In this document: piece by piece, positions 1 through 64,000 of the stretch
Position numbering within the stretch: the stretch's first letter is position 1
Layout of the letters: each line of letters starts with the position of its first letter
From: Cristatella mucedo
Lineage: Eukaryota; Bryozoa; Phylactolaemata; Cristatellidae
NCBI GenBank assembly: GCA_009760855.2
Contig: WPIO01000009.1
Location: forward strand, 897,001-961,000
Direction of reading: 5' to 3'
Length of the DNA: 64,000 nucleotides
Notes under the pieces: generated by a model
Database searches by the model: none
What the model was told of the DNA's origin: nothing
Seen by the model: only the letters and a program-made list of their open reading frames with translations
Program-made: the position numbers and the translations under genes

Positions 1-527
1 TCTGCTCGACCAAAACTATTGTTATAAACAAAGCACGATTCCTAGGCTACAATCGTACGGGCTTAACCTAAGAAGGGGCTGCATATTTGCCGAAGAAACC
101 TACCACTGAGGGCAAGAAGAATCTTCCATCGGCTTAGGGAAGATGAGCTAAAGGGATCCCATCAAACACCTTTCTACGTGCCTCGAGTGAATGTTTTTGA
201 CCTAGGCCTTCGGTTTTGGCGCTCGCACCGTGAACTTAAGGATTTTGGTGCAAAATATCTTTACGTATGCCAGTACTGTCCTTTGATTTTTTTATCACTA
301 CATAAATACAAGTAATATTCACTATGCGGTTTTGTTTTTGACGAATGCTTTGACTAAAGATCACCAACTTGAGTGATTCTACGGTCACGATATTTATTCT
401 TTAAAGAGTCCTGCTTTATAGGTCTCCTGACATCAAAAAACGCATCTTGACATAGCAGTTGAGCACTCGAGTTGACCCACGGATATGTTAGTACAGCAGT
501 CTTAGAACTGAGTTATACGGGTGTTAC

Positions 528-749
528 CATAAGTCATCCACAAGATTTCACTGACTGTGAGACTGCCTCCAAAATCCTCAGTCCAAAGAAAACCTTCTTC
601 GTTGTTGGCAGAGACTTCTTTGCTTGGCGGTCCGTCAACGTAGTGCAAGTCTAGTCTAATAAGTCCGTCGCCTTTAAAAAGTACTCGCCTCAACAGCTCG
701 GAGGTGACCTTATTAAGGCGACAAGATGGCTCTACAAAACACATTGCAG
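528..749 (-). CDS. BIRC6-like gene 2, internal exon (gene runs off left edge)
   Basis: This is the copy A counterpart of the exon at 46941-47162, with the same length (222 nt) and the same splice phases. The minus strand shows an acceptor (GAGCAG) before the exon and a donor (GGTAAC) after it, both conserved between copies. The frame is open and includes the core LLRRVLFKGDGLIRLDLH and the stretch GFLWTEDFGGSLTVSEIL. The next exon would be expected about 840 nt further along the minus strand, which lies beyond position 1. About a quarter to a third of residues differ from the other copy. A hand count gives a replacement-to-silent ratio near one, so this copy may be decaying although it has no stop or frameshift here. 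Confidence 0.7.
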
Positions 750-2029
750 CTGCTCAAAGATCGCCGGCCCCATTGCAATCGACGCCAGCGCTGCGAATCA
801 ACGCAGGTTAAGATTACTGGCGAGGCACAGAATTTATTGAAAGCTGTCATTGATAAACACGGCGAATTTATATGCAACATAAATTATTTCGACATTTTAA
901 AATCAGTGACGAAATTATTCTGCCCATATGAATAATATACTTCAATCTTGTCGTTGATTTCAAACTATGCAGAAACTGGCTCTTATAACTCTAATCGCGT
1001 ACCTGCATTGGCAGCCTAACAGTCAGTGTGTCGATTCCTAGATTGTCACACACTCTTAATTCGCTTCAAACTCTTTCGCCGACCTTCATTTCTGAAATTC
1101 TTCGTACTTTGGCTTCCGATCATACCAATGCTCAAGTATCTGCTGTCGGCCTTTAGTGAACCTCAAATCAATTTGAATCACTGCAGTCATGTAATTTGCT
1201 TCCTTAGCCTGGTATTGACTCCTCACTTCAATTGCGACTGACAATTTAAAAAAAAGAAGCTACAACCCACCTGTTTCTCCAAACCTGTGCACCATCGTTG
1301 AGACTTGCTTTTACTTACGCATGAATGCTGCTTCTTGGCATAGTATCATAAAATAATTGAGGTCGTTCTTTTTCAGGACATTAAGAGTGCTTAGGAAAGA
1401 TTTGGTTTTCTTAAGGTGGTATATAAACAACATATTACTATTAAAAGTACTAATTAATGAGTTTTGCTAGGAAATATTTGTATTCTATAAATCCCGACCC
1501 GGTTAGGTGCTTGAAAAATTAATAATGTCTTGCAAAAATAAATTAGTTCAAAAGATGCAAGGCAATTTTGTTGATCCGCACGCTTACATGATAGAAAACG
1601 TAAATTAGAAATTCGCTAGAAGAACGCATCTAGTGAGTTTCCGATCTAGGCATAAACTAATAAGAAATTAAAAGTGAACGTAAAGCTTAGAAACGAAAAG
1701 AAACGTTAAACTAAAGAAAAAGGTGGTTATATGTTTATAGCTACTTTAATAAAACACGCAGTACACTCAGTAATTTAAAGCACACAAATTCTGGTGACTT
1801 TTAATACCTTGTTTCCCGAAGAATGAGACGTACACCGAAAATAATCCCTAGCATGCCAATCATGCAGTGGGGAATGAAATGTAAAACGCTCTCGTCTCAT
1901 CTCTTTTGCCCAACTTCACCCTCAGATAATTTCACCATTTTCATTGCCACCCTGTCTCGTAAGTCTTCAATTATGATACAATAACACTTGACTAAATTGT
2001 CGATTATAGGGAATAATATTTTGACCCCC
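750..2029. other. Intron or spacer of gene 2, copy A
   Basis: This stretch between the exon at 528-749 and the frame at 3628-4383 aligns with 47163-49170 of copy B with many small indels. Copy B carries roughly 590 extra bases around 48411-48990. Short plus-strand frames at 828-935 and 1028-1245 also have counterparts in copy B and are treated in the findings. No exon with matching splice sites in both copies could be found on the minus strand. Confidence 0.5.
1028..1245 (+). pseudogene. Plus-strand frame, frameshifted counterpart of 47420-47653
   Basis: Read in the plus direction, codons from 1028 give a peptide similar to the open frame of copy B (shared elements SHTL, LSP, SE.LR.LAS and AVGL). 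The frame stops at a TAG near 1160. One extra base at that point relative to copy B (CCTTTAGTG against CCTTATTG) accounts for the break, and the homologous peptide continues in the next frame up to about 1241. No protein family is recognised. The frame could also be a chance open frame preserved only because the DNA is duplicated. Confidence 0.3.
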
Positions 2030-3250
2030 AGGCAAGATTAGTGCTAAAAAAAAGAGCCATACTGGAGTACAAGAAAGGAATCGTGGGGAACTCCCACGGC
2101 AACAGTTGGAAGACTTTCTGTAAAAAGAAGAAGTTAGATCTCAGAAAGGTCTCAAAAGGAGAACAAAGTACGGTTACCTTAGTCAACAGACAGATAAGGA
2201 TAATGCTGAGAAGCGCAAGTGTTGATCAGGCCAGCAACCATTTTTTCCTGAGCTGGAAGCCATCATCAGCGAATAGATTGCTGACAGAAGACCAAACGCT
2301 CTGGTTGTGGGCAACGCCAATATTAAATAATTTGCCCTTGCAATGGCACCACAGATAGAAAATTCACAGAATAATTCAAAGCATCACAACACTGGGTCGA
2401 TGGCATCCTTCAGCATTATGACCTGTATATAAGACGATTAAACAAAACTGTACAAGCTGGAAGACAAATAGGTTGTTAAACTGACACTTGCACTTAAGCT
2501 CTTTGCTGTTAGCATACAGTTTACCTATGATAGCTGAACATGAGGTTCGTTCATGATCTTGCTGTGGTTTACGTATTTGAAAGCACTTCCTATGCATGCT
2601 TCCCGGTGAACATTGCATATCCGACTTTGCTCATTTAGTTTTCACTCCAACCTAACCTCAATTCGTTTGATTGCCACACATTTACTTTGTATGTTACCAA
2701 ATCCTTGGACACAACTTCGACTAAAATAAAGATCGGTTTGGTTCGACACGATTGCTTTTGAAAAGGCTAAAAGCCACTAGTGTTTTCATACCTTTGCATG
2801 GTCAGAATTAGTCGTCCTTTTTGCTTACACGTGCTGAAACTTTCGCGATAGCATTAATCGATTGGATTGATTTTTCAGTCAATATAATTACATACAACAA
2901 GATCTGGCTCTCTTTGAGGGTGCTAATTACTTTTTGTTAATCATTATTACAATCAATGAAGCAAGGCAAAAAGAAAACTGCCTTCTTGGCGCGTAGAAAT
3001 AATCTGAGCAAGTGCCTGCACAATAAATAAATATTTGTTCAACGTTTAATCGTGAACCCCAGATATTTGTTGGGATACTTTCCTGGCTAAAATACATTGT
3101 GTAGAATAAAATTAAGCACGAGGAGCACACAGATCATAACTTCATTGTGAGTAAACACAACTAATTATTTGATCGTGCTTTCTTTGCAGCAAATGCGAAG
3201 TGCCTAGAAATAAATCGAGTTATCTGGGGCACTAGAACAAATACTTTTTG
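2030..3250. other. About 1.2-kb block present only in copy A
   Basis: Copy B passes directly from its counterpart of about 2020 to that of about 3255 (49125-49170), so this block is an insertion in A or a deletion in B. It is flanked by related short sequences (ACCCCCAGGCAAGATTA near 2022 and ACCCCCTGGCTTAGTTTA near 3252), which could be a degraded target duplication or a deletion endpoint. It contains a plus frame at 2041-2358 and a minus frame at 2376-2618, neither recognisable. I see no LINE or SINE motif in it. Confidence 0.4.
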
Positions 3251-3423
3251 TAACCCCCTGGCTTAGTTTACTAATATGTCAGCTAATTATGCCAACAATC
3301 CCACAGGCAGCACATCGTACAGCGAAATACAATCACAATTACAGCAGCGATTATCATTACCCTACTGCCTTTAAACAGCTATGCATTGAAAGGCTTGATT
3401 AGTGACATGCATATCATTGATGT

Positions 3424-3537
3424 AGCACCATAAGAGAGCCTAATCTCTATGCCGGCTCTCCTCACATATTACTAGGCTTGAGCGCATGACCTCTGCCATC
3501 GAAGGCGAATGCACTTAACCGTGTAACCAAACCAGGG
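3424..3537 (-). mobile_element. tRNA-derived SINE (family I), copy A
   Basis: On the minus strand the element starts with a tRNA-like head (CCTGGTTTGGTTACACGGTTAAG, a degenerate A box) and a degenerate B-box region. It continues to the shared tail with the AGAGATTAGGCTCTCTTATGG hairpin part. The orthologous insertion is at 49306-49425, so it was inserted before the segmental duplication. Confidence 0.65.
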
Positions 3538-3627
3538 CGGTGAAGCGAGTCAGTAACGAGAGGTACGGACAAGATTCATCAACATTGACGTATTAATTTT
3601 CTGACGCTCATTCGAAGGCATTCACGA

Positions 3628-4383
3628 CTATGCAGACCTATATGAGTCCTTGTACTGCTTGCGAGCTTTAGAACAAAGTTCCACGCTCACGCAGTCTGGT
3701 AAAGCATCAAACGGGATTTTAGCCATACCAAAATTGACCTCTTCTTGCAGCACCCGATGCATCGCCACCGAGAAAGCTTTCTCATTCTCTTCATGACTTT
3801 CCGTCAGCACCGTGAACAGTGACAACAAGTTTCTCTCCAGTGGGCTAACGTAGTTCTTGAATCGGCGACCTGTCTTGCCATCCATTTTCTCTGCTTCAAA
3901 GCTTATTTCAATGAGCTGTCTCGTCAACTGATTCCATAATGTGGGTCCACCTCCTTCGGAGGAGCCCAACCAATCTTTAACAGCTGTTGAAGTCCAGGCT
4001 GCATTATAGAGTGACTCGGCCAAAGATGCCGCTCGCTCGACAACTGGCTTAATGACGGCTGCATGAGAACAAAGCAGAACGATCAAGCTTTATCAAGCAC
4101 GTTTTTTCGCATTAAGTCAAACGCTTTCAAGAAAGCCATTTAAAAAAATAGACAAATAAATACAATAAAAAATAAAACCACGTAAAAATACCAGAATCGC
4201 GTATCTCCTCAATGAATCCGTTCTTTAAATAGCACTAATATATGAATTTCTGCATATGTACTTACTAGGAGCACTTTCTCCCTTGATCTGACCGGTTTTC
4301 TCTAGAAAATAAGTTCTCAGTGTCATGCACTGGTCTTGCAACGATCGCAGATTCTCCTTCGATGTTTCGAGACTCGGCTCCAT
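3628..4383 (-). CDS. Unrecognised two-exon frame, copy A (182 aa), join 4383-4266, 4058-3628
   Basis: The minus strand has an ATG at 4383-4381 with an in-frame TGA just upstream, then 118 nt ending in CCTA before a strong donor (GTAAGTAC). The second exon follows a good acceptor (TTCTCATGCAG) and runs to a TAG at 3628. Joined, they encode 182 residues, helix-rich and hydrophilic, with no signal peptide or membrane segment. I recognise no domain. Copy B has identical exon lengths and nine differences in the 142 residues of exon 2; its stop is TAA instead of TAG, so termination is kept despite a change in the stop codon. It lies just upstream of BIRC6-like exons on the same strand in both copies, so it may be the 5' end of that gene, with the last codons being intron read-through, or an independent gene. 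A donor candidate inside exon 2 (TGC|GTGAGC) would support the first reading. Confidence 0.6.
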
Positions 4384-6209
4384 TCTTCACCACTTACAAA
4401 ACCAATTGCACCTAATGCCAAAAGTATCAAGTTATTGAAAGCAGCAGATTAACTTGCATCTAAGGTAAAACACAGTTCGACTAATAATCATAATTAATGT
4501 ACCGTGAAAACTTGCCATCGTATATAACCGAATAGACAGCTCACTAGGATATCCAGATACGACTGAAAAAAAACTTAATAGTTACAGACAATCGTAGAAT
4601 TTACGTGATTAACCAACTAGCATTTTATTTCCAAAATATGCCAAGTTCCTACAAATAAATATGGCTCTCTTGAAGTTTTGTGTAAGTTTTCTTGTGATTC
4701 TACTTTTACCATTTAACCTATAGACTACAGCCTTCACAACGAGGCTGGAATTCCGTCATAGATTGTGTATGCAAGACAGGGTACCCGGGAAATTAAAAAT
4801 GCATCTGCAGTGATTTATAGTAAAACTTTCTATAGCAGTTTTATATTTTCAGACGTACGCATTTGCTAGCACGCTCCAATATAGATAGGGCACGGTTTTC
4901 CAAACGGCTATCTGTCATATAAAATATACGACCAAGTAACGAGCAGCTGTCGCGGAGGAATACGTATTTATGCAGCCCAGTTTTACAGTTGCTGTATTCG
5001 TTAATGCTGTCTACGAGGAAGCTAAAATAGCTCAAAGACCAGTAGCCAGCTTCCTTACATATGAGAAAGCAAAAAACCTCGAATATTTAGTCGCCAAAGA
5101 CCCCCAAAAGTTCTGATAAAGTCGTCTAGCGAATTGAATGGTATTTATTCGAAATAAGGCTCATGCGTATATCTTGAGAGGCTAAGTTTAATTTCCATTA
5201 GCCTAAACCACGGAATATACAACATCAAGATTTTTTCCTTAGCCTCAGCCATGCTGCGGTCAACCCAACCGATTGGGTAGCATGGAAGTAGATTACACCC
5301 GACCTTTTTCCAAAAGCTGCGGTCTTTTTGTTGCACCTCCACCCTGTCTAGTTTAACTTAAATACAAATTATATTTCGGCACGCCAGAATAAACTACTCG
5401 CGCTAATAGGGGTGTTAAGAGAGCAAAGTTCCCACATGCTTAGTGAAACGAGTCGAATCCTAAGGCGAGCTTTACTTGAATAAACAAGTTCTTGTCCGCT
5501 CCCTCCGTCTCATATTTTCTCAGGTCACTCATTGCAGTGTGAGCTTTTTCAATTGTCTCCATATAATTATATGCCGTGTATTTCCACGGAGTGTCGATAA
5601 AGAAATACATGCTGCTTTATCGTGCTTTTGGCGAAGTGTCAAATTAAGAAAAACCGACATTTGCATAATGACGGAGCGGCAGACCTTTGTGGGTACCTTT
5701 AATAGCAACCTATAAGTCAGTGCACGAAATGAAATTTTCCTAATGATAAATCTTCAGACTGCAGTAATACCTTTAAGCGACGTGAGAGAAAAAGAAAGTG
5801 TACATTTGGTTCCGCAAACAAAATACAGTTGGTTCCCGGGTTACGAACCCAATCTATTCTTGGACGGAATTCGTAATCCGGATTGGGATTTCAAATACTC
5901 TAATAAGATGAATTTTAATTTGTTCCCAGACCCTACGAAAAAGTGTCCATACATTAATATATTAGGAAAAACACACATACTTACGAACGCTGACTCTGCT
6001 CTTCACTGGTCGCGGAAGTTTTGCCCTACACTCAACCAACCCTTGTGGTGCAATGACGTCGTTAGCACTTTCGATGCTGAATTTAGCACTAAATAAATTT
6101 TCATGAATTCTTTCGTCTTGCCGTGCTTTTTCAAAAAGGTTCCTACAGCAGAATTATTTAGCGGCTTTATTAAGCCCCGTATATATTTAGAACAAAATAT
6201 ATGTAATAC

Positions 6210-6249
<40 letters not shown>

Positions 6250-7250
6250 TTCTATATTATATATATATATATTATCATTATGTAGTGTATCCAAGTTAGT
6301 ATATTTACAACAAAACTATTGGCTTCGGTGAGTAACCCGGAGCCGGAATCGTAACCTGACTGATTTTCCCCATGAACTCGGGTGCCCGTCTCCAAAATGG
6401 TTCTTTTACCGAGGCGTTCGTAACTGAGAGCCCAACGATGTAACTTGGTACCAAATTTGACATTTGTGAGGGGTTTTAAGCCCAAGCGCTTCACGAATCT
6501 TGAGAATAGTGCATTTTAATGCAAACACTATTATTCTTGAGATCTCCGGCTACCTTTTTGGAGTTTGACCGTTGCCGGTCATGTAGAGGTGCTAATAAGC
6601 AAGCAACTTTTCGGCTTTGCCAGCCCCTGATCCGATTGAATGGTCTCTTAATTTGTTGGCATTTAAGTGTATGTTTAGTGTAATGCTAGTTTGAGTAAAT
6701 CTTTTATAAAATATCAGGTTAACTTGTCTAAATCTGTAAACAATCATGGGAAACGCCGTCTTTTGTAATGAAAGCAAACCTGATTACTGGCTTACAAAGC
6801 TGATGAGCCAGACCTATTAAATCAATCTTGCGATCTTGCAATGCAGTTTTTTTTCAATGTTTCGAACTCTTTAAAGTTGAAAAATGACTAAAGCATTCAA
6901 ATCAAATTAAGGTTCAGTTACATGATAATGTTAATAAAATCTATTTTTAATGCACAATGCAGTGTTTAATTTGAATTATGAGAGTGCACAAAGTAGCTAA
7001 TATGCAGATTTGTTGAATATCTTTACAGACATGCTTATCAAACAATAATTCTACATGTACACAAGGCGTGAAAAAGACACGTCGATAGCACGTCGTCAGC
7101 GATTTGTGTTAATGGACTCATTCATATTCAAAATCTTAAAGACTGTCTCTTGTTTAGAGTTTCATCAACCGTCACCATTAGGTTACCATTAGGTTTAAAG
7201 CTCTCCGAGCTATTTTTAAGCACATGCGTACTTACACTGTCTGCTATGCA
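4384..7250. other. Upstream region of gene 2, copy A
   Basis: This stretch is homologous to 50282-53330 but strongly diverged. If the ATG at 4383 is the true start, it would contain the promoter; no TATA box or initiator can be singled out. A plus frame of 117 codons at 5743-6096 is not kept in copy B and is probably chance. An AT microsatellite occupies 6208-6280. Confidence 0.4.
6208..6280. repeat. (AT)n microsatellite
   Basis: Runs of alternating AT, interrupted around 6241-6260, lie in duplication copy A. No equally long AT run appears at the matching place in copy B. Confidence 0.95.
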
Positions 7251-8790
7251 AGGTTTCAGGCTAAGTGTTTGCGCCCATCTATAATAATGAGTGGCGTCCT
7301 TCTCGAAGAGTTGGATCTGTTCCTATCCCCTTTCATCGCACTACAGGAAATGCAAGTTTACCAGCTACCACCTCGATACTGCATAGCACCTTAAAGCACT
7401 GCTGCCTCCTTGATACTTTCTGCCACTGGCGAACAAATCTCCTATCTGCCTTTTGAAGGTCATGCGAACGGTCATAGTTTGAACCGAATCCGAAAAACCT
7501 ATCCAACAGCAATCTCATTGCTGTAGTATACACGTATAAGTTAATAGTTTTATGATGCTCCGACACTAAAGAGAGTAATCGTTGACGATCATACTTTCTC
7601 ATTAAGCAGGTAGCTCACTACGTACACCCGGTTTTCTCTAGGTGGTTAGATAACAATGCTGGATGCTGGCTGAGCTTTGGTAGGTCATTTTTCCACTCTT
7701 CATCCAACCGATAGCCAGAAGCCTTGTCCACAGTTATTAAAGCTTGCTTGTACGCTCATGCTATTTCTCAATTGATCCGCTTCATTTTCAGAATATGTGA
7801 AGTGCATACGAATTTTAGCCATCTCAGGTTGCCACGCAAGTGCTTTAATTATACCATGTTGCTGCTACAAGCCATTAACGGTAATAGCATGCATCTTATA
7901 GATTAGACATTGTAAATATGGAATTTGTATTATATCATAAGAGTTATTACAGAGTCATTATAGTCACTTTATACATGCTGAAAGAAAGCTTTACAAAAGC
8001 TTTTTCACGCGTACAAGGAAGGATGTTGAAACTGCAAGGCGAGCTAAGTTGAGGTATCGCTGATTTTACCAAACCAATTTTTGAAATGTTAGCTGATACA
8101 TATTGGAAAACCTGAATTTCGAGCTGAAGTTGACATCTAGTAAAATTTTGCTTAGGAACATGATATAAACTTTATGCATATGCTCCAAGAGATGGTGGCA
8201 GAGCCGATTTTGGGTTTTATGCTTTTTATTTTCTGAGTAATATGATTTTTTCCTAAGCTAGTACTCAATTTGCGAAAGTTTACTCTCATCTAGTGCAACT
8301 ACCAGAAATAAAGGCTGAAAAAATGAGGAGACTTCAACATGGCAACAGGCAAAAGGCAAGCAAAATACTGTTGCCTGTCTTCTGCATGCACAAGAATATT
8401 TTAGTTTGCACTTATTGATTACGTCTGCAAGAGGACCACTATAAAACTGAAAAGAGTAAATCTAATTCAAGATCAGGCTGTACTACTGGTTTTTGACTTT
8501 TCAGAATTCCCTCTCAAAAATCAAAGTTCTTGCGAACATCGTATACGAAAACCGATACAGCTAAGACCTAGTTAAAGCGTCTCTGTTTATTGTTTGACCA
8601 TTATGTGTAAGAAAATAAGTTGCCTATTAAATTCAAACGCTTACTGCTTCCGGCTGAGTTATAATGTTCCTCGGCCTACCCCACCAGGCGGCCGGGCTTT
8701 AGGTTCAACGACAGCTAATTATAATCTGCCTTTTAGTTACCATTGTGCCTGCCTTTTACCATTAGTAATTAATGGGGATTTTTTTATATC
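7251..8790. other. No recognisable feature
   Basis: The short open frames here (for example 7265-7456 plus and 7333-7602 minus) overlap each other on opposite strands and show no known motif. I see no repeat family, tRNA-like promoter or LTR end. Confidence 0.5.
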
Positions 8791-8799
8791 GCAATAAGA

Positions 8800-8822
8800 A
8801 AAATAAATCTCTTTATAGGCCA

Positions 8823-8887
<65 letters not shown>

Positions 8888-9460
8888 TATCAAGGAACCA
8901 CGACCTAATGATTAGTAATGCCATGCACATAGTCAACAAGGACGACACGGTTACAGGTAAAACGCACATGGTCAGTAAGCAAAAATAATTACAAGCACCA
9001 CGCACAATGTCAGCATGCCCGCATAAGCACACGTAGGATGAGTCACAGAGGCCCACTCAATGCTGATATAAATCGTTGCATTTTTAGCCATTTCTAAAGT
9101 TAGGGTCTGTTGTGACGTCAGTCGGAAGTGAGCTCCATACTTTGGAAGCATACGAACTAATGCTCAGTCTCCAAATGATTTGAGGTTCGTACGATATGTA
9201 GCTAGATGGTTTGATGCAGAAAAGTGGTTGGTACGACGTCGAGCCTGGTGGGACTGATAGGTTGGCTAGAGCCAGAGACTACTGGAATCTAAAAGCGAGT
9301 GACAGAACCTGGAAGTCAATGCGGTGCTTGAATGGGTGCCAGTGCATGTCGGCAAGAAGCGCTGTGATGTGGTAACTGCAACGCCCGCGATAGAGAAGCC
9401 TTGCTGCAGAAATTTGTACCAACTGCAATCCCCTGATCGCCCACACTGGTAGATCAGCAA
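8800..9460 (-). mobile_element. LINE family 1 fragment with TA microsatellite inside
   Basis: The minus strand matches the 3' part of the L2/CR1-like family 1 seen at 54428-55085 and 56510-57225. Matches include the GTCAGCATGC and CACATAAGC-type 3' untranslated repeats and the region encoding DLHWLPVK-like sequence. The copy is old, with many indels. The expected 3' terminal hairpin is replaced by a (TA)n tract, with only the ATCTCTTTATAGGC part left near 8812. Confidence 0.7.
8824..8887. repeat. (TA)n microsatellite
   Basis: About 30 uninterrupted TA units sit within the 3' end of a LINE remnant. Confidence 0.97.
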
Positions 9461-10084
9461 GCAGTGATCTTTAGCCTCGTACAGGTATGGACGAAAATGT
9501 CCCAGGTTTTTAATAATGGTTAACACTAATTTTCTCGTGACGCAGTAATTCCTCTCAGGACAACTGAGACCTTAATGAATGAAGCCACCACTTGCTTCTG
9601 CCGATCCTTAGACTGGGACAGCACCCCAGGGGGCTGGCGTCGCAGTACAATACAGTAGGGAACAGGTAGGTTCGTCAAATTCAGGACAGGCACCGTTGCC
9701 AAGGCTTTTTCAATTGTTAAAATATGGCGTCAGCTGTTGCCGACCATTCTAACCTTGCACCAATTTCCGCAAGGTAATTGAGGGATGCAGCTATGAAAGC
9801 AAGGGACTGACCTCGGCCTTTGCTCTTACGGGGCCGGATTCTTGGCTAGGCAGCGCCTAGCTCGATAAATCAAATGTCAGTACATCCGTGTACACTAAGG
9901 TGCATGAGGGGAGATGCTTCCTCGCATCTGCAACGGTCCTATGTGTGGATGCGTCGTCCAACTGCCACAGAAGTTGCACTCTTACCTTGGTAGCTCACGA
10001 GTTTGACAGCCAAAAACCGCGATTAAAAAAGCTATTACTGCATAGCGCTTTAACATGCTAATCTAAAATGTTCTCTCGGATATA
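9461..10084. other. No recognisable feature
   Basis: This stretch lies between two LINE fragments of opposite orientation. The sequence is unique within the window as far as can be judged by eye. Confidence 0.4.
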
Positions 10085-10735
10085 AGATGAAATCCAGTTC
10101 AAGTACTGTGGTCACTCCTACCGAGCTAGTGGGTCGTTTTTCTCTCTCTGGGCATTGTCCTTGTGCAGTGGGACAGAAGTGTGCTTTGCCGCTCCGTGCT
10201 AGGTCCAGTTCTTCTCACGGTATATCTTCACTCTCTCTTTCCGATGTGATTGCCAAGCAAAATCTAGGCTTTCACTTCTATGTGGATGAAACTCAGTTGT
10301 ACCTTTGTTTTCATCTTTCCTGGCATTCGAGCGGGTCGAATTCTCTCAACTTCCACGGTGCATGTATTGATGACATCCGCACATGTATGGCGGCAAATTT
10401 TCTAAAACTAATTGATGATAAAACTGACTTGCAAGTTATGGGCAAGTCAAATGTGATTCATAAATTTAAAATGCGAACGCTCAAAATCAGCTCTGCCAGC
10501 ATATCTCCTGTTGAATCTGCACGAAATGTAGTTGTCATGTTCCAAAGTGACCTTTCGTTGAACGACCATATCAGCTCAGCAGTCAAGTCTTCCTACTTTC
10601 ATAGCTACATAACATCGCTAAAACTCGGGCTTGTTTAGACAGGGATACCATATTTAAGTTGGCCCATGCATTTGTGACATCTGGTCTTTACTTCTGTAAC
10701 TCATGGCTTGCTGGCCTACCGGCAGGTGCAATAAC
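10085..10735 (+). mobile_element. LINE family 1 fragment, reverse transcriptase C-terminal part
   Basis: A 183-codon open frame (10087-10638) matches other family 1 copies in DDIRTCMAANFLKL, DDKTDLQVMGKSNVIHK, SPVESARN and FQSDLSLNDHISS. The catalytic box reads FYVDETQLYL where an active enzyme has F/YADD, so this copy is dead. Homology continues past the stop to about 10730 (AFVTS and CNS.LAGLPA equivalents) and then meets an oppositely oriented copy. Confidence 0.85.
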
Positions 10736-10739
10736 AATA

Positions 10740-11860
10740 ATAATAATAATAATGCACTTCATAAAGCACCCTCATAGAACACAATCTTTTTCTGGGCGCT
10801 TTAAATTTCCTGCAAAGGGAAATGCAATTGAATGGTGAGTAATATCATGCTTGATAAACAAACAAAATGAATAACATGGTTAGGGGTGATGAGTGTTAAG
10901 GGTCTCGAGGTTTCACGATTCACAGGTTTTTTTAGAGGAGGAGGTGGGCACACACTGTAGATTGAATGAGATCTGCACGTGGTTAGATGAAAGTAGGATT
11001 TGGTAATAATTGGTGATGACAAAGTGCAGTTGTAGGAGAAAATCTGGTTGAGTGTGTGACCCATGATGTGAGTAGCGCCATGCACATGAGCCACAAGAGA
11101 CAATTAGTCAGTCAATGCACGAAATTCGGTGCTGAAAGCATCAGATAAGTTATCAAAGTGACCGTTGAAATCACCCATAACAAGGAAGGATCGATTTATT
11201 GCACACAGAATCAAAATGAGATGGGAGAAATCTGAGATAAAGGAGTATTTTGTAACTGGTCGGTGATAGACTACTGCCACTGTCGGTAGTTTGTTTTCGG
11301 ATGAGACCAAGACAATTGATTCAAAAGACTGCTTCGAGGGACCTGCACATGGCTTGTAGTTGAATTTGGAGCACACGATAATAGCAACTCCACCTTCAGT
11401 TTGGATTGATCTAGGGGTGTGAAAGAATGAGAAATCAGATGGGGTAGCGTCTTTAATTGTCAGGCAGTTGATCGATTTTAGCTAAGTTTCAGCTAGGGTG
11501 AGAAGGTCGATACCATTTTCAAAAATAAAGTCGCTTATTGCCAGACGTTTATTGCATATTGAGCGAGATTCCAGAGGCAAGCGTTAAGTCTGGCCGATGG
11601 AGTTACAACAGGCCTGATGACCACTAAGTTAGAGAGATTTACAGTGACGCATGTGGGGCGGCATGCTGAGCGGTTCGAGACAATACTAGGAATACCAAAC
11701 GAGAGGGTACTCAGCTCGCAGTTCCTGCCCAACGAGCGGCGTCTGACCTGGCGGTTTCGGCCACCGAGGCGGCTACTGGGTGCTTTTCTTTTGTTAATGC
11801 ATAGTTCATAAATCATAGCCACAACAATAATATCTAGGAATGCATTTGATCTACGATGAC
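10740..11860 (-). mobile_element. LINE family 1 copy with internal deletion: endonuclease joined to 3' end
   Basis: On the minus strand, 11822-11535 and 11480-11104 encode an APE-type endonuclease. It includes a degenerate CLWNLAQYAIN start, DLLTLAET followed by a stop where Trp is expected, a VAVVYHRP segment and the catalytic-core motif MGDFNGHFD. The frame then gives GATHIMGHTLN, a typical C-terminal endonuclease segment. Instead of reverse transcriptase, the sequence passes directly into the family 3' untranslated region (10900-10740) with the hairpin GGCGCTTT...AAAGCACC and a (TTA)n tail. Several stops and frameshifts make it inactive. Confidence 0.85.
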
Positions 11861-12095
11861 GAGGTGATAACAGCTGCTGACGATTATAACTAAAATGCAG
11901 GTTACTAGCCGCCGGCGTATCTAAGGCAGCCGCCGGCTTGGGAGACCCAGCAGCCTGAATCGATAAGCGTTTAGATATCCACAGGTACGCAATTTCTTAC
12001 GAGCTACGGTCAAATAACAATCAGAATAACTTTAAACAGGTATTAGCTGTATCGTTTCCGTATACGATGTTCGCAAGAACTTCGGTTTTCGGAAG
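11861..12095. other. Unassigned, possibly LINE 5' region
   Basis: This sequence lies directly upstream, on the minus strand, of the endonuclease start and contains a GCCGCCGGC-type GC-rich inverted motif around 11910-11940. It may be the 5' untranslated region of the same LINE. No second copy is visible to confirm this. Confidence 0.3.
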
Positions 12096-12099
12096 AATT

Positions 12100-12620
12100 T
12101 TGCAACGAACACGAACGCACTCGGTCCCTACATTTTTGGTTCCATCCTACCTATCAGATCTACTCCCCACTAGGCTAAGCACCGTACCACCCACTTTTCG
12201 GAATATAACTGTTTACTTATATCTCGCATGCCTCAAATCCTTTGAAGGCCGAGCATTTAGTTTGTATGCTCCTAAAGCTTGAAACTGACTCCTAACTTTC
12301 GTTACATCTCTAGACTTTACCCTATTTGAAAAGAAATTAAAAACGCATTTATTTATGAAAGCATTAGTGGGTCTCTGTGATTCGTCTTTTGTGTGCTTAT
12401 TCTTGCTGACAGTTGCATGCTGCCACTAACCATACTTGCATACTGACCCTGTGCATGTCACCCCTAACCATATTAACCATATTAATCATGTTATTTATCG
12501 AGCATGATACCACTCACCATTCGATAGTGTTTCCTTTGCAGCAAGTTTAAATCACATAGAAAAAGATTGCGCTCTCTGAGGGTGCTTGATCACGTGTATT
12601 GTTATTTTTTTATTATTATC
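12100..12620 (+). mobile_element. LINE family 1 3' fragment
   Basis: The fragment matches the end of the reverse transcriptase frame (YLSDLLP and RAFS.YAPKA equivalents near 12150-12280). The family 3' untranslated repeats follow, then the terminal hairpin region (GCGCTCTCTGAGGGTGC) and a T/A tail near 12600. Confidence 0.85.
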
Positions 12621-12858
12621 CACGATGCATGATGGTCGAAGTCGAGATGATATCGCCCTACAATAACAGAAATAAAACAGCAAGACTGTGTGTTCAAGAT
12701 TACACTTAATACTACGCATATGAAATCCCACAGAAAGTCCGTGAAACGGAAGTTGGACTTCAGCTGGTGCATGCTCTGCTGTGAGCCCACTAGGGTATCA
12801 GCCTGATCGTTTGGCAAGATAGTATTCTGTCCAACTCCCAGCGTTCGGTCGTGGTCAA

Positions 12859-13161
12859 CTATAGGTGTCGCAGTCGATTCGGCCCGTAGCTCTTCCGCGT
12901 GCACTGCAGTGGCTGATGAGTTATCCCTGTTAGTTTACCCTCCATCCTCCTTATCGGAGGTACTTGGTGCCAGAAGTTCATCCTCAAGGTCAGCACAGGA
13001 GCGGGAAGTCCTGTGGCCCTGCTCCAAGCTGGCTTGTAGCGGTTGGTATGCACCGTGCTCGGCATGCCATCAGCATCGTCTTTGTCTACAACTCGTACGC
13101 TCGTGTCAGTACGGTCCACGATAATCAGGGTGCGGCAAGTTTGGCGAAAGACCCCTTTCAC
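12859..13161 (-). mobile_element. Gypsy element, integrase C-terminal fragment
   Basis: A 100-codon minus frame ends its conserved part with PSTVHTNRYKPAW, matching the TVHVNRLKP motif that closes the C-terminal domain of Ty3/Gypsy integrases. It is preceded by a VFR...VDRTDTSVRVVDKDDADG segment resembling the usual GPF...DxDG stretch. The orientation agrees with the integrase core at 15400-15905, so both may belong to one element later interrupted or rearranged. Confidence 0.6.
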
Positions 13162-13169
13162 GGCCTGAG

Positions 13170-14119
13170 CGTATAAATATACACATAGTCTTACACATAG
13201 TCAGCTTCACACGGCTTGACCACAGACAACACTGTATCAGGGCTGGGCTCGGTTGGCTGGGACTTGAGATGGTGGGATCACTTGGGTGTGATGGGAGGTC
13301 GACGGCTGGGCCAGGGTCTGACCTGTGGTCATGGCCGGATCCGCCATGACGAGAGGTCACCGAGGCTCTTGGGAAAAGGAAGTTGGCCGACTAAGTAGTG
13401 GTGTTGGATGCTGCCGGTCTCGCTGAGAAATGCATCTGGAAGGGTGCAGGCGTGCTCCGGTGATGCAGCCACGCACGCAAGGCAACGAGGGGCCAAGGCC
13501 CGAGCGGAGCTGGATAGAACGCTCGTTGTTGTTGTGGCTTATATATTCCGCGTTCACCTTTTAGCGTGTTCGTGGCCCCCATGAGCTAGCGTCTTTCGGT
13601 GGAATCTCGAGACTGTGGTAGACGTTGACTCCGACTATCCAAGCAGTTACTCAGCTAGCCGGATCTTTGACGGCGTACGCTTGTACTGCTGGAACGGAGA
13701 CGGTACAACGGCGGGACTCAGTAAGCCTACTGACCAGCTGCCACGTTTTTTCGCGCTTGCGGCGTCGTCTCACGCCCCTATAGTTTATTTTATGTAAGAT
13801 CCTCCATGTAGACTTGTTTAGTTCCCCTGTAACGCAGAAGACTCGGCGGAGTAGGCCTAACCTGCCGCTTACCGAGCGGCGTAGCCTACGACCGAGTGCG
13901 GTTCGGTTCGCGCCTACGCGAAATAAGCAGGACGCCACAAAGCGAGTGTTTCTGGCGCTGACCTACGTACCGTTACTAAAGGGGGTCGTGAGCCAGCGGC
14001 GTGAGCTAGAAAGAGACTCACAAATCGGGGATTTTACTGAGCTTTTTTCGCTAGCGCACAATGTCGCTGCGCACCTAGTTCAGTTTTATCTCCGCACTCG
14101 TAATAAACTCTCAAGAGCA
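13170..14119. other. GC-rich unassigned block between Gypsy remnants
   Basis: The base composition is higher in GC than most of the window and opposite-strand frames overlap throughout, as is usual for GC-rich non-coding DNA. Its place between two integrase fragments suggests LTR or inserted repeat sequence, but no terminal motif is identifiable. Confidence 0.35.
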
Positions 14120-14575
14120 CAAGCACTCTTGCGGAGGAAATACGTTGTCGCACTTAGGCTACCTACATCTATTGTGGGAAACTACCCCAAATAAGATTAA
14201 GAGCCCGAACCGGAGACAAGATCCTGACTGCAGAAGTCGGGCACCGCTTCTACCATGGTGGCAGGAATACCCCATACACTACACCAAGCCTTCTTGCGGA
14301 AGAAATACGTTCTCGCACTTAGGCTACTTACGTCTATAGTGGGGAATGACCCAAATAGACGGAGCCTGAACCGAACACTATACCCTGAATGGAAAACTAG
14401 GGCCCCGCTTCCACCTTAACGGCAGAAATATCTAACACACTACCTCAAGCACTCTTACGGAGGAACCACGTCTCTGCATTTAGGCTACCTACGTCTCTAG
14501 TGGGGAACGACCCAAATAGACGAAGAAGCCCAAACCAACGGAATATCTCACACACCACACCAACTACGTCTAGTT
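14120..14575. repeat. Tandem repeat, ~165-bp unit, about 2.8 copies
   Basis: Units begin near 14120, 14285 and 14446. Each starts with CAAGC..TCTT(G/A)CGGA(G/A)GAA and continues with CACTTAGGCTAC(C/T)TAC.TCTA and GTGGG(A/G)A..ACCC.AAATA. The copies are diverged and the third is cut off near 14575. The unit length is in the satellite range. Confidence 0.85.
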
Positions 14576-14781
14576 CGCACCGGCAAATCCTTATGCCAAG
14601 ACCACATGCGAGCGCGCACACAGAACACAAAAGAAACACCAAATGTGAGCTCGGGCGCTGTATGACCGTATTCGGTGGCGTCCACCGAATCCTCCTAGCG
14701 CTGTCTCATCCATCGCTGGTGAATAGCCCACCCTCCTCCTTAGCTTTCAGAGAGACGAGTCCGACGGTGTCGAAGCGAAGC

Positions 14782-14784
<3 letters not shown>

Positions 14785-14876
<92 letters not shown>
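14785..14876. repeat. (GA)n microsatellite
   Basis: GAGAGA tract interrupted twice by GGGAGA. A similar tract in the opposite sense is at 44227-44311. Confidence 0.97.
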
Positions 14877-14877
<1 letters not shown>

Positions 14878-14879
14878 AG

Positions 14880-15395
14880 GAGCCGAACATATAACCAGGA
14901 GCGAGCTAAATACCTAGCTGAAATAATGGGACCAGAGCTTAGCGGTAACGGGCTAGGCACCGCGGGCAATTTCGGTAATGAATTAGTACCGGTGCTCGGC
15001 CACCGGATTGGCAACCCAGTCCAGCTTGAATGCCGAAAAGGTTCTAGACGATTCTTTTTGGACCGAGTTAATGGCCGAGATTGCCAGGCCAGCCAACATC
15101 AATCAGCAGCTCCCGCGGTCAGCAGACCAATTCTAAAGGCCAAATTTCACAGCTGGTCCCAGAGCTTTCTGGCTTGCTCTTAAGATCTTGCTTTCTAACG
15201 ACACTGGCGCTCTTCTCTGGGTCACTGCTCCACGACATAGGAATTTTGTTCCTGCCGAAAAGCTCTTGTTCGCTCTAAAATTAGGCCAAGGCCAGCGTGG
15301 CGCTACACCCCTGTTCTTGTTGGTACATGCGTTATTATAAAGAGGCTTATCCTGACGGCCGCTCTTCTTACCCTAGCACAGCGGCATGGCAAGAG
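14880..15395. other. Unassigned, between tandem repeat and Gypsy integrase
   Basis: A plus frame reading through the GA repeat (14500-15183) is not protein-like. By position this stretch could be the 3' continuation of the minus-strand integrase, but I could not find a motif. Confidence 0.3.
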
Positions 15396-15399
15396 ATCA

Positions 15400-15905
15400 A
15401 CGTAGCCTGAGCATGGTGGGGATTGGCGGGAAATAGCTTCTGGTCCGGGATTTCGGCTGCAGCACTAAGCGAGCCTCCCGCTGTCGGGGCTGCAGGGCGT
15501 CGCTCGTGAAAGCACGTGCGGTAGGCCTAAAGCATGTACACTCTATGTAGGTTCCATTTTCGCTTATTCCTACTGACAAAAATGGAAAGCATGTCTACTA
15601 GCATTCTTTTAAAGTGCTCTACAAGCCCACCAGTCTGCAGGCGATACGGCAACGTGCAGTTGGTCGATAGACTTTACGCGACACATCCGCTCGAGCATTC
15701 GAGACATAAAGTTGGCGTCACGGCTAGAGAGGACCTGATCTAAATATCTTGCCGGCAGATAATCTTTTCCGCGATCACTCTGGTGCAGGTCACTTCTGTC
15801 TGTTCCGGGATCGCTCTAGCCACTGGCCACTCAGTGAAGCAGTCGATCATGATTAGCATGTACCAGTTCCACAAATATATTAGTGGCAGCTTGACGATAT
15901 CGCAT
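15400..15905 (-). mobile_element. Gypsy element, integrase core (degenerate)
   Basis: On the minus strand 15880-15760 gives MLIMIDCFTEWPVARAIPEQ, matching the VDxFTKWxxAxPxxxQ segment around the first catalytic Asp of Ty3/Gypsy integrases. After frame changes come an SDRG..F-like segment, LVEHFKRMLVDML (the GxxERxNRxLxxML segment) and an AYR..HE segment near 15520. At least three frameshifts or stops make it non-functional. It is opposite in orientation to the LTR and protease just to the right. Confidence 0.8.
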
Positions 15906-16281
15906 ACTATGGCAGCTGAGTGAGTTCCGTTTGTCTGTCTGGCTCTTTCGAATAGTTGACGGTGGGATCTACCGCTGATAAATCTGGCTCGTCGCCCAGC
16001 TTTGCCCCGGTCTCGGCTCCGGCGAGCTGCTCTTGCTCGAGCCGAAACCTCCCGGCCTCAAGCTCGGCCTCACCCGTCAACCACAAAAACGTCAAAATTG
16101 AGAGGAAAATTGAAGATGTGGCCCGCCACATATGCACTCCCCCATCTTCGGCGAGTCAGCCAGCTCGTATACGTATCAGTTAAGAGATCAAAGATAGAGT
16201 TTCGTTACCGCTCTCGTCCGTGCTGTGTCTCCGTGAGACTCCACAAGAACAGCCGCCGCCGGAGCCGCTGTCGCACTAAAA
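15906..16281 (+). mobile_element. Gypsy LTR, 3' portion
   Basis: The sequence ends directly at a primer binding site. Its last ~180 bases (GAGTCAGCCAGCTCGTATA, then TGTGTCTCCGTGAGAC) recur at 24060-24200 in the same sense and at 61300-61480 and 62985-63135 in the opposite sense, as expected for dispersed LTRs. The copies at 24115 and 61408 carry AATAAA, consistent with an LTR poly(A) signal. The left end of the LTR is not defined; the integrase fragment of opposite sense abuts it near 15905. Confidence 0.7.
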
Positions 16282-16298
16282 TTGGTAGCAGAGAATAG
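16282..16298 (+). other. Primer binding site, initiator Met tRNA type
   Basis: TGGTAGCAGAGAATAG starts right after the LTR end. It matches the complement of the 3' end of animal initiator methionine tRNA (TGGTAGCAGAGGATGG) at 14 of 16 positions. Confidence 0.75.
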
Positions 16299-16629
16299 TT
16301 CACTCGTGCTGAAGAGTATCAGACCTTCTATGGCCTAGACGGGACGCCGATACTGAGGTGTAACATTTTTAACGGCGGAGAACACTTTATGCCTCGGGTC
16401 TTAACGTTAGAGAAGACTTAGAAGGCTACAAATTGCGACGCCGTTAAAGCATATTGTGCCAGTGTGTCTGGGTGATAACGCGATACACGTTTGGGTAGAC
16501 CAGCCGGTAGAAGAAAAGCAAGACTGCGAAATGAGTTAACTTTGACGTTCTCGTGGTTGATGGATGAGGAGGCCCAGCTTGAGGCCGAAATGTTTCGGTT
16601 ATAACTAGTATGGAGACTCGCCTGAGCGA

Positions 16630-16887
16630 ATGCCCTGTTGGTGCGAGGATCGAACTAATGAAAAAGAATGTCGGATGGTAGTTGACACCGGCTCAGAGTT
16701 AGCAGTTGTCAGCGCTAATTGCATGATCCCTGACAGGATGATAGAGGCATCGAAGCGTTGGTTCGGTTTGCGGGACGTTACAATAAGATTTGAGGCCCTA
16801 AGTAGGTTCTATAAAGCATCGCTGGCGAGACCAAATGCCACCAGGTTTTTGAAGTTGCCTATCATGATGCGTGCATTCTGGGCCTAG
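16630..16887 (+). mobile_element. Gypsy element, aspartic protease fragment
   Basis: The 85-codon frame contains VVDTGSELAVVSANCM, the retropepsin active-site motif (DTGSE) with the usual following hydrophobic strand. It lies about 350 bases after the primer binding site, so most of gag is missing. The flap and the C-terminal G(R/K)-type motif are not clear. Pol continues at 19400 after a LINE insertion. Confidence 0.75.
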
Positions 16888-17179
16888 ATGATGTGGTGCC
16901 CGTTCGGCTTGGGTGAACCTGTGGGAAATGCAGTGGCAAGTCAACGGACGTCTCATTGACCACCAGCAGAATAATGGGGCAAATTGTAGACGTGTTAGAT
17001 ATTCAATCATAGTAATTATATTAGCTGGATCGGAGAAATGTGTCCAGGTTAAAACCGATCAAGTATCAGAGGAGCCAGCGGAATAATAAAGGGCTTGGGA
17101 CTATTTTTCCTTCGAGTTTAAACCCAAAAACTTTAAAAAACCAGGGCTCCTTTTTTCATTAGAAAGCTGAATTCCTGCC

Positions 17180-19166
17180 AGTTGGACACTAAACAGATTT
17201 TTAAGACAGTAAACCATTTACTTGTCAATGCTGTGAGGTCTGACTCCCCAGATATTAAGGGCTCAGCCGAAACGTTTTCAGCCTTCTTTACTGAAAAAAT
17301 GTGCACTTTCGTGCCTCCACTAAGCCCCCTCCGACCAAAGCTATCGCCGCTCTTCAACCTGTGACCTTTCTTCAAAGGTTCTTCGACGTTTCTGCAAGCG
17401 ATGTGGCTGCCTTAATAAGGTCTAGCAAAAAGAGCTCGTCTCCTGAAGACCCTATACCTCCATCTCTGTGGTCTTCACTTGCAGACCAACTTAGCCCTGC
17501 CATAACCAAGACTGTTAATGCTTCTTTGGGAAGAGGGGTCGTCCCCAAGTCCTTCAAATCGGCAATCGATAGACTTATTCTTAAAAAGCCTGGATTAGAC
17601 ACTGAGGTCCTAGCAAACTATCGCCAAGTTTTCCTTTTTCCGTTCTTATCAAAGATTCTTGAAACAATTGTTGCAAAACAGCTAGTTGAACATATTGAAA
17701 ACAATGGAATGTCAGAAACATTTCAATCAGGGTTCAAGAGGCAGCACTCTACTGAAACTGCTCTCCTCCGTGTTAGGAATGACATTCTACGTAGCAATTA
17801 CGACGGGTATGTCACTGCCCTAGCTCTGCTAGATCTGTCTGCTGCCTTCGAAATCATTGATCACGAAGTTCTGCTTGAACGATTGAGAACAACGATCGGT
17901 CTGGCAGACGGAGCACTGGCGTAGTTTAAATCATACTTGTCGGATCGTGTTCAATCCGTGTCGTGTGGAGGTGAGGCCTCAGACACGAAAAGGGTCACCT
18001 GTGGAGTCCCTCAAGGGTCTGTACTTGGTCCCTTGCTGTTCTCCATTTATACACAACCTCTGGGAAAAGTGATTAAGGCCCATGGAACAGGATATCACTT
18101 CTATGCTAACGATACTCAGCTGTATTTTTCATTCAAACCGTCGTAATCTGCTGCAGCAACTGAGAAACTGAATGCTTGCCTTGCCGATATCCGATCCTGG
18201 ATGTAGGAAAACTTTCTGAAATTAAATGATGATAAAACCGAACTGCTGCTCATAGGACACCCTAATCATGTGGCTGGATTAAAAGGCTTTGCTGTTCTAA
18301 TAGGTGACGCTATTGTGTGACCTTCACCACGTGCTCCAAAATTTAGGTGTCGTGTTCAACAGCAGCCTCAATTTCAAAAGCTTCATTTAGAAGACTGCCT
18401 CTACAGCTAGCCGTCACATCCGATCCCTATCCAAGATTAGGAGCTGTCTCCCACAGTGGCTTGTACAAATTTAACTAGCTCTTTAGTTCTGTCTCGGCTT
18501 GATTGTTGTAATTCCCTGTAGGCTGGGCTGGCAACGAAAGCTATTATGCCACTACAGCGGACTATGAATATGGCTGCAAGGCTGATCTTCAAGTCCCAGC
18601 AGTTTGAGGACGTGTCTCCTTTGCTGAAAGAGCTAGGATGGTTGCCGGTTGAGCAAAGGATACAGAGCAAAGTTTTTACGCTGACCCACAAGGCCCGCCA
18701 TGGCTTGGCTCCTTAGTACCTAGCTGAACTGCTGCATCAGTTTCAGCCTGTTTACGCCCTTATGACCTGTTTGGACAATAAATTAGCTGTCCCATTCCTC
18801 CACTTAAAGACAGTTGGCAACAGAAGCTTTAGCTGTGCAGGTTCTAGACCGTGGAACTCGCTTCCACAATTCTAACGCAACGACAATTACTCTCCTATTG
18901 CCGACTATGGAACATCTTTTTCAGCGGCCCTGAGCTGCTACTTCCATGCTACTCACTACCTCAACTGCTCTCCTGACTCTTCTATGCTTCCCACTTTCTA
19001 TTTGTTGCGTGAGACGAAGTCTGTTGGCTCCCAAATGCGTACCGAAAGCCGCTTAGGCTGTGAGTGTGCTATACAAAACTCTCCAGCACAGCACCCACGT
19101 GGTCTTTATGACTTTGTGGAGTTACAGACGGAGTTACCACCCGGCTTAGTGGTGGGGCAGTCTGGT
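17180..19166 (+). mobile_element. LINE family 2 copy, 5' truncated, inactivated
   Basis: It aligns over nearly its whole length with 34040-35940. The 207-codon frame at 17301-17924 and the next one at 17937-18146 cover reverse transcriptase motifs: [20 protein letters not shown], a stop at 17922, [14 protein letters not shown], and [10 protein letters not shown], where the first Asp of the YADD pair is Asn. Several stops follow downstream. The endonuclease domain is absent. The copy separates the Gypsy protease from the Gypsy reverse transcriptase and so inserted into that element. Its 3' end reads GTGGAGTTACAGACGGAG. Confidence 0.9.
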
Positions 19167-19399
19167 TAATAATAGACCGGAAATGGTGGAGGTTAGCTCA
19201 TGTTTCATATGAGCATCTGAGCTGGAACTGTGTTCTTGGAACTTGAGTTGGAGCACACGAAGCGGCTGCCATGATGCTTATCGGCAGCTTGCCAAATTAC
19301 CTTGAGGTCATGTTTGATAGGAATATTGCTCACATGCCACTAGAAAAACTCTTCCTATGCTAGATTTCTGGCTTGTTAAGTTGATCTTTTTTCGTCTGG

Positions 19400-20040
19400 C
19401 AATCGCGACTTGTGATCCACTTATTTGTGGCGCACACGATTAGTACAGATTAATACACGAAACCACGAACCAATTAGGCGGTACCCTTTAAGCTTAGCAC
19501 TGAAGCACCGTTAAAAGCCGCAGAAAGTCGCGGACGATTATGTGAAGCAAAGCGTAGTAGAAAAATCCTCAAACCTGTGGTTGTATCCTGTGGCGTTACT
19601 TGAGAAAAAATGGCACTATGTGGTGATGCATTGACTTCAGGGTGGTTAACAACATAACGGAGAAGGATTTGTATCCATTAGCAATGTTTGCAGACACCCT
19701 AAATGCATTGTCAGGTGCTAAGTGGATCTCATCATTCGATCTGAAATCTGGGTATCATCAAGTAACAATTTCAGTAGAAGATATTTCATACCAGCAAGGG
19801 CTCTGGCTGTTTGCAGTGATGCCTTTTAGTTCAAGCAACGCATCAGCCACATTTGTACGGCTGATGGAAAGAGCATTCGTTGGTGTCCATTAGAAGACGA
19901 AACGATGTGATTGTTTTTGGTCAGTTTTTTGAGCAGGAAGTTGAGAGTTTTCTGAAGCTCGTGAGCACCTCATGATTTTTAGGTTAAAATCACAACCTAA
20001 GAAGTGACACTTGTTTCAGAAGGAAGTGAAGTACTTAGCG
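19400..20040 (+). mobile_element. Gypsy element, reverse transcriptase N-terminal part
   Basis: Segments before 19640, in several frames, give RRYPLSLAPLKAAESRG-, EKKWHYV- and DFRVVNN-like pieces typical of the start of Ty3/Gypsy reverse transcriptase. The frame 19642-19893 gives ITEKDLYPL, LSGAKWISSFDLKSGYHQV (first catalytic Asp) and GLWLFAVMPFSSSNASATFVRLME. The YVDD region is lost; a QKEVKYLAHV piece near 20015 (usual KVxFLGHxVS) ends the homology. Confidence 0.85.
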
Positions 20041-20389
20041 CATGTTTCATCATTTTATTTACTATTTGCCGGTTATCTATCACTCACTAAAACTTGGGAT
20101 TGCATTTACTACTTGTTTATTCATTTATTTATGGTATTTATTATTTTTTTAATTTATTTTATTTTTCATTTTATGTATTTATTTACATGGCTATATGTCG
20201 ATTTACTTGCAACTTAGTCTTTCCAAAAGTAAAAAAATTCAAATTCCAAAAACTTTAAATTGTTGGACCATTCTTGGCGTTTCCATTTTGGATAGATCTC
20301 GTGTAGATTTTCAAAAATCCCACAGCTAAACTAAGAAATTCATTAAAATTTATAGAGCGATACATAGAGCCACCAAGGTGGTAATACTG
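20041..20389. other. AT-rich low-complexity stretch
   Basis: T-rich sequence with TTTATTTATT runs (20110-20190) sits between the Gypsy remnant and a LINE fragment. No further feature. Confidence 0.5.
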
Positions 20390-21350
20390 GTAGCAATTTT
20401 TCTTGAAATGAATGATGATAAAACCAACTTACTAGTCATACGCAAACCAAGTGTCATTCAGAAATCGGAAAGGTTAATGCTCAAAATCGGCTCTCCCAGG
20501 CACGAAATACAGGTGTCATGTTCTAAAGTGACCTCTCATTAGACGAACACATCGGCTCCTCAGTCAAGTCTGCCTACTTTCAGCTACACAACATTGCTAA
20601 AATCCGGGCTTGTTTAGAAAAGGTATACCGCATCTAGATTGGTCTATACGTTTGTGACATTCCGTCCTGACTTCTGTAACTCCCTGCTTGCTGGTCTACC
20701 GGCCTGTTCAATCAGACACTTATAGCAGGTGCAAAGCTCTTCAGCTTGGCTTATCAGTCATGAGCGGTGCAGTACTACATCACACCATTTCTCGCGAACC
20801 TGGAATGGCTCAAAGTCAAGAAAGATATCAACTTCATGGTTTTATCACTGACTTTTAGTTCGCTTTGTTCTTTGACTCTAGCCTATCTACCAGATCTACT
20901 CCCCCACCAGGCTAAGCATCCTGCCATCCACATTTCGTAATCTAACTGTTTACCCACACCTCGTACAAATCTCAAATCCTTTGGAACCGTGCCTTTAGGT
21001 AGTATGTTCCCAAAGCCTGGAATTCACTACCAACTTACCTTACAACATTTCCAGGGATGACCAAGTTTAAAAAGAAACTAAAATTGCATCTATTTATGAT
21101 AGCATTTAGTGGGTCCTTGTGATTGGTCTTTTATGTGCTTATGTGTGCTGACACTGTGCATGCTACCACTAACTATATTTGCATGCTGACCCTGTGCATG
21201 TCACCCCTAACCATGTTACTATTGTTGTTTATTGAGCTCGCTACCACTAATCATTCGATCTTGCTTCCTTTGCAGCAAATGTAAAGTGCTTAGAAAGAGA
21301 TTGAGTCCTCTGAGGGCACTATATCAAATGTATTACAATTATTAGTATTA
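20390..21350 (+). mobile_element. LINE family 1 fragment
   Basis: It starts at the segment encoding NDDKTNLLVI.KPSVIQK and runs, with many indels, to the 3' hairpin (GTGCTTAGAAAGAGATTGAG...CTCTGAGGGCAC) and an A/T tail near 21350. A SINE of family II follows immediately. Confidence 0.85.
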
Positions 21351-21367
21351 ATAAAATGGAAAATAAA

Positions 21368-21541
21368 TGATAGCTTATTCAACAGCCTCTTTTGTGTATA
21401 GACAGACAAGCCTTGACGGCTGTCTGCACTGTCTTCAGTGGCAATAAATAGCTGCCCACAGCAGGATTTCAACCCACGACCTCGGAACTGAGGTTGTAAA
21501 AAGCAACCACCATACCTTCCGTGCCATCGCGGCTCATGAGT
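21368..21541 (-). mobile_element. tRNA-derived SINE (family II)
   Basis: The minus strand begins GAGCCGCGATGGCACGGAAGG (A-box region), has a B box GTGGGTTGAAATCC, the conserved body GTGGGCAGCTATTTATTGCCACTG, and ends CAAAAGAGGCTGTTGAATAAGCTATC. Related copies are at 36732-36897, 27060-27190, 52062-52176 and 61707-61878. Confidence 0.8.
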
Positions 21542-21549
21542 CACTTCAC

Positions 21550-22850
21550 CTCAAGGCTTGAATTAGTGCATGACAAAGCCTCCGCGACGACTGACTAATT
21601 TAATAATGCAGGGACGACTTTTAGCCTTTTCGGGAACGAATTAAAATGTTCTTACGTTATCCTGCGGGGAAATCACGGTACGGGGTACAAATGACTCCGG
21701 TTACAAATTCCGTCCGAGTGCGGATTTGGTAGCTGAACCGGATGCGTGGTTTTCCTATTGCTCCCACGTCCCTTCAGGATATTTCTGTACTCTCATAGTG
21801 TATAATCTCAGAGTCTTTTCCGAGCTCATGATTTATCAAAATTAACTTGTGAGCTTTATCTTTGTCCTGTCAACGGTATACTACAGATTTATTCTTATCA
21901 AAATTTTCTTTTGCGCTTTACCTATTCCCTGCTCCTAAAGTTGCCTTAAATGGTCGGCTACTTCGTCACCATGCATGTGCCGATTTTCTGAATTCTACAC
22001 ATTGCCAAAAGCATCACCGCAAAGCGTTATGTATTTTCTTTATCAACATTTCACGGATATATACGGAATAGCGTTTAAGGGACACCGTTGAAAGAAAGGG
22101 GGTGAAAGGAAAGAGCCGACACTGCAGTGAGTGACCTGAGAGAATAGAAAGTGGACGACATTCTGTTGATTCTAGTAAAACTCGCATTACGATTAGGCTC
22201 GTTATATTGTGCACATTATAACTCTTTTGTTCCATTAAGAAGTTATATATAGACCTCGAATAGATCAAAGAGATGTTTTCGCAACGAGATGCCCGTTCTG
22301 GCTAGTTCTACGTTTGGAAGGTACAGCCGTGCACAAGTAACAGTTATATGAGTGGTCAGCCAGTGCCTATCAAGGTCTTGAAATAACAAACTTTGCACGA
22401 GTTCTCTTTTCTCACCGTAATAGCCTACAAACATGGCAGAATTATGTGCATTAAAAATAACATTTCATCAATTCCCCATATCTTTCAAAAATTGCATCTA
22501 GTGAGCAGGAATCACTCACCTTACATGAATTATGCTTTGTAGGAATGCAGAACCCGGATTAGAAAAGGCAAGTTATCTACGGTGAAGAGAAATCTAAGTG
22601 GAACTAGTTCTGAATTAACGGAGACATATAAGAAGCAAATTGATGGCAGATAGTAACCATAGGAGGAAGAGAATTCCAAACCGCCAAAGCTGTACTTAGT
22701 TCGTATTTCCTGAGTAGGCTGAAACTTCAACGCTGTACCGTGTATTGCTGAATTGATTGTATACAACGGGTTTCGGCGCACATCATTGCGGTGCATACTG
22801 TCTCCCACACTCAATATCAATCCTCATCTAATTTTTGTGGTCGGGCGTTT
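21550..22850. other. No recognisable feature
   Basis: About 1.3 kb with only short overlapping frames; no repeat family of this window is seen here. Confidence 0.45.
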
Positions 22851-22854
22851 AAAT

Positions 22855-24200
22855 CACAACGAACCCATGGCAGCTGAGCTGCCATATCCGACGGCAATAC
22901 AGGCGGAGGAAGCAGGTATGGGACTGCTTCCGACATAGAAGCCGAAAGAGTCAAAGAGCAAATAAGCAAAGTAAGTGCACAGCAGCAGCAGCACTCGGAG
23001 ACAAAGGACAGGAAGCATGTGACGGCACGCAACGGCGATGCGATAGTGGCCTTCGATGAGGCACACGGTGAGAGCGTCGAGGCGACTAAGAGCACCCGTG
23101 AGAGCCACCTCTCGGCGGCAAGTGCAGCGGCGAGAGAGTGTCTTAGCGGCAAAGAGCGGCGAGAGCATCTCGGCGAGGAAGTGCACCCGCACAAACGACT
23201 TGGCGAAAAGCGCAGAGGAGCACCGAGAGTGAGGGTTAGTGGTGAAGCGATACTATCAGATGAAGTGCAGGCGAGAGCGACGTCGATGCGCAGTAGCGAG
23301 CGTCATCGCCGCGCGCGGCGATGCGCAGCATCGAGAGCGCAGCGTTGCGGCGGCGAAGACCAGCAGTGAGAGCGTCGTAGCAGCAGAGAGCAACAGCACG
23401 AGCGCCTCCGTGCAGAAAGTTGAGAAGCACAACCGCGAGATCGACTGGGCGGAACTCCGAGAATGACGAGGCCATAATAATGAGACGGAAGGATCTTCGC
23501 AGGGCCGAGTCAGCTGGCGATGAGCTCATGAAACCGACCGTCGGGACTCGTACGAAGGTGACCTGAGGAAACTGCATGACTGTGGGAGCGGTGTCCCAGT
23601 TTTACCTAAAGGTCGGCAGCATCTATGACCTGCTCCTCGCGAGGAACAGAACTGAGGCGTGCCTCCTGCGAGTGGCTGTCACATAGCCTGCACCCCGGTT
23701 AAGCCGGTCGGAAGCCTTCAATGTTAAAATTTAACACCTGATAGAGCCCGAACGACGTAGTGCAGGACAGGACAGCAACTTGGGCTTCAGGGCCACCGAC
23801 GGAGCAGACAGTAGGTAAGTGCTCGGGGAACTGATGGCAGCACGGTCCAGTCGCGAGGGTCGCCATTCCCAGCCAGTCGGGCAGGACTATGATATCTATT
23901 ATCTATGGAGGAAGGGATGTTGTGTGAGCCTGCTGCTTCTGCTATTGTAACTATTGCAGCACTATTGGCCACTAATGTATGCCCAAATGTATCATGTGGT
24001 TGGGCAATTGACTTGGTGCAGCCTCTGGCCTTTGATGTAAGGATCTTGCCCGTCACAGAGACACTCCTCCATTTACGGTGAGTCAGCCAGCTCGTATATG
24101 TACCAGTTAAGGCGAATAAAGATAGGGTCTCGTTACTGCTCTCATTCGTGCTGTGTCTCCATGAGACTTCACAAGAACAGCCGCCTCTTGAGCCAATGTC
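22855..24200 (+). mobile_element. Gypsy-type LTR-like block
   Basis: The right end (24060-24200) matches the LTR end next to the primer binding site at 16100-16281. The left part (22860-23470) is GC-rich with many GAGAG/CGGCGA modules and a GGAGGAAGC motif. It resembles the reverse complement of 61930-62370, where the same two parts occur in the same relative order. The arrangement suggests a long solo LTR or a truncated element. Frames at 23019-23369 and 22817-23194 overlap on opposite strands and are low-complexity Arg/Ala/Ser-rich translations, probably not proteins. Confidence 0.55.
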
Positions 24201-25179
24201 GTACTACATCCTCTCCCAACTACCTATCGCTATTATCCCCCGGACTCGGATTTATATATATTTCCGAGCAATGTCTCCTAAAATGACCAATTAAAATGAC
24301 CAATTAAGCAGATACGTAGTCGAATTGGTTTAGCAAGTCTCCCGCCATCATAAGTAGGAACTTTAGATAATACATAAGTATTTACATAAGTAGTACTTTG
24401 GCTGTCTCGTACCTGGCGGTTGCAGTAAAGTAAACTCTTTCGCCGCGAGACCTTCAGTAGGAAAATGAGTATTTTACCCCGGCGGCGCAATCAGTGGTTG
24501 GGCCAATTCCTGGTATTCAGGTTTTTCGGAACCTGCAGCCTGACCCAAGTGTGTCGAAGTCTTTCCACGCATCTAGCCTTACAGTTGCAAGTTTTAGGGG
24601 GCTTTCGTTACCAAAACCAACTCCCCATTTCCTACTTGTCTGGAATCTGTCTTGCAAACACCTCGTATGACTCATAAACGTCTTTGGTGCATGCTGAGCC
24701 GGAACTTGCATGTCCGGTCACCTCGTTGCAACTTCCCGTGCAATTCAATAACTTAATACCATAGCCTGGCTAAACTCTTTTATTTCTGTCACTTCGTTCT
24801 CCGAAAGTGTCGACTTTTTTAACCGCTACGGCTTTTAGGCAGTCAAATTCAAATCCATTTTACTAAAACGAATCTTTAATCGGACCGTACGAAGACTTTA
24901 AACCAACTATAACTTCTACGTGCATGCAAAAAATACCTGCCAACGGTGCCTCGAGTTTACTCAACTACGAGGATATAATTGCTAACCGAGTGCTAACGCA
25001 GTCAGTGAATAACCAATGTTTTTCTACATAATCGTCCTGCCAAAAAATGAGCCGCTGCATGCCAAATTGTCGTCTATATACCTTTTTGAAGCTAGCTAGC
25101 TCATGCTGGGTACTTTACTCAAATATCAAAGGACCAAGCATGGGGGAAGCAACTGAACAACTTTATCTTCTACAGTATG
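24201..25179. other. No recognisable feature
   Basis: Between the LTR-like block and a LINE fragment; nothing identifiable. Confidence 0.4.
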
Positions 25180-26335
25180 AGACCCAAACTGATCAGCATC
25201 CCTTGGTAACGAGTCTCATGTCAATTCAGAGTCTCCCGTTGGTTCTGACTGCAATTCAGTGCTTTGCTTTGATCCCTCCAAGGCTTCAAGCACATCAAAT
25301 TTTCTCAACATTCTTGCAGCATGTATTGACGACATCCGAACATAGATGGGAGCAAATTTTCCTAAACAAAACGATGACGAAACTAACTTATTGGTAATGG
25401 GCAAACCCAGTGTGATTCAAAAATTGGAAAGGCTGACGCTCAAAAATGGCTCTGCCAGCAGCTCTCCTGTTGAATCAGCTCGAAATCTAGTTGTCCTATT
25501 CCAAAGTGACCTCTCGTTAGACGACCACATCAGCTCCACAATCAAGTCTACCTACTTTCAGAAACAGAACATTGCTGAAATTCGGGGTTGTTTAGATAAG
25601 GATACATCGCGTCTAAGTTGGTCCATGCATTTGTGACATCCCGTCTTGACTTCTGTAACTCACTGCTTGCTAGCCTGCCGGCATGTACAATCAGGCGATT
25701 ACAGATGGTGCAAAACTCCGCAGCTAGGCTTGTCTGTCGTGAGCGTCGCAGTTACCACATCACACCACTTATCGCCGACCTGCACTGGCTACCAGTAAAG
25801 CAAAGCATCGACTTCAAGGTTTCGTCGCTTGCTTTTAGGTCACTTCATTCTTTGGCTCCAGCCTATCTCTCAGATCTACTCCCCCATTAGGCCAAGCATC
25901 GTACCACCCGCTTTTCGGAATCATACAGTATATCAATACCTCATACAAACCTCAAATCCTCTGGAGACCGTGCATTTAGTTCGTATGCTCCAAAAGCCTG
26001 GAACTCACTCCCGACTTGAGTCACAACATCCCCTGACGTGACCATGTTTAAAAAGAACTTAAAACACACCTATTTAGGACAGTATTTATTGGGTCCCTGT
26101 GATTCGTCCTTCATGTGTTTATGCGTGCTGACACTGTTGATGCTGCCACTAACCACATTTGTATGCTGACCCTGTGCATGTCACCCCTAATCATGTTATT
26201 CCTTTTGTTTGTTTATCAAGCATGATATTACTCACCATTCGATCGTGTTTCCCTTTGCAGTAAATGTAAAGCGCCTAGAAACAAACTGAGTTCTCTGAGG
26301 GCGCTTGATCAAAAGCATTATTATCATTATGTCAG
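25180..26335 (+). mobile_element. LINE family 1 copy, reverse transcriptase C-terminus and 3' end
   Basis: Overlapping frames (25346-25636, 25618-25890) give [71 protein letters not shown] and HWLPVKQ. This is the thumb and C-terminal region of an L2/CR1-like enzyme. A frameshift joins the first two frames. The 3' end carries AAAGCGCCTAGAAACAAACTGAG...TCTGAGGGCGCT and a (TTA)n-type tail near 26325. Confidence 0.9.
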
Positions 26336-27059
26336 CGACGGCTAACTTCCTTTTTTGGCTGCGAGTCACCGTAACAGTTGTCTTCATTCGGTCAGTGATT
26401 GCAAATGATGGGAAAAAACACAGAGCACCCATGACAAATAATTGAAAATTTAATTCCTAGCTAATGTCACCAATGTTCTGACAGCGCGACGCACCCTAGT
26501 TTGTATAGCAACAATAATAATAAAAATAAACTTGATATAGCGCATTGGGAGAAATCAATCAAATCAGTATCTTCGTCGAACCACAGATAGCGAAGATTGT
26601 GGGTCGTGAAAAATTCGCTAAGTGGCTTCACAGAACACAGAAAACGGCTTGCCGCAGTTTTTTCGCAATGGTTCACGGCTTTCAATGGTTCTAGATTACA
26701 ATGATGAAAATAACAACCAGCTAGTGCAAGCTCTCTTAAAGAACTATCTCAAAATAGGATACCAGATATCCCTCAAAGTCCGCATCCGTAACTCTAATTG
26801 GGTAAAACTTAGGAAGAGCATCCAGAAAGAACCTGGGAGCTCATTCTTGGGAGCATTGCAAACACTTTCGATGGGATATGCTGAACGTAGAACGTGTTTC
26901 CCAAAGAATATGAGGGGGTACAAAAAAATTCTTGAGGATTTTGATTAGTTCTAAATTTGCTGATTTTTTTGACAAAGTTTGAACCATGGAATGCATCTAT
27001 GTCAATTTTTCTATCGGAATTTGTTTAGCTCTTTCAAAAACGTTATACGCAGTGCGACA
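26336..27059. other. Unassigned, with one 108-codon plus frame
   Basis: The frame at 26622-26948 follows an in-frame stop and opens with GTG, not ATG. It contains VLDYNDENNNQLVQALLKNYL and WVKLRKSIQKEPGSSFLGAL. Its composition is protein-like (mixed charges, periodic hydrophobics), but I recognise no family and see no splice context. It may be a fragment of an unknown element or chance. Confidence 0.3.
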
Positions 27060-27190
27060 AAAAAGCCAAGAGACTGTCGCTATAGTTTTCAGTTGACAAT
27101 AAAAAATCACCCACTGCAGGTCTCGAACCCACGACCCGAGTCGTGAAGAGCACCTTACCTTCTGGGCTAAAACCCAGTGACATAGCGATG
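27060..27190 (-). mobile_element. tRNA-derived SINE (family II)
   Basis: On the minus strand, CAGAAGGTAAGGTGCTCTTCACG leads to the B box GTGGGTTCGAGACC and the body GCAGTGGGTGATTTTTTATTGTC. It lies downstream of the BIRC6-like gene's poly(A) signal. Confidence 0.75.
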
Positions 27191-27368
27191 TGAACACTGT
27201 GAGTTGAAGCTAAGATCTAATGTCTGTATTTAAATGATTTACCAATGAGCTACAATGAGCTAATTAATTTACATTTTCAAAGTGTCGTGCCAATCGACTA
27301 TACTCTTGAAGCATAAATAATGACAAAAGATTGACTACACAAGGAGAAAAACTAGGTTTCATAGCTTC

Positions 27369-27374
27369 TTTATT
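27369..27374 (-). terminator. Candidate poly(A) signal of BIRC6-like gene 1
   Basis: AATAAA on the minus strand (AATAATAATAAAGAAG context) lies about 160 nt beyond the stop codon at 27530. Confidence 0.55.
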
Positions 27375-27529
27375 ATTATTGGTACAAGCACATGCCTCTG
27401 AAAACGCATCTTAAGGAACGACTTGAAAAAGTATATATTACTATAAGCGTGTAAATCTGGAGCATTTCATGGAATTGAGATCGTGCATACCGTTGTATGT
27501 TCTTCTTCGTCTAGGTCTGTGTAGCCGTG

Positions 27530-27583
27530 TTAGAGGCTTTCCAGCGCTTCATTGACGCCGCTAAGCATCGTGGAAAGTTCACT
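27530..27583 (-). CDS. BIRC6: BIRC6-like gene 1, last coding exon
   Basis: The acceptor is TTATCTTTACAG, followed by 17 codons ([17 protein letters not shown]) and TAA. The phase fits the preceding donor. Vertebrate BIRC6 continues further after its E2 helices, so this protein has a short tail. Confidence 0.75.
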   Translation of the reverse strand, partial: SELSTMLSGVNEALESL

Positions 27584-30500
27584 CTGTAAAGATAACATAT
27601 TTAAAGATTATGCATGACTGCCGAGGCTTCCTGAGCAACGCATTAGTAGTTGTAGTTCCGAGCTGTGCTCCTCGCTTCTGCGGTGATTCAAACGGGCGGG
27701 GTGGGCAAGTTAAAGTTCACGCTCTGTTTGCAATAATTTTCGGTCGAGAGCCGATTAGCTTATAAGCTGAAAAATCCGAAGGGACAGGTCTGCTTCTCTT
27801 AGTAACATCTTACAAGATAAGATGTTTCACGTCTGCTGGCTCTCCAAAAACCGCAATTCAGCCAGTCTTTGATAGAGAAAGACAACGTGCAATTGTTTCG
27901 CACACTAATGCCACTGCTTTAATGTAAATTTCAATGAGAGGTTCAGTTCATAAGCACAGTGCCTTGTTATGAAATGAAATTTAAAATTCTGGTCTGCTTC
28001 CAAAAGTGAAAGGTGTAATGCACAAATACGTTAAAATGTAAGTTAGAACGCTAAATGCACTTGATAAAAAAGGCTAAATAATTTAAATACACAAATCAAA
28101 ACTCACATGCAAACATTCAAGTTTCCACTATCAGCTTGATTTAAACATTTGAAAGTGGAAAGTGTTACTTTGACCACGCTTACAGGCTTGCAATCAATGC
28201 AGCTTTTTCAGAGCTAGCTACGGTTTTCAGGCACCAGCCTCCCCAGTACATAATCCTTTCAATCTACCATTTACTTATCGTATTCGTCCCAGTAAGCCTG
28301 TCTTTTTGATACTTTATGTTGTGCGTACTTAACTGTGCAAGAGTAAGCATCCAATAAAACCCAGAGCTCTCAAGATATGATGGCCCTAAGTGTTTACTTG
28401 CGTGGTTTCGATTGCTTTCCTAAGTGTGTTACTTGTTTGCTTGTTCATGATTTTTGAAGACATTGTGCACTTTGCCATTGTGCACTTTGCCACTTAACCA
28501 TTGGTAATACATTTTCTTGCAAGAATTGCAAAGCATTAGAATCCAAATTTCATCCCGTCAGAGGGCTATCCAAATGACCCAATAACAACATGCTATATAT
28601 ATGAGCATAGGAATGATTTACAGTCTAACAGGATCTTCGCTCGAGCAATTACAGTCACGATGTACATGAAAATTAGTCAACTGATTAAGTGCATAAAAGA
28701 CAATATGGCAACAGCTAGAATCACCAGAGTGGTAAAAATAATCATTGATCTAGTTACAGAATGCGTAATTTAACAAACAGAATGCCGAATGTTCAGGGAA
28801 ACGTTACAAAAAAAGGCAGTGGTTGCCCAACCATTTTGGAGCACTATTTCACAACTCGTTCCCACCTTCATCCACTCTGAAGATGCCTTCGTAATCCAGT
28901 CCTGTATTTGTTCCAATATGGCTTTCTTCTTTAGCCGGAAGTGATTCTTTATGACCTAAAACACAACAGGGTGATAGAGAATGCCATAGCTCAACACAAA
29001 CCATTCAACGCAAATCAGTACTACAAACTCCTATCACTGCCTGCTTGATTCCTGACCTGTAAGAGGCCGGGTTGACTGCATGTTACCAGGCGCGGCATCT
29101 TACAACTAGCAGGCGACATCCTGGTGCTAGTATACACCACCTCTAAGCCATGCAACAGCGAGTTTGCTCCCTTCTGGTGCCTACCCAACGGAGGCCGGGT
29201 TGAGATGATTCGTTGAATAGCCCATAGCTTTCTTCTTGAGGATGGGAGGGGTGGGGTGGGGATGATATCCCAGGCCAACCACTTGAAATCGATGCTTCAA
29301 GATAAACACTGTCCATGCTCGAAAACATGTCAAGCCACGTTGTACAATTTTCAGGCCGATGAAAAATTCCGAACTCGTTTAAAAGGAAGAAGACCTCAAG
29401 GCTGACTGGGACGAGACTGTGTAGGAAACTTTGTTCTTTAAAATGGTCATATTTCATAAGTCTCTGCTTTTAGCCTCTCACCAACAAAGCTATTGATACT
29501 AAATTGCTTTGCTTGGCGATGGGAGCAAAGTCTTAGCTTTAAATTACCTGTAGCACATTATAGCAGATACCCGACGTACTGCTTGAAGGGGCGCTGGTTT
29601 CACACTGTTGCACGAAAGCTCTAAGAGACTTATTCATGTTGGGCCTTTTGCGAAGGTTGCAAGCAAAACAGTGCTAAATATCAAAAGCAACATAAAAATC
29701 GCGTGATATCAAATGAACAATAACAAGAATTCACGAATAAAAGAACTGAGACCTTACTCATTGTAAGGAACGAAAAGCAGGTAATGACGAGGTAAACAAT
29801 TTGGTAGCTAATGCAACTATACATTTACCAAGGCTGCCTCCTGCTTTGCCACGCTGCGATCGCAATTTCTAAAATAGAGACCCGGCCGAATAGAATACCG
29901 CAACTTCTGATTTTGGATCTATTTTGAAAGAGATTTCATATGGGAATTCAAGCATTACACAAACTAGGGCACCCAATGAGTTACTTGCTGAGCGTGGCAC
30001 GTCAAAGCCTGCATCGTCGTGCACCAGGCTTGGCAGCGAAAGGTGACCGCTAAACTTCCATCTGATCTGCCTCTTTGCAGCACAGTCATGTAGCCATAGC
30101 CAGGCCAAAGGCAGAGTCTTTTCCGGTCTTTCGAGTGGCCTCAGATGATAATCCACAATCGAGTAGTGCGGTGTCTCTGTCCAGATATCGTCACCAGCCA
30201 GGAGCTCGGCAGCCAATGCTGGTGGCTCACGGCTCCTAGCATCGGCCTTCTTCTATGGCAGCTCTAGAGGTTCGTCTGTACGTCGGCGAGCCCTCGGTAC
30301 AACACTGCAAAATGTTCCTTAACTGGGGACCAACCTTATTTTTAGCTTTGACTTAAAGTTGGGACGGCAGGCAATAGAATCGCAACACTGGGCAAGCCAA
30401 CTCTTAGAGGGAGCTAAAGCATCGTCGTGTGTGGGACCCTTTTCGACGCCTAACCATAACGTCAAAGAGGCCAAACGTGTACCTTTTAAATTTTGCTCCG

Positions 30501-33500
30501 GACATTTGCACGAATAACTATTTAGAGCCCAACTTCAGGCTCTCAGTATGAGGCTAACAGTCGGTTTTAGAAAGATGCAGTAGACTTCAAAAATAGAGCT
30601 TGAGCGGACGAGCTTCAGACATATAAATCCGGGGTTATATCAATATTTTAGAGGGCTTTAGGGTCCTTGATGGCGGCATGACTTCAATAATAAGATTCGT
30701 GGTACATTGCCAGTAAAACCTGCGATCGTTTTTCTAAAAGTACAAAATTGATTTTATATGCTACCGATCCCAAGAAACTATTTGAGCTGTTAACAATTAA
30801 GGTGGGTTTGGTACATGAGCCTTTGACGTCATTCAACTGAAAAATACTTCATTCGTGTAATAATCCCTATAGTAATAATATAAAATACAATAAATAATAA
30901 ATATAAATAATAATAACAAATAAATAAATCAAAATGATAAATTGATTTATATTTAATTAATAAAAATATATAATAATCCCTAATAGTACTTAATTCAAGC
31001 TCGACAAATCTGCCAAGCAGCAACGATAGCGGAATTGTAATTGCCCTAGTGCTACTAGATCTAACAGCTGCTGTCGACAATATCGATCATGATGTCCTTC
31101 TTCAGCTATGAGACTCAAAACCTTATTGTTAAGCTGGGAGGCTCTGATAATTTGGCCTATCGCATCTTAGTGACAACATAAGTACAATAAACTCGTCAAA
31201 TCCTCGCAACTCATCGGGATATTTCGGCTGCTCATTTAATAAAATAAAAAAATCCTAATCCAAAAAATTAAACGGGCATTTGAGGTGTGTTTTGTCGCAA
31301 GATGCTGAATGAAGCTGTAGGCCATTGTCCGATGAGGATCGAGTGAAGGCTTCATAATGTATGGATACAACAGAAACTCACAAATAGGAAGTGGCAATTC
31401 CATCAGTGGAAGAACTCACTAAGGTGGCGAGTCTTGCCTCGAGGTACTAATATCTAAGTGTCCCTCATTGGCTGGCCCCATAACCAGACTGCTGCTGTAC
31501 ACTACTAGACCTCTTACCACGACCGGTCGACCTCCATGATTGGCTAGCCGCGAAACTCCTGAGAGTTACACGCACAGCGTGCAATAGCAATGGCTGCTAC
31601 CATACTCTGCATGCTGTACACAGGTTGGAGAACGCCACGACACAACCTTCTTCGACGCTACGGCCACTAGCTCTTGGCAGGTAAACAGGATAGGTAGGCG
31701 ACTCCCGACCGGGTAGCACAGTCTACCTAAAGACCAAGGCAGAATGCCAGTGACTCGGAGGTGCTGGCAGCAAGGTCAAACTGCAATAACTACAGCCCTG
31801 GTGGGCGAGACTTGTTGACAGATACTGTCATGGCTCAACGTAACTGCCCACTTCCCCAATAGAATAAGCTCTGGGAAACTGTTTCCGTTCATAAAGCAAC
31901 AATTTGTGTACATTACTGTTTTTACAGTCATTCAGCCTCATTCGGTGAGTACCGGCATAGGTAAATCTAATATTTGCACTCTTAATGCCAAGCTGAACAC
32001 CAATAGCCTTCAACAGGACGCACGTTTTGTGGTGGTGATCAGTTGTGGCGTCCAATAACTGAACCGGGCTAACATAGTTCGTCTAAGAGACTTTGCATAT
32101 TTCAGAAAACCGACTAATAGAATGCCTAAAAAAGAACGGTTTAATAGTGAAGTTTTCTAATCAATTGATCATTGATTACTCACGTCTTTAAATGCAAGGG
32201 AACCTCCTCTGATCTGACCGATTATTGCATGGTTGATCGTACCGAGTTGCACACTATGGCTGTACTGCTTCGAAGCTTCCATAATCCGTGGCAAGTTCTT
32301 CTGAGATTCAAATCCTGGTTCATTGAAATATGGTTCTGACACTAATACGAGCGATTGAATAGACACTAGTACCTGGAAAATTGCAAAATCGCATAGAAAA
32401 AAACAGGTTTGAATAATGACACATAAAAATGATGAGTGCACAAGCCTATTGAGCAGGGCAAGTCAACTCAAAAGTCAGGTCAATTCACACAAACTGCGTA
32501 TTGCAATTATTATAAAAGTGCCCTTGCACAGCATCCTCAGAGAACTTAATCCCGATTTTGGCTCTTTGCATATGCTGGAAAGAAAGCACGATCAAATGAG
32601 CAGTGGTCACTCTTCACACACAATCCATAAAGTCTTGATAATAATAATACATCTGAAATAGCACCCTCAGAGAACTCAATTTCTGTCTTGGCACTTTATT
32701 TTTGCTGCTGTTGAACCACGATCGAATGGTTAGTGGTAGCATGCTAAACGACAACAAGCATATCGTGATTATGAGTGAAATGCACTGGGTCAGCATGCAA
32801 ATATCGTTAGTGTCCGCATGAACAGTGTCAGCTTGTAAAGGTATGTAAATCACATCAATCCACTATATGCTGTGATAAATATATGCTGATTTGCAGTCAT
32901 TGCGTATTACCCGCCAATATCTGATCTGAATCTTCGAAAAAATCTTCTAGATTCCAGGCGAATAGTGTCAGTGCAAGCTTCGAGCATTTTAAAAGTTAAA
33001 TTCATAAAAGGATCGGAATTATCAAAGCGCAGAAAGCTAATCGCTATCTGCATAAAAATTAAAGTCCAGATTGTGCTTAGCGATGATGAGTGCCTAATGA
33101 GTGCAGATTTGGACTAGATTGTACTAGCACATATTATTAGGGAAACAAATAGTTTAATACTCATTTTACGTATGCTGTACAGGATACACTGTCGTACGGC
33201 TAGTGGGAACATTCACGGGGTCAGCGTAATTAATATGAATAGTGGTAGCGTGCAAATCGCCAAAATGTACGTAAGTTTAGTAGTAGCATTCACAATGTCA
33301 GCATGCGTAAGCATACAAAGAACAGGTCACTACGACCCAGCAAATTATCAGAAAGGTGAATTGTTAACTTATTTAAAAGTAGCCGAGTCAGGGAATAACA
33401 CGACGTCAGTAGGGAGTGAAATCCATGCTTTAGGAGCATGCAGACTAAAAACACGATCTCCAAAAGATTTCAGATTCGCTTGAACTATACCTGTACGATT

Positions 33501-36500
33501 TGAGTTAGAAGAGAAGGTGGTACGACGAGGAGCCTGGTTGGAGAGTAGTTGTTCTAGGTAGGCTGGAGCGAGAGAGGGAAGTTATTGAAAAGTGAGTGAC
33601 ACCGCCTTTATAGACGACGAGCTGATTGACAGGACGTCAAGTGAGGTCGGCAGGAAGCGATGGCAACTACAATTCTCACAACAGAAATTTCTGGCTTCAT
33701 AATTTGCACCATCTGTAAACGGTCAATTGCATAATCCGACAAATCTGGAAGTAGTGAATTACACAAGAGGAGCCGGGAAGTTGCCAATGCGTAGACCAAC
33801 TTGGATGTGGTATCCCTGTCTAAACAGATCCAAATTTTTGCAACGGAACATAGCTGAAATTAGGCAGACTTGCCGATGAAGCTGGTGTGGTAGTTAGCTA
33901 TACTGCTAAAGGGGCACCTACATTTTGTTCTTATTCTAACGGAAATATGCTGGCAGAGCCACATTTTAGAAATAAGCTTTGCTATTTCTAAATATCCCAA
34001 AATTTGCCCAAAACTAGTTAGTCGGTATAATCCATCATTTACTGGCCAATGCTGTGAGGTCTGACTCCCCAGATATTAAGGGCTCAGCCGAAAAGTTTTC
34101 AGCCTTCTTTACTGAAAAGATTGTGCACATTCGTGCCTCCAGTAGGCCCCCTTCGACCAAAGCAATCGCCGTTCCTCAACCTGTGACCTTTCTTAAAAGG
34201 TTCTCTGATGTTTTGCCTGCGATTCGGCTGCCTTAATAAGGTCTAGCAAAAAGAGCTCGTCTCCTGAAGACCCTATACCTTCATCTCTGTGGTCTTCACT
34301 TGCAGACCAACTTAGCCCTGTCATAACCAAGATTTTTAATGCTTCTTTGGGAAAAGGGGTCGTCCCCAAGTCCTTCAAATCGGCAATCGTTAGACCTATT
34401 CTTAAAAAGCCTGTATTAGACACAGAGGTCCTATCAAACTATCGTCCAGTTTCCCTTCTTCCGTTCTTATCAATGATTCTTGAAAGAATTGTTGATAAGC
34501 AGCTAGTTGAACATATTGAAAATAATGGAATGTCTGAAACATTTCAATCAGATTTCAAGAGGCAGCACTCTACTGAAACTGCTTTCCTCCGTGTTAACAA
34601 TGACATTCTACGTGGCAACGACGACTGGAATGTCACTGCCTTAGCTCTGCTAGATCTGTCTGCTGAATTCGACACCATCGATCACGAAGTTCTGCTTGAA
34701 CGATTGAGAACAACGATCGGTCTGGCAGACAAGGCGTGGTTTAAATCATACTTGTCTGATCGTGTTCAATCCGTGTCGTGTGGGAGTCAGGTCTTAGACA
34801 TGAGAAGGGTCACTTGTGGAGTCCCTCAGGGGTCTGTACTTGGTCCTTTGCTGTTCTCCTTTTATACGCAACCTCTGGGAAAAGTGATTAAGGCCCATGG
34901 AATAGGATACCACTTCTATGCTGACAATACTCAGTTGTACTTGTCATTTAAACCGTCGGAATCTGCTGCAGCAACTGAGAAACTGAATGCTTGCCTTGCC
35001 GATATTCGATCCTGGATGTCGGAAAACTTCCTGAAATTAAATGACGATAAAGCCAAACTGCTTCTCATAGGACAACCTAAGCGTGTGGCTGGATTAAAAG
35101 GCTTTGCTGTTCTAATAGGTGATGCTATTGTGCGACCTTCACCACGTACTCGTAATCTAGGTGTCGTGTTCGACAGCTGCCTCAAATTCAAAAGCCTCAT
35201 TCAGAAGACTGCCTCTACAGCTAGCCATCACATCCGATCCCTATCCAAGATTAGAAGCTGTCTCCCACAGTGGCTTGTAAAAGATTTAACTAGCTCTTCA
35301 GTTCTGTCTCGGCTTGATTATTGTAATTCCCTTTTGGCTGGGCTACCAAAGAAAGCTATTATGCCACTACAGCAGACTATGAATATGGCTGCAAGGCTGG
35401 TCTTCAAGTCCCAGCGGTTTGAGCACGTGTCACCTTTGCTGAAAGAGCTAGGATGGTTGCCGGTTGAGCAAAGGATACAGAGCAAAGTTCTTACGCTGGC
35501 CCACAAGGCCGGCCACGGCTTGGCTCCTTCGTACCTAGCTGAACTGCTACATCAGTTTCAGCCTGTTCGTGCCCTGAGGTCTTGTGTGGAAAATAAGTTA
35601 GCTGTCCCATTCCTCCACTTAAAGACAGTTGGCGACAGAAGCTTTAGCTCTGCAGGTCCTAGACTGTGGAACTCGCTTCCACAATTCCTACGCAACGACA
35701 TCTACTCTCCAACTGCCGACTGTGGCACATCTTTTTCAGCGGTCCTGAACTGCTACTTCTATGCTAATCACTACCTCAACTGCTCTCCTAACTCTGCTAT
35801 GCTTCCCACTTTCTCTTTGTTGCGTGAGACGAAGTCTTTTGGCTACCGAATGCGTACCGAAAGCCGCTTAGGCTGTGAGTGCGCTATACAAAACTCTCCT
35901 GCGTAACACCCACATGGTCTTTATGACTTTGTGGAGTTACTGACGGAGATACATTACATTACATCGTGCAGAGGTCAGAAAAACACACAGTAAGAAAGTT
36001 TAGTTTGACGTGCTCAGAGTGCTGGGAAGGGTGTGCTAGGAATTGTAAAAGCATATGTACAGCTCTGTGTGTCATCTTCATAAAAGTGACATCCTAGATT
36101 GATCCTGGCAATCACTTCAGCAAGGATATGTGGTGATACTGCTTACGTCGTGAAGAGAAGCCCAACAAACACAAACCCTTGAGATGCATTAGTAGCTCCT
36201 CGGACGATCTCTTTGCACTTACATCAGTACTCTGGAGTCTCCTGCTGTGAATGGATTGAAACCATTGCATTGCAGTGCTAATGACGCCCAGGTGCTTGAG
36301 AAGGACTTGTTTATCCATTGTATTAAACTCTTCCAACAGTTATAGAAAAAGAAGAAGCAGAGATACTCTACCTAAGCTGTCATTCCTGTGAAAGCGGTTA
36401 TACACTGTAATTAATGTTGACTATGTGGAGTAATTAGCTCTGCAATCAGACCGGAACTTACTTGTTAGTTTGAAGTTTCAAAGTAAGAGTTTGGTTGATC

Positions 36501-39500
36501 CGCCCCTGCCAGTTCCTGTGTCTTATATAGGAAACGGAGTAGCTAGACAGGGCAAGTGTTCCTGTATTCTCTTGGTCTAGTATTGCTTTCTAATTTAGTG
36601 ACTGCAGACTGCCTATTTGATAGATCTGGGACAAGACCGGAGTTTAAAAACATATTTAGTATGCTAGTAATAATTTAGCATGTGCAATCAGGCGCTTATA
36701 GCTGGTGCAAAACTCTACAGCTAGGCTTGTATAGCTGATTAAACAGCCTCTTTTTGTATAGTGACAGAAAAGCCTTTACTGCTGTTACCACCGCTTGCAG
36801 TGGCGATAAAGAATCGCCCACCGAAGGAATCGAACCCACGATCTCGGAACCGAGGTAGTGAAAGCAACCGCCTTACCTAGTGTGCCATCACGGCTCACCG
36901 TCTGTCGAGAGCTTCTCAGTTGCCACATCATGCCACTTCTCGCCGACCTGCACTGACTACCAGTCAAGCAACGGATCGACTTCAAAGGTTTTTCGCTCAC
37001 TTTTAGGTCACTTCATTATTTGGTTCTAGCCTATCTCTCAGATCTACTCCCATTATGCCAAGCATCGTACCACCCGCTTTTCTGAATCCTAGAGTTTACC
37101 AATACCTTATTCAAACCTCAAATCCTTTGGAGACCGTGCATTTAGTTCGTATGCTCCCAAAGCATAGTACTCACTCATGACTTGAGTCACAACATCACCT
37201 GACTTGACCAAATTAAAAAAGAACTTCAAAACACACCTATCTAGCAAAGTTTTTAGTGGGTCCCCGAGATTCATCCATCATTATGCCTGCTGACACTGCA
37301 TGCTGCCACTAACCACGTTTGCATGCTGACCCTGTGCATGTCACCCCTAACCATGTTATTTATGTTGTTTAACAAGCATGATATTACTCACCATTCAATC
37401 GTGTTTCCCTTTGCAGCAAATGTAAATCGCCTAGAAGAGACTGATGGGGCTTTATCAAGTGCATTAATATTATTATTATTATTATTATGGCTATTATTAG
37501 TCATGCATCAAAGCAGCAGGTCCATGCATGGTAAAAGGAGAATGGATGGAATTATGGTCACGAGGGCTATTGTTTTCTTTAACTGAGAGATAAATTTTAG
37601 GATGAAGACATTTGTAGCAGCACTTAATGTTGACGTTGATATCTTTGATCTGGCAACTTAAAAGGAATCATGATCGCAGTTTATGTATTGCTTAGGCAGT
37701 AAGACCTAAGGTAGACGATGGAAACTCAAGAAGGTCTGGATATTCGCTAAAACCAAGCTCAAAATAGAGATCACCTAGAGCTACCTGAGATTTTTACAAA
37801 GTCAGCATTCCTAATCTGGTCAGCTAGACATTCAGCTGTACTATCCCTGTCAAGTTTAGGCCTACTGCCGACGTAAATTACACAGTAAGCTATTGGTTTG
37901 ACATTTACGATTAGCTTCTCGGTCACTGATTTCTCAAGTAGCGAATGTGACAAACAAGCAGTGGACAATAAGCAAAGAGACACAGCTCGACTGGACGCAG
38001 CTGCGTCAACCAGGTCACGGGTTTTCGCTTCTACTACCGGGGCTCGGTGCTAGAACAAAAAATCTAATGCCGGCGATAAAGTGAAGATGGCTAAAAGTGG
38101 CTCGTAGTAAGTTCTGAGGACATTGCTTGTAACGTAGAGCCATTACTACTTGAAATCGCCTGTACCGAGTTATTAAATTGCCCGACCTAACAAGTAGCAA
38201 ACAAGCCAATTCAAGATGCCATACAGGGTAATTATAAATAAATAAATAAATATACATAGTTCATTTGCATAGTGCCCTAAGAGAACTTAATTTCTATTTA
38301 GCCACTTAACTTATGCCACGGGCTCGAGCCCACTACCACGGCCACCCCTAGGTGTGGCTGAGCACCTTAACCACTGGGCCAAACCAGCGCTAGTACATCC
38401 AAGAGAACTCAGCAGTGCAATGGGCAGCAGCTTGAAAAGGCAACATTGCCAGCGTACCTGCAGAAGCGTAGATTGAGCATTCCATTTCTCCTCAGGTCTT
38501 CCACTCCATGTATTCAGTATAGAGAGGCACACCTAAATACATGCATTTGTTTGTAAACAAACGTGGTCACTGACAACAAGTCAGCTCAGATAAATTCCAG
38601 AATATGACTGCATCATCGAGACTCACTCTCGTTCCACATGAAATGGTGACGAACTCATATTAACTTACCTTGCCGTCTGCATACAAGTTTGGGTTAAAAC
38701 GAGTTGTCCCTCCGCCGGTTGTCAGCAGGTGAAACAAGGGCGGGCTGAGAGGATAATCTGCAGGTAGCATAATGTCAAATTCAAAGCATCCGTAAGCATA
38801 CGGTGTGCCCACCGGTCCTGTGATGAGAGCCTACAAGCGTTCAAAACAGTCTTGAGGGTCACTCCACAAATTTAGGTAATTGGAAAATGTAAAATAAAGT
38901 CAAGGATTAATGTGCAAAAGCAGATGACTAATAGAAGAAGGCTCCGCGAAAGAGCTTAAGTCGCATATTCGTATGGCAGCCCCAGAGTGTTGCTGCAGCT
39001 GTTATTTGCCTCTTTCCAAAGAGCAAACTCTTTAGAGCACCAGATGTCCAGTGACACTTTCTGGATGGCTATCAGGCTTACAAGGAAGGCGTCAGGATTG
39101 GAGGAGCGCTCTAGATCCAAGTCGAACAACGCGTGCAGTTCTTTGGAAATTGCTCCAGCGGGTCGTTTTCCCTGTTCGGATGCAGTGCGTGCATCTTTAT
39201 TAAACGGTCAAGCAAGGCCTGCCAGACAGCATCTGCCGTGCACAGCTAAAGGAAGGAGCGGCCGGCGTCATGGCAGTCAATGGCAAAGGAGAAGGCAGTA
39301 GGAGTTGTGAAAGCCGGCCTGTCACTACGATAGAAGTCACACCGGTCGGCCTGTCGAGGCTGCCACTGCACAGGGCAGCCTGGTCAAAATGTTCGGTACC
39401 ACAGTTGTCAGGCTCTGCCTGACCCCCAGCAGCAGTGGCTCGGGGCATCAGTCTGGCCGAGAGCCAATACTTGTGGTGCGATGCAGGTATTTCTATCCTT

Positions 39501-42500
39501 GTAGCTGCCCTGGTGCTGGCGAATACAAGGACTTGCACAGTGCCTCTGCCACAGAGGAGAGCTCGGGGGCCACCGGAGCTTGACCCTGGCCACGAAAGGT
39601 TCCGGCTGCACCCAACATAGCTCGACCTCCATCTGACGCCAGGCTTGGAGGCTCGGAAGTACCGGGATTACCTTGTTCGGCAGAGCCCCAACGTAAAGCA
39701 CAAGTCCAAGATTTCCAGCGAACCTACTACTGATGCTCTGGCCATGGATAAAGTTTAATGTCACACCCTCTAAGTGAGTGCCTGAAATCACTGCCTAAAA
39801 TCACTTCCAAATGAGGTTACCGCCATGCGCTTTGGCAAGCAGGCAGGCTGTGAATATTAACACTTGCCTTGACAACCTCCCGCCGTCTGGCAGGAGGTGA
39901 GAATAGTACTTAAACTGCCATACTGCGTCAATTTTCATCATAACTGTGGATGTGTGTTCGGAGTACAAAAGTCAGCCTTGTGTCTGGACAAACTGCATAT
40001 GAGGCCACTATCTGCTTACCAGGAGCTACAAGAAGGCTACATAAGCTCAGTATGTGTACTTCCACCCCATGTGCAATAAGTGAGGCCTCACCGGCCGTCG
40101 TGCTCGGCATTTCAGAGCTCCCCAGCTATTGGTCAGGGCAGCAGGCAGCAACTCCTGGCTGTCCAAGCTGATTTAGCGAGACCTGCAGCACTCAGCAGTA
40201 CCGGCCCTTCCACCAGCAAGCCAGCCATTTGCCCAGGGCCACACACCACTTGCAGACAGAGTTCTACTCGACTTTGATTTTAAGTTCCCTGTCAACTTCC
40301 TCTCACCCCAGCAGATGTCTTTGATCTGCCGGGCTCCAAGGGCCCCGAAGAAATTCCCTCACTACCAATGCCTCAAAGAGGTATGGCCCTGCGACCGGAT
40401 GTCCCTTGCTGCTCCCCCTACAAGCCATGAAGACCTGTCCAAGCCACCCACTGAACCAAATGGAACAAATACCGAGTCGATCAGCATCAGAGCTCTGCTT
40501 CCAATGTCTATAGCTCGGCCGTGGTTTGACTTTCATAACAGGCGAACTGCTCAGCTGGTTCCCGGGGAACAAAGGCTGCCTCACAGACAAAAGCCATCAG
40601 CGAAGCAAGCGAACTGCTCTTCGAGTGTATCACGTCTCAGATACGATGACCGAATCCAAGGCTGCATAGCATGCTTGGTTCTTCCACTCAGGCGAGAGTC
40701 GCCCCTGAGACTCCTGCCATAAGGAGAAACCCGACTGTTGCGTATGTAATAAAATATGTTCATTCTTGATCCATCAATTTTAACTGGCTAAAAGCGTTGA
40801 GGGTAATGAACACACGGAGTTTAACCAGGAGCCTGGATTTATTTGATAGGCACTCCACCGGTACTCCAGAATTACTGAAGCCGTTCTTGTTAACATTTTC
40901 ACAAAGACAAGCATCCAGCTGTATTTGTGCAACTTGGTTTGCTCGAGCGTTAGTTTGGCCAAGGCTTAGACATGACCTACCTTTAGCACGTCCATCCTCT
41001 GATTATCGGTGCACACAAATATGCTAGTCCTCGAGTCTATAGGCAGTGACTTTGAAAGAGTGAGCACTTCCTGGGCGATTCGTCGCGTTCGTGCCGGTGT
41101 GTGGCTTCCAGTTGCCTTGAACCCTGCCGAAGCAGCGTCGAAATGACTAAATACGACGCGTTCGACACGTGTATAGTCACCTTCCGAAAAGTCGCAGGAG
41201 CCTGGAAAGTAAAAGGCTGGTTGATAGTATACGAAAGTAGTGTCCATTTATTTGCGTCTATACACAGCGGTACTGCACAGTCTCTATGGAGGCACCCATT
41301 GGAAAGTAAAAGGCTCGTTGATGGTATACGAAATAAGTCTCATGCCAATACATACGAAATCTGTGTGGCATCATGGCCTGCACGTAGGTGGTATCGGCAT
41401 CCTCCTTTTTTCGTCCGTCTGCGAGAGGAAGATGGTTCGGATATCTCTCGGCAATTGTAGCAGCACTGGCATCCAAGTCTGGAATACCTTGAGTATGACT
41501 GATTTCATCGAGAAGTCTTTCAATAGTGAAAAATTTATTGTCACAGTCAGATTTTTCAGAAGCGTGACCACCGCCACTGCTGTTGAAAAAGAAAAGGCGT
41601 TAGTGGCATCATTCTCCCCTTAATTCCAGCTAAGGCGAAATTCCAGTAAAATATTAGCCCAAGCAGTCGGACAAGCATTGTGAAGCAAGTCACCCGCACG
41701 TAACCAAAGCCACCTAAGTAAACCTTGGAGTTACTTTTCAGCCAATTTAAATCATAGCGTGGCCAAAAGTGTTAAGGAATGCGGACGGTGATGTACAGAT
41801 TTTCTAGCGCCTTAGCGTTCAGTTCAAGCTGCAAATGCCAAACTTTACGTTCCCGGCCAACTACAATAGATTTTTTACCAACTCAGAAGGTGGGGCTTCT
41901 AAGTGCTGCCGAATGCACTTCCAAGCTTATGAAAGTGACTGGTTGAGATTGAACGCAATTTTAAGGGAGTTAGAAGCTGCTTTAACCAGACAATCGGTCG
42001 CTTCTCTTGTTTCTAGAGCTTCACGTGCAATAAATTCCACGTATTCATTCACTGTGACAATATGTATCAAATGTCCTAAACAATACAGGTCGATAATAAT
42101 AATAATATACTTGATAAAGCACCCTCAGTGAACTCAATATGATAGGTAGGCGGGAGCCAAAGAATGAAGGAACCTAAAAGTGAGCGACGAAACCTTGAAG
42201 TCGATCTTTTTTTGACTGGTAGCCAGTGCAGGTTGGCAAGAAGTGGTGTGATGTTGCAACTGCGACCACAAACAAGCATAGCTGCAGAGTATTGCACCAG
42301 CTGTAAGCACTTGATTGCACACACCGGTAGATCAGCAAGCAGTTAGTTACAAAAGCCAAGAGGGGATGACAAGCAAATTCATGGATCAACTAAGATGTGG
42401 TATCCCTATCTAAGCAAGCCCGAATTTTAGCAATGTTATGTAGCTGAAAGTCGACAAATTTGATTTTGGAGCCAGTGCGGTCGTCTAACAAAGGGTCACT

Positions 42501-44222
42501 TTGGAACATGACACCTAGATTTTGTGCAGTTTCAACGGGAGATACGCTGGCATAGCCGATTTTGACCATTAATCTTACCAATTTCTGAATCACACTTGGT
42601 TTGCACATAACTACTAAGTTGGTTTTATAGTTATTCAATTTAAGAACATTTGCTGCCATCCATGTGTGGATGTCATCAATACATGCAGCAAGGTACTTGA
42701 GAGAATTCGACGTGCTCGATGGCTGGGAGGGATCAAAGCAAAGGTACGACTGAGTGCGCATTGAAGTGAAAGCTTAGATTGTGCTTCACAATCACATTGG
42801 CAAGAGGGAGAGTATAAGCCGTGAAAAGAACCGGACCAATCATGGAGCCCTGACGGATCCCATACTTCGGAGGTACCTCGGATGATCTATCACCGTTCAC
42901 ATAAATACTCTGGAGTCTTCCATTGACATAGGACCTGAATCATTTCAGAGCAGTGCCAGTGAGGCCCAGGGGAGTTGAGAGGCGGTCGAGAAGGATCTGG
43001 CGATCGATAGTATCAAAATCTGCAGACAGATCGATCAAAACAAGCAGACTCTACTCATGCCTCCATTCCTAAGCAGGTCGTTGTACACTCGAAACAATGC
43101 TGACTCTATAGAGTACTTAGCTCTAAAGCCAGACTGGAACTTACTAGCAAGGTTACTAGTTTCAATATTTGAACTATCAATGAAACGTAATAACTGTACT
43201 TGATCACAAACCTACGTTTAGCTGCAAAAATTGTAAAATAACTATAAGCTCTAAAATATCTTAGTTTTTCTAGACAAAGCATAACAAGTCTACTATTTGA
43301 AAATATCAGCTTACCCTATTAGACGGTAATACTCCGTCATCAGGTCGTGCATTCCCTTAATGACGGTACCGATTGAGCGGCCGTTTCTTGATATACGCCC
43401 GATCACGAGGTCTCTAACGAACATTTCGAAGGTGTTGTCGTGAAGAAATCGACCCACGCTGTCGTGGATCGAGCGCAGAAGGCGTAGTGACGCCACACGT
43501 GTCTGAGCATCCATGTCGAAGTCACAGAGTGAATCATTGCTCAGCTGCTCAAACATGAAGTCAGTAAGGCAAGAGCGTAGTGAATCCAACAGCAGAGCTG
43601 AGCTCATCGCATTTCCACTAGCACACAGCTCCTGTTGTCCTCGAGCAGCTGGCAACTCCTTCCTCGCTACCTTTACAGAAAAACGAGAATTCGTACCAGG
43701 ATTTACGAACCCTCGAAAGAGCTCAATGAGCCTGGAGAGTCGTCGCTGCATGACTTTCTTCTTCTGGACTACTACACTCAAATCCCATGCTGAGACCGTG
43801 GAGCCGCTACCGTAGCCCACTCCACCATCGGCCTTAGGAACTTCACTGTGTATGTGTGAAACAGGATTAAGGAAAAGTGCAACTTCCAGCCCTGCCAGAT
43901 TCTGAGCCTGAACTTCTTGCTTCTCTTCGTTGGGCAGGTTAATCGCCGTCTCGAGAAGAAATGCAATTATCTGAAACACGAGTGTGAGTTATTACTGAAC
44001 ACACCAAATTAGTGGCTTAAGCAAATGAACTTCGATGAACGGACTTCCACAATGAGGACCATAAAAGGCCAAACAGAGTGGAAGTGGCACAATAACATTC
44101 AATGAGGAAGCCACGGATTCCCTTGGCCATACATTATCGATAACGTTTTAACAGTAAAAAAAACATATTCTCAGTACTCTGACCCATTCAACGCATTCTC
44201 CTATCTCATGTATACATGAAAT

Positions 44223-44315
<93 letters not shown>

Positions 44316-47162
44316 CATACGCCAATGGTTCTCATCTTTTAGCTTTTAACTACCACAGCTACTTATTATGCCGGGCAAACAATCATCTCTGTGATAGGCA
44401 ATTAGTGGTCCGAGCTCTTCTATAAACTAATTTTAGTGCGTGCGGGTATATTTCTCTACCAATATCTCTAACCAACATGCTTCACCTCTCATTCATGAGT
44501 CAATTGAGAAGCAGCTTTGATTGGGATCAGGCAGATGTCCTGACAAAATTATTAGAAGTGACTCAATATTACCTCTCGAGCGTATGCATGCTGAGGGGCA
44601 AGCGGTACGCTGAGCGGACGATCTGTCGTAGCTGAGAGGCATGCAAGAACGGCTGGCAGAATGCCGACGCTGGTCAGTTGCCCAAGCACCTGCTTGGCGC
44701 CATGCTGCTCCCAAGGGCACGAGTCGAGCAGCTCTTGCAAGACGTCCAGCGGCAGCTCCAGTAGAGTCCGCAGAGAATTGGACTCTTGAGTTAATGAGCA
44801 GGGGACTGAACTACCTGCAAATAGATACCACGTAATAGCTCAATCTTAAACGGGCCGACTAGCTTAGACTAATAGCAGCTCAGTAAATTCCAACTTTGGT
44901 AGTGATAAATTAGTGCTACGTACGGCTAGGTTCGTTCCGTAGGCTTTTTCGAGTGCAGTACCGAATCGCAAAACAGACCCACGGTAAAAGTCTATCCCAC
45001 AGTCGTGCCAGGGCTGAGTTATAGCCAGGAACCTCCGACATTAAACCGAGAGCTGACAACACGCACGGTAAGAAGGCCGCAGCGTGCTTCTGACAATCTT
45101 CGGCAGTTTTAGGCATTCCAAAGGACAAAGAAAGTCCGTTCAGAGCTGTGCCTGCTAGGGCAATGTCGCTCAGGGACTCAAAATCTGTAAAAAAAAATAC
45201 ATAACAAAAAACATTAACTATCTATGACGTATCAGTGAGTGTTCAAAGGTTTTCCTCAATAATCCAATAAAAAATCAAAGCATAGATATAAAGTACAAAG
45301 CTTACCGGAGCATTGCAATGTTACCGATGACGGTCTATGAAGTAGATTAAAAATTCCATCTAAAAGTCTTATATGCAGCTGCACGGCATCCCGCAGCTTC
45401 CGTTGATTCATGTCTTCGTTGCTGTCATAATAGGCGGCAACTTCATCCATATTTACATTTTGTTCGTTTCGATCATTGGTAAGATTCTGCAGGCACATCT
45501 TTGTAAGCAAATCCATCCCCTTTAGAGCTACAGAGCATTGACACGAATGCAATAATAGTGCTCACGCACTCCTGCCAGGATTTGGAGTTTAAAGTGACTG
45601 GTGAAAGCAAAATTCGAGCTGTTACTCACAAATAAAATGTTGCACTGCATGCGAGAGTGGAAAGATTTGGCTGACTGGGTGTGCAGTTGTAACACCAACT
45701 TTTGTCTCCTTCGTGTCCACAGCTGATTTGGTGTGCGAGAACCGAGACGGAACCAAGGCTGTAGGTGACATGGGCTTTTTCCAAAAGTAAAAAGCTACAG
45801 CGGGCTGCAATTCTTCATCGAGTCGGCAAGCTTGGTTTTCCACTGCCGCCTGTTGGAGCTTGTTCAGAGTTGTGTTGAAGTCATGCACGATACCTATCGA
45901 GTATTTAACGTACAAAAGTAACAAATCTTCTTCCTGATTGCAAACACAGCCAATTGCAAAGCAAAGTTATACGCAGATACCTGTGCCTATTGAGAAGGCT
46001 CCAAAGTACTTTGATGCCTCTTCGCATTCGCTGGTGCTCGCTCGCTTCTCGAACCGTTGCTTCTTCCGTAAGTTGCCACCGTCACTTTGGTCAGATTCTA
46101 CCATAGAACAAGATAAAAATCGCGTTGTCCACTAATTTCTTCCAGGAAGGACGATCACTACAAGGCCTTGCGTATCAAGAGAATTCCCAAAGCAGTCTGG
46201 CAAGATGACTTAATGACCTACGATGCTTTCAGACAGCCACTTTGAGGTCAACAATGGCTCAGTGATATCAATTTAAATTAAATGAATATTCCTGTTTTCA
46301 TAACTACTAGCAATTCTTGAAACTGAAACTTTTGCAAGATCCGGCTTATGACTATTATAAAAGCAAATAATGTGGGAAATAGCATAGATCACAGAAGCAT
46401 CCATGTGCACAAGATTTCAACTCTGTTCGTGCAAAATTATTTAAAAAACCGACATGATCCCGAAGTTACTACCTTAGGGCTCAACCTAAGAAGGGGTTGC
46501 ACATTGGCCGCAGAAACATACCACTGAGAGTAAGAATAATTTTCCGTCGGCTTAGGGAAGAGGAGCTAAAGGAATCCCATCAGACACCTTTCTACGTGAC
46601 TCCAGTGATTTTTTTTTTTTACCTAGGCCGTGGGAGCACGAGCCTTGAACTCTGAAGTTCGGGTGCAAAATGGCCCCTCGTTTGCTAGTACTTGCTTTGA
46701 TGATTTTACAGCTGCATATATGCAAGTAATAGACGCTTTGCAGTTGGTTCTTAAACGAATGCTTTAACCACAGACCAGCCACCCAGAGTGATTCTACCGT
46801 CTCGATATCTATCCTTTGAAGCGCCCTGCTTTACAGGTTGCCTAACATCAAGAAACGCACCTTGATATAGCATCACAATACTAGAGATGACTCGTGGGTG
46901 TTGGCATGGCAGTCCTAGAACTGAGTTATATGAGCGTTACCCTTTATCATTCTTAGGATTTCGGCGACTGTGAGACTGCCATCAAAATCCTTAGTCCAAA
47001 GAAAACCTCTTTTGTCATTGGCCGAGACTCCTTGGCTTGGCGGTTCGTCGACGCGGTGCAAGTCTAGTCTAATAAAGCCGTCGCCCTTAAAGAGTAGTCG
47101 CCTCATCAGCTCGGAGGTGACATTTTTAAGGCGTCCAGAGGGCTCTACAACACACGTTGCAG
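27530..47162 (-). CDS. BIRC6: BIRC6-like gene 1 (C-terminal E2 part), 14 exons
   Basis: The join on the minus strand is 47162-46941, 46097-45981, 45926-45630, 45527-45306, 45184-44924, 44814-44573, 43970-43315, 41579-41356, 41201-40981, 38830-38669, 38532-38458, 32372-32184, 28955-28866, 27583-27530. The exons sum to 3,032 nt, all junction phases agree, and there is no stop before 27530. The product segment is about 1,009 residues. The last ~285 residues match the BIRC6/BRUCE chimeric E2 domain. BIRC6 is a giant membrane-associated IAP that acts as an E2/E3 ubiquitin ligase on apoptosis and autophagy proteins. The upstream ~700 residues are alpha-helical and fit the region that precedes UBC in that family. 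No BIR domain lies in the window; it could be upstream of 64000 or lost. The link to the frame at 49522-50281 is uncertain. Most introns are short (54-850 nt), but the introns that split the UBC domain and those just before it hold LINEs and other insertions. Confidence 0.85.
28866..28955 (-). CDS. BIRC6: BIRC6-like gene 1, exon with C-terminal UBC helix
   Basis: The acceptor is GTTTTAG and the donor AAG|GTGGGA. The 30 codons [13 protein letters not shown]...[12 protein letters not shown] match the helix that follows the UBC core in BIRC6 (VIHKHF pattern). If the donor were not used, the frame would stay open to a TAA at 28770 and give a different tail. Confidence 0.85.
28960..32180. other. 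Intron of gene 1 with an unrecognised frame
   Basis: This intron separates two UBC exons. A minus frame at 30216-29869, open upstream to 30252, encodes a Trp- and hydrophobic-rich segment ([20 protein letters not shown] and [17 protein letters not shown]) that I cannot assign. A short plus fragment at 31020-31115 encodes [20 protein letters not shown], a LINE reverse transcriptase motif. The rest, including AT-rich DNA around 30860-30980 and 31180-32180, shows nothing recognisable. Confidence 0.5.
32184..32372 (-). CDS. BIRC6: BIRC6-like gene 1, UBC exon (QSL and EPYFNEPG)
   Basis: The acceptor is TTTTCCAG and the donor GAC|GTGAGT. The 63 codons start [20 protein letters not shown], a signature of the BIRC6 E2 domain after the catalytic cysteine, and end GGSLAFKD. 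Confidence 0.95.
32490..32640 (-). mobile_element. LINE family 1 3' end fragment
   Basis: The terminal hairpin region (CATCCTCAGAGAACTTAATCC) and an adjacent short piece of the 3' untranslated region lie on the minus strand, next to a second, longer copy. Confidence 0.6.
32641..33900 (-). mobile_element. LINE family 1 fragment
   Basis: The minus strand shows the 3' hairpin (GCACCCTCAGAGAACTCAATTTC), the TGCAAATCGCC/GTCAGCATGCG untranslated repeats, and a degraded reverse transcriptase C-terminus around 33850-33600 ([17 protein letters not shown]). It lies in the UBC intron of gene 1. Confidence 0.75.
34040..35960 (+). mobile_element. LINE family 2 copy with long reverse transcriptase frame
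   Basis: The 519-codon frame 34347-35906 is the longest in the window. It begins inside the finger domain ([20 protein letters not shown]) and carries [88 protein letters not shown] and [14 protein letters not shown] frame change near 34230 separates it from 34054-34236. The catalytic YADD is YADN, so the enzyme should be inactive. No endonuclease is present, so the copy is 5' truncated. The 3' end is GTGGAGTTACTGACGGAG followed by an (ATTAC)n tail to about 35962. It sits in the intron after the catalytic-cysteine exon of gene 1. Confidence 0.93.
36105..36500 (-). mobile_element. LINE reverse transcriptase fragment
   Basis: The minus frame 36336-36112 begins [20 protein letters not shown] and continues [14 protein letters not shown], matching FDTIDxQxLLDRL...LxWFxSYxxxRxQ of L2/CR1-like enzymes. 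The related stretch of family 1 is at 42890-43010. Confidence 0.75.
36675..37495 (+). mobile_element. LINE family 1 fragment interrupted by a SINE
   Basis: Family 1 sequence runs to 36731 (GCAATCAGGCGCTTATAGCTGGTGC), is broken by a minus-strand SINE (36732-36897), and resumes with CGTCTGTCGAGAGC...CCACATCATGCCACTTCTCGCC. It continues through the 3' untranslated repeats to a (TTA)n tail near 37490. Confidence 0.85.
36732..36897 (-). mobile_element. tRNA-derived SINE (family II), best-preserved copy
   Basis: The minus strand starts TGAGCCGTGATGGCACACTAGG (A box GGCACACTAGGTAAGG) and has a perfect B box GTGGGTTCGATTCC. The body GGTGGGCGATTCTTTATCGCCACTGC follows, and the copy ends CAAAAAGAGGCTGTTTAATC. 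It is inserted in a LINE, inside an intron of gene 1. Confidence 0.85.
37500..38225. other. Intron sequence, nothing recognised
   Basis: Between the LINE tail and the next SINE; only short frames. Confidence 0.4.
38226..38390 (-). mobile_element. tRNA-derived SINE (family I), well preserved
   Basis: The minus strand reads CTGGTTTGGCCCAGTGGTTAAG (A box), a B-box region GTGGGCTCGAGCCC and a tail AAATAGAAATTAAGTTCTCTTAGGGCACTATGCAAATGA, ending in (ATTT)n. It lies 68 bases after the catalytic-cysteine exon. Confidence 0.88.
38458..38532 (-). CDS. BIRC6: BIRC6-like gene 1, exon with catalytic cysteine
   Basis: The acceptor is TATTTAG and the donor CAG|GTACGC. The 25 codons begin [17 protein letters not shown]; the cysteine (codon at 38529-38527) is the thioester-forming residue. 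SILNTW and RPEEKW are diagnostic for BIRC6/UBE2O-type E2 domains. Confidence 0.97.
38669..38830 (-). CDS. BIRC6: BIRC6-like gene 1, UBC exon (NPN motif)
   Basis: The acceptor is CGCTTGTAG and the donor AAG|GTAAGT. The 54 codons include [33 protein letters not shown] and [11 protein letters not shown]. The family has NPN where most E2 enzymes have HPN. Confidence 0.97.
38950..40760. other. GC-rich unclassified block in the gene 1 intron
   Basis: About 1.8 kb that is clearly GC-richer than its surroundings, located between the exons at 38669-38830 and 40981-41201. Frames overlap on both strands (for example 39408-39791 minus and 40315-40722 plus), with Pro-, Ser- and Arg-rich translations. None shows a family motif that I can name. 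The sharp composition change suggests an inserted element, perhaps LTR-retrotransposon gag, or a processed sequence. Confidence 0.4.
40981..41201 (-). CDS. BIRC6: BIRC6-like gene 1, exon at start of UBC domain
   Basis: The acceptor is ACTTTCCAG and the donor AAG|GTAGGT. It encodes [20 protein letters not shown] and [15 protein letters not shown], matching the RxxRLAQE..TLSxSLP...VFVRxDxxRxDxxK segment that opens the BIRC6 E2 region. The upstream intron contains a duplicated copy of its own 3' splice site (see findings). Confidence 0.93.
41356..41579 (-). CDS. BIRC6: BIRC6-like gene 1, exon before UBC
   Basis: The acceptor is TTTTTCAACAG and the donor TTTC|GTATGT. Codons include [20 protein letters not shown] and [12 protein letters not shown], the latter matching the YVQAMKPLQF segment of BIRC6. 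If the donor is ignored the frame stays open about 35 codons more into the intron. Confidence 0.85.
42080..43215 (-). mobile_element. LINE family 1 copy, reverse transcriptase to 3' end
   Basis: The minus strand carries, from 43215 to 42080, [20 protein letters not shown], a frameshifted LQI.TIDRQ region, [20 protein letters not shown] and [20 protein letters not shown]. Then come [36 protein letters not shown] and a shortened 3' end with hairpin part and (TTA)n tail. Several frame breaks are present. It lies in the intron between the exons at 43315-43970 and 41356-41579. Confidence 0.88.
43315..43970 (-). CDS. BIRC6: BIRC6-like gene 1, large exon (218 codons)
   Basis: The acceptor is TCGTGTTTCAG and the donor AGG|GTAAGC. 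The sequence is helix-rich and contains [17 protein letters not shown] and [20 protein letters not shown]. Its position and character match the helical region that precedes the E2 domain in BIRC6, but the motif match is weaker than for the UBC exons. Confidence 0.85.
44227..44311. repeat. (CT)n microsatellite
   Basis: An uninterrupted CT tract of about 42 units in the intron between exons 43315-43970 and 44573-44814 of gene 1. Confidence 0.98.
44573..44814 (-). CDS. BIRC6: BIRC6-like gene 1, exon
   Basis: The acceptor is TCTATTTGCAG and the donor GAG|GTAATA. Codons include [20 protein letters not shown] and [20 protein letters not shown], a repeat-like helical pattern. It ends in phase 0 and fits the next exon. 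Confidence 0.85.
44924..45184 (-). CDS. BIRC6: BIRC6-like gene 1, exon
   Basis: The acceptor is TTTTTTTTACAG and the donor AGCC|GTACGT. It encodes [20 protein letters not shown] and [20 protein letters not shown]. Phases match both neighbours. Confidence 0.85.
45306..45527 (-). CDS. BIRC6: BIRC6-like gene 1, exon
   Basis: The acceptor is CTCTGTAG and the donor TCCG|GTAAGC. It encodes [18 protein letters not shown], an acidic linker ([16 protein letters not shown]) and [20 protein letters not shown]. Confidence 0.85.
45630..45926 (-). CDS. BIRC6: BIRC6-like gene 1, exon with tandem acceptor
   Basis: The donor is ATTT|GTGAGT. The acceptor lies in CAGGAAGAAG: the second and third AG both keep the frame and differ by one codon (exon end 45929 or 45926). 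It encodes [17 protein letters not shown], then [20 protein letters not shown] and VAFYFWKK, a well-ordered conserved-looking stretch. Confidence 0.85.
45981..46097 (-). CDS. BIRC6: BIRC6-like gene 1, exon
   Basis: The acceptor is TTCTATGGTAG and the donor ACAG|GTATCT. The 38 full codons are rich in Lys, Arg and Glu ([20 protein letters not shown]) and end YFGAFSIGT. The downstream intron is only about 54 nt. Confidence 0.8.
46941..47162 (-). CDS. BIRC6: BIRC6-like gene 1, exon (copy B of 528-749)
   Basis: The acceptor is CTTTAAGCAG and the donor AAGG|GTAACG. Codons give [34 protein letters not shown] and [18 protein letters not shown]. The 3' phase fits the exon at 45981-46097. The 5' phase needs one base from an upstream exon that I could not find, so one exon between 47200 and 49520 may be missing from this model. 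Confidence 0.75.
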
Positions 47163-47419
47163 CTGCTTAAAGATCGCCGGCCCGTATGCATCGTGTAAAT
47201 AATCGATGCCACCAAATCGAATCAGCCCAGGTTAAGATCACTACTGAGGCACAGAATTTATCGAAAGCTGCCATTGATAAACACGGTGAATTTGTATGCG
47301 GCATAAATTATTTAGACATTGCGAGATCAGTGACAAATTTGTTGTGTCAATATTTATAATCTATTTTAGTATGGTTATTGATTTTAAACAATGCAGAAAC
47401 TGGCTCGTTAAAACACTAA

Positions 47420-47653
47420 TCGCGTACCTACATTGGCTGCCCGACAGGCATTGCCTCTATTTCTAGATTTTCACATACTCTTAGGTCTCTTCGATCTCTT
47501 TCTCCGGCATTACACTCTGAAGTACTTCGTGCTCTGGCTTCCTGTCATACCGATGCTCTACTTACTGCCGTCGGCCTTATTGAACCTCGAATCAGTTTGA
47601 AGCAGTGCCGTCATGTACTCTGCTCCCTTAGCCGAGTTGTGACTTCTGACTAA
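47420..47653 (+). CDS. Unrecognised plus-strand frame of 78 codons in copy B
   Basis: The frame is open between two stops and lacks an ATG. It is rich in Ser and Leu and predicted helical (LRSLRSLSPALHSEVLRALA and LTAVGLIEPRISLKQCRHVL). The copy A counterpart has a one-base insertion that breaks it. CTCTATTTCTAG just before the homologous part could be a splice acceptor. It may be an exon of an unknown plus-strand gene, an old transposon piece, or chance. Confidence 0.3.
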   Translation, partial: SRTYIGCPTGIASISRFSHTLRSLRSLSPALHSEVLRALASCHTDALLTAVGLIEPRISLKQCRHVLCSLSRVVTSD

Positions 47654-47779
47654 CATCGCGACTGACAACATTAGAAAAGGAGTTGAAATTCACTTGTTTT
47701 TCCAAACCGCACCATCGTTGAGACTTGCTTTTTCACGCGCATGAATGCTGCTTTTTTGCACTGTATCCTAAACTAATTG

Positions 47780-47950
47780 ACGCGGATCTTTTCATAATAT
47801 TATAATATTATATTAATATCATAATTAATATTGTATTCGCATAATATATAAAATATGTAATATATATATAAACATTACACAATGTATATAATTAGTATTA
47901 TATTATATAATATATATAGCATAATATTATAATTAATCATAGAAAAGATC
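47780..47950. repeat. AT-rich low-complexity tract
   Basis: ATATTATAATATT-type sequence, nearly pure A and T, in the spacer of copy B. Copy A lacks a comparable stretch at its matching place near 1370-1420. Confidence 0.85.
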
Positions 47951-49305
47951 TGATTTTCTCTTTAAATTATATAAACATGTTACTATTTATAATAATAATA
48001 AATGAACTATATTACGAAATATTCGTATTATATAAATCTCCAACCGGTCCGGTGCTTGAAAATAATTAATAGCTTGCAAGAATACACTCATTCAAAAGAT
48101 GCAAAGCAATTACGTCAATCAGCACGCTTACATAATGGAGAAAGTTTAAATTAAAAATTATCTTGGGAAAAGCATCTAGTAGGTTTCCTAGCTACGCGTC
48201 AAATAAACTAGCAAAAAATAAAACCGCACAAAAAGCTTAGAAACGAGAAGAAATTTGCAACTAAAGAAATAAAGGGTTTATGTTTATAGCTGCTTCATTA
48301 AAACATGCAGTACACTCAGTAATTTTAAGCACCAAAATTCTGGTGAATTTCAATACTGTTTCCCGTTGAATGAGACCTACACCAAAAATATACCCCAGCA
48401 TGTCAACTATGCACCCGAAATTAAAATCTATCGGCAGCTTCTCCGTGCAACGTAGCAGCCGCTGCGGCAGACTTTGGACAGTGCAGACACGAAAAACCTA
48501 GCGGCCGAGAAAAGGTTGGAAGCAGCCGAGGCGCATACAGCGGGATCCGAATAAGACACAAGTAGTGGTAATTATTTTTGTTTAACCAAATGCTGATAAG
48601 ATTAAATCAAACGATTTCTGCGAAATTATTGTAGTTTTAGGGGGCAAATGGTGCTATGCATTTCGTGAGTGCGACACAAGGAGAATCCGTTCCCTACATA
48701 ATATAGTGCCGTGCATTGCGGTACGTACGCTCGCACGTGTGGGCATATTCGGTACTCTCTGGGGACAATATATGCAGTATATTTGGTCGAGGGCACATAT
48801 AATGTGAATGTATGCCCCACATACCGCAATAGGTGATGTGCATTTAGAGATACCATTTTGTGTGTTGGCGAATGTTCTTTTTGGGGAGAGAAGGCAATCA
48901 AAAGTTTTGCTGGAGAAATTGGCGATTTCTACGTTGGTTACACCTCGGACAAAATTGGGCAAACGAAACGAATCCCACTGTTTCTTCTCATCCCATCCCG
49001 TATTACTTTATCTTTTATTCATCTCGCTCACATCCTATCTTTTCCCCAACTTCACCCCCTAATAAATGTCATCGGTTTTGGTGCCACCATTCTCTCGAAA
49101 GTATTTAATTATGGGGACGCTATAACATATATATATTCTTTAACCCCAGACTTAGCTAATATTGTGAGCTTCGTATGCCAAAAATCCCATAGGCAGCACA
49201 ACGTACAGTGAAATACAATCACAATTACAGCAATGATTATCATCACCCCACTGCCTTTCACCAGCTATAGATTGAAAGCGTTAATAAGTGACATGCATAT
49301 CATTG

Positions 49306-49425
49306 ATATTGCGCCATGAGAGAACTTAATCTCTATGCTAGCTCTCCTCACATATTACTAGGCTAGAGCTCACGACCTCTGCCATCGAAGGCGAATGCAC
49401 TTAAACGTGCAACCAAACCAGGGCG
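49306..49425 (-). mobile_element. tRNA-derived SINE (family I), copy B
   Basis: Ortholog of the insertion at 3424-3537, with the same flanks and breakpoints. Confidence 0.65.
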
Positions 49426-49521
49426 TCGAAGCGAGTCAGTAAACGACAAAACGTCAGTACGGACAAGATTCATCAACATTGACGTATTAATTTTCTGACG
49501 CTCATTCGAAGGCATTCACGA

Positions 49522-50281
49522 TTATGCAGACCTATATGAGTCCTTGTACTGCTTGCGAGCTTTAGAACAAAGTTCCATGCTCACGCAGTCTGGTAAAGCA
49601 TCAAACAGGATTTTAGCCATACCAAAATTGACCTCTTCTTGCAGCACTTGATGCATCGCCACCGAGAAAGCTTTCTCATTCTCTTCATGACTTGCCGTCA
49701 GCACCGTGAACAGTGACAACAAGTTTCTCTCCAGTGGGCTAACGTAAGTCTTGAATCGGCGACCTGTCTTGCCATCCATTTTCTCTGCTTCAAAGCTTAT
49801 TTCTATGAGCTGTCTCGTCAACTGATTCCATAATGTGGGTCCACCTCCTTCGGAGGAGCCCAACCAATCTTTAACAGTGGTTGAAGTCCAGGCTGCCTTA
49901 CAGAGTGACTCGGCCAAAGATGCCGCTCGCTCGGCAACTGGCTTAATGACGGCTGCATGAGAACAAAGCAAAATGACCAAGCTTTATCGCGAACATTGAC
50001 TCACCATTAAGTCAAACGCTTTCAAGAAAGCCATTTAAAAAAAATAAACAAATAAATGCAATATGCAATAAAAACCGCGAAAGAAATACCAGAATCGCGT
50101 ATCTCCTCAATGAATCCGCTCCCTAAATAGCACTATTATATGAATTTCTGCATATATACTTACTAGGAGCACTTTTTCCCTTGATCTGACCGGTTTTCTC
50201 TAGAAAATAAGTTCTCAGTGTCATGCACTGGTCTTGCAGCGACCGCAGATTCTCCTTCAACGTTTCGAGACTCGGCTCCAT
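49522..50281 (-). CDS. Unrecognised two-exon frame, copy B (182 aa), join 50281-50164, 49952-49522
   Basis: Minus-strand ATG at 50281-50279 with an upstream in-frame TGA. Exon 1 (118 nt) has donor CCTA|GTAAGT; exon 2 has acceptor TTCTCATGCAG and ends in TAA at 49522. The product is 182 residues with the segments LKENLRSLQDQCMTLRTYF, GPTLWNQLTRQLIEISFEAE, SPLERNLLSLFTVLT and HEENEKAFSVAMH, which look like amphipathic helices. No domain is recognised. It may be the amino end of BIRC6-like gene 1 or a separate gene; the missing connection to the exon at 46941-47162 leaves this open. Confidence 0.6.
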
Positions 50282-53200
50282 TCTTCACCACTTACAAAAC
50301 CAATTGCACCTAAAGCCAAAAGTATCAAGTTATTGAAAGCAGCTGATTAACTTGTATCTAAGTTAAGACAGATTCAAAAACGGCTTCAATTGTTGTTGTC
50401 TTATAGCACTTATAATCTTTATTTCCTTACAGTGAACACGTGTCGTGTAGGATATGCAGCGTGCCGGATAGGCAGCGCGAAGGCATCCAAAAATGATAAA
50501 AAACCGGCTTAATTAATAATTACGGGCAAATCTAGCCTTAGTAGAACTAACCAACCAAAATATTTCATTTAAAAATAGGTAAAGCGCCTAAAAAGAAACT
50601 TGACACTTGGAGTGTCGCACAAGTGTTCTTATACTTGTATTCTTGTCATATTTCTTTATTTACAAGTTAGTTTATTCTTTTCGTATTTCTTACTACTATT
50701 CTTGTCATTCTTAGTCACGTAACTATCACTTTCATAACGACGCTCGCATTCCTTAGCAGATTTTAGGCAAGAAAGGGCACGCAGTAAACAAAATATGCAG
50801 CCACAGGGATTTTGAGTATAAAAAGATACAAAGCCGTTCTATATTCTGCATTTGAGTATAACGCGATTCTGTATTCTGCTACGTACGGATTGGCTATCAC
50901 TCTCCAATATGGAAAACCAAGGCTTGGGTAAGGTTAGCCAAACGCCTATTTACTACGCTATTTTAATGCCTACTAGCGACAGGTGTTATTTTGTGGGGCT
51001 GGCAGCAAAGTAGCCAAACGTCTGTGTCCAGGTCAGATTCGTACTCAGTCTAGGTGACTCACCTGTGTTTGCAAGGCTACTTACCTAGAAATAGAAGGAC
51101 TAGATTGGAGAGCTGATAATCTTCAGAGAAAGGTTTTTTCAAACAGCAAGCAAATTTTCTTCTACGGTTTACCTGAGACATTTCGGCTACACCTGATTTA
51201 TGATGCTATTGGCAAGGTGTGGAATGCAGATAAACCGGCACTCATAAGATGAAAAAGTGGCTGTAAACGTACCTTTAATAGTAGGGCTAAAGTCAGAGCG
51301 CAAAACTACATTTTTTTTAAATAAATCCGAAATGCATCATTTACAGAACTAACATAAAGCTCACGCATTAGTTTGAATGAAGAATGAGATCGGAATAATC
51401 CTGAAATCCCACACTATAAGACTAAAAAAAAGAATAAAGAAATATCTTTGAGCAAAGTGGGAGCAAGCAAAAGACTATACAGTCGGTTCCGAAAACCGGA
51501 GCTACGGTTGGTTCCCGGTTATTTATAAACCACCTATCTAATGCTATAGCTCCTTATTTCCTTGCCCTACACATGCTGACGCAGATGTGCTGGCATTGCC
51601 TCACAAACCGAAAGTGACTATTATTCGGCAGGTATACTACCGTTAAGGATAATGCATTGATAGTTAACTGCTACCCGGGTCTCGGAAAGTAAGGCCTCCA
51701 TTATCACCGTACCGATTGTATCCTGAGACTATTGATAAGGTCCTTGCATAGGCCATTTGTGCCAGCTGAACCCACTGAATAGAGTGGTTTCTGTAGCCGC
51801 TCAGCGGCGTGGTGACTCCAATTGAACTAGTTCACTTAGAAACACTCTGCAATTGATTTTTCAATTACATTCAAGAGAGTTTTAGATACTTTGAAGTTAT
51901 TATTTAGGCAATTCGTAGCTTGAGATTTAAATCCACAAACGCTGGTCAGACGCCGGGATTTCAGTCTTTCTGTATGACTGGAAAAGCATTCCAGCTATCG
52001 TGGATGTGTTCTGTCAATGCTGCATAAGGGTCTTTTAAGGTGACCTATTCCAAAGATAGTAGCTGAATTAACAGCCTCTTTTGTATGGCAACATAATAGT
52101 CTGTACGGCTATCACCAGCACTTGCAGCGGCAATAAAGGATCGCCCACCAAAGGAATTGAACCCACGATCTCTAGAAGATATGTATTTATCTATTTATTG
52201 AATGGTTTTTGCGATTCATAACTCTGCATAACCCTGTCCTATTTTACAGCTTGCAGTTCAGAGTTTCTCACCAAGACACCGATCGAGTCGGATGCTAGCC
52301 CTCAGTACGTTGCTTATGTCATATTTCTGATAATAGTGGTCTGATCAACTTGAAATTTGGAATGCATTCGTAATCTCAGTGGGGTTTTACGTCAAGTAAG
52401 TATAGCACCAATGTCCTTGACTTTCACATAATGTATTTAGGCTGATTAGGTAAGAAAAATGTTTATATTTTTATATGTCTTCTTAGTTGCGAAAAGGTGT
52501 CCTGCATCTTTTGAATTGTTTAGAATATTTTTACACTGCATGGCAAAATATCTAATATTGTTAGTCTGGCTTATTAGCCTAGACTTTTACAGGTAATCAG
52601 AAGGTCAACACAGCTTATGTTACCCTTGTTGTTTGTGCGTATTTGCATGCCAATCATTCCATCGGCATTTGAGAAATATCAATAAATGTGCTGCAACAGA
52701 GATAGAACCCACAGTTGTGGTAGCTACTAACCTTGCCAGCTTCCAACTCCCAACTTTGCCAGCCCCTAAGCCGATTGTATTTCCCCTAATTAATTGGCAT
52801 TTCATGTATCATTTAAGTGTAATACAAATAAGAGTTAACCATGTATACAGTTTCAGGTAAGACACTCTTAATAAGTAAACGATCATTGGAAGCTCCTTAC
52901 TTTCTATAGAAGGCGAACCGACTGATGCAGAAGATGAGCCATTTTTAATAAATGGACGACCGTGCAGTTTTTCCTAAATTGGTCAAAGTCTTTAAGAAAG
53001 ACAGAAGTTCAAAGCATTCTAATTTATATTTAGATTCATTTGATGAGAAAAATTACCAATCTATTTTGAATGCGCAATGTAGTGTTTAATTAAGGTTATG
53101 AGTGTTCACACGGTAGCTAAATATGCAGATCGGTAAATTGTCTTCCCTAATATTGTATTAATAGTTATCCTAGCTGTACATTAGATATAAAAATGGGTAC

Positions 53201-53330
53201 GCCGCTATCGAAAGAGATGAGGGGTTTGTGTTAATGAATTTACTCGCATTCACATTTTTAAAGGCTAGATGTCCTTTGAAGCTCCATCAACTATGTCAGC
53301 ATTGGGGCTCTTTGAGCTATAGTGGCCGAA
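50282..53330. other. Upstream region of gene 1, copy B
   Basis: Aligns in a diverged way with 4384-7250. It contains only short, unconserved frames and the SINE at 52062-52176. Promoter elements cannot be picked out. Confidence 0.4.
52062..52176 (-). mobile_element. tRNA-derived SINE (family II), truncated
   Basis: The minus strand shows the B-box part GTGGGTTCAATTCC, the body TTGGTGGGCGATCCTTTATTGCC and the 3' end CAAAAGAGGCTGTTAATTCAGC. The A-box head is missing. Confidence 0.75.
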
Positions 53331-53814
53331 CGTTATCTACTCACACTGGCTTCCACACATGGGTCTGACTAACTATACACGTCTTTCTAGAACAATGAAC
53401 GGTGTTCTCCTATAAAAGCTCCCCCATCTGCTCCGACTCCCACATGTTCAATTGCAGTAAAGACAAGTTTACCTGTAACACTGCTGCCATACTTTGCTGC
53501 CACAGAGAACAATCGCAGTGCATGTTATATGAACACGGAGGCAAGCCAGAGTCATCGACAACCACCTCTGAGTGCTCTCAGCGCAGCAATACCACCAAAA
53601 GATGTCAGTAGGGACAGAAGTCCGGTAGCTAACTGGATTAAAGCCTTGACATGCCATCTTAAGGTAGACTGATAATAAAGCCTCTCCAAGATTGCCGATA
53701 CTCTTCTTCTTATTTAAGCAGCAAGTATTCAGATCTCATTCAACAATAGCACAATATGCTGTCAGAGCACAACAGATACTTAACAAGAAAATGTCGAGTT
53801 CTTTGTGATCCTAT

Positions 53815-53905
53815 ATCCAACCAAGGTCGTGGGATCGAGCCCGTGGCTCGAATGTGAAGCGCCTAAGCAGAGTAAGCGCTCTTAGGGCACAGTACAAATG
53901 AGATT
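53815..53905 (+). mobile_element. tRNA-derived SINE (family I), truncated
   Basis: It starts within the B-box region (GGTCGTGGGATCGAGCCC) and continues through GTGAAGCGCCTAAGCAGAG to the hairpin arm CTCTTAGGGCACAGTACAAATGA. Confidence 0.75.
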
Positions 53906-54079
53906 TTTAAAATTGTACACAGACTTTGAAGTAGAAAGACAGTGGCTTATAGATGGAGATTGCTAAGAGAGAAATAGAAGGAAAGATAAATCTCCTACAC
54001 TTCAGCCAGTTCTAGAGCTAACTCAAAGAAAAGAGATGCATTGGGTAAGAGAAGCAAGAACAGTTAGGTTAATGAGGAT

Positions 54080-54236
54080 AAATATATAATTCATTTGTAT
54101 AGCGCCCTAGGAGAGCTTAATATAAATTCAGGCGCATCGCACATGCCACAAGGCTCAAGCCCACGACCTTGGTAATAAAATATAGTCACCGTGACGGCGG
54201 TCGGTAAGGTTGAGCATGTTAACTATTAGGTCAAAC
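54080..54236 (-). mobile_element. tRNA-derived SINE (family I)
   Basis: Minus strand: a degenerate A-box part (TTTGACCTAATAGTTAACATG), B-box region GTCGTGGGCTTGAGCC and tail AAGCTCTCCTAGGGCGCTATACAAATGAATTATATA. Confidence 0.8.
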
Positions 54237-54427
54237 ATGAAGACAGAAGACTATAGGTACAGACAACTGAAAAGTATGGATGAAAAGGAGGATGTGTAAT
54301 TTAGTAGACGACCAAAATAAAAAGGGTTAAGAAATAAGACAAAGAGAAGTTAACCAATTGGGGCGAGAACTAAAGATATTCCTAGGATACCAAATTCAAA
54401 AAATTAGACCTGTATGATTATAATAAT

Positions 54428-55085
54428 TTAATAATAATAACGTAATTGATAAAGCGCCCTCAGAGAACTTAATCTCTTTCTAGGCGTTTTACATTTGTTG
54501 CAAAGGGAAATGCAATTAAATGGTAAGTAAAATAATGTTTGAAAAACAAACAAAATGAATAACATGGTTAGGGGTGACATGCACAGGGTCAGCATGCAAA
54601 TGTGGTTAGTGGCACCATGCACAGTGTCAGCACACATAAGCACGTTATGGATGAATCATAGGGACCCACTAAATGCTGTCCTAAATAGGTGTGTTTTTAA
54701 GTTCCCTTTAAATGTGGTCAGGTCAGGGGATGTTCTGACGCAGGTCGGGAGGGAGTTCCAGGCTTTGGGAGCATACGAACTAAATGCACGGTCTCCAAAG
54801 GATTTGAGGTTTGTACGAGGTATTTCTAGACTGTTGGATTCCGAAAAGCGGGTGGTACGATGCTTGGCCTGATGGGGGACTATGTCGGAGAGATAGCCTG
54901 GAGCCATAGAATGAAGGGACCTAAAAGTGAGCGACAAGACCTTGAAGTCAATCCATTGCTTGACTGGTAGCCAGTGCAGGTCGGCGAGAAGTGGAGTAAT
55001 GTGGCAACTGCGACGCTCACGACAGACAAGCCTAGCTGCAGAGTTTTGCACCAGCTGCAATCGCCTGATCGCACATGCTGGTATT
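54428..55085 (-). mobile_element. LINE family 1 3' fragment
   Basis: The 134-codon minus frame 55060-54656 gives [40 protein letters not shown] and [20 protein letters not shown], the C-terminal part of the ORF2 protein. The 3' untranslated repeats, the hairpin (AGCGCCCTCAGAGAAC on the plus strand) and a (TTA)n tail follow. Confidence 0.92.
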
Positions 55086-55094
55086 ACAACTAAT

Positions 55095-56320
55095 GTGGAG
55101 AAATTTAGAAGAAAAAATTGACAGAAAATGACTGGGAGAAGATGGAAATGATGAGGACCTTTAGAAACTGGAGAAGATCCGGGCAGATAGAAAATGGAAG
55201 AACATTAAGTCGATGACTAGTTCAAGGGGAGAATATGGCTGGAGGAGGTGATGGCGATCAGAATTGGAAGGTCATGGAAGAAGCCATGAAGGACGAGCAG
55301 TTAGGCAAAGCAGAAGCAGCCAAAGAGGCGGGTTTAAAGGAAGCAGTGGATGAGAAGCAAGAGAAGGACAAAAATGGAAAGAAAAAAGAAAAAAATGATG
55401 GCTATGAGGAGCAGGTGGACGAAGGCATGAGTGGAGCACGAGAAGGGGCAAAGGGGAGTAAGAGAAACTAAATGAAGACTGGAAGAAGACGGTGGTGGAG
55501 TAAAAGAAAAGAAAGCATTAGGAGTACGAGGAAAAGGAGGATGTATCCAGAAAAGAATGCAAGAGTATGCGTGTAGAGAAGGCGACTGAGGCAGATGAAG
55601 AGAGGATGAGCAAGAGGAGAAGACAGAAAAAGGATGTGGATCGGAAATTAAGAGAAGGAGGAGACGGTAGAACAAGAAGACGTGAGGAGAGAAGATACGG
55701 ATTACGAAAAGAGGCTAGAGAAGTAGACGGGAGGAGAGATAGACGTGATGATAGGGATGAGTTGGGCTAGGCAGGAGAAGCCAGAGGTGAGACGAGGAGT
55801 GAAAGAAAGAAAAGAAAATAGAGTTACAATGTTAGAAGAGACTGAGAAAGGATTACAGAGTGCGACGGACAGAAGAAGCAAATTTGAAACATTCAGGAAG
55901 AGAAAACATCGAAGGAGGATACAAAAAGATGAACTCAAAGGAGAGACAGAAATGCGAGCTGGGGGAGATAGATGGTCAAGTTCTGAAGGCAGAGAAGGAA
56001 GATGAAGAAAAAGAGGGCAGTAAGGAGAAGTATAGGTAGAGAGACGATGAGGCTGGAAAGACAGTATGCGACAGAATTGCGACAATGAGGAAGACAAGGC
56101 GGTAAAGAGATGCGTGGAAAAGGAATACGAGACCCACAACGGGAAAATAAGTGAAGAGAGGAGAGACGCGGACGTGGACAAAAATTAGGCAGATACGAAT
56201 GCACTGGTCACGACGAGAAAAAGAACTTGGGCGAGAAGTAGTAGTAAGAAAATCAACGGGAAGAAATTGCGAAGGGATCACAGTTAATGATAGCATCCCG
56301 ATTGTCATCAAAAGATAAGC
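55095..56320 (+). repeat. Purine-rich strand-asymmetric tract (~1.2 kb)
   Basis: The plus strand is dominated by A and G, with GAAG, GGAG and AGAAGA motifs throughout. Frames at 55235-55471, 55567-55770 and 55745-56005 translate to Lys/Glu/Arg-rich sequence (DEKQEKDKNGKKKEKNDG), and the minus strand to Ser/Leu/Phe-rich sequence. No frame stays open across the tract. It lies between two parallel LINE fragments. It is probably a degenerate GA-type repeat; a decayed gene for a charged coiled-coil protein is the alternative. Confidence 0.6.
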
Positions 56321-56509
56321 GACCCACCTAGAAGCTCTAGCGAGCCTGCTCTCAGAGGTAAGTACCGGTCTTGCCTGAGTGGATGGCTAATGCCATCCAA
56401 AAGATAGACCGTGATAGTAGTGACGCATCGGATAGCCGGGCAGCACCTGAAAATGATGTTCTTGGCTGTTTGACTGGCGGAAGCTACTTAAGATTGCAAG
56501 CCACCGAAA

Positions 56510-57225
56510 AAAAATTGTAATAATAATGCACTTGATAAAGCGCCCTCGGAGAACTCAATCTCTTCTAGGCGCTTTACATTTGCTGCAAACGGAAACGTAA
56601 TTGAATGGTGAGTAATATCATTCTTGATAAACAACATGAATAACATGGTTAGGGGTGAAATGCACATGGTCGGCATGCAAGTGTGGTTAGTGGCAACATG
56701 TACAGTGTCAGCAAGCGTAAGCACATGAAGAACGAATCGCAGTGACCTACTAAGTGCGGTCATAAATAGGTGTGTTATTAAGTTCTTGTTAAATGTCTTC
56801 AAGTCAGGGGATGTATTGTCGCAAGTCGGGAGTGAGTTCCAGGCTGTGGGAGCATACGAACTAAATGTACGGTCTCCAAAGGATTTGAGGTTTGTACGAG
56901 GTACCGGTAAACTGATGGATTCCGAAAAGCTGGTGGTACGATGCTTGGCCTGGTAGGGCAGTAGATCTGAGATATAAGCTGGAGCCAAAGAATGAAGTGA
57001 CCTAAAAGTGAGCGACAAAACCTTGAAGTCGATGCGTTGCTTGACTGGTAGCCAGTGCAGGTCGGTGAGAAGTGGTGTGACGTGGCAACTGCTACGCTCA
57101 CGACAGACAAGCCTAGCTGCGGAGTTTTGCACCAGCTGTAATCGCCTTACTGCACATGCCGGTAGGCTAGCAAGCAGTGAGTTACAGAAGTCAAGACGGG
57201 AGGTCACAAATGCATGACACGCTAA
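56510..57225 (-). mobile_element. LINE family 1 3' fragment, well preserved
   Basis: The 252-codon minus frame (57246-56488) reads [76 protein letters not shown] and RTFSSYAPTAWNSLPT. It stays open through the 3' untranslated repeats to the terminal hairpin and (TTA)n tail near 56515. It is the cleanest family 1 C-terminus in the window. Confidence 0.95.
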
Positions 57226-57229
57226 AGGG

Positions 57230-58298
57230 AAGAGACACATAACCACACTTTTTCAGTACGTTAAATGATCTCGATAGAATTATAAAGCAACGATGGATAA
57301 ATAGCTATATGTCAGATGATCACACGCCATATGCTATCAAATTTTTAAGCTGAAAAACATACTACTATTACCATTGAAAAAAGGCCATGCCAAAAATCCT
57401 GTGAGCTGAGGCCACGAGTTTGTGAACCCCAAGACTTTAATCGTCCGGGTAGCCTAGCAACAGCCTGACTACTCTGACCTCGTAAGTTAAATTCAGCTTC
57501 AAGCGATCACCTTCCAATCCATACAAGAACTAGAATAAACCCATCTCCCCTCTTCCTCTAGCGACTGGTTACGGATCTTGCCAGCTACTAACGCAGGGGA
57601 AGGTCTTGTTTTAGGCCCACAGGTCTAAGGATGAAGGCGTACTCTAATTTAAAGCATTTAAAATTGACTTCCCGCTGCGAAATGGCCTGCTCAATTTTAG
57701 AGAAGCCACCGTCCACTTGGTAAGGATTCCAACGTCGATCCCCATTTAAAGACATAATCGGTGCTTTACGCGTCCCACTCCGGGTGTCGTCGTGTGTGAC
57801 CCAAATTTGTTACGGGTTTAACCGAACCATTCAAAAATTGCGCAGCACGCTGTTGTACACGATGCACTGGGAAAGTATAAGGCATTCTAAATAGCATGTT
57901 CGCAAATTATTCGAACAATCCGCCGCTTAACGGATGGAAGCAGGACCACAAATACAGTCACGAGCGTGCATTTACTGGATGCCGATGCTGGTTTTACGAT
58001 ACCCGCACATCACCCGAGACCTCAACAAATATTATTAGTGCAATTTGGCGAAACTGTAAAGGACATACCGAACAAAAACGCTGATCCAATGCCGTCGGTG
58101 AAGCTCCTTATCTAGGGCGACGCCATATTGCTTCCGCTGTGTCCTACTTCCGTTTGTAATGTCTCTGCCGATAGAGCCGGCAGTACTCACGCTCATCCAC
58201 AATAAGCAGTTTATTTTAAATTATACAGGTAGTTACAAGATACATTCACAAGATTTTTTCTGGACTTGCGCTTCCGCTACGGGTTCCTAACCTGCTGT
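57230..58298. other. No recognisable feature
   Basis: About 1 kb between a LINE and a possible inverted terminal repeat; only short frames. Confidence 0.4.
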
Positions 58299-58837
58299 CA
58301 TAAGCTGCGTTTATACGACAGACTTTCCCATAGATTTTGGACAGATTTCCCGCAGATTTGGGCTACTACGTCATGCGACACAATATTTTGGGAGAGGAGC
58401 CAGGACTACAGATTCATCAGCAGGAAAACCTGTCTCAACTTTGGTCCAGCCGACCAATCAAAACCCCGGGCTCACCGTATACACCCCACTGCCAGAATGA
58501 ATATAGCTGGCGTTCGTAGTTCGAGTTTCGAAGGTTCGAGTTATATTGAGGCGTTCAGAGCTAGTCCTTGAATATGGAAGGCTCACGCGTTGTAACCAAT
58601 ACTTCAGCCTTTTCTACATAGTATACGCCGTGCGTCTGCTTATTGAATCTACCGAAGAACTAGTAACGCGGAGCATTACCTAGCACTTTACACCCGCACA
58701 AACCTAGCGGTCCACATTACATAGTAGCACACCCTTTCCCGAGAAAGCTTTTTTAAATTGCTTCATCCTCTTATTTATATTTTTCTCATAAAACTCTACA
58801 ATGATGACTGCAGCAGCTGTCATTTGTTCGCACAGCA

Positions 58838-59245
58838 GGGAGCCAGCCGATGCCCAACACCGACAGTTTATTACCAACGCACGGAGCCGAAGAGCGCACG
58901 GCTCCCTTCGGCCCTACTCTGCCTCGGCTCCCCCTTCCACTCCTCCAGTCCCTTGGTTGACCCCGATGATTCATCGAGGACCACAACTGTGCAGCGGTGA
59001 CCCTGATGGCGAATCCACCGTCTAACCACCAGCTGGTTACCGGCCTGTGTCCATGCCACATCCCAGGCGGACCACAGCAGTGCACCGACCGACCCTGATG
59101 GTGAATCCACCATCTGGTTACCAGCTGGCTGCAGACCTGTGTCCATGCCACATCGCCGGCGGACCACAAAAGTGCACCGGCCCCTCTCGGTGGTGCTTCT
59201 AACAGCTCACCAGTGGCTTATCAGAGGAGCCTGCATACACTACAT
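58838..59245 (+). repeat. Direct repeat, copy 1 (~410 bp)
   Basis: Nearly identical to 60310-60720, from AGCCGATGCCCAACACCGAC to AGAGGAGCCTGCATACA. Inside, a ~91-bp module with GGCCTGTGTCCATGCCACATC and CACC(G/A)(G/A)CCGACCCTGATGG occurs about two and a half times. Confidence 0.92.
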
Positions 59246-59267
59246 ACATACATTCACACATACTTTG

Positions 59268-59545
59268 TATCTCCGTCAGTAACTCCACAAAGTCATAAAG
59301 ACCACGTGGGTGTTACGCAGGAGAGTTTTGTATAGCGCACTCACAGCCTAAGCAGCTTTCGGTACGCATTCGGTAGCCAACAGACTTCGTCTCACGCAAC
59401 AAAGAGAAAGTGGGAAGCATAGCAGTGTCAGGAGAGCAGTTAAGGTAGTGAGTAGCAAAGAAGTAGCAGCTCAGGATCGCTGAAAAGGATGTGCCATAGT
59501 CGGCAGTAGGAGAGTAGTTATCGTTGGGTAAGAATTGTGGAAGCG
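59268..59545 (-). mobile_element. LINE family 2 3' fragment
   Basis: The minus frame carries [37 protein letters not shown] and [11 protein letters not shown], and the family 3' end up to CTCCGTCAGTAACTCC (plus strand), followed by a (TATG/TACA)n-like tail at 59245-59265. Confidence 0.9.
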
Positions 59546-59827
59546 AGTTCCAAAGACGAACAAAACGCCCCCTTGACCTTAAGGTCACAAGTTTGCAGCA
59601 CCAACGCAAAGGGTCACAGGTTTGCAGCATCAACACATGTAGCTGCAAGGTACAGAGCAGCAAGGAGCAAGCCCATTCGCCTCTGCCGATTCTGCCGTCG
59701 CGTCTCCGACATGCGCGGTTGCTTCTCCAGTCTGCACAGCCTCTCAAGCCTTCCCAGTCTCTCCGTCCTGTGCAGACTATTCGGTCTGTACACACTCCGG
59801 CCTAGGCCACGTCACGGCCCACCGGCT

Positions 59828-60006
59828 TGTCGCAGGCCACTGCCGACTCCGTCGCAGGTCTCTGCCAACTCTATCGCAGGCCACTGTCGGCTCTGTCACA
59901 GGCCACTGCCCTCTGTCGCAGGCCACTGCCGACTCTGTCGCAGGCCACTGCCGACTCTGTCGTAGGACTCTGCCGACTCTGTCGCAGGCCACTGTCGACT
60001 CTGTCG
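59828..60006 (+). repeat. Minisatellite, 22-bp unit, about 8-9 copies
   Basis: The unit is GTCGCAGGCCACTGCCGACTCT, with single-base variants (ACTGTC, TCTCTGCC, GTAGG) and one shortened copy. All 22-bp units shift the frame by one, so each reading frame crosses all three phases. Confidence 0.95.
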
Positions 60007-60130
60007 GGGACGCCGCCGCCTTCCTCGCGGACGCCGCCACCTTCCACGCCGATGCCGCCGCCCTCCTCGAGAACGCCACCGCCTTCTTCGAGGACGCTGC
60101 CACCTACCCTGAGGATGCCACTGCCCTCCT
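60007..60130 (+). repeat. Second minisatellite, ~21-24 bp unit, about 5 copies
   Basis: Units of the form GACGCCGCC(G/A)CCTTCCTCG follow the first array without a gap. They are more diverged than the 22-bp array. Confidence 0.85.
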
Positions 60131-60309
60131 CTGTGCGCAGTCTCACTGTCTGTCGCCTCACACAACACTGCTGCTTCGCAAGGAGCAAAAACAAGTGCCA
60201 CTCACTCGGTTCATAGCCACTTTTCTTGGTCTCGCTCTCGAAGTTCAAAAGCTTGTTTACACGGGACACAGTCGCTCCAGCCGAGAAATAGCTTGTCGTT
60301 TTTTCGCAC

Positions 60310-60720
60310 TGCAGAGAACCAGCCGATGCCCAACACCGACAGTTTATTACCAACGTACGGAGCCGAAGAGCGCACGGCTCCCTTCGGCCGCTACTCTCCC
60401 TCGACTCCCCCTTCCACTCCTCCAGTTCCTTGGTTGACCCCGATGATTCATCGAGGACCACAACTGTGCAGCGGTGACCCTGATGGTGAATCCACTACCT
60501 GACCACCAGCTGGTTACCGGCCTGTGTCCATGCCACATCCCAGGCGGACCACAGCAGTGCACCGGCCGACCCTGATGGTTAATCCGCCATCTGGTTACCA
60601 GCTGGTTGCAGGCCTGTGTCCATGTCACATCACCAGCGGACCACAGAAGTGCACCGGCCCCTCTCGGTGGTGCTTCTAACAGCTCACCAGTGGCTTATCA
60701 GAGGAGCCTGCATACAATAC
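60310..60720 (+). repeat. Direct repeat, copy 2 (~410 bp)
   Basis: Same sequence and orientation as 58838-59245, spaced about 1.48 kb. Both copies are followed by a (CATA)n-like run. High identity suggests a recent duplication or two termini of one element. Confidence 0.92.
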
Positions 60721-61004
60721 ATACATACATACGCACATACAAACTGCAGCAGCGAGCTCAACTTCTGCCTGTGTTGGCTTGCGTCTCCCGGGAAATCCTC
60801 TTTCATACCAGCCTCCCAGATTAGAACACGGGCTGTGGGCCGGACTAAGACGGTGTCAACTTGTGTGTCCGACTAAATCTGTCGTACAAATGTCACAATT
60901 AAGAGGAAATTCGGCGTCTGTCAGGGAGATAGTGTGTTGTGTAAACGCAGCTTTAAATGTTTCCGTTATAGATTTCGAGAAATCGAGTCGTACGAGCGAC
61001 GAAT

Positions 61005-61165
61005 AATAATAATAGTAATGCACTTGATAAAGCGGCTTCAGAGAACTTTTCTTAACTTATCTCTTTCTAGGCGCTTTACATCTGCTGCAAAGGGACTTGC
61101 AATTGAATGGTAAGTAAAATCATGCTTGAAAAACAAAATAATGAATAATATGGTTAAGGGTGACA
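61005..61165 (-). mobile_element. LINE family 1 3' end, strongly truncated
   Basis: Only the last ~160 bases of the family are present: tail AATAATAATAGTAATGCAC, hairpin arms AAAGCGGCTTC...GGCGCTTTAC, and the first untranslated repeat. Confidence 0.85.
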
Positions 61166-61299
61166 TGCACAAACAAATGCAACAACAATACATCTAAGAC
61201 CTGATCGTGAGAGTCCTTTGTCCCTATTCCAATTTCGTAATATTTGAGCGTGGATGGACGTGTAGATCCTTACAGCCTTCGGCTGCGACTTGTGCTACT

Positions 61300-61480
61300 G
61301 GTGCTCCGGCAGATCTTGGGGAGTCTCATGGAGGCACCAGCGCGGTCGTGAGTGGTTAAAGAGACTCTCGTTAAAAAGAAAGTTAAAGTGTTAAAGAGAG
61401 TTTATTGATCTCACGCGTATGCACGTACATGTAAGCGAGCTGGCTGAATCACCAGAGTTAGGGAATGCAGATGCGAAAGG
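61300..61480 (-). mobile_element. Gypsy-type LTR end
   Basis: On the minus strand, TGATTCAGCCAGCTCGCTTAC, AATAAACTCTC and GGTGCCTCCATGAGAC match the LTR end at 16130-16250. With 61930-62390 it mirrors the layout at 22855-24200. Confidence 0.65.
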
Positions 61481-61613
61481 CAACATTCCCTACTTCCAAG
61501 GTCGAATGCTTCGCCGAGTCAACAGCCCAACCATCGGCTGCAGGAAGGGCATACACTAGTGGCAGGACGCTGCACTAATTACCAACGCATCAGCCACGAA
61601 CAACAACCCTTCC

Positions 61614-61706
61614 ACACTGGTTTGGCCTAGTATTTAAGGTGCTAGCCCTTAACGAACGAGGTCAGGGCGAGTGTATTTTGTGATCTGGATCGTGGGCTCG
61701 AGCCCC
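61614..61706 (+). mobile_element. SINE family I head fused to SINE family II
   Basis: CACTGGTTTGGCCTAGTATTTAAGG and CGTGGGCTCGAGCCCCACGT are the A- and B-box regions of family I. The family I body and tail are absent and family II starts at once. Confidence 0.75.
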
Positions 61707-61878
61707 ACGTCACGCCGCTATCACACTCTAGGTAAGGCGGTAGCTTTTCACGACCGCGGTCTTGAGGTTGTAAGTTTGAATCTTGCGCTGGGCGATTCCT
61801 TATCGCCGCTACAAGAGGTTGTCATAGCTACAAAGGCTCTTATGTCTCTATGCAAAAGAGACTAGTTATTCAGCTAGT
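61707..61878 (+). mobile_element. tRNA-derived SINE (family II)
   Basis: CGCCGCTATCACACTCTAGG (A-box region), a degenerate B box GTAAGTTTGAATC, the body GGGCGATTCCTTATCGCCGC and the end TATGCAAAAGAGACTAGTTATTCAGC. Confidence 0.8.
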
Positions 61879-61929
61879 ATTACATTGTATGCAAACGTTT
61901 GAGCCCCGATGGTAACTCCCACGAACTCG

Positions 61930-62390
61930 TCGCAGGCCAACCCCATCCTGCTAGGACCGCGGAAGTTCGTCAATATGGCGGCGTCATTCTTGGGTTCCAC
62001 ACCGTCGAATCAATCTCACTGCTGCACTCTACGCCGAGACGCTCTCTTTCGCAGGTGCTCTCCTCAGAGACGCTCTTGCGGGCGCTCTACGCCGCCGAGA
62101 CCCTCTCTCGGCTTCGCTCATCCAAGAGGCTCTCGCGGAGGCGCTTCGCTGACGATACGCGCTCTCGCGAACCGTGTTCGCTTCGTCGTAGGCTACTGTT
62201 CGCCTCGCCGCTGGGCGACGTCACCTGCTGCCCGTCCGTTTCCGACTGCTGCTGTAGTGAACTTGCTTTGTTCTGGCGCTCATCGACTGTTGCGGCTGCT
62301 AGGTCGGAAGCGGTTTCGTATCCGCTTCCTCCTCAGGAAATTCCACCAGTCAGCTGCGGCAGGTGAATAAGTATCGCTCGACTGTCTGGT
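61930..62390 (-). mobile_element. Gypsy-type LTR-like GC-rich part
   Basis: The reverse complement resembles 22860-23470: GAGGAAGCGG, many GAGAGCG modules and GGCGGCG. Two plus frames (61899-62366 and 61909-62370) cross it, but their Arg/Ser/Leu-rich translations look like products of composition, not proteins. Confidence 0.5.
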
Positions 62391-62394
62391 TCAA

Positions 62395-62690
62395 GTGAGT
62401 AGTTGACGGTGGGATCGACCGACGGTGAATCTCTTCATCTCTTTCTCTTTATCTATCTTGGCCAAGCTGGTTTGGTCCAGCGGTTAAGGTGATCGCCCCC
62501 CGACCATGGTCTGGCTGAGGTCGTGGGCTCGAGCCCGGAGGCATATGTGAAGCGCCCAAATAGAGATTAAGTTCTCTTGGGGCGTTATACAAGTGAATTA
62601 TATATTACTTTTTTGTTGTGGTCGCAGCTTCGGCTGCTTCTGCTCCAGCCGAAACCTCTCGGCCTCAATCTGGTCCTTTTTATCCTTCCG
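62395..62690 (+). mobile_element. Gypsy-related segment split by a SINE
   Basis: AGTTGACGGTGGGATC at 62401 and TCCAGCCGAAACCTCTCGGCCTCAA at 62645 match 15955-15970 and 16035-16065 of the LTR next to the primer binding site. A family I SINE separates the two parts. The orientation is opposite to the neighbouring block at 61930-62390. Confidence 0.55.
62464..62605 (+). mobile_element. tRNA-derived SINE (family I), complete
   Basis: CTGGTTTGGTCCAGCGGTTAAGG (A box), GTCGTGGGCTCGAGCCC (B-box region), GTGAAGCGCCCAAATAGAG, hairpin and CAAGTGAATTATATATT tail. Confidence 0.9.
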
Positions 62691-62984
62691 CCACTAGAGA
62701 AATAGAATTAACTCATTACACAGCTTGCTGTAGCCCAGTTTTATGTCGGCCAACTGCGCACTCCAACAGTGCACTTCATTATTGTCCAGGCAAGCAGGCA
62801 CAACATGTTTTCGTGGCATCGAGATCTTTAGCCTTGCTACTGTTTTTTCTATCGTCGAAAGTCAAGGCAAGAAGTGACTTCCATCGTTAAACATTGTCGT
62901 ACCTTTGTTTTGTTAAACCATCTAGGCCATAAAAGGTCTGGCATTTTTTGTGCATCAGTTCACCGCTTTCTATCACGAGTTACT

Positions 62985-63135
62985 GTATAGCTGTGGCTCC
63001 GGCGGCAGCGGTTCAAGTGGGAGTCTCGCGGAGGCACGAGCGCGGACGTGGTGGATCACAGAGACTCTGCTTATTGCTCTCACAAGTAAATACATGCAAG
63101 CTGACTGAATCACCGCAGTTGGGGAATGCAGTTGC
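62985..63135 (-). mobile_element. Gypsy-type LTR end
   Basis: On the minus strand, GGTGATTCAGTCAGCTTGCATG, GAGTCTCTGTGATCC and CGTGCCTCCGCGAGACTCCC match the other LTR ends. Confidence 0.65.
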
Positions 63136-63590
63136 GACGGAAAAGTCCTCTAGATCAAAGGCCGGATGCCAGCCAAGTCAACTGTCCAACCACGGAGCAG
63201 CACGAGTGGCCCGACGCTGTGCTAATTACAAAAGCTGCAGCACCAGCAGGTACACCCAGCGGATGTCGTCGCGTGAGGATTCTATCGCTGCATGTCCGAC
63301 AACAATTTTTCCGACAATCTCATATGGCAGTGCATGCTTTCTGCCGTGCAGAGCTCGCTTAGATAGTACTACTTCATGTTCCGAGCACGTTTCTGCCAGG
63401 CTTCGCGATTATTACGCCGCGCGACTAGTTCGGATAGCAGTGCAGTAGATGCATTGTGTACTGACGTGAAGCTAGCTAGCAATACGCCAACGATAACGAT
63501 ACAACATTCAATATTATGCATGCTGTGCTAACAGCAACACCGTGTTGGAAAAAGCACAAACAGTAGCCTGTATGTAATGGCTAATCAGCT
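63136..63590. other. No recognisable feature
   Basis: A plus frame at 62948-63448 runs through the LTR end into this stretch and has no recognisable domain. Confidence 0.35.
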
Positions 63591-63594
63591 ATAA

Positions 63595-64000
63595 TAATAA
63601 TAATATAATTATTAATGCACTTGATAAAGCGCCCTCAGAGAACCTAATCTCTTTCTAGGTGCTTTACATTTGCTGCAAAGTGAAATGCGATTAAATGGTA
63701 AGTAAAATCATGCTTGAAAAACAAGCAAAATGAATAATACGGTAAGGGGTGACATGCACAAGGTCAGCATGCAAATGTGGATAGTGGCAGCATGCACAGT
63801 GTCAGCACGCATAAGCACATCAAGGAAGAATCACAGGGACCCACTAAATGCTGTCCTAAATAGGTGTTTTAAAGTTCCTTTTAAATGTGGTCAAGTCAGG
63901 GGATGTTCTGACGCAGGTCGGAAGTGAGTTCCAGGCTTTCGGAGCATACGACCTAAATGCACGGTCTCCTAAGGATTTAAGGTTTGTACGAGGTATTTCT
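63595..64000 (-). mobile_element. LINE family 1 3' fragment, continues beyond window
   Basis: (TTA)n tail, hairpin arms AAAGCGCCCTCAGAGAACC...TCTAGGTGCTTTACA, 3' untranslated repeats and the start of the coding part (GGAGCATACGACC). It is cut by the window end. Confidence 0.92.

What the first reader, a model, noticed from the sequence alone, without database searches (positions are those of the whole stretch)
1..53330. Head-to-tail tandem duplication of a BIRC6-like locus
About 1-7250 and 46420-53330 are homologous in the same orientation, and each carries the same minus-strand exons with identical lengths and splice phases (431, 118 and 222 nt). Between them lies a complete set of BIRC6-like 3' exons. 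The left copy should therefore begin a second gene whose UBC exons lie left of the window. BIRC6 is usually a single large gene in animals, so a tandem array of C-terminal-type copies would be unusual.
Basis: partly seen in the sequence, partly recalled or inferred. Interest (0 to 1): 0.75.

Follow-up and report, generated by a model that had tools for sequence, protein, structure and literature searches.

The report
Truncated BIRC6 gene copies in tandem
In this invertebrate genome the giant cell-death regulator gene BIRC6 is followed by shortened tandem copies that keep the ubiquitin-transferring end but lack the domain that binds cell-death proteins, so the two jobs of one giant protein may have been partly separated.

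Summary
Window 1-7.3 kb and 46.4-53.4 kb are patchy same-orientation homologues. The predicted second UBC exon set, with VCLSILNTW, lies 6.6-7.0 kb left of the window.

The array is larger. Minus strand, 5' to 3':
- E (~1,104 kb): BIR-bearing, BIRC6-N-terminal-like.
- D (~1,060-977 kb): full-length-type BIRC6.
- C (window 50.3-28.8 kb) and B (901-879 kb): BIR-less 3'-end copies.
- A (~854-841 kb): broken fragment.

C and B give open 12-exon GT-AG models (961 and 958 aa). A first model sharing C's exons 8-14 aligns with human BIRC6 4278-4778 (E 2.5e-87). C and D share intron phases, and synonymous sites are saturated. B and C differ by 16-24% in most introns, with 91-99% tracts suggesting gene conversion. 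Neutral simulation indicates weak purifying selection.

Best reading: old partial tandem duplication of BIRC6 made BIR-less E2-type proteins. Expression and function are untested. New variant of a known kind.

The parts
50164..50281 (-). Gene C exon 1 (118 nt), ATG with A at -3 and G at +4, in-frame TGA two codons upstream; no match in D
   Evidence: B-C dN/dS 0.17 on only 5 differences
49623..49952 (-). Gene C exon 2 (330 nt, phase 1-1), homologous to exon D-a of gene D; its 3' end was chosen to match D's donor
   Evidence: No BIRC6 match of its own in the PDB; D-a matches human BIRC6 ~3700-3827 only weakly (E 0.009-0.07)
46941..47165 (-). Optional exon 4 of C (225 or 222 nt, phase 1-1); open in B and C but no more conserved than introns
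45306..45527 (-). Gene C exon 5 (222 nt); no counterpart identified in D
44924..45184 (-). Gene C exon 6; same donor phase as D, different acceptor phase
44573..44814 (-). Gene C exon 7; 33% identical to D exon 7 over 70 aa (its alignment to human BIRC6 is not significant alone)
43315..43970 (-). Gene C exon 8, matches human BIRC6 ~4275-4405 (E 3.1e-8 alone)
41356..41579 (-). Gene C exon 9
40981..41201 (-). Gene C exon 10, start of the UBC region
38669..38830 (-). Gene C exon 11, UBC core (RFNPNLY)
38458..38532 (-). Gene C exon 12, UBC exon with the conserved cysteine of GKV|CLSILNTW (Cys codon 38529-38527; its catalytic role in E2 enzymes is recalled)
32184..32372 (-). Gene C exon 13, end of UBC
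28770..28955 (-). Gene C exon 14, last exon with stop
4266..4383 (-). Gene B exon 1 (118 nt)
3729..4058 (-). Gene B exon 2 (330 nt). Exons 5-14 of B lie left of the window at C687:896058-878636
528..752 (-). Gene B counterpart of optional exon 4
49114..50370 (.). High-identity B-C tract over exons 1-2 (91% overall, exons 96-97%)
44560..46050 (.). High-identity B-C tract over exons 5-7 and part of the intron before them
38440..41260 (.). High-identity B-C tracts over exons 10-12, introns included (mostly 89-100% per 100 nt, dip to 80-84% near 39.4-39.7 kb)

Best explanation
This is a tandem array made by old partial duplication of a BIRC6 gene. Shown by sequence: a full-length-type BIRC6 (D) is followed downstream, on the same strand, by copies C and B. 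Each keeps only a 3' part of the gene ending in the UBC domain and begins with an ATG exon that has no match in D; a third 3' fragment (A) is broken. B and C lie in homologous blocks spaced about 45 kb apart and carry near-identical tracts, best explained by gene conversion. Inferred: C and B are expressed as proteins of about 105 kDa (from their length) that load ubiquitin through the conserved cysteine but lack the BIR and most of the scaffold by which BIRC6 dimerises. They would act as free, differently targeted E2-type enzymes, or as competitors that modulate BIRC6.
For: Array and coordinates. Gene models with GT-AG and consistent phases in both copies. Human BIRC6 4278-4778 at E 2.5e-87, and BIRC6 UBC chains ahead of UBE2O (1.2e-78 against 4.4e-40); Pfam UQ_con 1.3e-24, (both run with the first, 1,093-aa, 14-exon model, which shares exons 8-14 with the final one). 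D is BIRC6: BIR frame to residues 303-379 (1.7e-31); weak collinear anchors at 3301-3449 (E 0.042) and ~3700-3827 (E 0.009-0.07); its exon 8 finds 18 proteins, four of them named BIRC6. C-D: equal phases at both ends of exons 2 and 7-13; length differences divisible by 3 in 8 of 9 internal exons compared (7 of 8 without exon 2, whose end was chosen by D; exon 6 fails); pS 0.82 and dN 0.42 in exons 10-13. B-C: 220 substitutions in the first 2,700 nt would give 7.4 stops under neutrality, none seen (5 of 5,000 simulations with none); 129 amino-acid changes against a mean of 151 (3 of 5,000 as low). Gaps before exon 14 are three of 3 nt, while 120 of 146 indel events outside exons are not multiples of 3. 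Exon 1 peptide matches only C and B in 797-1061 kb. Tracts. BIRC6 dimerisation is by the armadillo domain with CBM32 and coiled-coil insertions (PMC10827748, passages); that most of this lies outside the retained part is my inference.
Against: No transcript or protein evidence. B-C dN/dS over the 14-exon first model is 0.59, exons 8-9 are no better conserved than introns, and exon 13 has 12.5 replacement against 1.5 silent changes. Gene conversion can keep frames open without selection on each copy, and the simulation ignores it. Exon 5 and the acceptor of exon 6 have no clear counterpart in D; C's exon 2 has no BIRC6 match in the PDB. B's last exon has an earlier stop and gaps of 4 and 1 nt against C; in the blast count the exon class has 3 indel events, 2 of them not multiples of 3, which I place in exon 14. 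Of 659 candidates for C's exon 8 none scored E<=0.001, so no independent relative shows that the copy is kept elsewhere.
Confidence: 0.7

Rival explanations
1. C and B are decaying pseudogenes whose frames look intact only because of gene conversion and limited time.
Against: C is saturated against D at synonymous sites yet has a whole open 12-exon model with D's phases and UBC residues; no stops where 7.4 are expected, and fewer amino-acid changes than all but 3 of 5,000 simulations.
Confidence: 0.17
2. The C and B exon sets are alternative 3' cassettes of the D gene: BIRC6 transcripts could splice from the exon before D-a into exon 2 of C or B, giving a BIRC6 with exchangeable C-terminal ends.
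For: Exon D-a and exon 2 of C and B start in the same phase, so the junction would be in frame; all copies are on one strand, downstream of D.
Against: C and B share an ATG exon with an in-frame stop just upstream, odd for internal cassettes; it would need D's own end to be skipped and introns of roughly 50-95 kb. The exon before D-a was not modelled.
Confidence: 0.06
3. Assembly artefact: haplotypes or mis-joined repeats shown as tandem copies.
For: The tracts of 97-99% identity look like what uncollapsed haplotypes would show. Read depth was not available.
Against: 16-24% divergence in most introns, different insertions in each copy, one copy broken, and C-D saturated at synonymous sites.
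Confidence: 0.03

Closest known systems
BIRC6 (BRUCE/Apollon), full-length
   Same: C-terminal region and UBC domain, exon phases shared with D, conserved cysteine and flanking residues
   Different: No BIR, about 960 aa instead of 4,859 (human chain 8atm), own start exon. The LIR1 core, FLQV in mouse (PMC10827748, passages) and in D, is LLQV in C and B: the aromatic residue is lost
UBE2O and UBE2Z (E2s with related UBC domains)
   Same: BIR-less E2s with a related UBC domain (BIR-less is recalled)
   Different: The UBC of C scores far better against BIRC6 UBC chains (1.2e-78) than against UBE2O (4.4e-40) or UBE2Z (9e-34)
NOTCH2NL and other incomplete segmental duplicates
   Same: Truncated paralogues from incomplete duplication of a large gene (PMC11956922, preprint, abstract start seen in a listing)
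   Different: NOTCH2NL is N-terminus-like; here C and B keep the C-terminal enzyme end
Tandem IAP expansions of bivalves
   Same: IAP genes expanded by tandem duplication, with domain shuffling (PMC7831173 and PMC8917759, passages); 54 BIR matches in this genome
   Different: The oyster paper calls BIRC6-like proteins highly related between molluscan species; the passages seen mention no BIRC6 3'-end array

Membership tests
BIRC6 (for gene D) | BIRC6-type BIR near the N terminus | tested here: met
   Frame 1059968-1060402 to BIRC6 303-379, E 1.7e-31; best-scoring BIR match of the genome
BIRC6 (for gene D) | C-terminal BIRC6-type UBC in the same gene | tested here: inconclusive
   UBC exons at 979.45-978.57 kb lie 3' of the BIR on the same strand with weak collinear anchors between and one tested frame without match; one continuous transcript was not shown
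BIRC6 (for genes C and B) | BIR domain | tested here: not met
   54 listed BIR matches, none on C687 at 797-979 kb
BIRC6 (for genes C and B) | BIRC6-type UBC domain with the conserved Cys | tested here: met
BIRC6 (for genes C and B) | Full scaffold of about 4,860 aa | tested here: not met
   Open models of 961 and 958 aa; significant human match only at 4278-4778
BIRC6 Pfam domain PF12356 | PF12356 match | tested here: inconclusive
   No match in this genome, but none in the 14 control genomes either
Active E2 enzyme (C, B) | Ubiquitin thioester formation | not testable with these tools
   Needs protein
UBE2O | UBC closest to UBE2O | tested here: not met
   BIRC6 UBC chains score higher

The most novel reading that the evidence does not exclude
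The locus holds a 'split BIRC6' set around one intact gene: E keeps the BIR (substrate-binding) end, C and B keep the ubiquitin-transferring end, and D keeps both. The half-proteins could work in trans, with each other or with D, as adjustable modules of one giant enzyme. That E lacks a UBC rests on no listed UBC match on C687 between 979 kb and 8.4 Mb; about 11 kb between D and E and everything above 1,105.4 kb were not read, and E's further exons are unknown.
Probability: 0.12. Interest if true: 0.75.

Novelty: new variant of a known kind. Interest (0 to 1): 0.5.

Why it matters
BIRC6 unites substrate binding, a dimer scaffold and ubiquitin transfer in one essential giant protein. A lineage with BIR-less UBC copies beside an intact gene would be a natural experiment on whether the C-terminal end works alone, on UBC targeting without a BIR, and on how truncated copies affect the full protein. 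It would also add a case where gene conversion seems to homogenise the enzyme end of partial duplicates.

Tried and rejected
The C exon 8 peptide had 659 candidates and no hit at E<=0.001. A tree of the exon 7-9 region (D with exons 7-8 only) put B/C and D on very long branches, so it cannot date the duplication. PF12356 was uninformative. My first 14-exon model had an exon 3 (47645-47566) and a 421-nt exon 2; both were dropped because B has a frame-breaking gap and no donor at exon 3, and D shows the earlier donor for exon 2. The Pfam, PDB and dN/dS runs used that first model and were not repeated with the final one. A candidate exon at 45.6-46.0 kb was not kept: its upstream phase does not fit and it lies inside a conversion-like tract. 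A second E frame (1090839-1091879) had no PDB match and only weak similarity to D. Structure prediction was not tried: the spliced protein is not encoded letter for letter in one stretch, which the tool requires. Papers: seven answered searches (listings partly capped); no listed title describes a BIRC6 3'-end array, which does not prove absence in print. PMC12052993 was looked at by passages only and gave nothing usable.
Full report
Place and host. The window is C687:897001-961000 of a 572-Mb, 688-contig assembly. The COX1 gene of its 21-kb mitochondrial contig, read with the invertebrate code (my choice), has as best hit an unnamed entry at 96%; the other named entries among the 120 shown (of 7,999 scored) are 81-85% identical, mostly gastropods, cephalopods and chitons, with nemerteans, one annelid and some insects lower down. 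I infer a lophotrochozoan, mollusc-like, not identified further.

Observation. Self-comparison confirms patchy same-orientation homology between the left end and 46.4-53.4 kb.

The array. tblastn of window exons over 797-1061 kb, joined from fetched stretches, finds UBC exons at about 979, 935 (window), 890 and 850 kb. Blast between blocks shows B (876-901 kb) and C (924-947 kb) as copies spaced 43-47 kb apart that include 3' flank. In the whole genome C's exon 2 matches C, B and D only (3 matches among 4 scored candidates).

Gene D is the full-length-type BIRC6. A BIR open frame at 1,059,968-1,060,402 matches human BIRC6 303-379 (E 1.7e-31) and holds the genome's best-scoring BIR match. Weak but collinear anchors follow at 1,001 kb (3301-3449, E 0.042) and 996 kb (3723-3827, E 0.009); one tested frame at ~991 kb had no match. 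D's exon 8 finds 18 proteins at E<=0.001, three named BIRC6 by JGI and one by NCBI. UBC and tail exons lie at 979.5-977.2 kb. That all this is one transcript is inferred.

Genes C and B. Twelve exons with GT-AG sites and consistent phases give 961 and 958 aa. The first, 14-exon model of C (1,093 aa, same exons 8-14) aligns to human BIRC6 4278-4778 (E 2.5e-87); a second piece at 4138-4264 scores only 1.9 bits and is not significant alone. Pfam gives UQ_con. C and D share phases at both ends of exons 2 and 7-13. Ten exons were compared in length: exon 14 ends a gene in C but not in D and should not count; of the other nine, eight differ by multiples of 3, one of them (exon 2) with an end chosen by D; exon 6 is the exception. 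In exons 10-13 pS is 0.82 (saturated) and dN 0.42. The cysteine of GKVCLSILNTW is kept in C, B and D; broken A has it in a changed context. Its catalytic role is recalled.

Selection. In the first 2,700 nt, neutral simulation expects 7.4 stops and the sequence has none (5 of 5,000 simulations have none); 129 amino-acid changes are as low as in only 3 of 5,000. Exons 8-9 alone: 4.0 stops expected, 84 of 5,000 with none. The simulation ignores conversion, which would weaken it.

Gene conversion. B-C identity is about 76-84% in most introns and 80-83% in exons 8-9, but 91-99% over exons 1-2, 5-7 and 10-12, introns included in the last. Selection on codons does not explain 94-99% identity over about 800 nt of intron; conversion or a recent partial exchange does.

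Copy A. Only exons 9-14 gave convincing matches, exon 14 weakly; the UBC exon is split by about 0.8 kb with a TTA-rich end, and exon 13 has a stop: a pseudogene fragment.

Copy E. A second BIR on this contig lies at 1,103,722-1,103,886; its open frame is 28.9% identical to D over 263 aa, beyond the BIR itself. In the PDB it scores NAIP (5.7e-19) above BIRC6 (3.3e-12), so by that measure its BIR is not specifically BIRC6's; the extended match to D is the main argument. No further convincing E exon was found in 1073-1102 kb; about 1,061.8-1,073.0 kb was not read.

Mechanism. BIRC6 dimerises by its armadillo domain with CBM32 and coiled-coil insertions, and BIR and UBC are placed near a central cavity (PMC10827748, passages); UBA6-BIRC6 ubiquitinates LC3 (PMC6863627, title and abstract start). 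C and B keep only the C-terminal part. I infer a ubiquitin-loading but untethered E2-type enzyme, or a modulator of BIRC6 or of its E1 supply. The aromatic residue of the LIR1 core is lost in C and B but kept in D (motif). None of this is tested.

Origin. A tandem duplication that starts inside a gene and ends beyond its 3' end leaves an intact gene plus a 3' copy; one that starts upstream and ends inside leaves a 5' copy plus an intact gene. These two ordinary events could give C and E; further duplication gave B and A. The order is inferred; the tree could not date it.

Verdict. Partial tandem duplicates are a known kind of event; a BIR-less UBC series beside an intact BIRC6 was not among the titles listed by my seven answered paper searches.

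Noticed in passing
C687:1103527-1104294 (L035), outside the window: A BIR-bearing open frame similar to the N-terminal part of BIRC6 gene D lies ~43 kb upstream of D's BIR, with no listed UBC match between it and D's UBC.
   Followed up: partly
Whole genome G000: 54 BIR matches at E<=0.001 (a lower bound), many clustered on contigs C222, C365, C122, C331 and C67: a large IAP expansion.
   Followed up: no
G000:C33:7123601-7137477: Four UBC exon matches spaced ~4.6 kb apart on one strand: probably a tandem array of another E2 gene.
   Followed up: no
window 17295-17921, 19627-19890, 54659-55204, 56491-57252: Reverse-transcriptase fragments (Pfam RVT_1 for the first two, the second just under the curated cut-off) and repeated LINE-like stretches, judged by repeats and reading frames only.
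   Followed up: partly
window 59806-60016: Tandem repeat with a period of 22 bp, CTCTGTCGCAGGCCACTGCCGA.
   Followed up: no
G000:C166, C83, C549, C299: COX1-like stretches outside the mitochondrial contig, probably nuclear copies or stray mitochondrial contigs.
   Followed up: no
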